DNA of 55,196 nucleotides from Bacteroidota bacterium. Its GTDB lineage: Bacteria > Bacteroidota > Ignavibacteria > OLB7. The stretch covers positions 1 through 55,196 of the forward strand of contig JAFDZV010000041.1 of the NCBI GenBank assembly GCA_018266795.1, written 5' to 3'. Both the position numbers and the translations under genes were made by a program. The notes beneath the pieces are model-generated. The model saw only the letters and a list, made by a program, of their open reading frames with translations, made no database searches and was not told where the DNA came from. Shown here piece by piece: positions 1 to 55,196 of this stretch (the stretch's first letter is position 1; each line of letters starts with the position of its first letter).

Positions 1-1043
1 CCCGGCGTGTCGTACGTATTCGTGGTCCTGTAGCCGTTCACCCAGCTGCTGGATGCACCGTCCCAGTTCTGCCCGAGGATGAGCGTTGGCCGGCCCTCCG
101 CATTGTTCGTGTAATCCGCCTGCTGCGAGTTCGTCCACGTGCCGGTGCCGAACGACGATGTCTCATCGAGGCTGTGAACGAGGTTGTTGTTCGCATCGTA
201 GGTGTTCGTGGTTCTGCGTATCGGGAACCAGATTGAATTCAGATAGAAGTCCGTCTGTTCCTGCGTGACCTTGCCGGCGGAGTTGTAGGTGTACGAGACC
301 CGGTAGTAATTCGTCCAGGTGCTGCCAGTGGTATCCCAGAGCTGGAAGACCGACTGCTGCACCGTGCCATCGGTGTTGTTGGTGTACACCAGCTGCTGGA
401 ACGGTTTCCAACTGGACGATGCGGCATCCCACTCCTCGGAGAGCGCCTTCGTTGTGTATCCGCTTCCGTCGAACGTCTGCGTGGTCCTGAAGTTGTTGAG
501 CCAGGCATCGCCGGTCCACATCTCCGCCAGCATCTGCGAAACCTTGTCCGAGGCATTGTAGGTATAGGTGAGCCGCGACGCGTTCACCCAGGCGTGCGAC
601 GTGTCATTCCAATCCTCTTCCAGAATCTGCGTGGGCATTCCCTTGGAGTTGTTCGTATAGGTGTCCTTCGTGGCCGGCTGCCAGACATTGGCGACGGTGT
701 CCCACGTCTCAGCCAGGCTCGAGCTTTCATACCCGCTGCCATCGTACGTGCTGGTGGTCCGGTTGCTGTTTTGCCATGCGCCGTTCACCCAGACCTCGTC
801 GAGCGTCTGAAGGAGATGGTTCGATGACGCCACGCGTGCCTCACCCGGCGGCACAATCCGGCCGTCGCGAAGGGCTTCGTTGTCCGGAACTGCTGCGATG
901 CGCGCGGCGGTGTTCGGCGCCGATGCCTGCAGCGAGCCGATGCTCCCGATAAGCAGCGGGTTCATCGTGGTTCGTCCCTGGCCGAATGCCTGGATCGCGC
1001 AGAGACAGAGTGCGGCAACCGATATGGTCACAGTCTTCGTCAT
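1..1043 (-). CDS. Exported tyrosine/tryptophan-rich repeat protein, 3' end cut by window edge
   Basis: The frame is open from an ATG at 1043 (minus strand) to the left edge, 347 codons with no stop, so the C-terminus lies outside the window. The first 22 residues are a signal peptide (charged start, hydrophobic core, AFG-Q cleavage), so the protein is exported. From about residue 75 it consists of about nine units of roughly 30 residues, each with a pattern like L.E.WD.....W.......YT(Y)N. The turn motifs rotate through three types (RTT.TYDGSGY, YTNN..G.PTQ, YTYN...KV.Q). This resembles YD/RHS-like or extracellular beta-repeat proteins. Given the neighbouring T9SS cargo proteins, a sorting tail beyond the edge is plausible but not seen. 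No enzymatic motif is visible; a surface or adhesive role is inference. Confidence 0.82.
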   Translation of the reverse strand, partial: MTKTVTISVAALCLCAIQAFGQGRTTMNPLLIGSIGSLQASAPNTAARIAAVPDNEALRDGRIVPPGEARVASSNHLLQTLDEVWVNGAWQNSNRTTSTYDGSGYESSSLAETWDTVANVWQPATKDTYTNNSKGMPTQILEEDWNDTSHAWVNASRLTYTYNASDKVSQMLAEMWTGDAWLNNFRTTQTFDGSGYTTKALSEEWDAASSSWKPFQQLVYTNNTDGTVQQSVFQLWDTTGSTWTNYYRVSYTYNSAGKVTQEQTDFYLNSIWFPIRRTTNTYDANNNLVHSLDETSSFGTGTWTNSQQADYTNNAEGRPTLILGQNWDGASSSWVNGYRTTNTYDTP

Positions 1044-1218
1044 GATGTCGAGCTCCTCGTAAATACGTGACAATGAGACGTCGTACGGCCTCGCCGACCA
1101 ATGCCGGCACTTCAAATGTACTGAAGCATTCCGAAGTGACATCTGATCTGCGTCAATGTCCGCACTTCGTGAACGCCCACCGGCCCGGCTGGAACCACGT
1201 CCCGAAGCGGAAACGCAA

Positions 1219-1256
1219 CGGGCACGAAGAACAGCCCACGCTGCTCTCCGTGCCCG
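1219..1256 (-). terminator. Possible hairpin terminator after the DUF11 gene
   Basis: An 8-bp perfect inverted repeat (CGGGCACG / CGTGCCCG, 1219-1226 and 1249-1256) lies 25 bp downstream of the minus-strand stop at 1281. There is no T-tract, so an intrinsic terminator is only a possibility. Confidence 0.35.
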
Positions 1257-1280
1257 CAACAATCAACGAGCGGCCGCGCT

Positions 1281-4200
1281 CTAGCGCAGCAGTTCCAGAC
1301 GGAGCACCGTTGGCACGCCGTTCACACGGAGCGTGACGAGGTAGCTGCCGTTGGCAAGCGAGCCGAGGTCCACCGCGCGGTGGTACTGCCCAGCCTCCAT
1401 CCGTTCGTGCGTGATGAACGTTGCCGCGGTGCGGCCCAGCGCGTCCACCAGTTCGAGATCGACGATTCCCGACATCGGAAGCGTGAAGCCAAGATCGCAG
1501 CGTCCCGTTGTCGGATTGGGATAGGCGTTGAGCGATCCAAGAATGCCGGGAATCCCCTCCGGAACGTCCGCGCCGCCGCCGGTGGTAATGCCGGTGACAA
1601 CGGTGGAATCGTGCCCGATCTCCTGGCCGGCGTCATCGTAGTACACGATCTCCACGCTCGGCTTCTGATCCTTGGAGGCGGTATACAGCACCGTGAGCGT
1701 TGCGTCCGCGCCGCCGATTCCATCATCCAGCGGATGACGAAGCTCCAGCAGAATCGTCCGCTCCTTCACGCGTATCGCCTCGTAGAGATCGTTGCAGTCC
1801 GCCGAGGTATCGCACGGGAACGATGCGCCCGTCACCGCCACGATCGTCTCCACCGGATCCGAATGGCGGATTGCTATCGCCCGGATGTTCTTCCCCTTCG
1901 CCTTGTCGCGCGGGAATGCCAGCCGGTATGCGTGCAGCTTCGCACGTTCCTGGATGTCGATCGGCGTGCCGATCAGGATCACATCCTTCTTCGTTGCCTT
2001 CCACGGCCCGTACTGCGTGGTGCAGCTGTCACCATCGCAGTGGTAGATGGTGATGTTCACATTCCCCACCCAGCCGATGGTGTAGTCGATGCCGAGATTG
2101 AACTGCACCGTGTTGCTGGCAGGCATGCCGTGCACCGGCAGGATCTGCGTGTAGCCGACGGACGTGCCGAACGGCCACGGCTTCCAGACGCCGTCGATAT
2201 ACAGGCCGCCGCCGTTCACGCCGGGACCGCCGGGCGGCGGCGTGACGCTGACCTTGACGCTGCAGATCGGCGAGGCCGGCACCTTCAGATTGTAGATCGT
2301 GAAGGTGCGTCCGCTGAGATCCAGATCCACGAACGGGAACGGCTTCACGGACATGGAGTCGCACCGGGCCTGCGGCGCACGACTGCACCGATAGCAGATG
2401 GTGTCGCGGCACTCCACCTTCTGCCCCGTTGCCGGGGAGACGATGGTGGCGATCAGCTCGATGCAGATCTCACCGGTTGCCGTTGTGCTGGTTGCATCGA
2501 TATCCAGATTCAGCGGCGACTGCCCAGTGCATCCGGTATTGAAGCTGAGCGTGCCGCTCGTGGTCCCCGCGAGGCTCGGCGGCACCGTGCTCGTGGGGAG
2601 GCACGGCTGCGTCTGCACATTGTTCACCATCGCTCCCGGCGTGTTGCTTCCCGCAGGCGGCAGCACATTGTACTGCAACGTTGCCGTGGCACCGAGCGCA
2701 TTCGAGAGGATGATGTGATAGTGGCAGCAGCTGTCCGCATGCCCCTCCAGCCAGAAGCCCTTGCAGGGGCTGGTGTTCTCCTTCACGGTGACGCAGGCCG
2801 GCACGGACTGCGTTGAGAGGCAGGTGGTTGTCCCAACCGGCGATGCCTGCACGGCGATCGAGTTGCAGGCGGTGTTCCCCACCTTCGCGGACGCCGGAAC
2901 GTTTGCCGTAACGAACACATCCAGCGTTCCGCCCGGCGCCAGCGTCGTGGCACCGCCGGAGACGTTGAAGGAGAACGTGCTGCCGGCAAACGAACCGTAC
3001 ACACCGGGCGTCACGGGGCCAACGCCCACGCCGGCGCCCGGATCAACCACGCCGCAGAATCCGCCGCACGTCGTTGTCCGCTGCGGGTTCTTCGTGTTGG
3101 CGGAGCTGTTGAAGCCCACCGTGTATCCCGCCGGTGCGTTCACGTTCGGGCCTGCCGTCACCGGCAGATCGAACTGGCTGTTCCGCACGATGTACGCCGG
3201 CAACACCATGATGTCGCCGAGATGCGGCATGATGTCGAGCAGACAGATATTCGTCAGCGTCAGGTTGCCGGTGTTCTTGAGCCGCAGCCGGAACTCCACC
3301 GGACCTCCGGCCGGCACTGTGGCGGTCGACGAGAAGGTGCCGGAAGGAATCTTCGGGCGCACCTCCTTCAGCAGCGTAAGCTGGGCGATGGCGTTCACCG
3401 TGAGCGTGGCCACGTTGGATGTGACCGGCGTCGTCAGGTTGCCGGCGGAGAACGTGAACGTGTTGTTGTACTGCCCCGGCGGCACCGGCGGGTTGTCGCC
3501 GATCTTCACGTCGAACTCGATCGTCAGATAGTCCACCGTGCCGTCGCATCGATGCGGCAGCACCGGGAACGTCCAGACCAGATTGGTATCCCCCACCGAT
3601 GGCGTGGTGATCGACCCTCCGATCTGCGTGGGCACCGTCGTGCTGAGCGAGCAGCAGGGCGGCGTGTAGATGCTCACCCCCCAGTTCACCGTACCGTATG
3701 CATAGGTCGGATTGCCGACGTAGGTAAGGCCGCTGGGGAGGAGATCGGAGATCGTGCACGGGAGCGCATCGATGTTCCCCACATTCGCCACCGCCATTCG
3801 CCATCGAACGATGTTGCCGGGCACGAACGGCCCGGCGGTCAACGGCGAGCAGCTTGGCCCGCACGACCCCATGAAGAGCTTCGTGGCCAGGATCTTCGGC
3901 CGCAGCGAGTCCACCGGCTTCGTGTGCGTGGCAGTGATCTGCGAGAGATTGGTTGCCTGCGCCGTCACCGTGTTGATGATGTTCTGCCCAACGGCCACCG
4001 GCGTGAACGGCGGCGCGTAGCTGGCGTTGCGAACGCAGACATCCAGGTAATTCACCAGCGATTGCGTGATGGCGATCGGCTGGCCGTACTCCCACCGCAC
4101 CTTGCAGACATTGGTTGGCAGCGTGGTAAGCGTCTGCAGCCCCGGCGTGTTGTACACAACGGTTGTGCATGGCGCCGCGCTGCAGCTGCCTCCGATGTAG

Positions 4201-5354
4201 CAGTACACCTTGAGCGTCACCGGCGTGTACGCCGCCTGAACGTTCGTCCGGATGGCCGACACATCGAGCGTGGTGGGAAGATTATCCTCCATCACGAAGC
4301 CGGGCTGCGCGACGTTTCCGCTGTTGTAGTAGGAGAGCGTGTAGGAGCCGCAGCATCCCGGCGTGAACGACGGGTAGTAATAGGGGTTTGAGGGATAGTA
4401 GATGTTGATGGAGAGCCCCTTCCAGAGCGAGCCGGAAGGATTGGCCGCACAGAGCGTGACGTTCGCCGTGTCCGAGAATATGCCCCCCTTCACCGTATCG
4501 CACGGCGTCTTGTACGCCAGGCTGGCCGTGTTGGTCACGGACTGCCCCTGCGAGAACGTGGGCGACGGGAAGGTGACGTGAATGTATTCACAGTACCACG
4601 CGTTCCACGGCGACACATTCAGCGTGGTGCTTCCGGGGCCGCCGAACGAGATGCTGGTCCCGGTTTGCGTAAACGTGCTCCACCATCCGGAGACGGATGT
4701 CACCACGGCGCCTGCGGGGAGCACGTCGTTCAGAACGATGTTCGTGAGATTCAGGCCGCCGATGTCGCCGCCGGAGGGGTTGATCACGCAGATGCGGAAC
4801 ACCACGTCGTTATCGACCGCACATCCCGCAACCAGTGCCTTGTCGAAGGTCCACTTGTTCGTTGCGGTTGCGGTAAGGCAGACGGTATTGGAGCTCACCG
4901 TCTGCCCCTGCCCGATCTGAATCGTCGCGGTGTTGCACGCGCGCGTGTTGTTGCAGGTAACGCCGGGCTTGAAGCGGGCGTTGATCTGCACCGTGCCGGC
5001 GCCCGCCGAAGCGGTCAGGCCGGTCAGCGAAAACGTCACCGTGTTGCCGACAACGGCAGCAGACGGGAGCGTGCTGATCACGTCCAGTTCCGGAGGCACC
5101 GGATCGGTGATCGTGATCGTGCCCGGCGCTCCGCCGGACCAGCTGTACGCGAGCGTATAGGTGAACGGCTGCCCCGAGGGAACGGGACTCGTTGCGTTGA
5201 CGGACTTCGTCAGTGTGAGAGTGACGTTCGAACCCTGAGCCGTCAGGGATTGAACAGACGCGAGCAGCAGAAGTGCGAGAGCGGGGAGGGCGGATCGGAG
5301 GTATCGCCATCTCCCTCGTACCGAAGCGGTGTAGAGGTGCATCCTGGTCTCCAA
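1281..5354 (-). CDS. Large secreted DUF11-repeat surface protein with T9SS sorting tail
   Basis: This 1357-residue protein opens with a signal peptide (hydrophobic stretch near residues 22-38, cleavage near LTA-Q). An internal Met at residue 5 (5342) is an alternative start. The body is a chain of Ig-like 'conserved repeat' DUF11-type domains. They show recurring signatures such as TLTKSVN, V.AGQ/VPSG..FTYTL and ..NTGN.....V.D.LP, including the N-terminal unit and a unit near residue 690 (LTLLKEV). The protein is unusually cysteine-rich, with many spaced CC and C-C pairs. The last 85 residues start with AYPNPTTGRCDLGF and end in a beta-rich module (VDLELVDALGR..., GSYLVTLRVNG), the T9SS type A sorting signature. 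By family knowledge it would cross the outer membrane by T9SS and be anchored or released. A structural or adhesive role is likely; no catalytic motif is seen. Confidence 0.9.
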   Translation of the reverse strand: METRMHLYTASVRGRWRYLRSALPALALLLLASVQSLTAQGSNVTLTLTKSVNATSPVPSGQPFTYTLAYSWSGGAPGTITITDPVPPELDVISTLPSAAVVGNTVTFSLTGLTASAGAGTVQINARFKPGVTCNNTRACNTATIQIGQGQTVSSNTVCLTATATNKWTFDKALVAGCAVDNDVVFRICVINPSGGDIGGLNLTNIVLNDVLPAGAVVTSVSGWWSTFTQTGTSISFGGPGSTTLNVSPWNAWYCEYIHVTFPSPTFSQGQSVTNTASLAYKTPCDTVKGGIFSDTANVTLCAANPSGSLWKGLSINIYYPSNPYYYPSFTPGCCGSYTLSYYNSGNVAQPGFVMEDNLPTTLDVSAIRTNVQAAYTPVTLKVYCYIGGSCSAAPCTTVVYNTPGLQTLTTLPTNVCKVRWEYGQPIAITQSLVNYLDVCVRNASYAPPFTPVAVGQNIINTVTAQATNLSQITATHTKPVDSLRPKILATKLFMGSCGPSCSPLTAGPFVPGNIVRWRMAVANVGNIDALPCTISDLLPSGLTYVGNPTYAYGTVNWGVSIYTPPCCSLSTTVPTQIGGSITTPSVGDTNLVWTFPVLPHRCDGTVDYLTIEFDVKIGDNPPVPPGQYNNTFTFSAGNLTTPVTSNVATLTVNAIAQLTLLKEVRPKIPSGTFSSTATVPAGGPVEFRLRLKNTGNLTLTNICLLDIMPHLGDIMVLPAYIVRNSQFDLPVTAGPNVNAPAGYTVGFNSSANTKNPQRTTTCGGFCGVVDPGAGVGVGPVTPGVYGSFAGSTFSFNVSGGATTLAPGGTLDVFVTANVPASAKVGNTACNSIAVQASPVGTTTCLSTQSVPACVTVKENTSPCKGFWLEGHADSCCHYHIILSNALGATATLQYNVLPPAGSNTPGAMVNNVQTQPCLPTSTVPPSLAGTTSGTLSFNTGCTGQSPLNLDIDATSTTATGEICIELIATIVSPATGQKVECRDTICYRCSRAPQARCDSMSVKPFPFVDLDLSGRTFTIYNLKVPASPICSVKVSVTPPPGGPGVNGGGLYIDGVWKPWPFGTSVGYTQILPVHGMPASNTVQFNLGIDYTIGWVGNVNITIYHCDGDSCTTQYGPWKATKKDVILIGTPIDIQERAKLHAYRLAFPRDKAKGKNIRAIAIRHSDPVETIVAVTGASFPCDTSADCNDLYEAIRVKERTILLELRHPLDDGIGGADATLTVLYTASKDQKPSVEIVYYDDAGQEIGHDSTVVTGITTGGGADVPEGIPGILGSLNAYPNPTTGRCDLGFTLPMSGIVDLELVDALGRTAATFITHERMEAGQYHRAVDLGSLANGSYLVTLRVNGVPTVLRLELLR

Positions 5355-6114
5355 TGCATGACAGGTGCGGTCTGGGGTATGAGAAGATACTCAATCGCGC
5401 AGACCTTCCTAGGAACATCTGCGGGCCGGTCCTTCGTCGTTGTACATATCGTGCAGCGGATCGTGTTGCAACGCACGCGGTTTTCGGCATGCTGAGGATG
5501 CACCACGGACTCACCCGCCTTCACGGTCTTCCGCCCCTGCTCACCTGTCGCCCCTTTGGGGGCTGTGCATCGCGTTGCGATTCCTCCCCCTCCAAAGTCT
5601 TCCAGCCGGCGGCCGCCACCTCTCCCCGTTCAAGGCCCGCACCGGCGTGCGGGAAAAGGGACGTGGTGCTTCTTCCCATGCACTTCCACCAAAGCACCAA
5701 GAACGAAGATCCGGGAACCAAGCACACAGGCGAAATTGGACATCATGTACCCGGTACCAAAAGATGTACTCATCACCCGGCATGCGTGCAGGGTAACTTT
5801 GCATCCGCTCCTCCCGGACTCCCCCCCAATCACCCCGCATCCCCCTGTTCGATCGTTGATCCGCATGCCGTACCGGCGGGCCTACCCGGCACGTCCGAAC
5901 GGCATGGCGCGAAATCATGGATCATCCATGTCCGCACGTATCCGCGTGATAGGATCAGCGTCCGGCAACGAACAGTCGCGGCGGGATCGCATGCCGTCCG
6001 GCCTGTGGTTCACGCCGTACCCTTTCAACAAACGGCTTCCATGCGTGGCGGCCCGCAGGCCTGCACGGGCATGGCCTGCACGCTCCGTGGTGGAACCGTC
6101 CAGCGGAGAGTATC
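5355..6114. other. Intergenic region between divergent secreted-protein genes
   Basis: This stretch of 760 bases lies between the divergent starts at 5354 (minus) and 6115 (plus) and should hold both promoters. The short open frames here have arginine/proline-rich, shadow-like composition and no ribosome-binding site, so I call no gene. I cannot place promoter boxes with confidence. Confidence 0.5.
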
Positions 6115-8121
6115 ATGACACGATATCTTCGGACCAGGTTCGGAACGTGCGCTGCCTGGATAGTTGCGGCGATTATCCTGCCACTTATTGCGGGCACCGC
6201 GAGCGCACAACGATGGGAATACTTCTACGGCGGCCCCAACCTCGAGGAAGGCCACAGCGGCGTGCAGCCTGTCTCCTCGGGGGGCTACATATCCGTCGCG
6301 GAGACGCAGTCCACGCCCACTGTCGACATCTACGTTGTTCGAACGGACGATCGCGGCGGCAAGTTCTGGGAGGCGACCTACGATATCGCCGGCAACGTCG
6401 ATATCCCCTACGACGTCCTGGAGCTCGCCAACGGGAACTTTGCCATCACCGGCTACACCAGCAACGTGGTGAACGGGAATGCACGGCGCGACATGTTCAT
6501 CCTGATCCTCGACCGCTGCGGCGCGGTCGTCAAGTTCAGGACATTCGGCACACCGGACTACGAGGAGGTGGGATACGACATCATCGAGACCCGCACGGGG
6601 AACCCGAACTACGGAACGCACGTGGGCGATCTGGTTGTGGCCGGCTACACCACGTGGACGTTCCCGACGCGCGGAGCCCACGACGGCTGGCTGATTCGCG
6701 TGGACCAGAACAATCTGAACATCATCTGGTCCAAGCGCTACGAAATCGGCAATGGCCAGGAGATTGGCTCAGACGACCTCCTCTACGCCCTGGATGAATG
6801 CGTGGCATCGCCTCCGCTCGATCCGGCGAACTGCTGCACCTCCGACATCGTTGCCGTGGGGACAACGAACAGCCCGACATTCACGGCCGGAGGATACGAC
6901 GGACTGATGCTTCGCGTGGACGGGAACACGGGGCTGATTCCGCCGGGAGCTCTGGCCGGAATACATGGCGGCATCAACGATGAGTTGCTCCGCTCCGTGG
7001 AGGAACTGGAGGAACCGGCAAACCAGAACCGGGGCAACATCGTGGCCACCGGCTACACGTGGTCCACGAGCATGAGTTCGGAGGTGTACATCGTACGGAC
7101 TCCGCCGCAGGTGTGGGCACGGATCAATGACCGTACGCTCGGCGACAATCGTGATCAACCGGATGAGGGATACTGCATCCGCGAGATCCGGGCAACGGAC
7201 ATGGGCCTCACCGCAGGCAACCTGATCGTGACCGGATACGTGACCACCCCGGCGGCGCAGATTCCCGGCTGGGGAGGCCAGGATCTGTTCCTTCAGGAGT
7301 ACCAGGGGAACCTGGCGCCTGTTGCGCCAACAACACGCATCTACGGCGGCGCGGGCAACGACTACGGATGGTCCTGCTTCCCGGTTGGCCAGAAGATGAA
7401 CTGCCGCACGCCCGGCTTCGTTGCGTGCGGAACGTCCAACAGTCCGCTCTGCAACCCGCCCAACCTTCCGCAGATGTACCTGCTGAAGACCAACAACGTG
7501 CGGAGCACCAACTGCAAGGATGTCAACCTGAACAAGGTGGACCTGCAGCCCAACCTCCCGTGGAACGGCTTGAAGGCGAATATCCTGGACCTGAACTACT
7601 ACTACGATACCACGGTAAAGCGCACCTGCCAGAACTGGGGATGCCTGATCTGCGTTACTGCGGACTTCACGGTGATCTGCCCGATACCGCCGTGCCCGGC
7701 CGGCAACTGCGGCGTGAACGATACAACGCCGCCGCGCGACACATTGATCACCGACACAACGCGGCACGACACCATCATCAATCCGCCGCCGTGCCCGCCC
7801 TACTGCGACTCCACGCCGCCGATGAAGCCGGCGCCCGGAGTTTCCGGAGCAGCCGATGCATCCAACAGGCTGGTGGTGATCCCCAATCCGGTGACCGTCG
7901 GCCAGCCGTTCGCAATCGACATGGCAATCGATCACGATGCCCGGGTGGACATCACCGTCACCGACATGAACGGGGAACTGGTTACCGAGAAAGCCGGCCA
8001 GTACACGGCCGGCAACCGGCAGTTCCCGATCGAGACGGACCAGTGGCTCCCCGGCGCGTATCTGGTGAAGATATCGGACGGCACGCACTCCGTCACCGCG
8101 AAGGTGGTGATGACGAAGTAG
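6115..8121 (+). CDS. Secreted beta-propeller protein with T9SS sorting tail
   Basis: This 668-residue protein has an N-terminal signal peptide (hydrophobic residues 13-29, cleavage at ASA-Q). Residues 32-470 hold repeated units of the type 'GGY..V.ET.S....DIYVVRTD..G...W..TY' and 'G.N..ITGYT.S...', the delta-60/SBBP-like propeller pattern common in FCB secreted proteins. A Thr/Asp/Pro-rich linker (near residues 540-575, with cysteine pairs) leads to a C-terminal module beginning VVIPNPVTVGQPF and ending in GAYLVKISDG...KVV. This is a T9SS sorting domain. It is paralogous in style to the minus-strand protein at 19730-21283 and the protein at 50202-51416. No catalytic residues are recognisable; the function is unknown beyond an exported surface or matrix protein. 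Confidence 0.9.
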   Translation: MTRYLRTRFGTCAAWIVAAIILPLIAGTASAQRWEYFYGGPNLEEGHSGVQPVSSGGYISVAETQSTPTVDIYVVRTDDRGGKFWEATYDIAGNVDIPYDVLELANGNFAITGYTSNVVNGNARRDMFILILDRCGAVVKFRTFGTPDYEEVGYDIIETRTGNPNYGTHVGDLVVAGYTTWTFPTRGAHDGWLIRVDQNNLNIIWSKRYEIGNGQEIGSDDLLYALDECVASPPLDPANCCTSDIVAVGTTNSPTFTAGGYDGLMLRVDGNTGLIPPGALAGIHGGINDELLRSVEELEEPANQNRGNIVATGYTWSTSMSSEVYIVRTPPQVWARINDRTLGDNRDQPDEGYCIREIRATDMGLTAGNLIVTGYVTTPAAQIPGWGGQDLFLQEYQGNLAPVAPTTRIYGGAGNDYGWSCFPVGQKMNCRTPGFVACGTSNSPLCNPPNLPQMYLLKTNNVRSTNCKDVNLNKVDLQPNLPWNGLKANILDLNYYYDTTVKRTCQNWGCLICVTADFTVICPIPPCPAGNCGVNDTTPPRDTLITDTTRHDTIINPPPCPPYCDSTPPMKPAPGVSGAADASNRLVVIPNPVTVGQPFAIDMAIDHDARVDITVTDMNGELVTEKAGQYTAGNRQFPIETDQWLPGAYLVKISDGTHSVTAKVVMTK

Positions 8122-8537
8122 CATCCGGCACGCGAACCGCATCGGCTTGCACGCCGGACCGATACGCCCGCACGCCGGGCATGTGAACGAAGCGGCCTCT
8201 CCGCCGGCATGGCGGGGAGGCCGTGGTTTGTACGGGGGCATCGTGCCGAGGAAGAGGACGCCGCGGAAGTGCGTGGTCCGCAGGCGCAGTTGCCGCGCGG
8301 AACATCCGGCGATGGCAGGCCGGCATCGCGAGCTCCCGCATGGCACGCTGCATCAGGTACAGCGGCACCGAGGCGCTGCACGGGATACACTGAACAACGA
8401 GATATGCCGAACCCCGGTCGTGCCTCCGTGTGCCCGGGCAGGTGCGCCGAAGGGTTCGCACCTTGGAGCGCCCCAATCCCACCTGCGGGCATAGACCACT
8501 CCCATCGGAATGTAGACTGAGACACAGGACCACACCC
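8122..8537. other. Intergenic region holding the terminator only
   Basis: Apart from the hairpin at 8193-8223, I see no supported gene or repeat in these 416 bases. Open frames here look like composition shadows. Confidence 0.45.
8193..8223 (+). terminator. Rho-independent-type terminator after the propeller gene
   Basis: A 13-bp stem (8193-8205 with 8211-8223, one wobble pair) closes a 5-base loop and is followed by TGGTTTGT. It sits 71 bases after the stop at 8121 and is GC-rich. It fits an intrinsic terminator with a short T-rich tail. Confidence 0.7.
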
Positions 8538-8954
8538 ATGCCCGACAACTCCAGGCCCGGCGAGACGTTCAGCAACCCGCTCCCGCCCAACACGCCGGCC
8601 GCGCCCTACTACGTGCGCACCCCGATCGCGATCGACATCGTGAACGCGGTTCCCGCACTGCTTGCTGCGTGGCTGGCCGGGGAGAAGCCGCAGCCAGGCG
8701 CGCGTGGCGACACATTGGTCACCATACCGACGCAGGTGACCGAGGGAGGCGCCGGCGGCGAGGCCGTATCCGATGCCAACACCAGGCTCTTCGGCTCCGG
8801 AACGAAGGATGATCCCTACACCACATCGGGCGTGCTCTATGCAGCGGCACCGGTCACGTTCGCGTTCGTCGATACAATGCCGGCGAACCTGAACCTGGAG
8901 GCGCAGGGACGGCTGATCGTTGCAACGTCGCGCCACGGCCTGACACGACCCTGA
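8538..8954 (+). CDS. Hypothetical 138-residue protein
   Basis: I start at the ATG at 8538 (MPDNSRPGE); the upstream in-frame stretch is arginine-rich and has the look of non-coding translation. The protein is rich in Pro, Ala, Thr and Asn, has no signal peptide or membrane segment, and shows short phrases such as YYVRTPIAIDIVNAVPALLAAWL and GTKDDPYTTSG. I do not recognise the family. Codon usage in the called part resembles the neighbours. It lies 164 bases upstream of the DUF262 nuclease gene on the same strand, but nothing ties the two functionally. Confidence 0.6.
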   Translation: MPDNSRPGETFSNPLPPNTPAAPYYVRTPIAIDIVNAVPALLAAWLAGEKPQPGARGDTLVTIPTQVTEGGAGGEAVSDANTRLFGSGTKDDPYTTSGVLYAAAPVTFAFVDTMPANLNLEAQGRLIVATSRHGLTRP

Positions 8955-9118
8955 CCTCAGCCGCAGTTGAAGGCACTCGTGGCGCCACGTTGAAGGTACC
9001 GGCTCCGGATGGAAACCTGCCGGATGCTATTTTGGCAAAACGACGTATAGGCGATGCGGATTGCGAAAGGCTTTGCCAACAGATTCGTCACGGTGCAACC
9101 CAATCGGGAACGAACTTC

Positions 9119-10828
9119 ATGTCTGCTATCAATTTCAATACAGGCAATCAGACCCTTCGCCAGTTGCTGGGCAATGGCATAACCTATCGTGTGCCACGGT
9201 TCCAACGTGATTATAGCTGGACGCAGGACGAATGGGACGACCTGTGGCAGGATATACAGGGCTCGTTGGCACCGGGCGGAGAGCCACTTCACTATATGGG
9301 ATATCTGGTATTGCAGACGCTGGACAACAAGGTATTCGAAGTGATCGACGGCCAGCAGCGCCTCACAACGTTGAGCCTTCTGGTTCTGGCAGTACTCAAG
9401 GCATTGCAGGACCTGGTAGACAACCAGATGGAACCGGACAATAATCGGCGGCGCATCGAAGGGCTGCGTAATGCGTACATCGGATTTCTGGACCCTGTAA
9501 CCCTGATCCCGCAGTCCAAGCTGACACTGAACCGCAACAACGACGCCTATTACAAGGACTATCTGGTCCCCCTGGCCAAGCTGCCGCAGCGAGGGATTCT
9601 GGCATCGGAGCGATTGCTGCGCCAGGCATTCGAATGGTTCTACCGTCAGGTCCGGAGCATGTACGGCGAACTCCGCGATGGTGCCGCGCTTGCGCGCTTC
9701 ATCGACGAGTTGGCGGACAAGCTCTTCTTCACCGTCATTACCGTTACCGACGAGTTGAACGCATTCAAGGTGTTCGAGACCCTGAATGCACGCGGCGTGC
9801 GACTTTCCCCAACCGACCTGTTGAAGAACTATCTATTCTCGGTAGTACATCGGGAGTCATCACATTCGAATGAGATAGAGACGCTCGAGCGTCGATGGGA
9901 CACTATAGTCGGACGGCTCGGAGGCGATAGTTTCTCGGCCTTCCTGCGCACGCATTGGAACAGCCGACGCCGTTTTGTGCGTGAGGCAGACCTGTTCAAG
10001 ACGATTCGTTCCGGCACTCCCAACAAGGCACGGGTGTTCGAATTGATGCGTGAGATGGAGGAGGACGTGGATGTGTACGCGGCACTCTCCAGCCCGGAGG
10101 ACGTTCTCTGGGACCCAATACAGCGGCAACATATCAGTGAGCTGCGCATGTTCAGTGTACGGCAGCCATGGCCACTGCTATTGGCAGCGCACCGAGCTTT
10201 CGATGCCGATGGATTTGCACAGATACTTCGCACCTGCAGCATCATCTCCTTCCGGTACAATGTGATCGGCGGGCTGGCGACCAACGACCAGGAGCGCACG
10301 TACAACTCTGTCGCTCAACGTATCGCATCCGGAGAGCTCGCAACGCCGGCCGATTGCATCCGCGCATTGGCACCTGTGTACATCGGCGATGAGCCGTTCC
10401 GTTCCGCTTTTGCCGACAAGGCGCTGCGCACCACAGCGGCCCGAAACAAGAGCGTGGTTCGCTACATTCTTTTTTCGCTGGAGCGCCATACCGGCGGAAT
10501 CAAACATGATGCGGACAGCCCTTCCTACACACTCGAGCATGTGCTCCCCGAGAGTCCGGAGCAGCACTGGCCTACGTTCAGCGATGACGAAGCCGATGAG
10601 ATGGTCTATCGCCTGGGCAACATGACGTTGCTCGAGGACGGACCGAACCACAAACTCGGCAACAAGCCATTCGACAAAAAGAAAGCCGTGTACGAACGGA
10701 GTGCATTCGAGATCACACGGCGTATCGCGGCCGAGAATGCCGACTGGACTCCGGAGAGGCTGGCGGAGCGGCAGCGATGGATGGCTCGCCAGGCAACCAG
10801 CATCTGGCGCGTGGCTCAACTGGCCTAG
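9119..10828 (+). CDS. DUF262 + DUF1524 protein, GmrSD-type (putative phage-defence nuclease)
   Basis: The 569-residue protein is called from the ATG at 9119 (MSAINFNTG), because the 43 in-frame codons before it do not match the family's usual start. The N-terminal DUF262 domain has its hallmark RVPRFQRDYSW at residues 24-34 and DGQQR at 77-81, the ParB-like nucleotide-binding motifs. The C-terminal DUF1524 (His-Me/HNH-like) domain has LEHVLPE (His about residue 474) followed by GNMTLLED and NHKLGNKPFDKKK. Known relatives such as GmrSD and BrxU are type IV restriction enzymes cutting modified phage DNA; others are uncharacterised defence genes. It is a single-gene version with no partner methylase. 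Its base composition looks less GC-rich than its neighbours, suggesting horizontal transfer. The target specificity is unknown. Confidence 0.9.
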   Translation: MSAINFNTGNQTLRQLLGNGITYRVPRFQRDYSWTQDEWDDLWQDIQGSLAPGGEPLHYMGYLVLQTLDNKVFEVIDGQQRLTTLSLLVLAVLKALQDLVDNQMEPDNNRRRIEGLRNAYIGFLDPVTLIPQSKLTLNRNNDAYYKDYLVPLAKLPQRGILASERLLRQAFEWFYRQVRSMYGELRDGAALARFIDELADKLFFTVITVTDELNAFKVFETLNARGVRLSPTDLLKNYLFSVVHRESSHSNEIETLERRWDTIVGRLGGDSFSAFLRTHWNSRRRFVREADLFKTIRSGTPNKARVFELMREMEEDVDVYAALSSPEDVLWDPIQRQHISELRMFSVRQPWPLLLAAHRAFDADGFAQILRTCSIISFRYNVIGGLATNDQERTYNSVAQRIASGELATPADCIRALAPVYIGDEPFRSAFADKALRTTAARNKSVVRYILFSLERHTGGIKHDADSPSYTLEHVLPESPEQHWPTFSDDEADEMVYRLGNMTLLEDGPNHKLGNKPFDKKKAVYERSAFEITRRIAAENADWTPERLAERQRWMARQATSIWRVAQLA

Positions 10829-10831
10829 GCG

Positions 10832-10854
10832 TCGCATGCCGATGGAGCATGCGA
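10832..10854. terminator. Hairpin between convergent genes
   Basis: A perfect 8-bp stem (TCGCATGC / GCATGCGA) with a 7-base loop begins 4 bases after the stop of the DUF262 gene and precedes the convergent stop at 10893. It could act as a bidirectional terminator; neither side has a T-tract. Confidence 0.5.
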
Positions 10855-10892
10855 GTACGAAGCCGTTGACTGCGACATCGTCCCGGCGCTCA

Positions 10893-11267
10893 TCACTCGT
10901 TCTTCTTCCTTGTTGTCGGCTTCGGCTTCAGCGCGCTCACGTAGGCGTAGCTCTGCGCGAAGTACTTCTTCAGCTCCGCGGTCTTCTTCAGCAATGCGTC
11001 CGGCACCTCCACGTATTCCTTCTGCACGATGCCGTACTGCTCGCAGAGCCGCGTGTTGTACTTCTCGATGAACGCATCGCGGGCCTCCGCCGGCAGGCGG
11101 AGCGCCAGCACACCATCCTTGGAGAGGTAGCTGAACATGTTGCCGTTCACGGAGGTATAGGGGACGGTTGCGCCCTTCCGCTCCACGTCGGGAATGGTGG
11201 CCACCAGTTTTTCGTAGAGCGCCAGCTTCTCCCCGCCGGCGCCGGCCTCTGCCTTCGTCTTGCTCAT
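10893..11267 (-). CDS. TfoX/Sxy N-terminal-like small protein
   Basis: This 124-residue soluble protein begins MSKTKAEAG and ends in a basic tail (KPKPTTRKKNE). The central part (NGNMFSYLSKDG.LALRLP.EARDAF) matches the TfoX N-terminal/YjbR-like fold, in which a 'MF' strand and 'D..LALRL' strand pack against helices. Then come Y.VVQKEYVEVP-like strands and a 'LKKYFAQSYAYVSALKPKP' helix seen in small stand-alone members. The TfoX domain in Gammaproteobacteria regulates competence, but stand-alone small versions have no proven role. An SD-like GGAGAT precedes the ATG. It is convergent with the DUF262 gene. Confidence 0.7.
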   Translation of the reverse strand: MSKTKAEAGAGGEKLALYEKLVATIPDVERKGATVPYTSVNGNMFSYLSKDGVLALRLPAEARDAFIEKYNTRLCEQYGIVQKEYVEVPDALLKKTAELKKYFAQSYAYVSALKPKPTTRKKNE

Positions 11268-11583
11268 ATCCGATCTCCTGGTTCAGCGCTGCGCTCACGA
11301 TACGGAGCGCGGCGTTGTGTCTTGATTGGCGATTGGGCATAGACTGCTCCTTCTACGCTCCATCCGAAGTTCCTGACGAAACCGGACGGCAATGGCCTGC
11401 CTACCGGCCTTGCAACGACCACGGATAGGAACTCGTCATTCAAACTCAACGGCGGCGTTGCGCCGAAGGGAAGTCTCTCGCATCGATCGCATAATTGCAA
11501 CGATCCCGGTTCCGGAACAACACGGCACCGCTGGGTTCATCAACTCATATTCAGATCGTGAGGAACGTCGTGTTCACGCTACG
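11268..11583. other. Intergenic region holding repeat copy A
   Basis: Apart from the dispersed repeat at 11368-11434, I see no gene. It lies upstream of the TfoX-like gene and downstream of the DUF2628 gene (both minus strand). Confidence 0.5.
11368..11434 (+). repeat. Dispersed ~66-bp intergenic element, copy A
   Basis: The element starts AGTTCCTGAC and ends GGATAGGAACTC, so its ends are inverted repeats (AGTTCCT / AGGAACT). The core GGCAATGGCCTGCC...GGCCTTGC can fold into an inner hairpin. It is about 85% identical to the reverse complement of copy C at 15567-15633 and about 80% identical to copy B at 13480-13544. Confidence 0.85.
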
Positions 11584-12093
11584 TCAGCCCCCGAACAACG
11601 CCATCTCCAGCAGCATGGAGATGAGAACGAAGAGCACGAGGAACCCGGCAGCGGAGGTGACGCTGGTCCCTCCCCGGCGCTCCAGCTCCCGGAGATGAGC
11701 GTTCTCATCGAGGCGCTGCGCGCGCACGTCGCCGATGATGCCGAGCACGTGCGAGAGGTAGAGACGATTGGCAAGGAAGCCGCACACTGCGCCCACAACC
11801 AGGCCGCCGATCAGCACCGTGGACTGCGGCGGCCCCTGCTCCTTGAGGACGTTCAGGAAGATTGCATCCTCGATGAGCGCCTCGGCGATGATGGCGGCAT
11901 ACAGAATGAACATCGCCCTGTACACCTTCCGGTAGCCCATCCAGAGGGTGCAGGCAAGGAAGGCCGCGATGTTGAACCCGAAGGAGCGGGACGTCCCGTT
12001 GATAACGGGTTCCCAGATGCGAATGTAGTATTCGCCGTTGCGGCCCAGAACCGCGCGCAGTTCCTGCTCTGTGGGAATCAACGCGTTCGGCAT
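11584..12093 (-). CDS. DUF2628-family membrane protein
   Basis: This 169-residue protein has the DUF2628 signature near residues 37-60: 'F(G)FNIAAFLACTLWMGYRKVYR'. In the family this reads FNWAAFFFGPLWLLYRKMY. Hydrophobic segments lie near residues 38-55, 60-78, 92-108 and 148-167. A soluble acidic loop (RAQRLDENAHLRELERR) precedes the last segment. It probably sits in the inner membrane; the family has no assigned function. The start ATG at 12093 is preceded by a GGAGGA ribosome-binding site. It stands alone on the minus strand, divergent from the metalloprotease gene. Confidence 0.82.
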   Translation of the reverse strand: MPNALIPTEQELRAVLGRNGEYYIRIWEPVINGTSRSFGFNIAAFLACTLWMGYRKVYRAMFILYAAIIAEALIEDAIFLNVLKEQGPPQSTVLIGGLVVGAVCGFLANRLYLSHVLGIIGDVRAQRLDENAHLRELERRGGTSVTSAAGFLVLFVLISMLLEMALFGG

Positions 12094-12316
12094 GCATCCT
12101 CCAAGGTCATGAGGTTTGAACGATGAGAACTCCGGCGTGCGCCCCGTACCGCCCGCGGAGTCGAAGATAATCCCATGGAGGCCACATGATCATCGGGAAC
12201 TCGCCAGGATAATTGAAGTCAGAATCATGGAACGATCGTCCGGCAACCGGCCGTCTCTGCACGACCCTACCGGCATGAAGCCGTAACCACGGCATCGTGC
12301 ACCGTGTATCTCTTCC

Positions 12317-13297
12317 ATGCGAGCGACCATTGTGCTGATACTATCCGCCCTGCTGTCTGCCGGATGCGACCGCAACGAACCTCGCACCAACGATGGAGCC
12401 GGCCTCCAGCATGCAGCCTCCGCTCCGCGCAACGATGAGATATCGAACAGGCAGGATAGCGCGCGGATCGCATCACTGCGGCACTACATGGAGACGGTGC
12501 GGCCGCTCCACCGGCCGCCAGGTCCGGCTCGCGCGGGCGACTGGCTGGCGACCTACCACGAGCCGGGACAGAGTTTCGGCGAGTATCTGGCGTGCGATCC
12601 GATTCTTCCGTCGGCCGCACGCAGCGTGATACACGTGCTTCCAATCGGCAGGTTCACTGCAACGCAACGTCGCGTGATCGCGCTTGCCGCGGAGTACATT
12701 CATCTCTGCTACGGTCTTCCCGTTACGGTGGATCGCGGCCTCCCCACTGCTGCAATCCCGCGGGGCGCCATGCGGCACAGCGCACGATGGGGCACGCAGA
12801 TCCGCACCGCCTGGATCATCGACTCGCTACTGCGCCCGCGCCTGCCGCGGGATGCGATGTCGCTGATCGCATTCACCGATGCGGACCTGTGGCCCGGCGG
12901 CGACATGAACTTCGTGTTCGGCCAGGGCTCCACACGGCTTCGCGTGGGCGTGTGGTCGCTGTTCAGGTTCGGAGGCCCGAACGCCGCGGGGAGCGCCTTC
13001 GCGCTGCTTCTTGCGCGCACACTGAAGTGCGCCACGCACGAGCTGGGGCACATGTTCTCCTTGCAGCACTGCACGCGCTACGAGTGCAACATGAACGGAT
13101 GCAACAGCCTGGAGGAAATGGACCGCCACCCCCTTGCATTCTGCCCGGAGTGCGCCGCAAAGATCTTGTGGGCCACGGGCATCGATCCGCGCACGCGCTG
13201 CGCCGGGCTGGCCGGCTTCTGCGAGGCGCACGGATTGGGGCAGGATGCGACGCTGCTCCGCACGGAGCTGAACAGACTTGCGGGCTTACAGCCGTAA
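12317..13297 (+). CDS. Archaemetzincin-like zinc metalloprotease, lipoprotein
   Basis: This 326-residue protein starts with a lipoprotein signal peptide (lipobox LSAGC, Cys17), so it would be an envelope lipoprotein. Residues 241-251 read HELGHMFSLQH, the HExxHxx(G)xxH metzincin zinc site with Glu242 as the base. They are followed by Cys252, Cys257, Met259 and the pair Cys276/Cys279. That spacing (HC-x4-C-x-M ... C-x2-C) is specific to archaemetzincins, as is the flanking phrase NSLEEMDRHPLAFCPEC. Human AMZ1/AMZ2 share it. The Gly normally between the zinc ligands is Ser248. The domain spans roughly residues 100-300. Archaemetzincins are peptidases with few known substrates and occur sporadically in bacteria. 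Lipidation is unusual and implies action outside the cytoplasm. Confidence 0.9.
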   Translation: MRATIVLILSALLSAGCDRNEPRTNDGAGLQHAASAPRNDEISNRQDSARIASLRHYMETVRPLHRPPGPARAGDWLATYHEPGQSFGEYLACDPILPSAARSVIHVLPIGRFTATQRRVIALAAEYIHLCYGLPVTVDRGLPTAAIPRGAMRHSARWGTQIRTAWIIDSLLRPRLPRDAMSLIAFTDADLWPGGDMNFVFGQGSTRLRVGVWSLFRFGGPNAAGSAFALLLARTLKCATHELGHMFSLQHCTRYECNMNGCNSLEEMDRHPLAFCPECAAKILWATGIDPRTRCAGLAGFCEAHGLGQDATLLRTELNRLAGLQP

Positions 13298-13303
13298 GCT
13301 GCC

Positions 13304-13333
13304 GATGCCGCCAGGCATGCGGGCAACGGCATC
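13304..13333 (+). terminator. Weak hairpin after the metalloprotease gene
   Basis: A 7-bp stem GATGCCG / CGGCATC (13304-13310, 13327-13333) starts 7 bases after the stop and is followed by CGATTGTTCG. A second small stem (GCTTAC/GTAAGC) overlaps the stop codon. This is weak evidence for a terminator. Confidence 0.35.
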
Positions 13334-13479
13334 CGATTGTTCGAGGCGATCTGCTATTTTCGGAGGCCGGTCCGCGTCCCGGCATTCCGCTCGTACAGTA
13401 CCGGCCGGACAATCGCAACCAGGCATCGAGCATCCCTCGCACCAGCACTCCGGCACCGGCTGGCCGCAATTCAGTCAAC

Positions 13480-13544
13480 GTTCCTGACAAAACCGGGCGG
13501 CAACGGCCTGCCTGCAGGCGTTGCGCGGCTATGGATAGGAACTC
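13480..13544 (+). repeat. Dispersed ~66-bp intergenic element, copy B
   Basis: It starts GTTCCTGACAAAACC and ends GGATAGGAACTC, matching copy A with about 13 differences and one missing base. It ends 20 bases before the start of the Bax-inhibitor-1 gene, so it lies in that gene's leader; the ribosome-binding site AGGTAAGGA follows it directly. Confidence 0.85.
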
Positions 13545-13563
13545 TCAGGTAAGGATTCGGTTC

Positions 13564-14313
13564 ATGGCGTTTGAAAAGTCAGGCAACCCGGCGCTCCGGC
13601 GCACTACCTTCTCGGGATTCGAGCCGCTCTCGGCAACGGACCAGGCGATGTCGCTGCACGGCACGATCAACAAGACCGCGATGCTGCTGGCGATCACGGC
13701 CATCACGGCGCTGTGTACGTTCGATCGCATCGGCACGGTGTACAGCTTCCAGCAGGTGGCGCCGCTCCTCTACACGGGCGCAATCGGCGGTCTCGTGCTC
13801 TGCATAGTCATCGTGCTCCGAGGCACGGCCGCCCCGTATCTGGCGCCGGTGTACGCGGCACTGGAGGGACTGTTCCTCGGAAGCGTGACGGCACTCCTGG
13901 AGGATCGCTTCAGCGGGATCGCGATGCAGACGCTGCTCGTCACGCTCGGCATCTTCGTGGTGGTTCTGCTGCTGTATCGCTTCGAGATCATCAAGCCCAC
14001 GGAACGCTTCCGGATGATCGTGGTCTCCGCCACGGCCGGGCTTGCGTTCTACTATCTCATGAGCTTCTGCCTCTCGTTCGCCGGCCTCCACCTTCCGCTG
14101 ATGCACGAGAACAGCACCTATGGAATTCTCTTCAGTCTCTTCGCCATCGTGATCGCATCGATGAATCTGGTGCTGGACTCCGAGTTCATCCGGCGCGGCG
14201 TGGAGATGCGCGTGCCGAAATACATGGAGTGGTACGGCGCGTTCAGCCTGCTGGTGACTCTGGTGTGGCTCTATGTGGAGATCCTTCGTCTGCTTGCGCG
14301 GCGCAGGGGTTGA
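13564..14313 (+). CDS. Bax inhibitor-1 / YccA-family membrane protein
   Basis: This 249-residue protein starts at the ATG at 13564 (MAFEKSGNP), which has an AGGTAAGGA site just before it. It has seven hydrophobic segments. Early family features are the phrase TRTTFSG/ATDQAMSLHGTINKT and 'LAPVYAALEGLFLGSVTALLE' in the third segment. The C-terminus reads WYGAFSLLVTLVWLYVEILRLLA, the family's conserved last helix with acidic residues used in the pH-sensitive calcium leak pore of YetJ. It would be an inner-membrane protein with a calcium or stress-related role. It stands alone; repeat copy B occupies its leader. Confidence 0.92.
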   Translation: MAFEKSGNPALRRTTFSGFEPLSATDQAMSLHGTINKTAMLLAITAITALCTFDRIGTVYSFQQVAPLLYTGAIGGLVLCIVIVLRGTAAPYLAPVYAALEGLFLGSVTALLEDRFSGIAMQTLLVTLGIFVVVLLLYRFEIIKPTERFRMIVVSATAGLAFYYLMSFCLSFAGLHLPLMHENSTYGILFSLFAIVIASMNLVLDSEFIRRGVEMRVPKYMEWYGAFSLLVTLVWLYVEILRLLARRRG

Positions 14314-14759
14314 CCTGCGGATCGGAGCCGCGCCGGCGATCGGTGCAGCCCGATGGCGCGCGGCGGCGAAGCCCCGCCTCGCCGAACGATCGGCGCTTCG
14401 TGATATTCAATACACGCGTTACCTGCATGCGCGGCAAGCGGCCCGGCACCGCCCGCATGCGGACGGAGCAGGCATTGAGGACCGGTACATGAAGATGTAC
14501 TCACGCGGCATCCGCGCACTTCCTAGCTTGCCGGCATGAATGAGAGGGGCCCCTCCCGATACGGATCGGCAGCCTTCGCGAGAGGGAGGGATAATCCGGA
14601 AGCCTGCGGATACTGAGGTCCGGTGGCGCAGTCGCACTCGCGATACAGGCCGGCGCTCGATGCCGATGTAACGATTTTCCACCGGGCATACACTTACGTT
14701 CATATGCAGCGGCATAGAAACAGCAACACCCAATTTCCATAGAGTAACGAGGCAGAAAC
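14314..14759. other. Intergenic region with a GC-rich hairpin
   Basis: No gene is supported in these 446 bases. CCCTCCC at 14551-14557 pairs with GGGAGGG at 14584-14590 around a 26-base loop. A second pairing with the upstream GAGGGGC is possible. This may be a terminator for the preceding gene or a leader structure. Confidence 0.4.
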
Positions 14760-15566
14760 ATGAAGATTGATTCAATAATCCGCTCCGTGGCGGCGACGGT
14801 TGCCTTCGCGGCGGTTGCGAGCGTAGTGGCGGTTGCGCAACCGAAGCTGGAGATCGTTGGCGGCGACACCTATGACTGGGGCAAGGTGAAGTCCAGCCCG
14901 CTCACAACGGTTGTGCAGGTGAAGAACACGGGGAATGCCGATCTGAAGATCGGCGACGTGCGCCCGGGCTGCGGCTGCACCGCCGCTCCCATCGACAAGA
15001 ATCTTTTGAAGCCGGGTGAGGTGGGAAAGATCAGCATCACGATCAAGGTTCCCGGCCACTCCGGCCCGATCGAGAAGATCGTGACCATCTACTCGAACGA
15101 CTCCGCCAACACCGCGCACGTGCTGCATCTGAAGGCGGATCTGCATCCGGTGATCACCTGCACGCCTGCACAGTACATGCTGGTGACGAATGCCTCGCTC
15201 AACACCGAGTCGGCCGCCTCGCCGATGACGATCAAGAACACGGGTGAGACGCCGATCACCATCCAGAAGCCGACGCTTGCGGACGGCGGCAACATCGGCG
15301 TACGGTTCGACATGAACGGTCCGAAGACATTGAAGCCGGGCGAGGAATATGTGCTGAAGGCATTCGTGACACCGAAGAATGCTGCAAGCGTGACCGGTAC
15401 GCTCAACGTGAAGACCTCCAGCAGCGACATGCCGTCGTTCGATATCACGGTCAGCGGCACGATGAACCAGCCGTCCGTCTCGCCGCGCTCGGCAGTGGCT
15501 CCGCCCGCAATGGCAACGCCGCCGGCATCGGCAACGCAGTCCGGCACCAAGACCACGCCGCACTAG
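14760..15566 (+). CDS. Exported DUF1573-domain protein
   Basis: This 268-residue protein has a signal peptide (hydrophobic residues 10-26, cleavage near VAVA-Q). Residues 35-125 form a DUF1573 domain: 'TYDWGKVK...TTVVQVKNTGNADLKI..VRPGCGCTAAP', with the diagnostic C-G-C-T at about residue 73. DUF1573 is an Ig/ASH-like fold widespread in secreted FCB proteins. A second Ig-like domain (residues 140-235) repeats the N-T-G-E-T-P-I-T-I pattern. The last 30 residues are a Pro/Ala/Ser/Thr tail without a T9SS motif. It is probably periplasmic; no enzymatic role is known. AACGAGG precedes the start. Repeat copy C follows its stop directly. Confidence 0.9.
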   Translation: MKIDSIIRSVAATVAFAAVASVVAVAQPKLEIVGGDTYDWGKVKSSPLTTVVQVKNTGNADLKIGDVRPGCGCTAAPIDKNLLKPGEVGKISITIKVPGHSGPIEKIVTIYSNDSANTAHVLHLKADLHPVITCTPAQYMLVTNASLNTESAASPMTIKNTGETPITIQKPTLADGGNIGVRFDMNGPKTLKPGEEYVLKAFVTPKNAASVTGTLNVKTSSSDMPSFDITVSGTMNQPSVSPRSAVAPPAMATPPASATQSGTKTTPH

Positions 15567-15633
15567 GAGTTCCTGTCCGTAGTCGCTGCAAGACCGGCAG
15601 GCAGACCATTGCCACCCGGTTCTGTCAGGAACT
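15567..15633 (-). repeat. Dispersed ~66-bp intergenic element, copy C (inverted orientation)
   Basis: Starting on the base after the TAG stop, this copy reads GAGTTCCTGTCCG on the plus strand and ends TCAGGAACTC. It is the reverse complement of the consensus, with about 10 differences from copy A over 66 bases. It retains the terminal inverted repeat and the GGCAATGG..TGCCTGCCGG core. Confidence 0.88.
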
Positions 15634-15666
15634 CCGGTGGCTCGCGTACAACCTGCAGTGAAGAGT

Positions 15667-15703
15667 GAATCCCGGCTGCCGACGGCGGCCGGGATTCTTT
15701 GTT
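15667..15703 (+). terminator. Strong intrinsic terminator
   Basis: A perfect 10-bp stem GAATCCCGGC / GCCGGGATTC (15667-15676, 15688-15697) with an 11-base loop is followed by TTTGTT. It lies 100 bases after the DUF1573 stop and ahead of the GNAT gene. It also rules out the longer in-frame start of that gene at 15699. Confidence 0.8.
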
Positions 15704-15830
15704 ATCCAGCCGGGATCGGCGTCAGACGCCCGTCCTCCTCCGTTCATCCACCGATCATTACCTTCCCCCGGTACAGATGCTGCTGCCGCGGAGGCCGGAC
15801 GGTTCCGCGCGCCGCAACGGGAGACCTGCC

Positions 15831-16676
15831 ATGCACGTGAAGCACTATTCATCCGCAACGGAGTTCCTCACCGAGACGGAGCGATTTCTGCTGAAGGCGG
15901 AGACGCGGAACAACCTGATCCTGGGCATTGCGCGGAGCGCCGAACGGGAGGCTGCGGAGCTGCGCACGCCTCCCGCGATCGAACCCTACTTCGCGGCAGT
16001 GCTGCACAACGGCGAAACGGTATTGTGCGCGTTCAGAACGCGCGCGGACCGTCTGGGCATCACCGGCACCGAACACCCCGACGCATTGCACGTGCTCGCC
16101 CGGCACGCCCACGCCGCATGCCCGGAGGCATATCTGATGATGGGCCCGGAGCCGGATATCGCATCCTTCGCCCGGACGATGGCTGCATATCGCGGGAAGC
16201 AGGCACGGCGGCATCGGGCACAGCGGCTCCATGAACTTCTCGCAGTACAGCCGCCGGCCCCTCCTCCCGGCCGTTTGCGCGTCGCGAACGACGCCGATGC
16301 CGCGCTGCTGGCAGAATGGGTGGCGGAGTTTCTCGCGGAGGTAGATGACACCGGCAACGCCGCGGAGATGGCTGCCGCGCGGATCCGCTCCGGCGCTCTC
16401 TTCTTGTGGGACAACGGCGGCCCGGTTTCCATGGCGGCCTGGAGCGGGAAAACCCCGGCCGGCGTGCGAATCAACTTCGTCTACACACCGGCGGAACTGC
16501 GCGGGCGAGGGTATGCGACGGCGTGCGTGGCGGCGCTGAGCGCGAAGCTGCTTCGGGAGGGGAATCGCTTCTGCTGCCTCTACACCGATCTCGCCAATCC
16601 GATCTCCAATGCGATCTACAGGCGAATCGGCTATGAGCCCCTCTGTGATTGGGGAGTGTATGCGCTGGATGGGTGA
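15831..16676 (+). CDS. GNAT-family N-acetyltransferase
   Basis: The 281-residue protein starts at the ATG at 15831, just after a GGGAGA site. The upstream open frame runs into the terminator. The C-terminal half (about residues 140-281) is a GNAT fold. Motif A reads VYTPAELRGRGYATA, the (R/Q)xxGx(G/A) acetyl-CoA pyrophosphate loop, and motif B reads LYTDLANPISNAIYRRIGYEP. The N-terminal 135 residues form an additional domain typical of a two-part GNAT group (phrases LKAETRNNLILGIA and PEAYLMMGPEP). The acyl acceptor is unknown. It is convergent with the cystatin gene. Confidence 0.9.
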   Translation: MHVKHYSSATEFLTETERFLLKAETRNNLILGIARSAEREAAELRTPPAIEPYFAAVLHNGETVLCAFRTRADRLGITGTEHPDALHVLARHAHAACPEAYLMMGPEPDIASFARTMAAYRGKQARRHRAQRLHELLAVQPPAPPPGRLRVANDADAALLAEWVAEFLAEVDDTGNAAEMAAARIRSGALFLWDNGGPVSMAAWSGKTPAGVRINFVYTPAELRGRGYATACVAALSAKLLREGNRFCCLYTDLANPISNAIYRRIGYEPLCDWGVYALDG

Positions 16677-16701
16677 TGGTATGAACGAGGCGGGATCGGC
16701 G

Positions 16702-16733
16702 GCGCAGGACCCGGGTTGTATCGGGCCCTGCGC
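16702..16733. terminator. Hairpin between convergent GNAT and cystatin genes
   Basis: GCGCAGGACCCG at 16702-16713 pairs with CGGGCCCTGCGC at 16722-16733 with one mismatch; the loop is 8 bases. It lies 25 bases after the GNAT stop in a convergent gap, so a bidirectional terminator is likely. Confidence 0.55.
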
Positions 16734-16845
16734 GCCTGCCTGTAGTTGCAACGAGCGCTCACGAGCATATGCTGCAGAGCGCTGCCTGCCGGATGCGCTG
16801 CGGTGGAAAGCCTTGCACCCCGTTCGCACGGCACCGCATTGCGAA

Positions 16846-17196
16846 TCACTGCTTGGGATCGGGCACCAAGTCCCAGGAACCGAGATGATAGGAGCCATCA
16901 ACCCGGTGCCAGACCACCACCTTCGCCCTGCGTACGGTCTTGCCGCTCTTGAGCTTCAGAAGCAGTTCGTAGTTCACTCCTTCAACAACCTGCTGCCGCG
17001 CGCTCACGATGCCGACGAGCTTGATCTTCTCCGCCTTGTTCCGCTCCGCAACTGCGAACTGTGCTGCCTTGCGTACCTCTGCATCCTTTATCGAAACATC
17101 GCTGTAGGCCCCGACCTTCTGGGCATATCCAACGCTGTACGACAGCGCGGCAAGCACTACTGCAATGATGGATGTGATACGGCTGACCTTCTTCAT
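16846..17196 (-). CDS. Exported cystatin-domain protein
   Basis: The 116-residue protein starts at the ATG at 17196, which follows ACGAGGAAC; the nine in-frame codons before it are poor. A signal peptide (residues 1-25, cleavage YAQ) is followed by a cystatin fold. It has the N-terminal Gly (GAYSDVS), the phrase AEVRKAAQFAVAERNK of the long helix, the inhibitor loop QQVVEG (consensus QxVxG) in strand 2, and a C-terminal W-containing hairpin (LGSWDLVP). These are the three papain-binding elements. Cystatins inhibit C1 cysteine peptidases; in bacteria the fold is rare and usually exported. The mature protein would sit in the periplasm or outside, where it could protect against host or competitor proteases (inference). 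Confidence 0.85.
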   Translation of the reverse strand: MKKVSRITSIIAVVLAALSYSVGYAQKVGAYSDVSIKDAEVRKAAQFAVAERNKAEKIKLVGIVSARQQVVEGVNYELLLKLKSGKTVRRAKVVVWHRVDGSYHLGSWDLVPDPKQ

Positions 17197-17228
17197 CGTT
17201 GTTCCTCGTAGTATGGATAGCACGGCAC

Positions 17229-17273
17229 CAACGCTCCCGATCAGGAACGGGCCCGGAAGCCGGGCCGGCGTTG
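17229..17273 (-). other. Structured element ahead of the cystatin gene
   Basis: A 7-bp perfect stem GGCCCGG / CCGGGCC with a 3-base loop (17250-17266) is flanked by an outer CAACGC / GCGTTG pair (17229-17234, 17268-17273). It lies 33 bases before the cystatin start and about 110 bases after the VOC stop on the same strand. It is either that gene's terminator or a leader hairpin. Confidence 0.45.
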
Positions 17274-17380
17274 CGGAGATAGGGACTCGATGCCGTCGGG
17301 AGGGTTTAAGAACACATTACACTGCCGGCCTGAACAACGCCCCTGCATTGCAGTGCACGCGGACGTCGCGGAGAGCCCGG

Positions 17381-17746
17381 TTATCCGGCGGATCCGTTCT
17401 TCGAATAGAGCGGCTGATAGAGTTGAAGGGCAAAGCCGCCGGGTACCTTGAAGTGCGTCACCAGACCGAAGCCGCAGTCTTCCACCGGACCGGTGAACTC
17501 CACTCCACGCGCCTTCAACTCCGCAACGGTCTGTTCGATATCGTCGCAATAGAAGGAGATGGCATGCGTTCCCGATGGCCATTGCCCTTCGCCGGTGGGA
17601 TGGCAGCCCATGTCGGCCTCCGGAAGATCGAAGATCAACCAGCCATCTCCTACATCGGTTGCGGAGAACCCAATCACGTCGCGCAGGAATTTGCGCAGCT
17701 CCTCCGCCTGAGAGGAGTAGAACATCGTATGAACACCACGAATCAT
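17381..17746 (-). CDS. VOC (glyoxalase/bleomycin-resistance fold) protein
   Basis: The 121-residue protein starts at the ATG at 17746 (MIRGVHTMFYSSQ), which follows CGAGGAAC. The earlier in-frame start lacks a ribosome-binding site. It has the two beta-alpha-beta-beta-beta modules of the vicinal oxygen chelate fold: 'G.HTMFYSS..EELRKFLRDVIGF.....DGWLIFDLPEADMGCHP' and 'HAISFYCDDIEQTVAELKARGVEFTGPVEDCGFGLVTHFKVPGGFALQLYQP'. Candidate metal ligands are His7 and the late Gln/Glu positions. The substrate is unknown. It precedes the cystatin gene on the same strand by 184 bases, so co-transcription is possible. Confidence 0.9.
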   Translation of the reverse strand: MIRGVHTMFYSSQAEELRKFLRDVIGFSATDVGDGWLIFDLPEADMGCHPTGEGQWPSGTHAISFYCDDIEQTVAELKARGVEFTGPVEDCGFGLVTHFKVPGGFALQLYQPLYSKNGSAG

Positions 17747-18110
17747 GATAAGTTCCTCGGATAGATGAACTGGCCGGCCAAAATAGCGGAGCGGCAAATG
17801 CCGGACAATGCAGGGATGGACGATATTGCCAGCAGACTACATCACCGGCACCGGAGTACCGCGCACAGAGGGAATCGGCAACCGACACCTCCCACTGCGT
17901 ACTCGCGGAGATTGACTCCGCGATCTCCATCCGGGGGAAGAGGCTCGAGTAAAACCCAGGCCCGACGTGCTGCCGAGCGAATGGCAGAGTACGTCCGCGC
18001 ACGTACCTGGGGATACGGCAACCCGCACTCCTTGCGATGCCTGCCATGCATTCTATCTTGAACCTCTCCCGTCCGTTCAACGTTCCAACCCCGGCACTCG
18101 CCGTATCCCC
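17747..18110. other. Intergenic region between divergent VOC and glycosylase genes
   Basis: I see no gene, repeat or strong hairpin in these 364 bases. Both flanking genes start here, so it should hold two promoters. Confidence 0.45.
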
Positions 18111-18722
18111 ATGAAGCAGGCATCAGGCATCGATCGGCTCCCCGAACTTCTTGAACAGGTGCGCGCATGCCGTATCTGCGAAGGCGCACTGCCGCTCGGG
18201 CCGCGCCCCGTTCTGCAGGCGGGAGGCGAGGCACGCATCCTGATTGCCAGCCAGGCTCCGGGCCGGCGGGTTCACCACACCGGCATACCGTTCGACGACG
18301 TGAGCGGCGACCGGCTCCGCGCGTGGATGGGAGTGGACCGGGAAGTGTTCTACGACGCAACGCGCATCGCCATTCTTCCCATGGGCTTCTGCTTCCCCGG
18401 CACCGGCGGTTCAGGCGACCTGCCTCCGCGCCCCGAGTGCGCGCCTGCATGGCGCCGGGCATTGCTGGAATGCATGCCGAACATTCGGCTCACGCTGCTG
18501 CTGGGCCGCTACGCACAGGCATGGCACCTGCCCGATGCTCCCGCAAAGCTTACCGATGTTGTTGCGGCGTGGAGGTCGCACTGGCCGGACGTGCTGCCGC
18601 TGCCGCATCCCAGCCCGCGCAATCAGTTCTGGCTGAAACAGAACCCATGGTTTGCAGCCGAGGTGCTCCCGAGGTTGAAGGAGCGCATCGCGGAGGTACT
18701 GGGCGGGGACGGCGGGCGATAG
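18111..18722 (+). CDS. Uracil-DNA glycosylase superfamily protein
   Basis: The 203-residue protein is started at the ATG at 18111 (MKQASGIDR); upstream in-frame codons are poor. Motif 1 reads ILIASQAPGRRVHHTGIPFDDVSGDRL (APG at 49-51), equivalent to GxAPGxxExxxGxPFxGxSG in family 4/5-type glycosylases. Motif 3 reads HPSPRNQFW at 166-174. Motif-1 Asp/Glu is replaced here by Arg/His, as in related 'UDG-like' groups. Only two Cys (CRIC, 20-23) precede the domain, not the four that hold an iron-sulfur cluster in family 4. It may be a base-excision repair enzyme with unusual specificity, or a non-catalytic relative. Confidence 0.85.
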   Translation: MKQASGIDRLPELLEQVRACRICEGALPLGPRPVLQAGGEARILIASQAPGRRVHHTGIPFDDVSGDRLRAWMGVDREVFYDATRIAILPMGFCFPGTGGSGDLPPRPECAPAWRRALLECMPNIRLTLLLGRYAQAWHLPDAPAKLTDVVAAWRSHWPDVLPLPHPSPRNQFWLKQNPWFAAEVLPRLKERIAEVLGGDGGR

Positions 18723-19062
18723 TTGCCGGTAGAACCGCTCGCCCTGCGGCACGGTCACGGAATCACGATGGGGCCGGCTCCCGAGGCCCGCGACTGCAGA
18801 AGGCTCCGTTGCAGGGTGACCGCAGAATGCATCCCCCGCACGTGCCGGGAACGGTTTCGTTGCACACGTGGGCACCGCGGCCGCGGTAACCGAGCGGAGA
18901 ACCACAGGAGGCCGGCGCTGCATCGTGCAGCAGCATGGTGAATGTGCCGCGTCCGATACGCCACCGGCTGCTATCTTGCGCACTCCCCTGCGATTCGTAC
19001 GATGCCCGCAACGCGTGCTTCGTGCAGCGGGCCGAACATTCAACGAACCGAGCCGGAGAACC
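18723..19062. other. Intergenic region, no feature seen
   Basis: These 340 bases between two plus-strand genes hold short arginine-rich frames only; no ribosome-binding site or known domain supports a gene. Confidence 0.45.
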
Positions 19063-19524
19063 ATGCAGACCAATCCGAAGGAATTCATCGAGGCAAGCCT
19101 GAACGGCCTTGCAGAACAGACCGCGGCGCACGATGAGGCGTGGGGGATCGGTACTGCGCAGCGCTGGGACGCGAATCTGGATACCGGAGAGATAACGTTC
19201 ACACTCGGGAACGATACGACCGCGGTGGCGCCCCTGCAGATTGTGGGGACATACGATGCCGAGAACGGTACATGGCTGTGGGGATGGGATCATCCTTCCG
19301 TCCCGTCTCCGCTTCGCAACGCATCGGAACTGGCACGTAGTTGGGGAAGCGATCACAACCTGGAGTTCTACACATCCCCCAGGCTGAAGTGTCCGGAGGA
19401 GCAGGCGTGGGAGTTCACGGCAGTTGCCGCACGGCTCTCGGAGGCAAACGGCGCCTTTCGCGGAACGAGCGGCGCAACGCAGCTGTTCATGACGTTCGGG
19501 GAGATCAAGCTCTTCAAGCCGTAG
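19063..19524 (+). CDS. DUF6882-family protein
   Basis: This 153-residue soluble protein starts at the ATG at 19063 (MQTNPKEFIEASL) after AGCCGGAGAACC. It shows the features of small DUF6882 proteins: an N-terminal helix (NGLAEQTAAHDEAWGIG), strands with W....D...GEITF, a GTYD...GTWLWGWDHPS core, and a C-terminal SGATQLFMTFG strand. The family is common in environmental bacteria and has no known function. No signal peptide is present. A strong bidirectional hairpin lies after the gene. Confidence 0.8.
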   Translation: MQTNPKEFIEASLNGLAEQTAAHDEAWGIGTAQRWDANLDTGEITFTLGNDTTAVAPLQIVGTYDAENGTWLWGWDHPSVPSPLRNASELARSWGSDHNLEFYTSPRLKCPEEQAWEFTAVAARLSEANGAFRGTSGATQLFMTFGEIKLFKP

Positions 19525-19604
19525 GGGCACATCGCCTGCAGGCGTGCGATGGCAAGGGTCGTGACCGACCTGTCCGTTGCGCAATGCTGCGCCGTTGGGT
19601 CTCT

Positions 19605-19656
19605 CTATGAAAATGCGGAGGCATCAACTCATCATGCTGATGAACGATGCCTCCGC
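19605..19656 (-). terminator. Intrinsic terminator of the minus-strand propeller gene
   Basis: GCGGAGGCATC at 19615-19625 pairs perfectly with GATGCCTCCGC at 19646-19656, and the loop holds a further 6-bp stem (TCATCA/TGATGA). Read on the minus strand it is followed by ATTTTCATAG. It lies 73 bases after the stop of the minus-strand gene and probably also blocks the convergent plus-strand gene. Confidence 0.82.
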
Positions 19657-19729
19657 ACTCCCTTCACCGACTCCGCATACCCATCACACCACGACGGCAC
19701 GCACAACACTCTGCACACCTCCGTTCGCG

Positions 19730-21283
19730 TTATCGCTGCGACGCCTGGGTGCGTACCACCTCCACGCCGTTCGGATGCACGATCCGTTCGCCGCCGATCG
19801 CGCCGGAGCGATGGCTGAGCAGCCCGTCGCCCGGATTGGCGTTCAGATCGGGGATGTCGCAGATCCTGCAGAGGAGTTCGCTGTCCGTGTTGTAGTCCGG
19901 GCCGGTGTACGTGGCACATCCCACCAGGAAGGCATTGGCAACGGTGGGTGCCTTGCGGGCGCAGAAGCCGGGCGATCGCGCGGACATCACAGTCTCGAAC
20001 TCGTTGCAGCCGGAGATGCCGTTCCTGTCGGCACGCACCAGATAGGCATCATCGAAGCCGCCGCCGTTGAAGCTGTTGGTGCTGCCGGCAACGATGTAGT
20101 TGGTGGGGAGCGTCACGCCCGCCGTGTAGAGCGGCACGAGCGCGAATCCCTGGTCGCGCCAGTCCACACCGTACTCCTCCGCCCACACCCGGTTGCACTT
20201 CCCGTCGATGCGCATCAGCAGCATGTCGAACCGTCCAAGCCCGGCCGCCTCGTTGAAGTAGAAGCCGGTTGCGGCAAGCTCGCCGTTCGGCAGCTCCTTC
20301 GCCTCCGTCAGTTCGCCGCGGTTGGTATCGGCCACGGCGAAGACCTGGTCGCACTGGCAGATGCCGGCGGAGGTGAGCCGAAGCAGATACGGCTGCTCGT
20401 AGTAGTATGGCGCCGTGGATGATGCACGGCCGAACACTGCGATCGAACCATCCTTCATTGCCAGCACATCGTTCGCCGCCTCGATCGTGGAGTCGGCACC
20501 GTAGAAATAGGACCATTGCGGCGTGAGGTCCGGATTGGTGCGCACGAGATAGAGCTTGTCGAAGTTGTCCGTGGAGTAACTGAGCGTACGTCCGGCGGCA
20601 ATGATGTCGCCGTTTGCGGCAACGGCAACGGAGGTGAGCTCGTCGAAGCCGCCACCTCCGTAGGTGCGTGCCATCGTTGGCGTTCCGGCCAGATCGATCC
20701 GCATCAGAAAGCCATCCCCCTGGCCGTTGCCGATACTGTTGTAGCGGCCGGCAATCACGTAACCGGTATTGCCGTAGGTGGCAATGTCGAAGCCGTCATC
20801 GTCATCGAGCGCCGGATAGGTCTTCGCCCAGGTCACATTGCCTGCATCGTCGATCTTCATGACGAACGGATCGTATCCGGTCTGGCAGCAGGTCAGCGTA
20901 TTCTGCGTGGTGCCCACGATCACATAGCCGCCGTCCAGGCCGCGCACAACCTTGTGCCCCACATCGTAGCCGCCGTGGCCTATATCGTACGTTGCGGACC
21001 AGACAAGCGCACCGCAGGCATCGGTGCGCACCACGTACACGTCGCGATCCGATCCGTTGTAGCTGCTGGAGGTGCCAACGGCCAGATATCCGCCGTCAGC
21101 CGTCGTTGTAAGGCCGTAGAAGATATCGTAGCCGCCGGCGCCGTACAGCCATTGGAACGTGGGATCCTTGGCGCTCAGCCCGGGTGCGAATGCAGCGCTC
21201 GCACAGATGCAGAGCAGCAACAGCATGGCCCGAAGTGCGGCGGCCGGAACGATGGCCGCACGGAGTGTCGATCGCGATCTCAT
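19730..21283 (-). CDS. Secreted beta-propeller protein without visible sorting tail
   Basis: The 517-residue protein is started at the ATG at 21283, preceded by a near-perfect GGAGGAAGAGGA ribosome-binding site. It has a signal peptide (hydrophobic residues 18-30). The rest is a chain of propeller blades of the type 'GGY.AVG....G....DVYVVRTDACGALVWSATYD' and 'N..G.VIAG..N....GQGDGFLMRIDLAGTP..ARTYGGGGFDE'. This matches the N-terminal domain of the protein at 6115-8121. The C-terminal part has Cys pairs (CRICDIPDLNANPGD) but ends in HPNGVEVVRTQ without a T9SS motif. It would be exported to the periplasm or released; the function is unknown. Confidence 0.88.
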   Translation of the reverse strand: MRSRSTLRAAIVPAAALRAMLLLLCICASAAFAPGLSAKDPTFQWLYGAGGYDIFYGLTTTADGGYLAVGTSSSYNGSDRDVYVVRTDACGALVWSATYDIGHGGYDVGHKVVRGLDGGYVIVGTTQNTLTCCQTGYDPFVMKIDDAGNVTWAKTYPALDDDDGFDIATYGNTGYVIAGRYNSIGNGQGDGFLMRIDLAGTPTMARTYGGGGFDELTSVAVAANGDIIAAGRTLSYSTDNFDKLYLVRTNPDLTPQWSYFYGADSTIEAANDVLAMKDGSIAVFGRASSTAPYYYEQPYLLRLTSAGICQCDQVFAVADTNRGELTEAKELPNGELAATGFYFNEAAGLGRFDMLLMRIDGKCNRVWAEEYGVDWRDQGFALVPLYTAGVTLPTNYIVAGSTNSFNGGGFDDAYLVRADRNGISGCNEFETVMSARSPGFCARKAPTVANAFLVGCATYTGPDYNTDSELLCRICDIPDLNANPGDGLLSHRSGAIGGERIVHPNGVEVVRTQASQR

Positions 21284-21367
21284 TCCTCTTCCTCCGGTGA
21301 GTGGATGTTGTGTGGACATGCCGGCATTCCGGCGCGGCGGAACATGCCGGCGCATGAACGTCGAGGA

Positions 21368-21391
21368 GCATGATGCCATGCGGCATCATGC
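21368..21391. promoter_or_regulatory. 24-bp palindrome, candidate operator
   Basis: GCATGATGCC and GGCATCATGC are perfect 10-bp arms around ATGC. The site lies 84 bases upstream of the minus-strand start at 21283, in a divergent gap. Dimeric repressor sites have this form; an RNA hairpin is the alternative. Confidence 0.5.
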
Positions 21392-21411
21392 CAGACAGCG
21401 ATGAAGCCGGG

Positions 21412-21434
21412 GCATGCGGCCCGGTGCCGCATGC
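21412..21434. promoter_or_regulatory. 23-bp palindrome, second candidate operator
   Basis: GCATGCGGC and GCCGCATGC are perfect 9-bp arms around CCGGT. It is 20 bases from the previous palindrome and shares the GCAT(G) half-site core. Confidence 0.45.
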
Positions 21435-22033
21435 GCCGATGCGGGATCACGGCACCCGCGAAAGCACGGGCCGGTTGATGCCGTTGTCTGGAAGGGAACA
21501 TGCCGCCTGGACTCGGAAGGATGCGGCGAAACGCTCGTGTGATCAGATATCGGACCAAGATACCGGACCGGCCGGCTGCTGTGACAGTACATGATCATGT
21601 ACCGCGTTCACCGGAGCACGCGACGCACTACGGCGGGATCACCACATCGTAACACGGGAACCGCGTATTGAAGGGAGGTAGAGTAGAAATTGAGTAGTGT
21701 CCGGCGAACGGCATGGACGATATTGCAACCGCTGCCGGTTATCTCCCCACGACGACGGCAGGCTCACACTATCCCCCGCCCACTGAATATCTCTTGCACC
21801 GAACACGATGCATCGTGAAGACATCGCCCGATGACATCGCGGAGCGTCGTGAACTGTCTGCCGGCATCACCCGTGGTGATGGCCCGTGACGATGCGCACA
21901 TGCAGGCCTCGAAGGCGTGAGCATGTACCGGGCAGCCGCGCAGCGGTTATGCGTGCATATGCAGGTCCGTGAACGAACAGTTGTCGATCAACGCACACAT
22001 CGCCGCATGGGTGCATAACCACCGGAGAAGATC

Positions 22034-23239
22034 ATGCCTACACGAAACCGCCGGCGCGCTGCCCAGGCTCTGCTCAATACATCGCTCGGCTCGCGAATCC
22101 TGGAAACGCCGCTGCCGCCGGTACTTGGCGCATGCAGGCGGCATTCGCTCACTCTGGAGAGCGCCGTCTTCGATTTCTATACCACGTCAACATCGACACA
22201 CAATCCGATTCCGGGGCCGGATGCCAACGTCTGGTTCGGTGTCGGCAGCACCGTTGGATCGTTCAACATCGGCCTGCAGGCCGTGCAGGAGTGCGGGCCT
22301 GCATCCGGATTATCGCAGGGGATCGTGGCGGACAACGCGGGCAATATCTGGTTCGGCCAAAGCTTCGGGGCCAACCAGATCGCGCGTTCCAGCACCGGCT
22401 GCGCAATCACCACCTACCCCACGGCGGGCGCAACGGTGGATCTGATCCTCGGGCCGGACGGAAACATCTACTTCAGCGATGGCGGCGCCAGGCTCGGCAG
22501 CGCCACACCGGGGGGCCTGATCACGGAGTTCCCCACCACCTACGGCACTGTGGATCCCACCGCAGGTCCCGGCAACACCATCTGGTTCGGTGAGTTCGGC
22601 CCGAGAGTGGGCCGGCTTTCGCTGGACGGAAGTCCGCTGCAGGAATGGACCGTAACCGCGGCCGCCATGGCCGGGAGCCTGGTCACCACGCCGGACGGAT
22701 CGGTCTGGTACGGTACGGACGTCATCATCGGCCGCATCACACCGGCGGGGCAGGTGGAGGAATATCCCATCGGCCGCGCAGGCGCATCCAACCTGCTGTA
22801 CGGCCCGGACGGCAACGTCTGGTTCGCCTGTCAGTCAACCCCGCAGGTAGGAATGGTTACCCCCGCGGGGCAGGTGTCGCTCTACGATATCGACGACCTG
22901 CCGATGGGGATGACATTCGGCCCGGACAACAAGCTCTATGTAGGGCAGTTGAGTTACTTCCTCTCCGTGGTGGATCTGGGCGGCTCGGTGAGCAATGTGC
23001 CGCTTACCGGAGCGATCCCGTACGCACCGCATGTAGGCCCGGACGGCAATATCTGGTTCGGCGGCAACCCCTGGCTGAATCCGGGTGTGCCCACGTTCAC
23101 GGGCCGCATGACGCCCGGGGGAGTGCTGACGGAATTCCAGACGTACGGCTATCCGAACAGCTTCCTCAACGGATACGACGGCGTAACCATGTACATGGGG
23201 ATGAGCTCTGCCACACTGGGAGTGGCACATGTCATATAA
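22034..23239 (+). CDS. Streptogramin-lyase-like beta-propeller, first tandem copy
   Basis: This 401-residue protein starts after GGAGAAGATC. It is made of about seven blades, each with a strand like GPDGNIWFG or NVWFAC and then a turn G(R)I.P.G.V.EYP. This is the NHL/virginiamycin-B-lyase (Vgb) pattern. Vgb opens streptogramin B rings using a His and a Glu pair. Here the phrases read WFGEFGPRVG and WFGGNPWLN, and I cannot see the expected His-Glu pair. Antibiotic inactivation is therefore not supported. It has no signal peptide. It is followed after 51 bases by a second copy with its own ribosome-binding site, so this is a tandem duplication and probably one operon. Confidence 0.88.
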   Translation: MPTRNRRRAAQALLNTSLGSRILETPLPPVLGACRRHSLTLESAVFDFYTTSTSTHNPIPGPDANVWFGVGSTVGSFNIGLQAVQECGPASGLSQGIVADNAGNIWFGQSFGANQIARSSTGCAITTYPTAGATVDLILGPDGNIYFSDGGARLGSATPGGLITEFPTTYGTVDPTAGPGNTIWFGEFGPRVGRLSLDGSPLQEWTVTAAAMAGSLVTTPDGSVWYGTDVIIGRITPAGQVEEYPIGRAGASNLLYGPDGNVWFACQSTPQVGMVTPAGQVSLYDIDDLPMGMTFGPDNKLYVGQLSYFLSVVDLGGSVSNVPLTGAIPYAPHVGPDGNIWFGGNPWLNPGVPTFTGRMTPGGVLTEFQTYGYPNSFLNGYDGVTMYMGMSSATLGVAHVI

Positions 23240-23290
23240 ATCCGATTGACGCAGTCAACCAACGTACCACAGCATTCACTGGAGAGGATC

Positions 23291-24499
23291 ATGCCTTTAC
23301 GCAATCACCTTCGCTTCACGGACATCATGCTCAACAGCGCTGCGGGCGCGGCGATGCGGGCACAGCAGCTTCCTCCGGCACTCGCCGCAAGCACGTTGCA
23401 CTCCATCGTTTCAGCCGGGGTGACGTTCGATTTCTATCAGACCAGCACGATCACCGTGGGTCCGATTCTCGGTCCGAACAACAACATCTGGTTCGCCGTG
23501 GGAACCTCCGTCGGGCAGTTCGTGCTTCCGCAGAAGACGATTCAGGAATGCCCCCCAACGCAGGCCGGGCTTGCGCAGGAGCTTGCAGTGGACCAGACCG
23601 GCAACATCTGGTTCGGCATCAGCTTCGGGGCACCGGTGATCGGCCGGAGCACCCCCGGCTGCAATGTGACAACCTACCCCACCAACGGCCCCACCAGCAA
23701 TGTGGTTCTCGGGCCGAACGGGAACATCTACTTCAGCGATCAGGGACAGAGGATCGGAAGCGCAACGCCAACCGGCATCATCACGGAGTTCCCCACGACC
23801 TTTGCCACCGTTGATCCGATCGTCGGTCCCGGCAACGCCATCTGGTTCGGCGAGTTCGGCCCCAGGATCGGACGGCTCTCGATTCCGAGCAATCAGGTGA
23901 CGGAGTGGACGGTGACGGCGGCGGCCATTGCATCAAGCCTGCTGGCCACGCCTGACGGCTCGGTCTGGTACGGCACGGATCTCACCATCGGCCGCATCAC
24001 GCCGGGTGGCCAGGTGCAGGAGTACCCGATCGGAAACGCCGGCGCGTTCAATCTGCTCCTCGGCCCCGACGGCAACGTCTGGTTCGGCTGCCAGTTCAGT
24101 GCACAGGTGGGAAAGGTGACGCCGGCCGGGCAGGTATCGCTCTACAACACGAACGATCTTCCGATGGGCCTCGCCTTCGGTTCGGACAACAAGCTGTACG
24201 TTGGCCAGTTGAGCTACTTCCTCTCGGTGGTGGATCTGAACGGGAACGTGAACAATCTGCCGCTCACCGGCGCGATTCCCTATCCGCCGCATCTGGGGCC
24301 GGACGGGAACATCTGGTTCAGCGGCAATCCGTATTTGAGCCCGGGTGTCTCCTCGTTCATCGGACGCATCACCCCCGGAGGCGTGCTTACGGAGTTCCAG
24401 ACCAGCGCCTATCCGAACAGCTTCCTGAACGCGCCGGATGGTTCCGCCATCTACATGGGGATGAACACGGCCCGCTTCGGCGTGATCAATCTGGTGTAG
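23291..24499 (+). CDS. Streptogramin-lyase-like beta-propeller, second tandem copy
   Basis: The 402-residue protein is started at the ATG at 23291, with GGAGAGG at the right spacing; the 15 upstream in-frame codons are not needed. It aligns over its full length with the preceding protein, sharing long phrases such as SVWYGTD..IGRITP.GQV and LYVGQLSYFLSVVDL. The N-terminal 40 residues differ more (MPLRNHLRFTDIML). It has the same seven-blade Vgb/NHL pattern and the same lack of a clear catalytic pair. The divergence is moderate, so the duplication is not recent. Function unknown; ligand binding or signalling is possible. Confidence 0.88.
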   Translation: MPLRNHLRFTDIMLNSAAGAAMRAQQLPPALAASTLHSIVSAGVTFDFYQTSTITVGPILGPNNNIWFAVGTSVGQFVLPQKTIQECPPTQAGLAQELAVDQTGNIWFGISFGAPVIGRSTPGCNVTTYPTNGPTSNVVLGPNGNIYFSDQGQRIGSATPTGIITEFPTTFATVDPIVGPGNAIWFGEFGPRIGRLSIPSNQVTEWTVTAAAIASSLLATPDGSVWYGTDLTIGRITPGGQVQEYPIGNAGAFNLLLGPDGNVWFGCQFSAQVGKVTPAGQVSLYNTNDLPMGLAFGSDNKLYVGQLSYFLSVVDLNGNVNNLPLTGAIPYPPHLGPDGNIWFSGNPYLSPGVSSFIGRITPGGVLTEFQTSAYPNSFLNAPDGSAIYMGMNTARFGVINLV

Positions 24500-24518
24500 G
24501 CCGTTGAACCGTACGTTG

Positions 24519-24581
24519 ACCGCAGAGGGCGCGCAGGAACGTGAGGTGTACATACCCGCGCGCCTTCGCGCCCTTCGCGTT
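24519..24581 (+). repeat. Purine-rich inverted repeat (CGCAGAGGGCGCG type)
   Basis: ACCGCAGAGGGCGCGCAGGAACG at 24519-24541 is an imperfect inverted partner (about 6 mismatches in 23) of the segment at 24559-24581. It follows the second Vgb-like gene by 20 bases. It resembles the widespread 'CCGCAGAGG.CGCAGAGG' intergenic repeats and may end the operon's transcript. Confidence 0.55.
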
Positions 24582-24699
24582 GTTGCCGCAGCGGCGGAAG
24601 AGCCTACGGCACTGCAATGCGGCGGAGCCCTTGGCGGTTGCGCCGTACGTGGCGAACTTGTTCCGTGCAATCTCGATTCACGATTGGAGGGAACGTTTC

Positions 24700-25200
24700 A
24701 TGGATCCGCAGGCAAACCCGTTCGCAGCGCTCTCGCTGATAGTGGCGCCGGCCGTGCTCACCAACGCATCCTCCGTGCTCGCCATGAGCACGAGCAACCG
24801 CCTTGCACGCGCCGTGGATCGCGCCCGCGAACTTGCCCGTCACCTGGAGGCCACGGGCGATCTCTCCTCTCCGGAGTCCGTTCGCCGCCTTCGTGAACTG
24901 GCATCGAACGAGCAGCGCACGCTGCTCCTCCTCACGGCGCTGCGCAGCTTCTACATCGCTCTCGGCAGCTTCGCCTCGGGCGCATTGATTGCGCTGATCG
25001 GAACGGTGACGGCCTCCGCCGGCACCGCCTGGGTGCTGCAGACGCTGGAGGCGATCGGCGTGATCGCCGGCCTGCTCGCAGTCGGCGCGCTGGTGCGCGG
25101 CTCCATCACGCTGGTACGCGAGACCCGCATCGCCGTACAACTGGTGGAGGAACGCGTGGCAGGGATCCGCAAACGCGTGGCCGCGCACGAGGAACGATAA
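24700..25200 (+). CDS. DUF2721-family membrane protein
   Basis: The 166-residue protein starts at the ATG at 24700 after GGAGGGAACG. The N-terminus has the DUF2721 signature: a hydrophobic 'SLIVAPAVLTNASSVLAMSTSNRLARAVDRARELA' in which the first helix is followed by N-R-L-A-R-x-x-D-R. Two more hydrophobic segments (about residues 82-106 and 112-135) follow an acidic/basic linker, and the tail is a charged helix (VEERVAGIRKRVAAHEER). It is an inner-membrane protein of unknown function. It is convergent with the oxidase gene, 30 bases away. Confidence 0.85.
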   Translation: MDPQANPFAALSLIVAPAVLTNASSVLAMSTSNRLARAVDRARELARHLEATGDLSSPESVRRLRELASNEQRTLLLLTALRSFYIALGSFASGALIALIGTVTASAGTAWVLQTLEAIGVIAGLLAVGALVRGSITLVRETRIAVQLVEERVAGIRKRVAAHEER

Positions 25201-25230
25201 CAGGCACGCTTCCACCATCTCTGCTGCGCA

Positions 25231-26757
25231 TTATCCCGCCAGGCCGCACGCGGTCAGGTAGTCGCTCGCAAACAGGGCACGCATCGGCGGCGTGAGGAGC
25301 GCCGCGCGTGCCGCGCACCATTGGTCCGCAGCGGCTCCGTACATGGCGTGCACCCGGGCCGGTGTGAAGTTGTCCATCTGCCCCCAGTGGAGCGTGTACG
25401 GGATTCCCTCCCTCTCGAGATCGTTCCAGACGCGATTGTAGAACGCCACCGTCCTGTCCGAATACGCTGCATTGAACTCCACCGTGCAGGTGATCGGGAA
25501 ACGGGTGAAGCCGAGCGTTGCCCCGGACCGCTTCACGTAGCGGAATGCCATCACGCCGGCGAAGGAATCGATCTCCGGCTGCGCCGCAAGCAGCAGATCC
25601 AGCACGCGCGCGGAGTCCGTATGCGCCACGCCGAACTCCATGCTCATCCCCTTGCCGTGTGTGGTCGTGCTGGTGAAGATCTCACCCGGTATTCCCCACT
25701 GCTGGTCGTACGTTGGATACTGCGAGCCGATAAGCGCGTTGGCGATCGTGGCGATCACACCTCCCGGCAGCAGATTGGTGAGCTGCCCCACAACCGCGAG
25801 CAGACTGTCGCCCGGGCCAAGCCCGCCGCTCGTCGTGAACGGCTTCGGATAGTCCTCCCGATACGGGCGCTTGTACATCGTGGTAACGTATGCACCCCCC
25901 GCCACATCGTGCGGGTTGAACACCACCTCGAAATGCCACGGCGTCTCCTGCGGATGCGGAAGCTGAAGGCCGGTGAAGTTCAGCGTGTTCATCGCATTCC
26001 GAAGCGCGGAGTCCGCAGGCATCCTGCGGCGCGAGGCCTCCAGCAGATAGAGCGGCACGGTCTCCAGCATCATCGCGTGCACCAGGCCGAAACTTCCGAA
26101 GCTCACCAGCACGGCGTTGAACAGCCCATCGTCGCGAACAAGCTCCGCGCCAAGGCGCGCGATGAAATCATCGGAGACAACGGGATACGATGCGCGCTCC
26201 AGCCAGACGGTGCGCTCCGGGCTCACGATCAATTGAATGCCGACCACGTACTCGGTCATCGATCCGAATCCGAACGCGGAACCGTGCGTCCCCGTGGCAA
26301 CGGCGCCGGCAATGGTCTGGCCGTTGCTTGCACCGGAGGTCGGCAGCGCACGGCCGCGGGCGGCAAGCCGTTCGTTCAACTCCTGCACGCCGACACCGCA
26401 CTGCGCGAAGTAAAGGCTTGCGGGGTCGCCCCTGTATGAGGGCGAGATGCTCGCCGCCGCGAGCGTGAAGCTCCAGTTGAGCTGCCGGGTATCGATCAGC
26501 CATCCATCGGTGACCGCGGCGCGAGAGAGCGACCATGTGCCGCCGAACGCGCGGAGGCGCACTCCGCGCTGCGACGCCTCGCCCATGATGCGCCGCAGTT
26601 CCGCAATGGTCAACTGCAGATCGCCCAGCATGTTCGAGACAGGCGCGGGCGGATTGTAGATCTCGTAGAGCCGCTGGATCTTCTGGGTGACATTCTCGTG
26701 CCGGTTCATCCAGTCGTCCTGCGGCGTTGTCATCACGATTCTCGCCGAACGTGCCAT
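25231..26757 (-). CDS. FAD-linked oxidoreductase of the sugar-lactone oxidase (VAO) family
   Basis: The 508-residue protein starts at the ATG at 26757 after GGAAGGCATC; a TTG four codons earlier is the only alternative. Residues about 55-240 form the FAD_binding_4 domain. Its motif NGQTIAGAVATGTHGSAFG lies near residues 144-162, and THG is the usual FAD contact in aldonolactone oxidases. The C-terminal part ends with a YTLHWGQMDNF phrase, comparable to the HWAK/HWGK motif that binds substrate in L-gulono- and D-arabinono-lactone oxidases. No signal peptide is present. The likely reaction is oxidation of a sugar lactone or alditol with oxygen; the substrate is unknown. The Bor-like lipoprotein gene lies 60 bases upstream on the same strand. 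Confidence 0.88.
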   Translation of the reverse strand: MARSARIVMTTPQDDWMNRHENVTQKIQRLYEIYNPPAPVSNMLGDLQLTIAELRRIMGEASQRGVRLRAFGGTWSLSRAAVTDGWLIDTRQLNWSFTLAAASISPSYRGDPASLYFAQCGVGVQELNERLAARGRALPTSGASNGQTIAGAVATGTHGSAFGFGSMTEYVVGIQLIVSPERTVWLERASYPVVSDDFIARLGAELVRDDGLFNAVLVSFGSFGLVHAMMLETVPLYLLEASRRRMPADSALRNAMNTLNFTGLQLPHPQETPWHFEVVFNPHDVAGGAYVTTMYKRPYREDYPKPFTTSGGLGPGDSLLAVVGQLTNLLPGGVIATIANALIGSQYPTYDQQWGIPGEIFTSTTTHGKGMSMEFGVAHTDSARVLDLLLAAQPEIDSFAGVMAFRYVKRSGATLGFTRFPITCTVEFNAAYSDRTVAFYNRVWNDLEREGIPYTLHWGQMDNFTPARVHAMYGAAADQWCAARAALLTPPMRALFASDYLTACGLAG

Positions 26758-26817
26758 GATGCCTTCCAATTATGAAGAGTGGTTCCGATACGGGATGCTT
26801 GCGAACGCGGGGCCGTG

Positions 26818-27132
26818 CTACTGCGGGCCGTCGGGCGGCGGGCAATCCTTGCCGCAGCTCCATTCCACATCCATCGGCGCCCAGAAGCCGAGTGTGACCG
26901 CGGTGATGAGCGTGTAGCCGAAGTTGGTGGTGACACGCACGCTGTGCAGCGTGCCGCTCTTGCAGTTGTCCGGCACAACGGATTCCTGAATCAGACCCCA
27001 TGCCAGCGAGTGAATGGTTCTGTGGCGATAACCGCCGCCGTCCTGGCCGGTTGCCTCCACGCGTGCATGGTAGCATCCGGACAGGAGCGCCATCACTGCA
27101 AGGAGTACGAATGCTGATAGCTGTCTGGGCAT
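26818..27132 (-). CDS. Bor/Iss-like small lipoprotein
   Basis: The 104-residue protein starts at the ATG at 27132; upstream in-frame codons have no ribosome-binding site. The signal peptide ends in a lipobox (LLSGC, Cys near residue 19). The mature part follows the Bor pattern: 'HRTIHSLAWGLI', a short Cys-containing turn (PDNCKSG), then 'TTNFGYTLITAVTLGFWAPMDVEWSC', where Bor has SF.N.L...T.GIYTP..V...C. Bor/Iss are surface lipoproteins linked to serum resistance in E. coli; outside that setting the role is unknown. It precedes the oxidase gene on the same strand. Confidence 0.75.
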   Translation of the reverse strand: MPRQLSAFVLLAVMALLSGCYHARVEATGQDGGGYRHRTIHSLAWGLIQESVVPDNCKSGTLHSVRVTTNFGYTLITAVTLGFWAPMDVEWSCGKDCPPPDGPQ

Positions 27133-27157
27133 GACATTCTCCGGTTGAGTGTTTGAA

Positions 27158-27209
27158 GTTCCTGGCAACAGGCTGATCCGGCAATCCACGGCCTCTCGCA
27201 ACCAGGAAC
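27158..27209 (+). repeat. Possible diverged copy E of the intergenic element
   Basis: The ends GTTCCTGG and CCAGGAAC are perfect 8-bp inverted repeats. The first 11 bases (TTCCTGGCAACA region) match copy D, and CCGGCAAT..ACGGCC recalls the common core. At 52 bases it is shorter than the others, so it may be a deleted copy. Confidence 0.5.
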
Positions 27210-27427
27210 CTGGTTCTTTGTACGCTCGCCTGCGGCTCGCTGTAGTGCCTGGTCAGGTGCAGGAACAGGCAGAGCGGAGGAGAACAACATCCTGTCCGGT
27301 CGGGAACCCTTGGGTCTACAACACAATATGAGTCCGCACTTCGGCGGAAGGTCTACGCATGAACTACGTACATCGCACCGCGGAAAGGATAGGTCGCATT
27401 GCGATAGGTATGCCAGCACGCGCCCGG

Positions 27428-29047
27428 CTACGAAGGATCCGCCGCGGACCAGTTGCCGGGAAGCGATCCGTTGTTCGTCAGCAGGCCGGTAAGGAGCGCG
27501 TGCAGCTCCTTCTGCCGCGCGCTCACACTCGCGGGAACCGCCGCGGAGCCGGAGCCTACCGGGAGAAGGTTGGTGATCTCGTGCGGATCGTTGGCGAGAT
27601 CGTACAGTTCGTACTGAACGCTGCCGGCCACCACGCCCGGCTGCCACGGCGGGTTGATGCCGGTCGGGTTGCTCGGATTGAACGTCGGGATGGCGGGGTC
27701 CGGCTGGAAATAGACCGCATACTTCCACTCCTTCGTCACCACGGCACAGATGACGTTGGCAATCCCGGAGGGGCTCACGGGAAAGTTGTAGCCTGTATAA
27801 AAGGTGAAGAGGATGGCATCCTGCGTGGGCGCGGTTGGATCGGTTATCGTTGCGGAGAAGTCGATCCCCTGCGGTGGATACTGAAGGCCGAGCGAGCCGA
27901 CATCCACGCCGGCGATGGTGGCGATGGTGGTTGGAAGGTCGATCAACGATACAAGCTCGTGACACTCCGCCGGCTCCGTGAAGAGCACCGGATTGCTGAT
28001 CACCAGCGGGATGTTGATCGTCTCCTCGTAGCACGTGTTCATCTTCTCGCGCAAGCCGCCGTGCGCCATCCCCATCTCGCCGTGATCGGCCGTGCGGATG
28101 ATGAGGGTGGAGTTCAGTTGATCCGGAGTCATCGCCTCCAGTATCTGCCCGATCAACGCATCCGGCAGCGTGTGGAGATAGGCGTAGAACTTCAGGAAGT
28201 TCAGCGGCTCGTCGCCGGAGAGGGGGCCGCCGTCGTAGCCGTTCAGATAGTTCAACTGCGCCCACGGCTTCGTGGAGAGATCGTCGCAGCCGTATGACGT
28301 TGGAAGCTGGAAGCCCTGATAGTCCTCGAAGTCCGAGAGGCTGTAGCCGGCGTCGGCAAGACAGTCCGGGTACACCGACACATCGTGCGGATTTACCAGC
28401 GAGACAATGAGACAGAAGGGCTGCGTGGCGTTCTGATTGTTCCGGATGAACTCCAGCACTCCCTCCTGATTCTCTTCATCCAGAAGGCCGGTGCCGGTTA
28501 CGATGCGGCTGTCGTTGGCGCCGACGCCTCCCCCCAGATTTGCAAGATCGCCTGCGTCCGGGCTGGAGCCCTGCACCAGCGCGGTCCCCATGTCCGGTGA
28601 GGTCCAGCCGCCGAAACCGTACAGGCTTCCCATCTGCGTGTCCTCCCCCTCCGCCGTCTGCTGATTCTGCTGGCTCTGCACCCCGGCCCACTCAACGGCG
28701 AACTGATCGAACTCATTCGTGAGATGCCACTTCCCCTTGTATGCCACATTGTATCCGGCGCTGTTCAATATCGTGGCAAGATTAGCCATGTCGCCCGAAA
28801 GCGTGTTGCCGTACGGTATCACCTGGTTGACCATCGGATACGTTCCGGAGATCATCGCGGCGCGGCTGGCCCAGCAGGGGGATGTGTTGATGTACATCCG
28901 CCTGTAGGTGATGCCGGTTGCGCGAAGCTTCTCGAACGCAGGGAGATTCTCCTTCGCCCAGCCGTGCGGGAAGTCACGGATCTCCCGCTGCTGATCGGTC
29001 ATGATGATGATGATGTTCGGCTTCGCAGGAAGCGTTGCAGTGCTCAT
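27428..29047 (-). CDS. Sulfatase (alkaline-phosphatase superfamily), cytoplasmic form
   Basis: This 539-residue protein has the sulfatase N-terminus NIIIIMTDQQR (metal-binding Asp18) and the active-site segment SPCWASRAAMISG. Cys58 in a C-x-A-S-R context is the residue that would be turned into formylglycine by FGE or an anaerobic maturase. GKWH at 105-108 supplies the usual Lys and His ligands, and ADHGEMGMAHGG near residue 322 the second metal pair. These match the arylsulfatase/choline-sulfatase class. There is no signal peptide, so it would act in the cytoplasm. The start ATG has GAGAG eight bases before it. Substrate unknown; no maturase is in the window. Confidence 0.92.
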   Translation of the reverse strand: MSTATLPAKPNIIIIMTDQQREIRDFPHGWAKENLPAFEKLRATGITYRRMYINTSPCWASRAAMISGTYPMVNQVIPYGNTLSGDMANLATILNSAGYNVAYKGKWHLTNEFDQFAVEWAGVQSQQNQQTAEGEDTQMGSLYGFGGWTSPDMGTALVQGSSPDAGDLANLGGGVGANDSRIVTGTGLLDEENQEGVLEFIRNNQNATQPFCLIVSLVNPHDVSVYPDCLADAGYSLSDFEDYQGFQLPTSYGCDDLSTKPWAQLNYLNGYDGGPLSGDEPLNFLKFYAYLHTLPDALIGQILEAMTPDQLNSTLIIRTADHGEMGMAHGGLREKMNTCYEETINIPLVISNPVLFTEPAECHELVSLIDLPTTIATIAGVDVGSLGLQYPPQGIDFSATITDPTAPTQDAILFTFYTGYNFPVSPSGIANVICAVVTKEWKYAVYFQPDPAIPTFNPSNPTGINPPWQPGVVAGSVQYELYDLANDPHEITNLLPVGSGSAAVPASVSARQKELHALLTGLLTNNGSLPGNWSAADPS

Positions 29048-29454
29048 GGTCTCTCGGGAAAACCGGACGTTCTGGATGAGGGTTGGGGATGGCGCGAATG
29101 TACGTACATGGATTCACTTCTCGCACATCAGGCTGCACTACCGATAGGTCCGGTTCAAGAAGCTGGATCCTCACAATGGGAAATATCTCGCCATCGCGGC
29201 CGTGGAGCATCCGTCGCTCTACAGCAACCCGGCAGTCCGAAGCGTTACGCTGCTCCCCATCGCTCCGTACGCGATCAAGGCACGTTGAGACGGATGCCGC
29301 GGCCTCCGCTGGATTTCCGGCACGGTTCCTGACGCAGATCATCGTACGGCGACGGTTGCGGATCTATGTTCGTCTCGAACGTGAAGCCGGCATCAACCGG
29401 CCCTCCGTTCGAGACGAACGTGGAACCGATGGAATCGAACATGGAGCGATGCCG
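29048..29454. other. Divergent intergenic region with a strong inverted repeat
   Basis: These 407 bases separate the sulfatase start from the membrane-protein start. No gene is supported. The inverted repeat at 29368-29419 dominates the part nearer the membrane protein. Confidence 0.5.
29368..29419. promoter_or_regulatory. Paired 14-bp palindromes, candidate operator or leader hairpin
   Basis: GTTCGTCTCGAACG (29368-29381) is a perfect inverted repeat of CGTTCGAGACGAAC (29406-29419), and each arm contains a palindromic GTTCG-N3-CGAAC site. The 24-base loop holds an inner GCCGG/CCGGC stem. The block ends 35 bases before the membrane-protein start, so it may be two repressor sites or a folded leader. 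Confidence 0.6.
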
Positions 29455-30180
29455 ATGAGTCCGAACGAATCGTACAAGCCCGCCCTCCGTCTGGGGCGAG
29501 CCGGGGCCGCCCTCTCCCTCAGTGGATTGCTCCTCTCCGGACCGATCGGCATGATGGTGGTTGCAGTGGTTGGGTCGCAGCCGGAATGGCAGGGAGCGCG
29601 GAACTTCGTTCGGCACTTCCATCCAATACAGATCGTTCCCTTTCTCTTCGGCTTTGCGCTGGTTGGCGGGAGCGTGATGTTGATGTCCGCGGTACACGTT
29701 CTCGGAGACCAACGTCTTCGGGCGCGCACGACGGCGGCGCTGATCTTCACGTCAGCATTCGCCGCGTTCATCTTCTTCAACTATCTCACGCAAACCGCGT
29801 TCGTGCCGTCGCTTGCCGGACACTATTCGCCGGAGTCCGATCCCATCATCAGCACATTCACACTCTCCAACCCGCGATCGCTTTCATGGGGAATCGAGAT
29901 GTGGGGCTACGCGCTTCTGGGCGTGGCCACATGGCTTGCTGCGCCGGTGTTCAATCGCGGCGGCATCGAACGGGCATGCGCGGCGTTGATGGTGATCAAC
30001 GGAATCGTCAGCGTTGCCGGCGCCGCAATCGTGCTGGTTGATCCGGGCCTGCTGTTGAGCGCCCCGGGCATGATCTGCTTCATCGGCTGGAACATCCTCT
30101 ATGCCGCCATGCTCCTCTCGATCATGATCGCGTTTCGTTCGCGCGCGGCGAAGCCGGCCGGCGCGGCGGCGGTGCAGTGA
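29455..30180 (+). CDS. Six-helix membrane protein, unknown function
   Basis: The 241-residue protein is started at the second ATG of ATGCCGATG (29455), because GGAG lies 8 bases before it; the first ATG at 29449 is too close. Six hydrophobic segments are visible (for example LSLSGLLLSGPIGMMVVAVVG, FIFFNYLTQTAF, and a last GWNILYAAMLLSIMIAF). It has a basic tail. It resembles small multi-helix proteins annotated DUF4386-like, but I cannot place it firmly. It is probably in the inner membrane. It is controlled from the palindrome-rich leader at 29368-29419 and is convergent with the next gene. Confidence 0.75.
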   Translation: MSPNESYKPALRLGRAGAALSLSGLLLSGPIGMMVVAVVGSQPEWQGARNFVRHFHPIQIVPFLFGFALVGGSVMLMSAVHVLGDQRLRARTTAALIFTSAFAAFIFFNYLTQTAFVPSLAGHYSPESDPIISTFTLSNPRSLSWGIEMWGYALLGVATWLAAPVFNRGGIERACAALMVINGIVSVAGAAIVLVDPGLLLSAPGMICFIGWNILYAAMLLSIMIAFRSRAAKPAGAAAVQ

Positions 30181-30260
30181 GCGCCGGACCGTGCCCAGCC
30201 GTACAGCACCGCTCGATTCCCCGGCGCAGCAATGGCGCACGCACCCCGGAAGCGCATGAT

Positions 30261-32351
30261 CTACCGGCCAACGATCACCACCGCGCGTGCGCAGGTCCGG
30301 CTTCCGGCATGCAGGCGGCAATAGTAGATGCCGCCCGGAAGTCCCGCCGCATCGATGCGCGCCATGTGCATGCCGGCCGTAGTGCGGCCGCCTGCAAGCG
30401 TCCGGATGGTGCGGCCAAGCGGATCGAGGAGCGTGAGGCTCACGGCGCCATCGTACGGCAGCGAGTAGCCGATCGAAGCGGAACCGGTGACGGGATTCGG
30501 CGTGGGATCCATGAGCGATGCCGCGTCCGCAGCCGCGGCAACCTCCGGAACGGCAAGCGCCTTCTCCGAGATGCGATACAGTACGCCCGAACGCGTCGAG
30601 GCATAGAGATTGTCTCCCACCACGGCCATGTTCGCGATCCTGGGATCGCCCAGACCATCATTCACCCCCTTCCACGTTTCGCCGTTGTCCGCCGAGCGGA
30701 AGACGCCGTCCGCGTCGGTACCAGCGTACAGATCCCCTCCGGCCTCGGCGACCGCCCGGATCGACCTGCCGTGCAGATCGGCGACCTCCGTCCAGGGAAG
30801 TGCGCCGTCGGGCGAGCTGTACAGCCCGTGAACCGCGAGCGCCCAGAATCCGGAGCGCGTGGATGCAACACCATTGAGGTTGCCGCCGCGTTGATAGAAG
30901 GGATCGTTCGGATCGTACGGCCACGTCCATGTGTAGCCGCTGTCGGTGGAGCGCCAGATGATGAAGTCGTTCGTTCCGATCAGCGTAGTTCCATCAGTGG
31001 CCATGGAAGACATCGGCGTATTGGAGGTATCGGTTTTCCAGTATGTCAACTCCCCATCACGGTTCGCGGCGCGATACGTGTTGCCGGCCGTTGAGACCAC
31101 GTAGAGGAATGGTCCGGAGGTCACGAGCGCATCGTAGGTATTGTTGAGCCAGCCGGCGGCTGCCTGGCTCCAGTGTCCCCCACTGTCGGTTGAGAGATAC
31201 ACGGCCCATGGCGTTCCCATCACCAGTTTCCCCTGCAATTCCGCGAGCGACTTCACACCGAACAGGGATGATGTCTCATTCAGGCGTGTCCATGAATCGT
31301 CCAGCGCGGAAAGGGCGTAGATGCCGGCCTCCGTGCCGACCAGCAGCCGATCGCCGAACGGAAGGAGCGCCGTTGGCGACAACGCCGTGAGACCTCGGTT
31401 CGCGGTGGTCCATGTATGCCCGCCGTCGGCGGTGCGAACGATGTTGGCGTTGTACACGTTCGCCGCAAGCAGATAGCCCGGGCCGGCAACAACGGCGCTC
31501 ACATTCGGCGTTGTCACTAACGAGTCCCAGGAGTAGCCATGATCGGTTGAACGAAGCAGCGCGTTCCCCGCCGTTGTAGCGAATATCACACCGTTCTGTA
31601 TCGTGAAGCCGCGAGCCTTTTCCGTGGCGGCAGATGATACCCTCTCCCAGTTCTCTCCCGCATCCGTTGAGCGGATCAATCCCCCCGAATCGTCCAGGCC
31701 TGCAATCACCGTATCTCCATCAACAATTACCGCATCAGCATGTTGCGGAACGCCGTCGATCCGCACCTCCTCCCACGTGTATGCTCCATCGGTGGAACGC
31801 ATGAACGCGACCGGAGTGCATGCGAACGCCGACGTGCGGCCGATCGCCAGCCGGACGCGCCACATGTCGCTCATGCCGATTCCGTCGATCCCCTCGACAA
31901 CTCCGGACGGCCAGATGAAGAAGGTGGAGTCCGCACCCAATGCCACCACTCTGCCTGCATATGCCTCGATCTGGTAGATGTATGCCGTTGAGCCCGTGGC
32001 GGGACGGCTCCACGTTGCGCCGCCGTCCATCGAGCGATGGATCCCTGATCCGGTTGCAGCATAGATCGTGTCGCCGGTGGCTGCGAAATCGTTCACATCG
32101 ACATTCGATCCGATCTCTCCCTCCACCGCATGCCACTGCGCTCCGCCGTCCGTGGATCTGAACAGGCCGTGACCCCGGGTGCCGGCAAGAACCGCGCTCC
32201 CGGCACGATGGAACGCGTTCACGAATCCACCCTCAGGCGCACCGAGCGGAAGCCACCGCCGTTGCTGTGCGGTTGCGGACGATGCGGGCAGGAACGTGGC
32301 GGCCAGTGCAATACCGAGAGTGAAGCGTAGGAACATATCGCTCATCATCAT
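30261..32351 (-). CDS. Secreted BNR/Asp-box beta-propeller protein with T9SS sorting tail
   Basis: The 696-residue protein starts at 32351 or the next codon(s) (ATGATGATG); GGAGAA is 6-9 bases before. It has a signal peptide (hydrophobic residues 10-25, cleavage ATA-Q). About ten blades carry Asp-box motifs such as LFRSTDGGAQW, IHRSMDGGATW, IRSTDAGENW and LLRSTDHGYSW (consensus S-x-D-x-G-x-x-W), the sialidase/Ycf48-like 'photosystem II stability' pattern. The C-terminal 80 residues begin DPTPNPVTGSASIGYSLP and end in a YYCRLHAGS.. strand, a T9SS type A sorting tail. No sialidase catalytic residues are evident, so binding or structural roles are more likely. An A/T-rich stretch (AAGTTTTTTTCGG) precedes the ribosome-binding site. 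Confidence 0.9.
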   Translation of the reverse strand: MMMSDMFLRFTLGIALAATFLPASSATAQQRRWLPLGAPEGGFVNAFHRAGSAVLAGTRGHGLFRSTDGGAQWHAVEGEIGSNVDVNDFAATGDTIYAATGSGIHRSMDGGATWSRPATGSTAYIYQIEAYAGRVVALGADSTFFIWPSGVVEGIDGIGMSDMWRVRLAIGRTSAFACTPVAFMRSTDGAYTWEEVRIDGVPQHADAVIVDGDTVIAGLDDSGGLIRSTDAGENWERVSSAATEKARGFTIQNGVIFATTAGNALLRSTDHGYSWDSLVTTPNVSAVVAGPGYLLAANVYNANIVRTADGGHTWTTANRGLTALSPTALLPFGDRLLVGTEAGIYALSALDDSWTRLNETSSLFGVKSLAELQGKLVMGTPWAVYLSTDSGGHWSQAAAGWLNNTYDALVTSGPFLYVVSTAGNTYRAANRDGELTYWKTDTSNTPMSSMATDGTTLIGTNDFIIWRSTDSGYTWTWPYDPNDPFYQRGGNLNGVASTRSGFWALAVHGLYSSPDGALPWTEVADLHGRSIRAVAEAGGDLYAGTDADGVFRSADNGETWKGVNDGLGDPRIANMAVVGDNLYASTRSGVLYRISEKALAVPEVAAAADAASLMDPTPNPVTGSASIGYSLPYDGAVSLTLLDPLGRTIRTLAGGRTTAGMHMARIDAAGLPGGIYYCRLHAGSRTCARAVVIVGR

Positions 32352-33069
32352 ATCGATTCTCCGAAAAAAACTTCTCTCATAACGAACAATGCGCTGCGAT
32401 AATAGCGGCAGCCCCGGCAGACGCGGGTACTCATTTACTACACACGGCCGTGACGAACGTTCACGCATTGCCCGCAACAGCCGAAACTGCAGGCTCTCCG
32501 GCGCTTCGCCCTCCGCGGAGCCCACGATGAAGCGGCGTTCGTCTCTCCTCTGGCACGCTCCCGGCCCCGATCGGCGTGCCACGCGGTACAAGGGTTTGCG
32601 GGCGATCGGCCATCGGGCGAATCACTATCTGAGCGGCGGTTGTGGCGGTTCCTCCACTGTGCAGGAATCGATCGCAACACCGGGACGCATGGGAGCTCCC
32701 GGGTCGTTGGCTGCAGGTTTATCCGAGATCGCCATAACTCGAAGGCAGTCACCACGCAGATGCAGTACGGCATGCAGCACATCACCGAACGGAACGTGGA
32801 TGCCGCTTCCAGCCGTGAGCCTGGAGCCCGGAAGAGCATGCAGCGTGCTACGGATGGAATGGGATTGCGGATGATGCATGCGGTGCGCGAACGATCGCTC
32901 GATCCTGACGGGGATCATGGTAGGAACCCTGCACGCCGGCTACCTTTCACGCAGTCAGGAAACAGAGCGGCGCGGCCGAACGGAAAATGATGTATGGGGA
33001 TTCGCGCGCCGGACGTTGATCAACAGCAACCCGACCCGCCCGATACATCGCGGTGCCGGAGTTCGAACC
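32352..33069. other. Long intergenic region, no feature called
   Basis: These 718 bases separate divergent genes. Open frames here are shadow-like (Arg/Ser/Pro-rich) and lack ribosome-binding sites. It should hold both promoters; I cannot assign boxes. Confidence 0.45.
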
Positions 33070-33924
33070 ATGAAGACAGCACTCCATATCACGATCTGGC
33101 TGCTGGTGCTTGCAGCAGCGGCAACCGGCGTGTTCTATCGAACGCCGGAGCCGCACATCCGGATGACGACGGTCCGCGGCGAGCAGGCCACATATCAGGG
33201 AAGCGGGCTGTACCGATACGACCCCGCTTCGGTGGCACGCGAGGGAATCGTGTGGGACAGCGTCAATCTTCTCATCGGGCTTCCGCTTCTCGCGCTCGGC
33301 ATCCATCTGCGCAGACGCGGCTCACTGCGCGGAAGGCTGCTCCTTGCCGGCCTGTTCTTTTACTTCTTCTACAACTATCTGATGTATGCCACGATGACGG
33401 CGTTCAATCCGTTCTTCCTTGTCTACGTTGCGATCTTCGCGCTGAGCTCCGTTGCATTCGTTGCCAACCTCGGGGAGATAGATGTGGCCGGGCTTCCGGC
33501 CGTGATCACGCCGCGCTTTCCACGGCGCACATTCATTGCGTATTCGATCGGGATGGGAGTGATGATCGCCCTGCTCTGGCTTCGCCTTACGGTCTCGATC
33601 ATGGCCGCCGGAACATTTCCCGCAGAGATCGCCGGCATGAACACGCTGCAAACGCAGGCTATGGATCTGGGAATGATCGTGCCGCTCACGATATCGGCCG
33701 GCCTGTTGCTGTGGCGCCGCAGACCGTGGGGCTACATGCTTGCTGCAATTGTTGCGAGCTTCGGGCTCATGATGTGCATCGTGCTTCCGGCATGGATTGC
33801 CGTGCCGCTGATTCAGGATGGGCGGATCGATCTGGTGGAGGCGGTCCCGTTTCTCGCGGGCTGCGCTCTGGGCCTGACGCTGGCGATATGGTTCGCGCGA
33901 AGCATACGCGAGGTGCGCGCATAA
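33070..33924 (+). CDS. Eight-helix membrane protein, unknown function
   Basis: The 284-residue protein starts at the ATG at 33070 (MKTALHITIW), with CCGGAG 10 bases before. Eight hydrophobic segments are visible, the first near residues 4-22. After that comes a periplasmic loop with TPEPHIRMTTVRGE.ATYQGSGLYRYD, and then paired helices (for example LLLAGLFFYFFYNYLMYA and LAAIVASFGLMMCIVL). The YQGSGLYRYD phrase recurs in a family of hypothetical FCB membrane proteins. It is the first gene of a two-gene set; the next begins 48 bases later. No function is known. Confidence 0.75.
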   Translation: MKTALHITIWLLVLAAAATGVFYRTPEPHIRMTTVRGEQATYQGSGLYRYDPASVAREGIVWDSVNLLIGLPLLALGIHLRRRGSLRGRLLLAGLFFYFFYNYLMYATMTAFNPFFLVYVAIFALSSVAFVANLGEIDVAGLPAVITPRFPRRTFIAYSIGMGVMIALLWLRLTVSIMAAGTFPAEIAGMNTLQTQAMDLGMIVPLTISAGLLLWRRRPWGYMLAAIVASFGLMMCIVLPAWIAVPLIQDGRIDLVEAVPFLAGCALGLTLAIWFARSIREVRA

Positions 33925-33972
33925 CATCCCGCACATTGCGTGGGCATTGCATTCCACAACCGAGGACCAACC

Positions 33973-34329
33973 ATGCGCATCGCACTTGCACTGCTGTTCC
34001 TGATTCACGGCATCGCGCATCTTCCCGGCTTCATCGTGCTGGCACGCGTGGCCACGATGAAGGGGATGCCGTACAGGACAACGATACTTGGAGGAAGAGT
34101 GGATGTTGGCGACATCGGCGCCCGCACGATCGGCCTGCTCTGGCTGCTCGCGGGGGCCGCATTCGTGGCTGCAGGGATCGGCCTCTACGCCGGCGCCGTA
34201 TGGTGGCGATCCGGCGCGCTTGGCGTTGCAGCGTTCTCACTCGTTCTCGGAATTCTCTGCTGGCCCGAGACGCGTATCGGTGTGGTGATCAACGCCGTAA
34301 TCATTGCCGTCATCCTGGGCGTTGTCTGA
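33973..34329 (+). CDS. Small four-helix membrane protein
   Basis: The 118-residue protein starts at the ATG at 33973 after CGAGGACC; 11 earlier in-frame codons are not supported. Four hydrophobic segments span nearly the whole chain, starting IALALLFLIHGIAHLPGFIVLA, then TIGLLWLLAGAAFVAAGIGLY. A 'HGIAHLPGF' motif in helix 1 is common in ABC-transporter-associated or DoxX-like small proteins, but no family is certain. It follows the previous membrane gene by 48 bases and is probably co-transcribed. Confidence 0.75.
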   Translation: MRIALALLFLIHGIAHLPGFIVLARVATMKGMPYRTTILGGRVDVGDIGARTIGLLWLLAGAAFVAAGIGLYAGAVWWRSGALGVAAFSLVLGILCWPETRIGVVINAVIIAVILGVV

Positions 34330-34481
34330 CGATCTCGTTCGGGCCGGATCGCGGCGGCTGCAGCGCCCGTGGCCACGTTGCACTCGCTCGGCCCGGCACC
34401 GCAACACGGAGAGCCTCATATGCCGAGGCGGTGGCATGAACGGCGATGTGCCTGCCGATGATGCACAGGCATTCCGGTCTA

Positions 34482-35042
34482 TCAGCGCCAGACCCGCGGC
34501 CGCTCCGCATCCAGCAGGCGCGCAACCTCCGGCAGCTCCACGCAACGATGCCGCGTTGAGACCCGCCGCCAGATGGAACGCGACAGCCGCCCCCAGTTCT
34601 CACTCCACGCGCGGGGCGCATTCGATGCATCGCAATGAATGACGATCGGGAACGTGTCGCTTCGTCCTCCGAAGCAGAGCATCAGATCCGTTCTGCCGCC
34701 GATCGGCACCAGTCCGCGATCCACACGCAGCGGACCGTCCACGCGCACCTCCTCACGTCCGGACCGGGAGAGGACACGCGCGCCTACAACGCCGCGATCG
34801 TCCCTGTACAGCTCCAACGTATTCCGCAGTCTGCGTGCCGCCGCAACCAGCAGAATCAGCATCAGCACCGAGAGTACGGCCGGTATGACGTACCATCCGG
34901 CGAGCCATCCGACAATGGTCGGCCCCAGAAGCAGAAGCGCCGCCGAACCAACGGCGAGAACTCCGGCCAGGACGGCGAACAGGATCACACGGCCACGTGC
35001 GGCATGGTTGTTGAGAGAGACGGAGAGAAGCAGAACGGGCAT
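34482..35042 (-). CDS. Two-helix membrane protein, unknown function
   Basis: The 186-residue protein is started at the ATG at 35042 (MPVLLLSVSLNNH), with GGAG 8 bases before; the 56 earlier in-frame codons are arginine-rich and doubtful. Two adjacent hydrophobic segments (VILFAVLAGVLAVGSAALLLLG and GWYVIPAVLSVLMLILLVAA) anchor a C-terminal cytosolic domain of about 110 residues. That domain has strands such as ELYRDDRGVVGARVLSRSG and a DTFPIVIHCDAS turn. It may be a PH-like membrane domain protein, but I cannot confirm this. It is convergent with the previous membrane gene. Confidence 0.65.
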   Translation of the reverse strand: MPVLLLSVSLNNHAARGRVILFAVLAGVLAVGSAALLLLGPTIVGWLAGWYVIPAVLSVLMLILLVAAARRLRNTLELYRDDRGVVGARVLSRSGREEVRVDGPLRVDRGLVPIGGRTDLMLCFGGRSDTFPIVIHCDASNAPRAWSENWGRLSRSIWRRVSTRHRCVELPEVARLLDAERPRVWR

Positions 35043-35169
35043 AGACGGAACTCCACGCGGAAGTACGATACGATGGGTACGCTGAGCGGGCCGGGAGTTC
35101 CCGGGCAGGCATGATACCAACTCGCGGGGAGATGGCGAAGTCCATGACAATCCATCGCCCGGCGGCAAC

Positions 35170-35205
35170 CACGTTCTTCCGCGTCTCCACGTTCTTCCGC
35201 GTCTC
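35170..35205. repeat. Two-unit 18-bp tandem repeat
   Basis: CACGTTCTTCCGCGTCTC occurs twice head-to-tail, and each unit is itself two 9-base half-units of similar sequence. It lies in the gap between two minus-strand genes. Confidence 0.7.
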
Positions 35206-35341
35206 CGCACTCGATGCAGACGGAGGGGGCCGCACTATCGGCACGTGCACGCCGGGAGACGGTTTCGAAGTCCCGTCCTCCGCCGCACAACGGCGATGCC
35301 GGCCCGGAGCGGATCTCCGGACCAACATCGTCGCACCGCGT

Positions 35342-35755
35342 TCACCGGGTTGCACCGCTCCAGCGCCCCATGATTGCGCCGGTGATCAGGCAGGCCACGA
35401 GAACGTTGGCACCATCGATCGCAGTAACAATCGGCTTGATGCCGGCGAAGATGTAGTGGGGCACGAGCACCGGCAGCCCGATTCCGAGCCAGAGCACGCA
35501 GCCGATCAGCATCCCCCTGGCCATGGTTGTCGTGTTCGTCCTCCGGACCAGCCAGGCCGTCACATAGCTTGCCAGGATCCAGCCGACGATGTCGGCAGCA
35601 AGCCCGGCCGGATCCACCGTTCCGGCGTCCGCGGCCGGACGCCCCAGAGCAGCAAGCCTGCCGGCGGCCCACGGCGCCGCCGAATACCAGACGAACCCGA
35701 GCGCCTGGTGCAGGACCACCGATACGAGAACTGCGAGGTGATTGATCTTTCCCAT
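35342..35755 (-). CDS. DUF1761-family membrane protein
   Basis: This 137-residue protein starts after an ideal AAGGAGAATC. The N-terminus NHLAVLVSVVLHQALGFVWYSAAPW is the DUF1761 hallmark (helix with H..G..WY....W). Four hydrophobic segments follow. Charged loops carry RRTNTTTMARG, and the last segment (VLVACLITGAIMGRW) is the family's usual end. Members are small inner-membrane proteins of unknown function in many soil bacteria. It is transcribed divergently from the sigma-factor gene. Confidence 0.85.
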   Translation of the reverse strand: MGKINHLAVLVSVVLHQALGFVWYSAAPWAAGRLAALGRPAADAGTVDPAGLAADIVGWILASYVTAWLVRRTNTTTMARGMLIGCVLWLGIGLPVLVPHYIFAGIKPIVTAIDGANVLVACLITGAIMGRWSGATR

Positions 35756-36077
35756 GATTCTCCTTCGTGTTTGTTCTACTGTTTACAATGATGCCCGGGC
35801 CGGCATTCTCCCGCCGCCTCGGCGCGGGTTCACCCGAAGGGCCGGGCGAAGCGGATCGCCGGCTGGTGCGGCTGGCATCCGGAAGCGTATCTTCATGCGG
35901 CCGAAACCGGCGGGTGCACCGTGCGGCGCCATGCGGCAATCTGCGTGCGGCAACCCGCATGCGGAGATCTGCAACAGGGACCGCGCCATCATGTGTGACT
36001 GCGGCGAGCACGAAAAGGGTTCGCCGACCGAATCGTATCCCGGATCACGAATGCAACGAGCGGAGGAACGTCCAACG
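35756..36077. other. Upstream region of the sigma-factor gene
   Basis: The sigma-factor reading frame stays open through most of these 322 bases, but the codons before 36078 are Pro/Arg/Cys-rich and unlike the family. I treat it as the divergent promoter region. Confidence 0.5.
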
Positions 36078-37121
36078 ATGGCGGAGGCCGGTACCAAGGC
36101 CCGGAGCGATTCGGGCACAATGCCTGGAGCCCCAATCGGGGCGATCGATCGGGATGACTTCGCACTCATGGCCGGGCTGCATCGCCGCGCGCTGATGCTG
36201 CACTGCTATCGCATGGTTGGCTGCATGGAGGAGGCGGAGGATCTGGTGCAGGAGACGCTGGCGCGTGCGTGGCGGGGACGGCACACCTATCAGGGACGTG
36301 CACCGTTTCGTTCATGGCTGTACAGGATCGCTACCAATCTCAGCCTGGATGCACTTCGGGAGAGGCCGCGGCGTTCGCTCCCGGTTGCACGCCACCCGGC
36401 CTCCCTGGCGGGCCAGCCGGTGCCGGCATCGATCAACGAGCCGATCTGGCTGGAACCGTATCCCGATGCGCTGCTCCCGCCGGATGAACGCGATCCCGAA
36501 ACGATACTGGCAACGCGCGAGCGCGTGAGCCTTGCGTTCATGATTGCACTCCACGCGCTGCCGCCGCGCCAGCGGGCGGTGCTGATCCTGCGCGATGTGC
36601 TGGAAATGCCGGCGGCGGAGGTCGCGGAACTGCTGGAGCAATCGGTGCCCGCCGTGAAGAGCGCGCTGCATCGCGCGCGCGCAACCATTGCGGAACATTC
36701 GCACGTGGCGGAGACGGCCCCGCGCTCCGCAGCGGACCCGGAGCATGGGGAACGGCTTGCACGATACGTGACGGCATGGGAGAGCGCCGACGTGGAGAAC
36801 CTGATGACGCTGCTGAGGGATGATGCGCGATTCAGCATGCCGCCGATTCCCTCCTGGTATCAGGGACGCGAAGAGATTGGTGCGTTGGTGCGGAACACGA
36901 TATTCCGCGGCGACGCGAAGGGCCGCTGGCGCCTGCTTCCGACAAACGCCGGCGGCAGTGCAGCGTTCGGACTGTATCGCCTGAACGACGGCGGGAGCGG
37001 CTACGGCTTCTACGCCATTCAGGTGCCGACGTTCGCCGGCGGATTGATCACGGACATCACAACCTGCCGCAACACGCGGCTGGCACGATTCTTCGACCTG
37101 CCGGAACATCTGCCGGTATGA
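36078..37121 (+). CDS. ECF RNA polymerase sigma factor with C-terminal SnoaL-like domain
   Basis: The 347-residue protein is started at the ATG at 36078 (MAEAGTKARS), preceded by CGGAGGAAC. Region 2 (about residues 33-105) reads LMLHCYRMVGCMEEAEDLVQETLARAW...FRSWLYRIATNLSLDALR. Region 4 (about residues 175-235) reads LPPRQRAVLILRDVLEMPAAEVAELLEQSVPAVKSALHRAR. The last 115 residues resemble a SnoaL/NTF2-like domain (TAWESADVENLMTLLRDDARFSMPP..SWYQGREEIGALV), as in the SigG/SigX5-type ECF groups. Those tails modulate sigma activity without a classical anti-sigma factor. No anti-sigma gene is adjacent; the SRPBCC gene follows 114 bases on and may be a target (inference). Confidence 0.92.
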   Translation: MAEAGTKARSDSGTMPGAPIGAIDRDDFALMAGLHRRALMLHCYRMVGCMEEAEDLVQETLARAWRGRHTYQGRAPFRSWLYRIATNLSLDALRERPRRSLPVARHPASLAGQPVPASINEPIWLEPYPDALLPPDERDPETILATRERVSLAFMIALHALPPRQRAVLILRDVLEMPAAEVAELLEQSVPAVKSALHRARATIAEHSHVAETAPRSAADPEHGERLARYVTAWESADVENLMTLLRDDARFSMPPIPSWYQGREEIGALVRNTIFRGDAKGRWRLLPTNAGGSAAFGLYRLNDGGSGYGFYAIQVPTFAGGLITDITTCRNTRLARFFDLPEHLPV

Positions 37122-37235
37122 ACGCTTCGGCGGCCGTTCAACGGGTAGCCGGCAGGCAGACATGTTCATTCTGCCCCCCGATCGTGGCCGTGCAGAGCTG
37201 TACGGTTCGGACCACATTCATCGCTGGAGAAGACC

Positions 37236-37670
37236 ATGAAGAAGATCATACATGCGGTTCACATTCACGAGACGCCGGCAATCGTGTACGCTGCGCTCAC
37301 AACGGCCAGAGGGCTCAGCAGCTGGTGGACGCGGATGGTGACGGTGGAAGCGGAGGTTGGCGGCAGGATTCACTTCAGGTTCGCCGATGTCTTCAATCCC
37401 GTCATGATACAGCACACGCTCGAACCCGATCGGCTGGTGGAATGGACCTGTGTGGGAGGACATGAGAACTGGGCGGACAACCGGTTCAGTTTCGCTCTGG
37501 AGGAACGCCGGGAGGACACGATGCTGATGTTCACGCAGGACTATGCGCAGGAGCTGACGGACGAGGTATACGGCACCTACAATTTCAACTGGGGCTATTA
37601 TCTGCACAGCCTGAAGCGCTACTGCGAGGCGAACGAGGGAACGCCGTTCACGCCGCCGGAGATTGCATAA
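37236..37670 (+). CDS. SRPBCC / AHSA1-family protein
   Basis: This 144-residue protein starts MKKIIHAVHIHETPAIVYAAL after CTGGAGAAGACC. It matches the START/SRPBCC fold with an initial strand, a helix (YAALTTARGLSSWWT), and 'EVGGRIHFRFADVFNP' and 'DRLVEWTCVGGHENWADNRFSF' strands. The final helix reads YNFNWGYYLHSLKRYCEANEG. These proteins bind hydrophobic ligands or act as Hsp90-activator-like small domains. It is cytoplasmic. It follows the ECF sigma factor and precedes the nucleic-acid cluster; SRPBCC genes often sit next to ECF41-type sigma factors, which fits. Confidence 0.9.
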   Translation: MKKIIHAVHIHETPAIVYAALTTARGLSSWWTRMVTVEAEVGGRIHFRFADVFNPVMIQHTLEPDRLVEWTCVGGHENWADNRFSFALEERREDTMLMFTQDYAQELTDEVYGTYNFNWGYYLHSLKRYCEANEGTPFTPPEIA

Positions 37671-37690
37671 CCCGATCGGTACCGGACGCA

Positions 37691-38350
37691 ATGCGAGCAC
37701 CGAACTTCAACGATCCGCCCTGCATGCCGGGCAGCGGCAAGAGCGCGGAGCAGTTGCTGGAACTCGCCGGGCCACTTGCCGGAACGCCCGGTGCAATGTA
37801 CGTGGAGCGGCGAGGCATACCGCTTCACATCGCCGAGGAGGCGGGCGTTCGTTTTGCGCCCGACTTCGGCGGCCGTCCCGCGGTTATCGTTGCGATGCGG
37901 GACCGGCACGGCATCACGGCGTTGGTTCACGGCCGGTATCTTCGCACGGCCCGCGGACAGAACAAGATGTTGACCATAGGCGCCGGCGGCGGCATGGTGA
38001 GCGTGCTGGATGGATGGCACGCCGAGCCGCTGATCATCGTTGAAGGGTTGTTCGATGCGTTGTCGATGGCGGCGTGCGGCTGGTCGTGCGCTGCAACGGT
38101 GGGCCGCTGGGCCTCGTGGCTGCCTGATGTCGCGCAGGGCCGCACGGTCTGGCTGGCGTTCGACTCAGCGCGCGCGGCCGATGCCGAGGCGGAACGTTAT
38201 CGCGAGAGGCTGCGGGGCGCATCGCTGTTGAGGCTCAGGCCGCCCGGCAGAAGCAAGGATTGGAACACCGCCCTCGCCAAGCAGGGCATCCCCTCGCTTG
38301 CGCGCTGGCTGCGCCAGACATTGAACAGCGGCAATCGGATTGCGACATGA
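37691..38350 (+). CDS. Toprim-domain protein (DnaG-primase-like core)
   Basis: This 219-residue protein corresponds to the catalytic core of DnaG. It has the phrases YVERRGIP and '[25 protein letters not shown]', equal to the RNAP-basic part of primase. A Toprim domain follows: [10 protein letters not shown] (Glu118) and [13 protein letters not shown] (Asp158). The usual DxD has become D-S-A, so one metal ligand is missing. Near the end [11 protein letters not shown] resembles the primase KD(V/W)N motif. There is no CHC2 zinc finger or helicase-binding tail. Short primase cores like this occur in mobile elements and phage. It starts 20 bases after the SRPBCC gene; its stop overlaps the next start (ATGA). 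Confidence 0.85.
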
Positions 38351-38898
38351 CCGAGATCTACGTAAGCACCGACGTTGAGGTGGACGGCCCGATACCGGGG
38401 CCGCACTCGATGCTGAGCTTCGGCTCCGCCGCGTTCACCGCGGACAAGAAGCTGATAGCCACGTTCACGGCGAACCTGGAGCCGTTGCCGGGCGCCGCCG
38501 GCAGTCCGGAGACGATGGCGTGGTGGGCCGGCCATCCGGAGGCATGGGAGACGTGCCGCCGCGACCCGCGCGATCCGGCCGCTGCCATGGCCGAGTATGT
38601 GCAGTGGCTGGAGGCACTGCCGGGCGTGCCGGTGTTCGTGGGATATCCGGCAACGTTCGACTTCATGTTCGTCTACTGGTATCTGATACGCTTCGCCGGC
38701 CGCAGCCCGTTCAGCTTCTCCGCGATCGACATCAAGACCATGGCGATGGTGATGCTCGGCACGGACTACCGGCGGAGCACGAAGCGGAACATGCCGCGGC
38801 GCTGGTTCGATGAGTCGCCGCACAACCACGTTGCGCTCGACGATGCCATCGAGCAGGGAATGCTCTTCTGCAACATGCTGGCAGAGCGCAACAGATAA
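38347..38898 (+). CDS. DEDDh 3'-5' exonuclease (DnaQ-like)
   Basis: The 183-residue protein begins at the ATG at 38347, overlapping the Toprim stop (ATGA), so the two are translationally coupled. Exo I carries D-x-E at 9-11 (VSTDVEVDG). Exo II is [11 protein letters not shown] with Asp105. Exo III has HVALDDA (His161 and Asp166). These are the four acidic/His residues of DEDDh nucleases, which trim 3' ends of DNA or RNA. It resembles stand-alone DnaQ-like or Rv2179c-like exoribonucleases; the substrate is unknown. Repeat copy D begins right after its stop. Together with the Toprim protein it may form a nucleic-acid processing pair. Confidence 0.88.
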
Positions 38899-38900
38899 GA

Positions 38901-38966
38901 GCTCCTGGCAACACCGGGTGGCAATGGTCTGCCTGACGACCCTGCGACGCCCATGGGTCGGGCCTC
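38901..38966 (+). repeat. Dispersed ~66-bp intergenic element, copy D
   Basis: It begins GCTCCTGGCAACACCGGGTGGCAATGGTCTGCC two bases after the exonuclease stop. It matches copies A-C over most of its length, but the right end (GGGTCGGGCCTCC) has decayed, so the terminal inverted repeat is weaker. Confidence 0.72.
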
Positions 38967-39039
38967 CGACGCAGCCTTCCCCGCGGTACATCGGCCGAAC
39001 GCATCATGCCCGGCACCAATGCCCGAACGAACCAATGCA

Positions 39040-39441
39040 ATGAAGAGCAACCGTCAACGCAGGAAGGAGATCACCGAGAAGCGCAGGGATAGTCGGGACC
39101 GGCACGATGCGGAGCGCAACCGGCGCAGCGCAGAACGGCGAGCCATGCTCCCGGAGGGAGCGGTTGCCGTGAATGAGGTTCTGCTTGCGCGCGCCAACAG
39201 CTACACGGTTCCGGACTTCGTGGCACGGGGATATTATCTGGACCGCCCGTTCACCTGCAGGGAGTGCGGTCGCGAGGAAGTGTGGACCGCCACGCAGCAG
39301 AAGTGGTGGTACGAGGTTGCAAAAGGAGACCGCCTGGCCGTGGCCGTGCGCTGCCGCCCATGCCGGCGGCGTGAGCAGGCCCGTGCCGCCGCGGCGCGAA
39401 AGGTTCACCAGGAAGGGATCGCCGCACGCACGCGTTCGTGA
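39040..39441 (+). CDS. Zinc-ribbon protein (zf-trcl-like)
   Basis: The 133-residue protein is started at the ATG at 39040 (MKSNRQRRKEI); an ATG seven codons earlier is possible. The first 40 residues are strongly basic and helical (RRKEITEKRRDSRDRHDAERNRRSAERR). The C-terminal part holds a zinc ribbon 'YYLDRPFTCRECGREEVWTATQQKWWYEVAKGDRLAVAVRCRPCRRR', with C-x2-C pairs (CREC, CRPC) as the metal ligands. It matches the 'probable zinc-ribbon domain' family, which is uncharacterised but nucleic-acid-binding in style. It follows the exonuclease gene by 141 bases. Confidence 0.82.
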   Translation: MKSNRQRRKEITEKRRDSRDRHDAERNRRSAERRAMLPEGAVAVNEVLLARANSYTVPDFVARGYYLDRPFTCRECGREEVWTATQQKWWYEVAKGDRLAVAVRCRPCRRREQARAAAARKVHQEGIAARTRS

Positions 39442-39570
39442 ACGTTCAGGCGATGGACAGCGATACCTCCGCAGTTGCTGCGGCCATTCGTTCGGAACGA
39501 AACCTGCACGCGGTTCCCCCGTCATCACACGGAATTCTCTGAACCGACGAACGCTCTCAGGAATCACGCC

Positions 39571-40365
39571 ATGTCTCTGGAACGCGCAGACATTCTTGCA
39601 GCGCTCACCCGCCTGCTCTCTCCACGCACCGACGTGCTTGCCGTGTGGGAGGCCGGCTCCGCGGCGTTCAACCGCGCGGACGCCTGGTCCGACATCGATC
39701 TCTCCATCATCGCCGAGGATGGCGCGGTGCCGGACGTGGCCGCGGCGATCCAGGAGGAACTGCGCTCCCTCTCCCCGATCGACATGCAGTGGGTGCTTCC
39801 ATCGCCTACATGGCACGGCCACTACCAGGTGTTCTACAAGCTTCGCGACACCAACCCCTTCCTCCTGCTGGATCTCGTGATCATGGAGCGAAGCGCGCCG
39901 GGCCGCTTTCTGGAGAGCGCCCTTCACGGTACACCGGATGTGGCCTTCGACAAGGAAGGGCTGATACGGCCGGAGCACCTGGATCACGACGCGCACATGG
40001 CGAAGATCCGCGCGCGGCTGGACCACCTGCGTTCCACGGTGCCGCTGATGCGCTCGCTCGCGCTGAAGGAACTCGAGCGCGGGCGCCCCATCGATGCAAT
40101 GGCCTTCTATCACAGCCATACGCTTCGCCCGCTTGTGGACCTTCTCCGCATCAACTACTCCCCCGCACGGTACAACTTCGGCGCGCGATATCTCCATCAC
40201 GACCTTCCTGCCGAGGTGGCCCGGCGCGTGGAGCGGCTCTTCTTCGTTCCGGACCAGGCATCGCTGCGCGCCGCGCACCGGGAGGCGTGGGAGTGGTTCG
40301 CCGAGCTTGCCGCCGCGATCGATCCCGAGGCTGTCGCGGCACGGCTGCGCGAAGAGGACCGATAG
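39571..40365 (+). CDS. Nucleotidyltransferase-fold protein
   Basis: The 264-residue protein starts at the ATG at 39571 (MSLERADILAALT). The polymerase-beta-like nucleotidyltransferase motif is AGSAAFNRADAWSDIDLSII, with GS at 29-30, Asp41 and Asp43, and a third acidic strand near residue 80 (SPIDMQWV). The remaining part is helical, with a KELERGRPIDAMAFYH helix, as in aminoglycoside adenylyltransferases and the LinA/Rel-type families. It may transfer a nucleotide to an antibiotic, RNA or protein; the context (Toprim, exonuclease, zinc ribbon) suggests nucleic-acid work, but this is inference. The upstream stretch of 130 bases is non-coding. Confidence 0.82.
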   Translation: MSLERADILAALTRLLSPRTDVLAVWEAGSAAFNRADAWSDIDLSIIAEDGAVPDVAAAIQEELRSLSPIDMQWVLPSPTWHGHYQVFYKLRDTNPFLLLDLVIMERSAPGRFLESALHGTPDVAFDKEGLIRPEHLDHDAHMAKIRARLDHLRSTVPLMRSLALKELERGRPIDAMAFYHSHTLRPLVDLLRINYSPARYNFGARYLHHDLPAEVARRVERLFFVPDQASLRAAHREAWEWFAELAAAIDPEAVAARLREEDR

Positions 40366-40579
40366 CACCGAGCCATCACCGGCCGCAGGCAGGCAACGAT
40401 GCTCCGCTCGCCCTGGCGGCGGCGGAACATCGCAACGCCTACGTTCGTCCGCGTCCACATTCGGGTCACACCATCCTCCTTCCCTGTGTCAATCCACCGT
40501 GTCGATCCACATGCAATCGCATCGGGCATGTCCGGCGCGGATGCAGAGTACTTCAGCATATCAGCAACAGGAGAATCAC

Positions 40580-41122
40580 ATGCCGCATATCACTCTGCCG
40601 GATGGAGCCCCGGGAATCGTGGGGCCGATGCTTGCCTATCCCGAAACGGAGAAGCATTTGAACGGACTTGCCGAGGCCCTGCTGCGGGGCGAGTCGTCGC
40701 TGACGCCCGCGGAGCGGGAAACGATTGCAACGTATGTCTCATCGGGGAACGAGTGCTTCTTCTGCACGAATGCTCACGCCGCAACGGCGCGCCACCTGCT
40801 GGGTGAGGATCGCGGCATTGTGGATGCGGTGCTGGCCGGTCCGGACTCGGCTCCGATCAGCGGGAAGATGCGTGCGCTGCTGGAGATCGCCGGAAAGGTA
40901 CGGCGCGACGGACGCACGGTCGGCGCCGATGACGTTGCACGCGCACGCGAGGCCGGCGCGGACGACAAGGCAATTCACGACACGGTGTTGATTGCCGCCG
41001 CGTTCTGTATGTTCAATCGTTACGTTGACGGGCTTGCCACGTGGGCGCCGCAGCCTTTGGAGGCCTATCACGAGATCGGGCAACAGCTCGCCGAGAAGGG
41101 ATATCTGCACAGCATCCGCTGA
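40580..41122 (+). CDS. Carboxymuconolactone-decarboxylase/AhpD-like protein
   Basis: The 180-residue protein starts at the ATG at 40580 after CAGGAGAATC. The core helix carries ECFFCTNAHAA (residues about 53-63), an E-x3-C-x-x-x-H pattern of peroxidase-related AhpD-fold proteins, with the spacing seen in 'peroxidase-related' members. The rest is all-helical (LAEALLRGESSLTPAERETIAT and DDVARAREAGADDKAIHDTVLIAAAFCMFNRYVDGL). Such proteins reduce hydroperoxides or act as thiol-dependent detoxifiers. It lies between the nucleotidyltransferase and DinB genes, each with its own leader. Confidence 0.9.
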   Translation: MPHITLPDGAPGIVGPMLAYPETEKHLNGLAEALLRGESSLTPAERETIATYVSSGNECFFCTNAHAATARHLLGEDRGIVDAVLAGPDSAPISGKMRALLEIAGKVRRDGRTVGADDVARAREAGADDKAIHDTVLIAAAFCMFNRYVDGLATWAPQPLEAYHEIGQQLAEKGYLHSIR

Positions 41123-41249
41123 GGACCTCTGCACCGAAACGCCGAACGGCATGCACGGCAGGGATGCGGACGTCGCTGGCGCACAGTCCGTTCGCGCGCG
41201 AGGTCCGCATCACGCCTTCCTTCAACCGACGTTCAGGAACACATTCCGC

Positions 41250-41789
41250 ATGGAGACGAAGATCGACGCAGCGGAGCTTCAACGCCCGGCACCGGACGAA
41301 TACGCTCCCTACTATGAGCGCTACATCAGCCAGGTTGCGCCCGGCACCGACATCCTGGATCTGCTTGCCGCCCAATCGGCGGAAACGGCTGCATTACTCG
41401 AGGGGATCGAGGAGACCCACGGTAACCGGCGCTATGCGCCCGGCAAGTGGAGTATCAAGGAAGTGGTGGGGCACGTGATCGACAGCGAGCGCGTCTTTGC
41501 CTATCGCCTTCTTCGCTTCTCGCGCAACGACGCCACGGCCCTGGAAGGGTTCGATCAGGATCGGTACGTGGCCAGTGCGGACTTCGACTCCGCGGCGCTC
41601 GAAGCGCTGAAGGCCGAGTTCGCCGACGTGCGCCGAAGCACGATCGCGCTCCTCCACCATCTGCAACCCGAGGCATGGGTTCGGAGCGGCGTTGCGAACG
41701 GCAATCGCATGAGCGTCCGTGCACTTGCATACGTCATCGCCGGGCACGAGCGCCACCATATGGCGATTCTCCGCGAACGATATCTGTAG
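41250..41789 (+). CDS. DinB-family protein
   Basis: The 179-residue protein starts at the ATG at 41250. It has the DinB four-helix pattern: WSIKEVVGHVIDSERVFAYRLLRFSR (His about residue 75), SAALEALKAEFADVRRSTIALLHHL, and a last helix AYVIAGHERHHMAILRERYL. The three His that bind nickel or zinc in this family are at about 75, 169 and 173. Members are putative thiol-dependent enzymes such as mycothiol or bacillithiol transferases and damage-inducible proteins. It is cytoplasmic. Its stop codon sits inside the hairpin shared with the next gene. Confidence 0.9.
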   Translation: METKIDAAELQRPAPDEYAPYYERYISQVAPGTDILDLLAAQSAETAALLEGIEETHGNRRYAPGKWSIKEVVGHVIDSERVFAYRLLRFSRNDATALEGFDQDRYVASADFDSAALEALKAEFADVRRSTIALLHHLQPEAWVRSGVANGNRMSVRALAYVIAGHERHHMAILRERYL

Positions 41790-41807
41790 GAGACCGGCGG
41801 TCTCTAC
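41786..41807. terminator. Hairpin spanning both stop codons of a convergent pair
   Basis: GTAGGAGACC and GGTCTCTAC pair around GGC with a single bulged base, from 41786 to 41807. The stop codons of the DinB gene and of the convergent exported protein lie in its two arms. It could serve as a shared terminator. Confidence 0.6.
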
Positions 41808-42208
41808 GGCAGGCACGGCGGGCCGCACCGCCCTATGCGCACGTGGCATGCGGTCGCGTCGTAGCAGACGCGGCCGCAACATCCCTGGCTCACCTGAATG
41901 CAGGGGGATAATGCGGGTGTGGGGGGCTGCGCCGGGAGGACATAGAGATCGCCGTTGACGCTCTCGACACCGTTGATCACGAAGGCCGCCGGAAGCGGGA
42001 ACGCAACGCCGCTGCTCGCCGCTGGAATTGCCTGGCATATCACTACGCCGGCAGGATCGACAAGGCAGAGCCTGACCGGGCACGATGTCTGGTTGGTGAC
42101 CGTGACGCCGGGACACTGGGCGCAAACACGTTCCGGGCGTGCGGCGGCGAACATCATGATTGCGGCACACAGCAACGGCACAGGCGTGAAGCGAACACGA
42201 CTGTTCAT
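41804..42208 (-). CDS. Exported cysteine-rich hypothetical protein
   Basis: The 134-residue protein starts at the ATG at 42208 after GGGAGAATG; the longer open frame is unsupported. It has a signal peptide (hydrophobic residues 10-22, cleavage VCA-Q). The mature part has 12 Cys in 105 residues, with runs such as C-P-V-R-L-C, QGCCGRVCYDA and RCGPPCLP, and a long VNGDLYVLPAQPPTPALSPC stretch. The Cys spacing suggests disulphide bonding outside the cytoplasm. I do not recognise the family; it may be a small surface or matrix protein like the larger Cys-rich secreted proteins at the left end of the window. Confidence 0.72.
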   Translation of the reverse strand: MNSRVRFTPVPLLCAAIMMFAAARPERVCAQCPGVTVTNQTSCPVRLCLVDPAGVVICQAIPAASSGVAFPLPAAFVINGVESVNGDLYVLPAQPPTPALSPCIQVSQGCCGRVCYDATACHVRIGRCGPPCLP

Positions 42209-42504
42209 GAGAACATTCTCCCACACTCGGATTGGAGGATCGATGGTCGTGGATTGAACGGGGTGATCATTCCAGCCGTATGGTGATAAGAGGTACCGGC
42301 CGGTTGAAATTGGACATCGAACGGAATGCATGCGCGCCGCGCCGGCCTTCATGCTGCATCCACGCCTGCCGGTGCTTCGCGAGATCGCTCCGACATCGTG
42401 AGCGAGGAGCATAATCAGCGAAGCACTTGCTCGTCGTAGTGGCGCGGCGGGCATCACGAACCGCCGGCCCGTTACCGACAAACGCTCCATTACGAACTCA
42501 ATCC

Positions 42505-43059
42505 ATGCACATCCTTGCGATCTCCGGAAGTCTGCGCGCCGTTTCCTCCAACACGAACCTCCTGCACGCGCTTGCAGGCCTTGCACCATCGAACCACACC
42601 ATTCACATCTTCGGCGGGCTGGCCGATCTGCCGGCGTTCAATCCGGACATCGATACAGCGCCGGGCCCCGATGCCGTTGAACGGTTCCGGGAGGAGTTGA
42701 GGGCATCCCGCGGCGTGATCTTCTCCACTCCGGAGTATGCTCACGGCGTGCCGGGCTCGCTGAAGAATGCGCTGGACTGGGTTGTGGGAAGCGGCGAGCT
42801 GGTTGACAAGCCGGTGGCGATGTTCAACGCATCGCCGCGATCGACGTATGCGCTCGCCTCTCTCACGGAGACACTTTCGGTGATGTCCACGCGGATCATC
42901 ACGGAGGCGGGCACCACGATTCAGTTGATGGGAAGGAATCTGGACGCGGAGGGGATAGCCGCCGATCCGGAATTGTCACGTGCACTGACGGCCGGGTTGG
43001 AGGCGTTCACCCGCGCCATCGAGGCACAGATGAGCATCGCGGAACCGGGGCCGCCGTAG
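42505..43059 (+). CDS. NADPH-dependent FMN reductase
   Basis: The 184-residue protein starts at the ATG at 42505 (MHILAISGSLRAVSSNTNLL). The flavodoxin-like fold begins with I.GSLR..S.N, the FMN phosphate loop. Later 'IFSTPEYAHGVPGSLKNALDWVVG' is the flavin ring-binding loop (TPEY..G.PG.LKNALDW) typical of the FMN_red family. Such enzymes reduce flavins, quinones or azo dyes, or chromate, with NAD(P)H. It is cytoplasmic. The next gene, an NmrA-like protein, lies 228 bases on, so the two are probably separate. Confidence 0.93.
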   Translation: MHILAISGSLRAVSSNTNLLHALAGLAPSNHTIHIFGGLADLPAFNPDIDTAPGPDAVERFREELRASRGVIFSTPEYAHGVPGSLKNALDWVVGSGELVDKPVAMFNASPRSTYALASLTETLSVMSTRIITEAGTTIQLMGRNLDAEGIAADPELSRALTAGLEAFTRAIEAQMSIAEPGPP

Positions 43060-43287
43060 GTACATGGCGGGCGATCGATCACATATCGCACCGCAGGGCG
43101 ATCGTTCGACCGCGTATCGATCCCGGCCGGCGTTCCGGCAATGCCTCCGGGCCGCACCTCCGGAGGTCATGATTTCACAGTTCGATCGATTTCATGGCGG
43201 AAATGAACGTCGAAACAATTATTCTTGCGACGAGCGATTGCAGCAACAGCCACATTCATGATTCACATAGACAGCAGGAGCAATTCC

Positions 43288-44238
43288 ATGTCAGAGAAGA
43301 AGATCATTGCAATAATGGGCGCCACGGGCGCGCAGGGAGGCGGGCTTGCCGACGCCATCCTCAGCGACCCGGCGAGCGGGTTCATGGTGCGCGCCATCAC
43401 GCGCGACGCCGGCTCGGAGAAGGCACGGCAGCTTGCGGCGCGCGGCGCCGAGGTCGTGCAGGCAGATGTGGACGATCAGGCCAGTCTGGAGAAAGCATTC
43501 GCCGGCGCGTACGGAGCCTTCTGCGTTACGTTCTACTGGGCGCACATGTCGCCGGAGAAGGAACTGCAGCAGGCACGCAACATGGCGCTGGCGGCGAAGC
43601 AGGCCGGCGTGCATCACGTGATCTGGTCCACGTTGGAGGATACCCGGAAGTGGGTGCCGCTGTCGGACGATCGTATGCCGACGCTGATGGAGAAGTACAA
43701 GGTACCGCACTTCGACGCGAAGGGAGAAGCGAACGCGATCTTCACGGAGGCCGGTGTTCCGACCACGTTCATGAACACCGCCTTCTACTGGGACAATCTC
43801 GTCGGCTTCGGCATGGGGCCGCGGCGAAACGCGGACGGCACCGCCACGTTCGTGCTCCCGATGGGGGACAGAAAGCTTCCGGGCATTGCAGCGGTCGACA
43901 TCGGCCGCACCGCCTACGGTGTGTTCAAGGCCGGTGACGAATTTATCGGAAAGTCCATCGGCATCGCCGGCGAGCATCTTACCGGCGAGCAGATGGCCTC
44001 CGTGCTTTCATCGACTCTCGGCGAGCAGATCGGCTACTATGCAATGCCGTTCGAGGCGTACCGCGAGCTCGGCTTTCCGGGTGCCGACGACCTGGGGAAC
44101 ATGTTCCAGTTCAAGCACGATTTCAACGATGACTACGTCGGGACGCGAGATATCGCTACGGTTCGCCGGCTCAACCCGGCGTTGCAGACGTTCGCGCAGT
44201 GGGCCGAGGCGAACAGGAACAACATCAAGATTGCGTAG
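43288..44238 (+). CDS. NmrA-like NAD(P)-binding protein
   Basis: The 316-residue protein is started at the ATG at 43288 after CAGGAGCAATTCC; the 21 earlier in-frame codons are not family-like. The N-terminus IIAIMGATGAQGGGLADAIL is the Rossmann GxxGxxG motif, and 'VRAITRDAGSEKARQLAARGAEVVQADVDDQ' follows. The family's substrate part has HHVIWSTLEDTRKW. It belongs to the NmrA/HSCARG group, which senses NADP(H) redox or acts as reductase; the YxxxK active site of extended SDRs is not obvious. Convergent with the next gene. Confidence 0.93.
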   Translation: MSEKKIIAIMGATGAQGGGLADAILSDPASGFMVRAITRDAGSEKARQLAARGAEVVQADVDDQASLEKAFAGAYGAFCVTFYWAHMSPEKELQQARNMALAAKQAGVHHVIWSTLEDTRKWVPLSDDRMPTLMEKYKVPHFDAKGEANAIFTEAGVPTTFMNTAFYWDNLVGFGMGPRRNADGTATFVLPMGDRKLPGIAAVDIGRTAYGVFKAGDEFIGKSIGIAGEHLTGEQMASVLSSTLGEQIGYYAMPFEAYRELGFPGADDLGNMFQFKHDFNDDYVGTRDIATVRRLNPALQTFAQWAEANRNNIKIA

Positions 44239-44270
44239 GCGCCGCCGCGCCGAACATCGGTGAACGCCAC

Positions 44271-44308
44271 GAACGGCAGATGTGCGGGCCGCCCGCCATC
44301 TGCCGTTC
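44271..44308. terminator. Long nested hairpin between convergent genes
   Basis: GAACGGCAGATG (44271-44282) pairs perfectly with CATCTGCCGTTC (44297-44308), and the loop adds a 5-bp GCGGG/CCCGC stem around CCG, separated by one bulged base. It lies 33 bases after the NmrA-like stop. It has no T-tract but is strongly folded. Confidence 0.7.
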
Positions 44309-44354
44309 ACGTTCCGCGGGCCCCACTGCCGACAATCCACCGTCCGGACATCCA

Positions 44355-45422
44355 CTAGCCCAACTTCCTGATCAACTCCCCGAACTGCCCCACGAAGAAG
44401 GGGGCAACGATCGCCGCTATGCGAGGCAGCTGCTCCAGCGGCGACGAGACCAGTCCCTGATCCTTCAACCACGCATCACGTTCGGTCTGTGATCCTTCCG
44501 GCAGCTTGGTCTCCGCAAGATCCAGCGCCCGGCGATAGATGATGAGCGCCGCCGGGAGATAGACCGCGAGAAGGAGAAGCGTGGAGTAGACTCCCCACTC
44601 CGTGGAACCGCCACGGAAGAAGGCCTGGAGTTCCGGCGTCATCGCGCAGCAGGCGCTTCCCCATTCGAACAGTGCCGAGAGCCGCATGATGGTGGCGATC
44701 AGCACCGCCGTTCCGATGTACAGAACAACCCGCATGGCGCTCTGCTGCCGGCGAAGATGATTGACGCGGAGATCGATGCACAGAGCGCGCGCCTCCGTCG
44801 CGGCGCGTCCGTTGCCGATGCCCTTCTCGCAATCGGGCTCGATCAGCACACAGCTTGCGGTAAGCACCAGCGAGAGGCCTGCTGCGAACGTCAGCACATC
44901 GAAGAGCGTAACGGCACGATGCAGCGAGGCGTGGTCGATGCCTCGCGCCGCTATCACGTCCACGACACCATCGCTCACCGGCCGATAGTCCACGCAGCTG
45001 ACGATGGCGAAGGAGATCGCGAGCGCGCCGAGGTTGCATCCAACGGCATACCATCGCCGCCGCGGAGCGCGCTCCAGCGGCAACACCCACATGATGCAGA
45101 TCGCCCCGCCAACGATCGCCGCAAGCGCAAACACGAAATGCAGGAACGAGGCGGTAACCCATGCAAGCCGTCCGCTCGCAACCGCACGCACCCGCGCAAG
45201 GCGAAGCGCCGTGGTGGTGTCCACGCGGGCAACGTCGCACGCGCTTCCCATCACGGAATCCTTCACCATGATGGGAGCGAACCCTCCCGGCATCGTGCGA
45301 TTGCCCCCCACGAACATCGCCTGGAACGTAATGGCCGAGGCAAGCACGATCGCGGCGGAGAGCACCGGAACAAGGTTGACCACGTTGCGATCGACGAACC
45401 TGCGAAACGATTGCTTCTGCAT
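44355..45422 (-). CDS. Six-helix membrane protein, unknown function
   Basis: The 355-residue protein is started at the ATG at 45422 (MQKQSFRRFVDRN); 19 earlier in-frame codons lack a ribosome-binding site. Six hydrophobic segments are visible (for example VPVLSAAIVLASAITFQAMF, HFVFALAAIVGGAICIMWVLP, VLTFAAGLSLVLTASCVL and WGVYSTLLLLAVYLPAALIIY). Soluble loops carry several Cys. The tail is basic/amphipathic (RIAAIVAPFFVGQFGELIRKLG). No family is certain. It is probably an inner-membrane protein. It shares the hairpin at 44271-44308 with the convergent NmrA-like gene. Confidence 0.72.
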   Translation of the reverse strand: MQKQSFRRFVDRNVVNLVPVLSAAIVLASAITFQAMFVGGNRTMPGGFAPIMVKDSVMGSACDVARVDTTTALRLARVRAVASGRLAWVTASFLHFVFALAAIVGGAICIMWVLPLERAPRRRWYAVGCNLGALAISFAIVSCVDYRPVSDGVVDVIAARGIDHASLHRAVTLFDVLTFAAGLSLVLTASCVLIEPDCEKGIGNGRAATEARALCIDLRVNHLRRQQSAMRVVLYIGTAVLIATIMRLSALFEWGSACCAMTPELQAFFRGGSTEWGVYSTLLLLAVYLPAALIIYRRALDLAETKLPEGSQTERDAWLKDQGLVSSPLEQLPRIAAIVAPFFVGQFGELIRKLG

Positions 45423-46038
45423 GATGGTGATCCGTTTTGTTCTGCAGGGCACCCATGTGCGAGCGCGGACCGGACGCACTGCGCGTCTCCGTTCCGCGCG
45501 CGTTCGCTGCTACGGAAACATCGCGTGGCACGGAGACCGATCTCCTACACAGGAACTACGTACGGAACAGGATTCCCGGGCACCGGATTGCTGGTAGTGG
45601 TGTCGGCGCTCAATATGCACAAACGGCCGGGGGGTACGCAAGTGCGCAATCGCCGCTCTCGTTCGATTCGGGCCGTTGATGGTGTAACGCGGCCCGGTTC
45701 GCGGTTTCATGCAGAGCCCGGCGATTCGCCGGCCTCATGCGCTCCCGGGCGGCACGGCCGGCGCCCACCCCGTTCAGCCGATCGCCCCCCCTGCCGGAAC
45801 GGTGCTTCAACGGTACCGGGCCTCCCGCATAGGTAGAATTTGAGTACCGGATGAACGCCGCCGCAACCTATGTTGCGGGAGTCTACTCTGCCGGCAGATG
45901 CCGGGCACCGATACACCGCATGCGCATGCCGTTCAGCAATCGTCTGCGCCGCGAGATGTGGCGGAGCAGCAGTCCAGGGTTTGCGTACGCTGAACCGCGA
46001 GATCGGATATTCACCGGATTACCAGGAGGACCACGACC
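45423..46038. other. Long divergent intergenic region
   Basis: These 616 bases separate the divergent membrane-protein and GH2 genes. I see no gene. A small CGCAACCTATGTTGCG palindrome (about 45861-45876) is the only structured site, and GTAGAATTTGAGTACC nearby resembles the stretch at about 21683-21700. Confidence 0.45.
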
Positions 46039-48699
46039 ATGAATGCCGCCGATAGATGGCCTGTCAAGGGCAACTGGCTTGCGATCAACGCATCGAGCGT
46101 TACCGAGGATGGAAGCGCCATCACCCGCCCGGGTTACGACCTCACCGGCTGGATACCCGCCGTTGTTCCCGGCACCGTGCTCACAACGCTGGTAGCGAAC
46201 GGCGTCTATCTGGACCCGTATTACAGCACCAACATTTCCAGGATCCCGGACGCCTCGAAGGCCGGTGTGGACTTCTACACCTACTGGTTCTACACATCGT
46301 TCACGCTGGGGGAGGCTTCCGCCGGAAGCCGGATCTGGCTGGAGTTCAGAGGAATCAACTATCGAGCGAACGTCTTCTTCAACGGAACGCAGCTCAACGC
46401 GACGACGCTGGAGGGAATGTTCCAGCGATACCTGTTCGACATCACCGAGCTCGTTGACGCAGGGAGCGAAAACGCGATCGCCGTCTGGACGCAGCCCCCC
46501 GATCCGCCCGGAGTGCCGGGCGGCAACGGCGGCCAGGACCCGAACATCGGCAACAACGTGACGATGCGCTATACGGTTGGATGGGACTGGGTGGAGCCGA
46601 TTCCCGATCGGAGCACCGGCATCTGGGATGCCGTTACGCTTTCCGTTACCGGTCCGGTGCGGCTTGCAAACCCGCACGTGGTGACAACGGTGCCGGGAGT
46701 GCGAATGCCTCAGGGCGCGCAGGCTCCTGCGCAGATCGCGCTCTCCGTCGAGATCACGAACGCATCGAGCGTTCAGCAGAGCGGCGCACTCATGTACTCA
46801 TTCAACGGTGTTCAGTTCGCGCAGTATCTGATACTGGAGCCGGGAGAGACGAGCACGGTCACGTTCGAGGAACAGACCATCGAGAACCCGGAGCTCTGGT
46901 GGCCGATCGGCATCGGCGCGCAGCCGCTGCTCCCGCTGGAGATTCAGTTCAGCGCGAAGGGCTACGGCATCTCCGACACGGCGCACATTGATGTGGGAAT
47001 CCGGACGATCACCTCCTGGATCGACTCCACGACCGGCGGAAAGGTGATCGCGGTGAACGGGCAGCAGCTGTTCATCCGCGGAGCGAACTGGATCGGGACC
47101 GATGCGATGCTCCGCTACACAACCGATCCGAAGCGCTACCGCGACGAGGTGCGCATGCACGCGGAGATGAATGTGAACATGATTCGCGTCTGGGGCGGCG
47201 GTATTGCCGAGCGGCCGGAGTTCTACGATGCATGCGACCGCTACGGTATCCTGGTGATGCAGGACTTCTGGATCTCCGGCGAATTCACCGGCCCGTTCCC
47301 GGCCGGCTGGAGCGAGACATTCCTCTCGTGCGCCCGCGACACCATCAAGCTCCTCCGCAATCATCCAAGCCTCTGCTTCTGGAGCGGCGGCAACGAGACA
47401 CCTCCACCGAACGATATCGACACATGCCTCCGCTGCTACATCACCGGCCAGCAGCAGGACGGCACCCCGTGCACGTCCGGTGAATACTCCGCGTGCGGCT
47501 CCACCGGCGTACTGGATGGAACGCGGAGCTACGTGTCGTACTCCACATCGGACGGGCTTGGCCCGGGCGACGGCCCCTACGGCATCCTGCAGCCGGCATC
47601 GTTCTTCAACATGAAGTCGTGCACGTTCAATCCGGAGGTGGGGTCGGTCGGCACGCCGGTCTACGAATCGCTGAAGCTGTTCCTTCCGCCGGCCGCGTTG
47701 GTGGACTTCCCCCGCGATCAGACGTGGAACACGACGTGGGCATTCCACAAGTACATCCCCTACTCCAACCCGCAGCAGGGCCAGCAGGTGCCGTGCCTCT
47801 ATCAATACCCAGCTCCCGTGTACGACCAGATAGCCGCATACGGCCAGCCGGAGGATACCGCAGGGTTCGCGCTTCGCGCACAGATCGTGAACTACGTGCA
47901 GTACCAGGGGCTCTTCGAAGGGTTCGGCTCCGCCATGTGGCAGTGGTACACGGGCGTGATGGTCTGGAAGTCACAGAACCCATGGCCCGGGCTGCGGGGC
48001 TCCTTCTACGACTGGTACCTGGCTCAGAACGGCGGGCTGTATGGAACCAAGCATGCCAACGAGCCGGTACACATCCTGCTCACGCAGGATACGCAGAACG
48101 TGATGGCGATCAACACCACGCCGACCTCGTTCCGGAATCTCACGGCGGAGGCAACCATCTACGATCTGCAGGGAACGAGCTACGATGCCGGCACGCAGCT
48201 CGTCGATCTTCCTGCAAACCGTGCTACACCGTTGTTCCCTCTGGTCGTTCCCTCCTCGATCGACGGCGTCTACTTCGTACAGCTCGAGCTGGCGGACGAG
48301 AGCAATGGAACGGTATCCGAAACGATCTACTGGCAGACGACAACGGCGGACTTCACCGGACTTGCAGCCCTTGCCCCGGTTACGCTGGGAGCATCGGCCG
48401 TTGGATGGTGCGACGGCGCAACATGGCACATCGCCGTGACGCTGGAGAACCCGGCGCAAACATCCGGCGGCACGATCGCGTTCTTCCTACAACTGCAGAC
48501 GATCGATCCAACCAGCGGCAACCGGGTGCTTCCATCGTTCTACAGCGACAACTGCTTCACGATGCTCCCCGGCACAGCGCGTACGATAGCCGTGGACTTC
48601 AATGCGCTCGACGTGCAACCGGCAACGTTCCCGCAGCTCTGGATCGAGGGATGGAACGTTTCGCTCGCCCAGATAGCCGTGACGTGGCAGACGGCATGA
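46039..48699 (+). CDS. Glycoside hydrolase family 2 (beta-mannosidase / exo-glucosaminidase type)
   Basis: This 886-residue protein starts at the ATG at 46039 after AGGAGGACC. It has the GH2 layout: a jelly-roll N-domain (GNWLAINASS... 'WIPAVVPGTVLTTLVANGVYLDPYY', 'FYTYWFYTSF'), an Ig-like part, and a TIM barrel from about residue 335. The barrel shows FIRGANWIGTDAML, IRVWGGGIAE and the acid/base FWSGGNE (Glu453). The nucleophile is CTFNPEVGSVGTP (Glu533), the FNxExG motif of CsxA-type exo-beta-D-glucosaminidases and beta-mannosidases. Ig-like domains follow. No signal peptide is visible, so it probably acts in the cytoplasm on imported oligosaccharides. No sugar transporter is adjacent. Confidence 0.92.
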   Translation: MNAADRWPVKGNWLAINASSVTEDGSAITRPGYDLTGWIPAVVPGTVLTTLVANGVYLDPYYSTNISRIPDASKAGVDFYTYWFYTSFTLGEASAGSRIWLEFRGINYRANVFFNGTQLNATTLEGMFQRYLFDITELVDAGSENAIAVWTQPPDPPGVPGGNGGQDPNIGNNVTMRYTVGWDWVEPIPDRSTGIWDAVTLSVTGPVRLANPHVVTTVPGVRMPQGAQAPAQIALSVEITNASSVQQSGALMYSFNGVQFAQYLILEPGETSTVTFEEQTIENPELWWPIGIGAQPLLPLEIQFSAKGYGISDTAHIDVGIRTITSWIDSTTGGKVIAVNGQQLFIRGANWIGTDAMLRYTTDPKRYRDEVRMHAEMNVNMIRVWGGGIAERPEFYDACDRYGILVMQDFWISGEFTGPFPAGWSETFLSCARDTIKLLRNHPSLCFWSGGNETPPPNDIDTCLRCYITGQQQDGTPCTSGEYSACGSTGVLDGTRSYVSYSTSDGLGPGDGPYGILQPASFFNMKSCTFNPEVGSVGTPVYESLKLFLPPAALVDFPRDQTWNTTWAFHKYIPYSNPQQGQQVPCLYQYPAPVYDQIAAYGQPEDTAGFALRAQIVNYVQYQGLFEGFGSAMWQWYTGVMVWKSQNPWPGLRGSFYDWYLAQNGGLYGTKHANEPVHILLTQDTQNVMAINTTPTSFRNLTAEATIYDLQGTSYDAGTQLVDLPANRATPLFPLVVPSSIDGVYFVQLELADESNGTVSETIYWQTTTADFTGLAALAPVTLGASAVGWCDGATWHIAVTLENPAQTSGGTIAFFLQLQTIDPTSGNRVLPSFYSDNCFTMLPGTARTIAVDFNALDVQPATFPQLWIEGWNVSLAQIAVTWQTA

Positions 48700-48894
48700 G
48701 CCCGGCGAGGAATGCAGGGAGAGCTGAGCGATGGCGGCAACCGCGGCCCGTGTTATCCATTCTTCACCCCGGCAGCCGGCGCCGTTCCAGGCGCCGCGAC
48801 TGCCCGGTGCGGACGCCGCACCGTGGTTGCGGAGACCCGCGCATCGAGCATGCGTCCATCGCAGATCATTCCTCGGATCACGATATTGCCGGCC

Positions 48895-49599
48895 ATGGAT
48901 ACTCCTGACGAACGCGACGTTCCGCCGGGCAGGCCTCCCGCGAAGCCTGCCCGGCCGGAGCCTGCCGATGCGGTCGCGCGAGGCTACTTCAAGGTGAGCC
49001 GCCGGCCGGGCGGTTACGGCCGCACAGCCCGCCGTTTCTGGCTCGGAGCGTTATGGGCGGCATTCCTCACGCCGTTGATATTCCACCTCCGGTTTGGAGA
49101 GGTTGGCCCGGTCGGCTGGGGGCTCACGATCTTCTTCGTGGCATACTGCGTTGTTGCCGGCGTTGCGCTCTCCTTCGTCCCACGCCGCGAGTATCATACA
49201 CCGGTGCCGCTCGAGGGCGACTGGAAGGATCGCTCCGGAGCATTCTGGCTGGTGGCATGCGCATTCGGACCGTTCCTCGGCTGGATTGCGACATCCGCGT
49301 TCACGCTCACGACAGGCTCGTGGCGCCTCGCCTACGGCTTCCGCGTGGGGATTGCCGGGCTTCTTCCGGTACTGCTGGGGCTGCCGCTGCTCCGATACGC
49401 ACGCGGCCGTTCCGCGCGCGTGGCGATTCCCCTGCTTGTCGGCATCACGGCTCTGCCGGTCTGGAGCGCCTGGGATGCGGGGATGGACCTGTACCACGGT
49501 CCGGTTCCGGCACCGGCCGGCACTCCCGGCAGCGAGCGGTCGCCCGCCGGCTCGCTCTACCTGCAACACACCGAACGCCGCCTGACGCCGGCGCAGTGA
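48895..49599 (+). CDS. Five-helix membrane protein, unknown function
   Basis: The 234-residue protein is started at the ATG at 48895 (MDTPDERDVPPG); an upstream in-frame Met (48850) is possible. A Pro-rich, charged N-terminus (RPPAKPARPEPADAVARGY) is followed by 'FKVSRRPGGYGRTARRFWLGALWAAF' and five hydrophobic segments, the last near residue 190 (AIPLLVGITALPVWSAW). The tail is soluble (TPGSERSPAGSLYL). It is probably an inner-membrane protein. No family is recognised. The next gene begins 75 bases later on the same strand, so they may be co-transcribed. Confidence 0.68.
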   Translation: MDTPDERDVPPGRPPAKPARPEPADAVARGYFKVSRRPGGYGRTARRFWLGALWAAFLTPLIFHLRFGEVGPVGWGLTIFFVAYCVVAGVALSFVPRREYHTPVPLEGDWKDRSGAFWLVACAFGPFLGWIATSAFTLTTGSWRLAYGFRVGIAGLLPVLLGLPLLRYARGRSARVAIPLLVGITALPVWSAWDAGMDLYHGPVPAPAGTPGSERSPAGSLYLQHTERRLTPAQ

Positions 49600-49673
49600 G
49601 CAGGTTCCGGTTCACCGGAACCGCGTTCGCCGACCGGCGCCGGCGCACACGCAACCTCGATGCACGTGGTTCC

Positions 49674-50120
49674 ATGACGCGCGATCAGCTTCTTCACTTC
49701 ATGCAGGCACACCGTCTGGCAGTGCAGGCATCGGTCTCACGGTCGGGATCTCCGCAGGCGGCAGTCGTCGGCATCGCGGTAACCGATCGCCTGGAGATCG
49801 TGTTCGATACGCTTGCTGCCTCGCGCAAGGCGCACAACCTGCGAAGCAATCCCGCCATCGCGCTCGTGATCGGCGGCGGCGCCGATGGCGAGGAACGAAC
49901 GGTGCAGTACGAGGGCGTTGCGGACGAGCCGGAGGGGGCCGAGCGCGACCGGCTTGTGGAAACATACCTGCAGTCCTTTCCGGACGGTGCGAACCGGCAG
50001 GCATGGCCGGGACTTCTCTACATTCGCGTTCGGCCGATTTGGATTCGCTACAGCGACTTCAACAGCAACCCGCCGTTGATCGTTGAGTTCACGGGAAGCC
50101 AGCTGCTTCTTCCGGACTGA
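49674..50120 (+). CDS. Pyridoxamine-5'-phosphate-oxidase-like (split-barrel FMN) protein
   Basis: The 148-residue protein starts at the ATG at 49674 (MTRDQLLHFMQAHR). The FMN-binding split barrel shows LAVQASVSRSGSPQAAVVGIAV, EIVFDTLAASRKAHNLRSNPAIALVIGG and 'RTVQYEGVADEP', the N-terminal half of the PNPOx-like fold. The last part 'YIRVRPIWIRYSDFNSNPPLIVEF' is the F420/FMN-family C-terminal strand. It lacks the PdxH-specific C-terminal dimerisation domain, so it is a general flavin (or F420)-reductase-like protein and not PdxH. Function unknown; probably redox. Confidence 0.9.
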   Translation: MTRDQLLHFMQAHRLAVQASVSRSGSPQAAVVGIAVTDRLEIVFDTLAASRKAHNLRSNPAIALVIGGGADGEERTVQYEGVADEPEGAERDRLVETYLQSFPDGANRQAWPGLLYIRVRPIWIRYSDFNSNPPLIVEFTGSQLLLPD

Positions 50121-50176
50121 GCAGGCGCCGTTGAAGTAGCGCCGGACGGAGCAGGTTCGAACAACAACGCATCCAT

Positions 50177-50188
50177 CGAAGTACTTCG
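50177..50188. promoter_or_regulatory. 12-bp palindrome next to the ribosome-binding site
   Basis: CGAAGTACTTCG is a perfect palindrome ending at the GGGGAGG ribosome-binding site of the following propeller gene. It could bind a regulator; a translation-blocking hairpin would have only a 4-bp stem. Confidence 0.4.
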
Positions 50189-50201
50189 GGGAGGACGAAT
50201 C

Positions 50202-51416
50202 ATGATTTCGTTGCCACTTCGTTACGCCGCCTTCATCCCAGCGTTCATCATCGTGGCGGCATGCACGGCATTCGCCCAACAGATTGCATGGACGGACAGT
50301 CTGGCGATACCGGCCGGCCACCGGTTCGAATCGGTGCAGTTGATCGCGACACCGGACGGCGGCGTCCTGGCCGTGGGGGATGAGGATACTGCCGTTGGCG
50401 GCGGCTCCTTTCAGGCAAGCATCATGCTGGCCAAGTTCGCGCCGGACGGTTCGCCCGTGTGGTCGCGGCACATACGCGGCGCCTACGCCGTGCGCTTCGC
50501 GCGGGCCTACGAGATACGCGGCGGGAACATTCTGGTGGCGGGGAACGAGCAGATGGACACCACGGCCGCGGGCCAGCGCTGGAGCCCGATGGTGATGGCC
50601 TTCAAGGCCAACGGCGACAGCATCTGGAAGCTGAACTATGGCCCGCCTCCGCCGGACGTTTCCAACTTCGCGCATTGCTTCTCCATCTACGGCGTCAGCA
50701 ACGATCAGTCGCTGCTTCTCTGCACGGGGAGCAACTACACCTTTGCATACCGCATCGACGGGCTCGGCAACGTTGGATCCACACGGATCTCGTTGAACGG
50801 GCCGCGCGCCGTCTGGCAGAACTTCCGCAACGGCGCCGACCGGATCGATCTGGTTTCGCAGGAGTCCGACGACACGCTGCTGGTAATACATCTGAGCAAC
50901 AGCGGCGATTCCGTTGGAGCCACGATATTGAACCTCGCCACACTGGGCGCATCGCACGATCGCACCATCGCGAACGTGGCCCCCTCCTCAACGGGCGCAT
51001 ACATGATCGGCGGAAGCCTTGCGATCGGCCAGGACCCCAAGCAGTGGAAGCCGGCGGTTGCACGATTCGATGCGGCAGGACAGATCGGATCGATCTCGAT
51101 TTTCCCCGGCAACGCCCCCGGCGACCTCCTGCTCCGCCGCGTGGCACCGATGGAGCCCGGCGCCTACCTGGCGCTCATCGATGAGGCCGGCACGTTGCTG
51201 CGGCTGACGCAGGAGAGCCCCGTCTTCGAAACGCTCACGTTCAGCCTCCCATGGCGCTTCACTGACGCAGTGCCGGCCACGAACAACTACTACTTCGTGT
51301 TCGGCTACACCGAGCCGAACAGCAACAGCTTTCCGCATGTCGCAAAGATCGGCATCGGCGCATCCGCCGTGGAGAGCATCACATGGCAGCCGATCGAGAG
51401 GCTCGATCTGTGGTAG
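50202..51416 (+). CDS. Secreted propeller-like protein without sorting tail
   Basis: This 404-residue protein starts after GGGGAGGACG. It has a signal peptide (hydrophobic residues 8-24, cleavage TAFA-Q). The rest resembles the propeller proteins at 6115 and 19730: 'SVQLIATPDGGVLAVGDE...GGSFQASIMLAKFAPDGSPVWSRHIRG' and repeated 'G..LVAGNE' units. A CYS-poor middle and a C-terminal strand (ESITWQPIERLDLW) follow. No T9SS motif is visible, so it would stay in the periplasm or be released by another route. No catalytic residues are known. The gene has its own leader; DUF4919 follows 55 bases on. Confidence 0.85.
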   Translation: MISLPLRYAAFIPAFIIVAACTAFAQQIAWTDSLAIPAGHRFESVQLIATPDGGVLAVGDEDTAVGGGSFQASIMLAKFAPDGSPVWSRHIRGAYAVRFARAYEIRGGNILVAGNEQMDTTAAGQRWSPMVMAFKANGDSIWKLNYGPPPPDVSNFAHCFSIYGVSNDQSLLLCTGSNYTFAYRIDGLGNVGSTRISLNGPRAVWQNFRNGADRIDLVSQESDDTLLVIHLSNSGDSVGATILNLATLGASHDRTIANVAPSSTGAYMIGGSLAIGQDPKQWKPAVARFDAAGQIGSISIFPGNAPGDLLLRRVAPMEPGAYLALIDEAGTLLRLTQESPVFETLTFSLPWRFTDAVPATNNYYFVFGYTEPNSNSFPHVAKIGIGASAVESITWQPIERLDLW

Positions 51417-51471
51417 CGGCCGCACCGGAAGAACGTTCTCCCGGAATCATTCAATTCAATATCGAGACCCC

Positions 51472-52110
51472 ATGAACATCCGATTGCTTATGCTGTGCGC
51501 GGCGGCTGCGCTCTGCGCATATGCCTCCGCGCATGCCCAGCAACGGGACAGTTCCCTCCGGGCGGAGTACGACGCGCTCGTGGAGCGGCTGAAGCACAAC
51601 GATACCACGGTGGATTTCGCCTCGATGCGCCGCCTGCTCAGCAAGGTGAACCCGGCCGCGGTCACGGGCGGGATGCTGCTGCATAAACCGATCCTGGACG
51701 CCCTGCAGGATCGCGACATGAAGCGCACCTACCGGTTGGCGTTGGAAGCGATCGACAGGAACTATCTGGACGTCCGCGCGCACATCCTCGCCTCCATCGC
51801 CGCGCACAAGCTGGGGAACGACAGCGCATGGAAGCATCATCGCTTCGTCTTCGGAGGGATCATCCGATCGATCCTCGGTTCCGGCGACGGCGAGACGCCG
51901 GAGACTGCGTACGAGGTGATCTCCGTCGACGAGGAGTATGCAACACTCAGTGCGCTCGGGCTGGAGCCGCGCGGGCAGAGCATCGACCACGACGCCGGGC
52001 ATACCCTCGATGTATTGAAGGCGATGAACCCGGATACGAAGGCCGTCAGGAAGATCTACTTCAATGCGGACATCGTGCTCGAGAACGAGCGCCGCGCTAT
52101 CGAACAGTAG
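51472..52110 (+). CDS. Exported DUF4919-family protein
   Basis: The 212-residue protein starts at the ATG at 51472 (MNIRLLMLCAAAALCAYA) and has a signal peptide (cleavage AHA-Q). The mature part follows DUF4919: 'LRAEYDALVERL', 'LDALQDRDMKRTYRLALEAIDRNYLDVRAHILASIAAHKLGNDSAWKHHRFVFGGI', then the signature GDGETPETAYEVISVDEEYATLSALGLEPRGQS, nearly identical in style to Bacteroidota members. Function unknown; probably periplasmic. It lies 55 bases after the propeller gene, so an operon is possible. Confidence 0.88.
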   Translation: MNIRLLMLCAAAALCAYASAHAQQRDSSLRAEYDALVERLKHNDTTVDFASMRRLLSKVNPAAVTGGMLLHKPILDALQDRDMKRTYRLALEAIDRNYLDVRAHILASIAAHKLGNDSAWKHHRFVFGGIIRSILGSGDGETPETAYEVISVDEEYATLSALGLEPRGQSIDHDAGHTLDVLKAMNPDTKAVRKIYFNADIVLENERRAIEQ

Positions 52111-52184
52111 ATCGCATCGCGACATTCACGAACGTCCGCACATGCGAGCGACGCTACGCTCCGACACTTCATTCCTCACAATCG

Positions 52185-52661
52185 ATGAACAACGATTCTC
52201 ATACATCCGGCACTGCGTCCGCATCCAACGCGGAGGCCGTAGGCGAGATCTACCGGAAGCTGCTCGATGCATGGAACCGCAGGAGCGCCGCAGGCATGGC
52301 GGAGCTGTTCGAAGTCGACGGCAACGTGGTTGGCTTCGACGGCAGCCCGGTAAACGGGCGCGGAGAGATCGAATCCACGATGGCGGCGATCTTTGCCAAC
52401 CATCCTACGGGAGCCTATGTCGCGAAGATCAGGGAGGTTCGCCTTCCCCTGCCTGGGGTCGGCATAGTGCGCGCGATCGTGGGAATGGTTCCGCAGGACG
52501 GCACCGATATCAATCCCGCAGTGAACGCAATTCAAACTCTCGTGGCAGTACGGCACGATGACGGATGGCGAATCGCTCTGTTTCAGAACACCCCGGCACA
52601 ATTCCACGGCCGTCCCGAAATGGTTGCACAGATAACCGCCGAGCTGCGCGAGTTGTTGTAG
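52185..52661 (+). CDS. SgcJ/EcaC-family (SnoaL-like) protein
   Basis: The 158-residue protein starts at the ATG at 52185 (MNNDSHTSGT). After a variable start the NTF2-like fold begins with GEIYRKLLDAWNRRSAAGMAELFEVDGNVVGFDGSPVNGRGEIESTMAAIF. It continues with 'VAKIREVRLPLPGVGIVRAIVGMVPQDG' and ends with 'QTLVAVRHDDGWRIALFQNTPAQFHGRP', the SgcJ/EcaC signature. Members were first seen in antibiotic gene clusters and are widespread; most have no proven substrate. It is cytoplasmic and stands 75 bases after the DUF4919 gene. Confidence 0.88.
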   Translation: MNNDSHTSGTASASNAEAVGEIYRKLLDAWNRRSAAGMAELFEVDGNVVGFDGSPVNGRGEIESTMAAIFANHPTGAYVAKIREVRLPLPGVGIVRAIVGMVPQDGTDINPAVNAIQTLVAVRHDDGWRIALFQNTPAQFHGRPEMVAQITAELRELL

Positions 52662-52796
52662 GAACCGAAGAGCATCGGGCAATGCGGGCATGGGATATCG
52701 CCCGCGTCGCCGCACGTTGTATGGTTTCAATTCTCTTCACTACATGTCTCCGGAAGGGGGCATCTATCTATCCATATCATCATTGGAGTTACCGTA

Positions 52797-53069
52797 ATGT
52801 TCGAGTACAGAGTTGTTCCGTTCACTGGAACCATCAAAGGGAAGGGATCGATCAGCGACGTGAGTGCGCGGTTGCAGGAGGAGATCAACAGGCAGTCACA
52901 GGAGGGGTGGGAGTTCTATCAACTTGGAAGCATCAACATCGAAGTGAAGCCCGGATGTCTCGGCGGAATGCTCGGCGCCAAGACACTCTCCTTCCCGCAG
53001 GACCAGATCGTGTTCAGGCGTGATGCTCCCAAGGTCCTGGAGGCCGAGTCGGCAGGGAGCACACTCTAG
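52797..53069 (+). CDS. DUF4177-like small protein
   Basis: This 90-residue protein starts at the ATG at 52797 after TTGGAG. It begins MFEYRVVPFTG and has a central helix 'RLQEEINRQSQEGWEFYQLGSINIEV', the 'LN..G.EGWE' helix-strand of DUF4177. A Gly-rich turn (GCLGGMLGAK) is followed by a final strand DQIVFRRD. The family is found in many bacteria and phages; function is unknown. No signal peptide. Confidence 0.82.
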   Translation: MFEYRVVPFTGTIKGKGSISDVSARLQEEINRQSQEGWEFYQLGSINIEVKPGCLGGMLGAKTLSFPQDQIVFRRDAPKVLEAESAGSTL

Positions 53070-53400
53070 ACACTGTCCGATAAGGGGTTGGTGAGCCGGT
53101 CGTAGGCGATCGGTGACCTGACAAGGCACACGAGCCAGGCATGGCGGTACTTCGGCGAGCGAGTGCTACGCGGCCACGGATGCTCAGACACCGCAATCCG
53201 GCCCGAACAAGATTGCCAGACAGAACCTAGCCCACGGAACATTCGGCGGAATGCCCCGTGCTGCTTCACATGCATGCGGGCAGCCGGGGCAGTCCGCCGG
53301 GATTTGTCAACGGAAGGAACGGATCCGCGGCGCACCGCCTGCACCCGGAGCCTCTGCGCATTCGTCCCTATCGCTATCGCTCCATCCCCCGGTACTGCAC
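53070..53400. other. Intergenic region with a possible gene remnant
   Basis: On the minus strand (about 53066-53170) a frame reads SPKYRHAWLVCLVRSPIAYDRLTNPLSDSV and then stops. Its composition is less shadow-like than its surroundings and has the feel of a transposase tail, but I cannot match it to a family. Nothing else is seen in these 331 bases. Confidence 0.3.
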
Positions 53401-54045
53401 ATGAACAGAGTTGACGAGGCCACACGCACGAGCTACGATACGTTGGCAGCAACGTATGTGGAACGCATCTACAACGAGCTGAACGGCAAGCCGCTGGACC
53501 GCCATCTGCTGAACCGCTTCGCAGAGGAGTTGTGCGGCCGGGGTCCGGTTGCCGACGTGGGTTGCGGCCCCGGACATGTAGCCCGCTATCTGCACGAACG
53601 CGGTGCGGAGATGATCGGCATGGATCTCTCGCCGGCGATGATCGAACATGCGCGGCGGTTGAACCCCGGCATCGAGTTCCGATGCGCCGATATGCGCGCG
53701 CTCGATCTCCCGTCCGGTGCGCTCGCCGGCATCGCGGCATTCTACTCTCTGATCCATATCCCGGAGCAGGAGATGATCGCGACGCTGCGCGAGTTCCACC
53801 GTGTGCTTGCTCCCGGCGGCCTGTTGCAGACGGCGTTTCATTGCGGCGATCACACGATGCATGTGGACGAACTGTGGGGCCATCCGGTCTCGCTCGATTT
53901 TCGTTTCCTGGATCCGGCTGCGATGATCCACGATCTTGGGGAGGCCGGCTTTCGGGTGATAGAATCGGTGGAGCGCGAACCCTACCCTGATGCAGAACAT
54001 CCAAGCCGCCGCTGCTATCTGCTTGCCAGAGCACTGCCGGCATGA
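53401..54045 (+). CDS. Class I SAM-dependent methyltransferase
   Basis: The 214-residue protein starts at the ATG at 53401 (MNRVDEATRTSYDTLAATYVERI). Motif I is VADVGCGPGHVARYLHERG (residues about 50-68), followed by the acidic motif II GMDLSPAMIEHARRLNPGIEFRCADMRALDLP and motif IV AFYSLIHIP. The C-terminal 'LREFHRVLAPGGLLQTAFH' is the usual post-motif strand. It is a Methyltransf_25/11-type enzyme; the acceptor is unknown. The 331-base gap before it holds no gene; it is followed by the TPR-like gene. Confidence 0.93.
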   Translation: MNRVDEATRTSYDTLAATYVERIYNELNGKPLDRHLLNRFAEELCGRGPVADVGCGPGHVARYLHERGAEMIGMDLSPAMIEHARRLNPGIEFRCADMRALDLPSGALAGIAAFYSLIHIPEQEMIATLREFHRVLAPGGLLQTAFHCGDHTMHVDELWGHPVSLDFRFLDPAAMIHDLGEAGFRVIESVEREPYPDAEHPSRRCYLLARALPA

Positions 54046-54153
54046 TTGTGCCGCACCCGAGGCACGGCCTGCCGGTGAAACCGGGCCTCAACGGAGAGCC
54101 TCCGAAGGCTGCATCAAACGAGATTCGTAGTAGATTCGCGATGTACGGCCGGT

Positions 54154-54612
54154 ATGGAATCGAAATCTGTGACGTCCATGGATCCGAACAACCACGTTGT
54201 AAAGCTTTGCGCCGAGGGAATGCGCGCCGAAGGGGATGGAAGAATGGATGATGCACGGGCGCTCTTCGCACAGGCATGGGACGCCTGCACCGACGACTTC
54301 GAAGCGTGCATTGCAGCGCACTATGTTGCGCGCCATCAGCAGAGCCCCGAGGAAACGCTGTACTGGAACGTGATGTCGCTGGAGCACGCGAACCGTGTGG
54401 CCGACGAGAGCGTACGCGGCTTCTATCCGTCGCTCTATCTGAATATCGGCCACTCGCACGAACAGCTCGGCGATCACGCCGAAGCCGGCAGGTTCTTCGA
54501 TCTCGCACTCTCCTGTGCGGAGAATGTGCCGGACGGACGGTACGGCACGATTGTACGCAACGGCATTGCCAACGGGCAGCAACGTGTACGTGATGCTGCG
54601 GGTGAACCATAA
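54154..54612 (+). CDS. TPR-like small protein
   Basis: This 152-residue protein may start at 54154 or, more family-like, at the Met nine codons on (MDPNNHVVKLC, 54178); neither has a clear ribosome-binding site. It is all-helical, with tetratricopeptide-like pairs: 'LCAEGMRAEGDGRMDDARALFAQAWDACTDDFEACIAAHYVARHQ' and 'LYLNIGHSHEQLGDHAEAGRFFDLALSCAENVP'. A conserved AHYVARHQ phrase marks this group, which databases often label as rRNA methyltransferase without cause, because no SAM motif is present. A protein-binding role is likely. Confidence 0.82.
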   Translation: MESKSVTSMDPNNHVVKLCAEGMRAEGDGRMDDARALFAQAWDACTDDFEACIAAHYVARHQQSPEETLYWNVMSLEHANRVADESVRGFYPSLYLNIGHSHEQLGDHAEAGRFFDLALSCAENVPDGRYGTIVRNGIANGQQRVRDAAGEP

Positions 54613-54721
54613 CGGCACGCCAGCAGCAGAAAGACTCTCCCGTCGGATATCCAGACATTCCCCTCCCCAACTCCAGAATAGAACGGCCGCTCCTCATCAT
54701 CGTAGTGAAGGAGAATCCATC

Positions 54722-55075
54722 ATGCCGATGGAGATCATTCTGTTGATTGCCCTGTTGCCGGCGCTGCTCCGGAGGCTCTCCGGCCGGGAGTATCCGGACG
54801 CGTGGCTGCCGGCAGCGATACACCCTCGTGCCCGCACCGCACAGGTTCTCACGCCTCGCGTACTGCATCCCGCATGCACACGCGCGGCCGGCGAACCGAT
54901 GCCGTTCCGCGGCAGCCCCGCCACTCCCCTTCCACTCCGTTCACCGATCCGGATCCCCATCGTCGCGCCGAACCGACGGTCCGGCAACCGTTGCCGGACT
55001 CGAGATATATCGCATGCATGCCCAGCGCATGCTTTGTCGCAATGGACATGTTCGTCAATCAGGCACACGGACTAG
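54722..55075 (+). CDS. Doubtful 117-residue open frame
   Basis: The ATG at 54722 has an excellent GAAGGAGAATCCATC leader and starts MPMEIILLIALLPALLRRLSG, a credible short membrane helix. Beyond residue 35 the chain turns Pro/Arg/Thr-rich with no conserved feature, and a 21-bp palindrome (54979-54999) lies inside it. It may be a real small membrane protein that ends early in another strain, or a chance frame. Confidence 0.35.
   Translation: MPMEIILLIALLPALLRRLSGREYPDAWLPAAIHPRARTAQVLTPRVLHPACTRAAGEPMPFRGSPATPLPLRSPIRIPIVAPNRRSGNRCRTRDISHACPAHALSQWTCSSIRHTD
54979..54999. promoter_or_regulatory. 21-bp palindrome upstream of the H1-like gene
   Basis: GTCCGGCAAC and GTTGCCGGAC are perfect 10-bp arms around one base. 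It lies 90 bases before the start at 55090. As DNA it is a good dimer-binding site; as RNA it would form a 9-bp stem with a CCG loop. Confidence 0.5.
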
Positions 55076-55089
55076 GAGCCAGAAACATC

Positions 55090-55196
55090 ATGACCAGAAC
55101 AAGCACTCAGAAATCCAGCTCTGGCAAGAGCAGCGCCGCACGGAAGACATCCGCAAAGAAGAAGACGCCGGCAAAGGCGCCCGCGAAGAAGGCACC
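55090..55196 (+). CDS. Histone-H1-like basic protein, 3' end cut by window edge
   Basis: From the ATG at 55090, preceded by AGGAGCC, 35 codons run to the window edge without a stop. The visible chain (MTRTSTQKSSSGKSS, then AARKTSAKKKTPAKAPAKKA) is Lys/Ala/Pro/Ser-rich, with the AKK and PAKA repeats of bacterial histone-H1-like proteins (HC1/HC2 type) and of basic tails on other DNA-binding proteins. It would bind DNA non-specifically. Whether a folded domain follows cannot be seen. Confidence 0.7.
   Translation, partial: MTRTSTQKSSSGKSSAARKTSAKKKTPAKAPAKKA

Follow-up and report, generated by a model that had tools for sequence, protein, structure and literature searches.

Introduction

The closest described systems include BrickBuilt, MITE293 and MITE700 of Porphyromonas gingivalis and ATR of Neisseria meningitidis, MITEs that are related to the IS5 family (PMC4596501); BrickBuilt is described as exclusively intergenic, and BrickBuilt and ATR as having about 19 copies each. 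RUP of Streptococcus pneumoniae (PMC2229807) is 107 bp long, was found 108 times, matches IS630-Spn1 and targets TA. Within the IS5 family, the IS1031 group has TNA as the preferred target, a 3-bp duplication and a length of about 860 bp (PMC12016507).

Here we describe a family of short elements, four copies of which lie in the window, the 55,196-nucleotide stretch of DNA analysed. Like the P. gingivalis and N. meningitidis elements, they are non-autonomous with inverted ends that match full IS5-family elements (PMC4596501), and like BrickBuilt they lie between genes. Unlike BrickBuilt and ATR, the family has at least 175 members, most of them only 68 bp long, with TNA-type flanks and with copies at stop codons. 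As for RUP (PMC2229807), the mobiliser is deduced from the matching inverted ends and target of a resident insertion sequence (IS); whereas RUP has IS630-Spn1-type ends and a TA target, the present family has IS5-type ends and TNA. The resident IS resembles the IS1031 group (PMC12016507) in its TNA target, 3-bp duplication and similar length; unlike that group, the 68-bp elements encode nothing and the resident IS is broken. The kind of element is already known, and this family is a large, tidy example, with a clear IS-to-MITE link and enough copies to measure where small insertions survive. We conclude that it very probably consists of MITEs with IS5-family ends and a TNA target, spread in trans by such a transposase.

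Results and discussion

Copies in the window

The four elements placed in the window by the first-pass annotation are real: all match profile R1 (E 6e-27 to 2e-13), with slight corrections to their ends. R1 was built from 20 copies including A–C, whose scores are partly so by construction; copy D was not in the build. The match ranking next after A–D with R1 (E 0.095) is copy B read backwards. Copy A (S1, 68 bp, 11,367–11,434, plus strand; R1 84.4 bits, E 2.6e-25) lies between two gene calls, and its flanks, CCG/GTC, show no visible duplication. Copy B (S1, 67 bp, 13,478–13,544, plus strand; R1 80.4 bits) is flanked by a TCA/TCA 3-bp duplication (13,475–13,477 and 13,545–13,547, plus strand), and an ATG at 13,564 stands 19 bases beyond its end, not 20 as annotated. 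Copy C (S1, 68 bp, 15,567–15,634, minus strand; R1 89.3 bits, E 5.9e-27) adjoins a TAG stop codon (15,564–15,566) of a gene that we take to encode a DUF1573 protein. Copy D (S1, 38,899–38,966, plus strand; R1 48.3 bits, E 2.4e-13), which has a decayed right end, adjoins a TAA stop codon (38,896–38,898). The reported closeness of C and D to stop codons, within two bases, thus holds, with zero bases between in both cases. Target duplications were not seen in the flanks of C and D, as for A.

The fifth, "short" copy reported at 27,158–27,209 scored poorly (E 2.5 with R1, 0.2 with R2) and proved to form one end, the right, of a longer element of 154 bp at 27,156–27,309 (minus strand), defined by alignment of 22 genome places plus the window copy and bordered by a TTG/TTG 3-bp duplication (27,153–27,155 and 27,310–27,312, plus strand). 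This element belongs to S3, a sister family of S1/S2 about 155 bp long with related ends; its right end reads GGCCTTTTGGTAGGAACYC in the better copies, compared with AGCCTTTTGTTAGGAGCTC in the resident IS. The possible remnants at 16,735–16,757 and 37,146–37,160 matched neither R1 nor R2 up to E 10.

Size and distribution of the family

Two profile searches of the window's own genome found at least 175 places matching R1 or R2 at E ≤ 1e-3, a lower bound, each search having scored at most 150 candidates. When up to 3 mismatches were allowed, the pattern of the left end gave 210 genome matches, compared with 28 for the reversed pattern. Because of this difference and the 175 profile places, chance is excluded genome-wide, and the many intergenic copies that the earlier annotation had named as a test are indeed present. 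R1 matches up to E 1 numbered 133, of which the two weakest were left out and 131 studied; both ends were clear (within 2 mismatches) in 123, and 80 of these, used for folding and the consensus, were exactly 68 bp long. The flank and gene tests below rest on these R1 copies, 54 of the 175 places being matched by R2 only and not included. Most copies are 68 bp long and fall into subfamilies S1 and S2; they are gene-less, shorter than 500 bp and without a transposase gene. Most MITE copies have diverged and seem old.

No match to the family was found in 60 relatives among the candidates scored (in one of the searches, 84 per genome, with stricter filters). An exact 27-base pattern gave 0 matches among named genomes, a collection that may leave out the genome of the window itself. 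This lack of matches in relatives, together with the inverted ends, a target preference with some 3-bp duplications, the matching IS and the intergenic positions, supports the suggestion of a genome-specific family of MITE type.

The resident IS5-family element

An 879-bp IS5-family insertion sequence flanked by TAA/TAA lies at C3:248,534–249,412, and its ends match those of the family. Its transposase frame, with domains DUF4096 and DDE_Tnp_1, is broken twice. The 68-bp elements and this IS, of autonomous type with its frame now broken, have terminal inverted repeats in common: the S1 left end is GAGTTCCYRACAAAACCGG and that of the IS GAGTTCCTAACAAAACCGG; the S2 right end is TGTTAGGAACTC and that of the IS TGTTAGGAGCTC. 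A transposase with matching ends had been proposed as a mark of a MITE; one is present in the genome but not nearby. Judged by its transposase domains and its TAA/TAA duplication, the IS would belong to the TNA group of the IS5 family (IS1031-like), a group name taken from the duplication type and not from ISfinder.

Of 67 loci of transposase relatives in named genomes, 28 were examined for ends. Similar inverted ends with TAA or TTA duplications were found at 13 of the 28, by a script that required an identical 3-bp flank and not TAA/TTA identity. These ends mostly take the form GAGNNNCTAACAAAAC, and 13–16 of 16 bases agree between the two ends. The remaining 15 loci yielded no ends of this kind bordered by a 3-bp duplication; one (L223) has the end motif out of register. 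One copy of the resident IS is known in the genome, the broken one. A neighbouring intact IS5-family gene, the sole PF13586 match in that genome, is not the obvious partner, its ends (GAGCCTATCCCAGA) being different. The lineage of the resident IS is probably the mobiliser, acting in trans; the survey covered PF13586 and the resident IS protein, and another mobiliser may lie elsewhere in the genome.

The elements are small, intergenic and numerous and have palindromic ends, features also expected of palindromes of the REP/BIME type, which a RAYT (Y1) transposase moves. However, a 68-bp length, IS5-type ends, a TNA target and a matching IS5-family element in the same genome make that origin exceedingly improbable, and the earlier label REP, in its strict RAYT-linked sense, is not supported.

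Target site and stop codons

The left flank is TNA in 70 of 131 copies, compared with 3.8% by composition. Identical 3-bp flanks were found in 21 of 123 copies, whereas 1000 shuffles gave 7.4 and never more than 16. Of the 21 copies with TNA on both sides, 15 have the same middle base in the two flanks (5.1 expected). The target site duplication is thus enriched, yet present in a minority of copies. The right flank starts with C in 52 of 123 copies, and decay alone may be insufficient to explain this C and the rarity of identical flanks.

None of the 131 copies spans a gene call, and 4 reach 10 bases into the end of one; the calls came from a purpose-built caller that is blind to genes already split by an insertion. 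Copies inside genes at the same rate as outside, the outcome that the earlier annotation had named as counting against it, are not seen. A stop codon is abutted by 28 of 131 copies, three of which overlap it by one base. A stop codon lies at the left end in 16 of 131 copies, where 3.9 would be expected from the flank preference, an expectation that genes missed by the caller make too low. Gene starts lie within 30 bp of 18 of 74 right ends and 6 of 70 left ends (Fisher p 0.014; one of several tests).

Stop-codon adjacency is partly explained by TNA targeting. On the reading that we favour, the elements, S3 included, retain inverted terminal repeats from an IS5-family IS of a group that duplicates a 3-bp TNA target; a transposase of that family acting in trans would have spread these gene-less elements, and copies survive between genes. 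Many lie at stop codons, probably because a TAA or TGA stop is itself a TNA target and a duplicated stop leaves the gene intact, survival there probably reflecting selection. Stop codons as a safe harbour for the load of a TNA-targeting MITE, with some copies now serving as hairpin 3' ends, are a tentative idea that we consider unlikely. If it were true, stop codons would be what allows a family of transposons to multiply within a compact genome. The stop-codon excess makes testable the simple idea that a 3-bp TNA duplication would be neutral at a TAA or TGA target. Literature searches on the insertion of MITEs or ISs at stop codons gave nothing on the point, which is not proof that none is in print.

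In a genome of the same genus (G001), two orthologous stop codons, including the TAG at copy C, stand without an element. These are the two clear comparisons, and the intergenic DNA is too diverged to separate insertion from loss. A third copy, at C9:144295, gave no usable alignment with G001, perhaps owing to the orientation used.

Folding and pairing

Both strands of the element fold. For S1 the most stable fold is that of the minus strand (-29.9 kcal/mol, z -4.2), which gave the better fold in 24 of 28 full-length S1 copies and in 30 of 52 S2 copies. The consensus-derived structure beats slid versions of itself, with its derivation from the consensus as a caveat. Over whole stems (42 of 52 S2 and 25 of 28 S1 copies) pairing showed no excess over column shuffles, 279 of 500 and 113 of 500 of which reached the observed count. 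In the terminal repeats alone (positions 1–12 with 57–68, all 80 copies), Watson-Crick matches were slightly in excess in S2 (435 vs 415.4; 1 of 2000 shuffles as high) and in S1 (236 vs 229.0; 45 of 2000), against shuffles that ignore the relatedness of copies. Such an excess can arise from sub-lineages among the copies or from matching of the two ends for the transposase. The paired changes in the arms that had been named as a test are seen, slightly, in the terminal repeats and not over whole stems.

These results bear on whether the family is a structured RNA, or a 3'-end processing or terminator element, conserved for its hairpin and hence found after stops. The 28 copies abutting stop codons, the folding of both strands, best for S1 on the minus strand, and the terminal excess would fit such a role, which we regard as highly improbable: whole stems pair no better than shuffles, relatedness or end-matching can yield the terminal excess, the inner stems of S1 and S2 are unlike, copies occur in either orientation, with gene starts on both sides in 24 of 131, and an Rfam scan of the window gave zero matches at gathering scores. 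An RNA role for the family is weakly supported at best, and the same balance leaves the proposed processed transcript end with little in its favour beyond the small terminal excess. A family of MITE origin in which some copies at stops or before starts were co-opted as regulatory 3' or 5' elements would accommodate the left-end stop codons, the right ends near gene starts and the slight excess of matched changes between the terminal repeats. We consider co-option quite doubtful, as survivorship of harmless insertions would give the same pattern and genes missed by the caller depress the expected stop-codon count.

Among full-length copies, pairwise base co-variation is strongest for columns outside the stem and for those that separate S1 from S2, but the S2 terminal-repeat pairs 9–60 and 12–57 are among the top co-varying pairs and prompted the terminal-repeat counts given above.

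A dispersed family of 68-bp elements

A profile of the element (R1) was built from 20 copies, including copies A, B and C of the window but not copy D, and the window was searched with it without filters. All four copies claimed in the first-pass annotation are present on direct reading and by profile, with ends refined from the R1 matches: copies A (11367–11434), B (13478–13544) and D (38899–38966) on the plus strand and copy C (15567–15634) on the minus strand (E = 5.9e-27 to 2.4e-13). The best window match after these was copy B in reverse (E = 0.095). The supposed short copy at 27158–27209 did not hold up (E = 2.5 and 0.2 with the two profiles), nor did the proposed remnants at 16735–16757 and 37146–37160, which gave no profile match in the window up to E = 10. 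No Rfam match was found in the window at gathering scores.

The genome-wide search that had been suggested returned many more copies. In the own genome (5.97 Mb, 71 contigs), copy A as a blastn-type query found 21 places, R1 gave at least 133 matches up to E = 1 and at least 121 at E ≤ 1e-3, and a second profile built from 42 copies of subfamily S2 (R2) gave at least 145 at E ≤ 1e-3; jointly, at least 175 places match R1 or R2 at that threshold. In a separate count, the left-end pattern with up to three mismatches had 210 matches, versus 28 with the reversed pattern.

The copies include two 68-bp subfamilies, S1 (majority consensus GAGTTCCTGACAAAACCGGGTGGCAATAGCCTGCCTGCCGGCCTTGCAGCGACTATGGATAGGAACTC, N = 28, mixed at positions 8, T/C, and 9, G/A) and S2 (consensus CAGTTCCTATCAAAACCGGGATGCGCTTCAGAGCCTGCAGGCCTTGCAGCGCCGAATGTTAGGAACTC, N = 42), identical at 50/68 positions overall and 26/41 in the middle. 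A 26-base pattern with up to three mismatches located 22 places of the longer sister family S3 (reversed control, 0). The S3 alignment has 23 rows, including a window copy at 27156–27309; a simple motif marks both ends at 153–157 bp in 11 of the 23, and the 3-bp flanks are identical in two of these 11, L295 (TTA/TTA) and the window copy. At some S3 places (L291, L292, L296 and L302) the left part resembles S2, which suggests an exchange of parts between families; judged from the alignments, these four are apparent chimaeras between miniature families. At C9:40204–40337 an S2 copy and an S1 copy stand in tandem, 2 bp apart, and at C31:10506 the element's left end seems to be duplicated.

Copy A and R2 (84 candidates scored per genome) were each searched against 60 relatives, which include one genome from the same genus and three from the same family; neither gave a match at E ≤ 1e-3. 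In the same-genus genome, the gene that precedes copy C has an ortholog (72% DNA identity) with CGG directly after its TAG, and CGG also stands on the far side of copy C in the own genome. For the gene beside C1:170437, the ortholog has TAA as its stop codon and the sequence beyond it is unrelated. Both sites fit insertion after the split; loss may also explain them. A third such comparison, for C9:144295, yielded no usable alignment.

Target site and partner insertion sequence

TNA flanks the left end of 70/131 copies, the right end of 42 and both ends of 21, with 3.8% per side expected from base composition. Identical 3-bp flanks were found in 21 of the 123 copies with both ends recognisable (7.4 expected; shuffle maximum 16, N = 1000), with no clear excess at 2 bp or at 4 bp and more, and among the 21 both-TNA copies the middle base was the same in 15 (5.1 expected). 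Two observations count against the duplication model: the first right-flank base is C in 52/123 copies, and copies A, C and D have no visible duplication.

Among the left-end pattern matches, one without mismatches (C3:249394–249411) lies outside the 68-bp copies. An inverted partner end in the stretch fetched around it closes an 879-bp element (C3:248534–249412) with ends GAGTTCCTAACAAAACCGG and GAGCTCCTAACAAAAGGC, TAA/TAA flanks and, between them, a transposase with DUF4096 and DDE_Tnp_1 domains. This insertion sequence (IS) was found as a single copy in the own genome. Its frame is broken at two places; PMC12016507 describes a frameshift used by some IS1031-group members, so inactivity is likely but not proven. 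The same paper gives the IS1031 group of the IS5 family a TNA preference and a 3-bp duplication, traits by which the partner IS would appear to resemble this group. Across 197 sampled genomes of the class, a transposase relative at E ≤ 1e-20 was found in the own genome only, where the second match is a neighbouring IS5-family IS. The latter (L167:2776–3729, C3:246775–247728) is located ~800 bp away from the broken partner; its 284-aa transposase frame is open, its flanks are TTA/TTA and its ends (GAGCCTATCCCAGA) are unlike those of the partner.

Relatives of the partner transposase are encoded at 67 loci in named genomes, 28 of which were examined for ends, an identical 3-bp flank being required. 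Thirteen had inverted ends that match each other at 13 to 16 of 16 bases and mostly follow the form GAGNNNCTAACAAAAC; these elements span 835–873 bp, each with a TAA or TTA flank. The other 15 had no inverted ends with an identical 3-bp flank, some being cut by contig ends and one (L223) having the end motif out of register. The 68-bp elements depart from GAGNNNCTAACAAAAC mainly at bases 4–6 and therefore fit this IS group. We conclude that the family is a MITE family tied to an IS5-family, TNA-duplicating IS. Comparable cases have been published: RUP with IS630-Spn1 (PMC2229807) and Porphyromonas and Neisseria MITEs with IS5-family ends (PMC4596501); the count of very small copies and their placement at stop codons seem less usual here.

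Folding and paired changes

Single strands of the element fold well, S1 best on the minus strand, which folds better in 24/28 S1 copies and in only 30/52 S2 copies. The stated structures score above slid versions, as expected because they were taken from the consensus. The paired changes in the arms anticipated for a structured element were slight. Whole-structure pairing equalled that of column shuffles (S1, 90.8% vs 90.8%, 279/500 at least as high; S2, 88.5% vs 88.2%, 113/500), pairs changed on both sides numbered 3 vs 1.9 in shuffles for S1 and 7 vs 5.6 for S2, and RNAalifold on the 28 S1 copies found both-side change in 3/11 pairs. A narrower later count, restricted to Watson-Crick matches between the terminal repeats (positions 1–12 with 57–68), gave a small excess, 435 vs 415.4 in shuffles for S2 (1/2000 as high) and 236 vs 229.0 for S1 (45/2000), mostly from S2 pairs 9–60 and 12–57. 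Since these shuffles ignore the relatedness of copies, and matched terminal repeats are also what a transposase requires, this excess is no proof of RNA.

Gene context

A purpose-written, frame-specific Markov gene caller trained on the fetched loci called 74% of fetched sequence coding. The first-pass annotation had placed the copies between genes, and this stands: none of 131 spans a gene call, a test to which genes already split by insertion are invisible, and 4/131 run 10 bases into the end of a call. In 28/131 copies an element end meets a gene stop codon, 25 exactly abutting and 3 overlapping by one base. At left ends 16 stop codons were seen vs 3.9 expected from the observed left-flank preference among non-coding positions, an expectation that would be an underestimate if the caller missed real genes; we estimate the excess as two- to four-fold. 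Gene starts within 30 bp were found at 18/74 right ends and 6/70 left ends (p = 0.014, one among several tests), a weak right-end bias.

Two other repeats were seen in the window. At 22195–24323, adjacent gene calls, perhaps a beta-propeller-type repeat protein, contain units around GGCCCGGACGGCAACGTCTGGTTCG, spaced 114–471 bp, and two 300-bp copies 72% alike. Stretches 34323–34402 and 53144–53222 are ~80-bp inverted repeats of each other (78–84%) and may represent a further repeat or segments of related genes.

Follow-up and report, generated by a model that had tools for sequence, protein, structure and literature searches.

The 55,196-nucleotide stretch of DNA analysed here, which we refer to as the window, carries on its plus strand an intact open reading frame that starts with an ATG at position 12317, closes with a stop codon ending at 13297 and encodes 326 residues counted from the first ATG. 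We assign this frame to a long-form archaemetzincin (Peptidase M54), based on the reading frame itself, Pfam and phmmer searches and the predicted fold of the product. The protein matched PF07998 (Peptidase_M54) with 50.8 bits (E 2.7e-13), above the curated Pfam cut-off of 24.4 bits, and the same family was matched by all 41 of the 41 aligned members. A phmmer search connected it to the archaemetzincin 3zvs (E 2.4e-14), and a profile search of the PDB returned 2x7m (8.1e-25) and 4axq (3.1e-24). The archaemetzincin subfamily model of NCBIfam, NF033823, gave 95.3 bits, which is below its curated cut-off of 145; judged by these sequence models, the product is a relative of that subfamily and no member of it.

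The gene stands alone. A DUF2628 gene is located on the other, minus strand (11584-12093), and a Bax-inhibitor-1-like membrane protein (BaxI_1, E 6.8e-67) is encoded directly downstream (13579-14313). An operon with these neighbours is unsupported, and searches of four genomes from the same family recovered neither of the two flanking genes. Conserved neighbour genes were absent beyond close relatives: an all-against-all comparison of flanking open reading frames gave shadow frames overlapping the gene itself and small three-locus sets among close relatives. Scans for promoters and terminators showed nothing above chance.

Domain organisation and the zinc motif

The structure was predicted with AlphaFold2 using an alignment of 40 long-form proteins. 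This resulted in a model with a mean pLDDT of 92.5 and a pTM of 0.88, which is weak only over the first ~20 residues past the signal. The catalytic domain (residues 100-289, corresponding to model residues 83-272; 12614-13183, plus strand) is predicted to have the archaemetzincin fold. Using VIA-align, the best matches among solved structures were AmzA of A. fulgidus (4axq; Z 19.1, 2.1 Å over 163 residues), AmzA of M. kandleri (Z 18.4) and the M. labreanum enzyme (Z 17.0), so that 4axq, 3zvs, 2x7m and 3lmc all fall at Z 17-19. The next family, the reprolysins, followed with Z 12.1 and below, and archaemetzincins were the sole Foldseek matches with E < 0.001. Together with the Pfam match and a complete set of zinc ligands, this confident model upholds the identification as an archaemetzincin that the earlier note had based on the motif.

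Two further regions flank the catalytic domain. An N-terminal module (residues 40-99; 12434-12613, plus strand), which appears as helices in the model, contains a conserved PGDWL..H.E.GQ.F motif in the alignment, with W76 and E82 invariant and Q85 nearly invariant. C-terminal helices are modelled for residues 291-322 (13187-13282, plus strand). Both regions fall outside the archaeal enzymes, and the structural search says little about either. The archaeal AmzA proteins (A. fulgidus 3zvs/4a3w/4axq, M. kandleri 2x7m and M. labreanum 3lmc) share the catalytic fold, the three histidines, the glutamate, the methionine and the four cysteines with a CxxC end, but they are compact, with 160-210 residues in the solved chains, and possess neither the N-terminal module nor a signal. 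In contrast, the long forms of Planctomycetota (L039-L067) and Bacteroidota (L025-L035; Bernardetia WP_338815796.1) resemble the window protein over its whole length with up to ~50% identity, and have in common with it the PGDWL..H.E.GQ.F motif, export signals and either serine or glycine at the variable position of the zinc motif.

This zinc-binding motif (HELGHMFSLQHC, residues 241-252; 13037-13072, plus strand) reads, together with the cysteines that follow, H241-E242-L-G-H245-M-F-S248-L-Q-H251-C252-x4-C257-N-M259-x16-C276-x2-C279. It comprises a HEXXH element with its catalytic glutamate and a third histidine six residues on. The putative Cys4 site consists of Cys252, Cys257, Cys276 and Cys279 and is listed here together with Met259 (13070-13153, plus strand). 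We aligned 44 long forms, the window protein among them; H241, E242, H245, H251 and the four cysteines were invariant in all 44. The CxMx16C spacing was identical in the 44 long forms and in the 17 short relatives checked. The literature prints x17 at this place; the published M. kandleri numbers (C141, C160) count one fewer.

The glycine of the published HEXXHXXG consensus is absent, and Ser248 (codon 13058-13060, plus strand) stands in its place. The substitution pointed out in the earlier note is thus real, but it is no oddity, as serine is the majority residue of the branch: the 44 long forms contain 24 Ser, 17 Gly, 2 Thr and 1 Lys at this position. The 17 compact relatives of the same class have 16 Gly and 1 Asn, and archaeal AmzA has Gly. 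Since 28 of 61 relatives bearing the rest of the signature carry Ser, Thr, Lys or Asn, the motif glycine is, as far as these sequences indicate, not family-defining in practice. More unusual are two residues early in the catalytic core, Met197 and Gly204, where 43 of the 44 long forms have Trp and Ala, respectively. An extra cysteine, Cys262 (13100-13102), was observed in an NGCNSL stretch between the Cys4 ligands; most relatives have serine there (NGSNSL), and the cysteine is shared with one planctomycete protein (L001).

N-terminal export signal of the long forms

A lipoprotein signal peptide is predicted for residues 1-16 (MRATIVLILSALLSAG; 12317-12364, plus strand) from the sequence and the lipoprotein pattern. 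It is followed by Cys17 (12365-12367, plus strand), the predicted lipidated +1 cysteine, and then by Asp18. With a basic residue at the N-terminus, a hydrophobic region and the lipobox L-S-A-G-C17, the sequence agrees with a permissive PROSITE-style lipoprotein pattern at Cys17, and signal peptidase II (PF01252) is encoded in the same genome. A stricter pattern, which expects L, V, I, F, M or A at position -3, failed because of the serine there. The lipobox reported in the earlier note consequently stands in a weaker form. In bacterial lipoproteins the +1 cysteine carries a diacylglyceryl group, and palmitoylation is an inexact term for this modification.

Alternatively, the protein may not be lipidated at all, its hydrophobic N-terminus acting as a signal peptide that is cleaved off or as a membrane anchor, and Cys17 being incidental. 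The serine at -3 would fit this explanation, as would the several relatives whose hydrophobic N-terminus lacks a lipobox. We nevertheless consider it unlikely, as Cys17 directly follows a good hydrophobic region with glycine at -1, and clear lipoboxes are found at the same place in many relatives.

An N-terminus suited for lipidation, treated earlier as a peculiarity of this protein, turned out to be one form of a general trait: a clear lipobox is present in many long forms from both Planctomycetota and Bacteroidota, and the remainder mostly have a hydrophobic N-terminus. An exact share of export signals is not given because a few of the long-form rows are incomplete or start too far upstream. 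No such N-terminal segment is present in the compact relatives, and export is thus a predicted property of the long-form branch. The window protein is accordingly an M54 member in a common exported branch and mostly ordinary, because both Ser248 and the export signal are common to many relatives in Planctomycetota and Bacteroidota.

The earlier note had further considered bacterial, lipidated members to be undescribed; bacterial members as such are known from the literature. Both CarG of Myxococcus xanthus, which is without the catalytic glutamate, and a Flavobacterium protein appear in published work, the latter in an alignment (PMC3427221, PMC4681839), and a Bernardetia protein is annotated as archaemetzincin. 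A search of the open-access literature turned up no paper dealing with archaemetzincins that are exported or lipidated or that come from Planctomycetota.

Proposed function in the envelope

Together, these data point to a zinc metallopeptidase of the exported long-form M54 branch that is lipid-tethered in the envelope, a reading to which we assign a probability of about 0.72 based on the sequence and the model. The protein would be exported by Sec and cleaved by signal peptidase II before Cys17, and the lipidated Cys17 would anchor it to an envelope membrane, as the pattern suggests. Homology with the archaeal enzymes of solved structure suggests that H241, H245 and H251 hold the catalytic zinc and that E242 acts as general base; the zinc geometry is deduced from the fold match. 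Ser248 would fill the turn that takes glycine in most metzincins and keep the fold, which is plausible because serine is also found in relatives with the full set of ligands. The conserved N-terminal module would pack next to the catalytic domain, which it may gate. Within the envelope, such an enzyme would likely serve to cleave peptides or misfolded proteins.

Activity cannot be taken as proved by an intact site, because the archaeal enzymes of M. kandleri and A. fulgidus failed to act on standard substrates despite a perfect motif (PMC3427221). AMZ-tk of T. kodakarensis, in turn, degraded casein (PMC4681839). The protein could therefore also be a non-proteolytic, zinc-binding member that has a binding or scaffolding role in the envelope, with CarG of Myxococcus xanthus as the model. 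CarG is likewise a bacterial archaemetzincin-like protein with four cysteines, and besides the inactive archaeal enzymes, the serine in place of glycine, the departures at Met197 and Gly204 and a weak match to the CarG-type, non-proteolytic NCBIfam model NF033824 would be in line with this possibility. Yet this match (36.8 bits) is far below the cut-off of 250, and CarG has glutamine for the catalytic glutamate (PMC3427221), whereas all 44 long forms, including the window protein with its Glu242, retain the glutamate. Moreover, CarG is a transcriptional factor, while the window protein is predicted to be exported. A non-proteolytic function thus seems rather unlikely, and we favour the envelope peptidase.

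Cys252, Cys257, Cys276 and Cys279 could either form a structural zinc site of the Cys4 type or pair into two disulfides, like those at the corresponding place in the secreted reprolysins. This latter family (snake venom metalloproteinases, ADAMs) has the metzincin fold, provides the next-best structural matches (Z 10-12) and carries four cysteines at similar places, but shares only 10-18% sequence identity with the window protein. The exported branch raises the question of whether a Cys4 zinc site can persist once the protein has left the cytoplasm. The site deserves a test, since the cysteines bind zinc in the archaeal enzymes and form two disulfides in the secreted reprolysins (PMC3427221), and the proteins discussed here are predicted to be exported. 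It may even be speculated, although we regard this as quite improbable, that the long forms make up a functional class of their own, with the N-terminal module (Trp76, Glu82 and Gln85) keeping the enzyme latent and a change between zinc and disulfides at the Cys4 site in the envelope switching activity. Neither the function nor the substrate of archaemetzincins is settled, and the exported bacterial branch would offer new members for activity tests.

Distribution and origin of the gene

Long forms (E < 1e-20) were detected in 67 of 392 Planctomycetota genomes and in 13 of 296 Bacteroidota genomes including that of the window (12 of 295 without it). Among 294 genomes of its own class, the window genome was the only one with a long form at this threshold. 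Relatives of any kind, mostly compact, occur in 47 of 99 genomes of the class, and a second M54 gene was not found in the window genome. In the tree, the window protein is placed among planctomycetal rows, the smallest set holding it having 88/92 support without being starred. The planctomycetal nearest relatives and the position as sole carrier in the class suggest lateral acquisition of the long-form gene, which is likely but not proved; the donor was probably Planctomycetota-like. The window gene hence adds one member, probably laterally acquired, to the branch. A phage or viral origin was rejected, as there was no match in phages or viral contigs, and so was spread by plasmids, for which there is a single plasmid record; this record is from Bernardetia, and its relative WP_338815796.1 is named archaemetzincin by RefSeq.

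The same planctomycetal affinity would be seen if a planctomycete contig had contaminated the Bacteroidota assembly, without any lateral transfer, and the absence of the two tested flanking genes from the four genomes of the same family could be read in this way. Such a contamination is, however, very unlikely, because type IX secretion sorting domains occur in at least 100 other genes of the genome, one such domain is encoded on this contig (7879-8109), and G+C is even across the window (60-65%). Together, these observations agree with Bacteroidota as the phylum.

The sorting domain belongs to the C-terminus of a 668 aa protein (6115-8121). Elsewhere in the window, a GmrSD-type restriction endonuclease protein with GmrSD_N and GmrSD_C domains (8990-10828) is likely a defence gene, and two successive beta-propeller proteins match the virginiamycin B lyase family (22034-24499). 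Finally, positions 46039-48699 encode a member of glycoside hydrolase family 2 that contains an exo-beta-D-glucosaminidase Ig-fold domain; one close relative, 41% identical, occurs in a different family of the class (G016).
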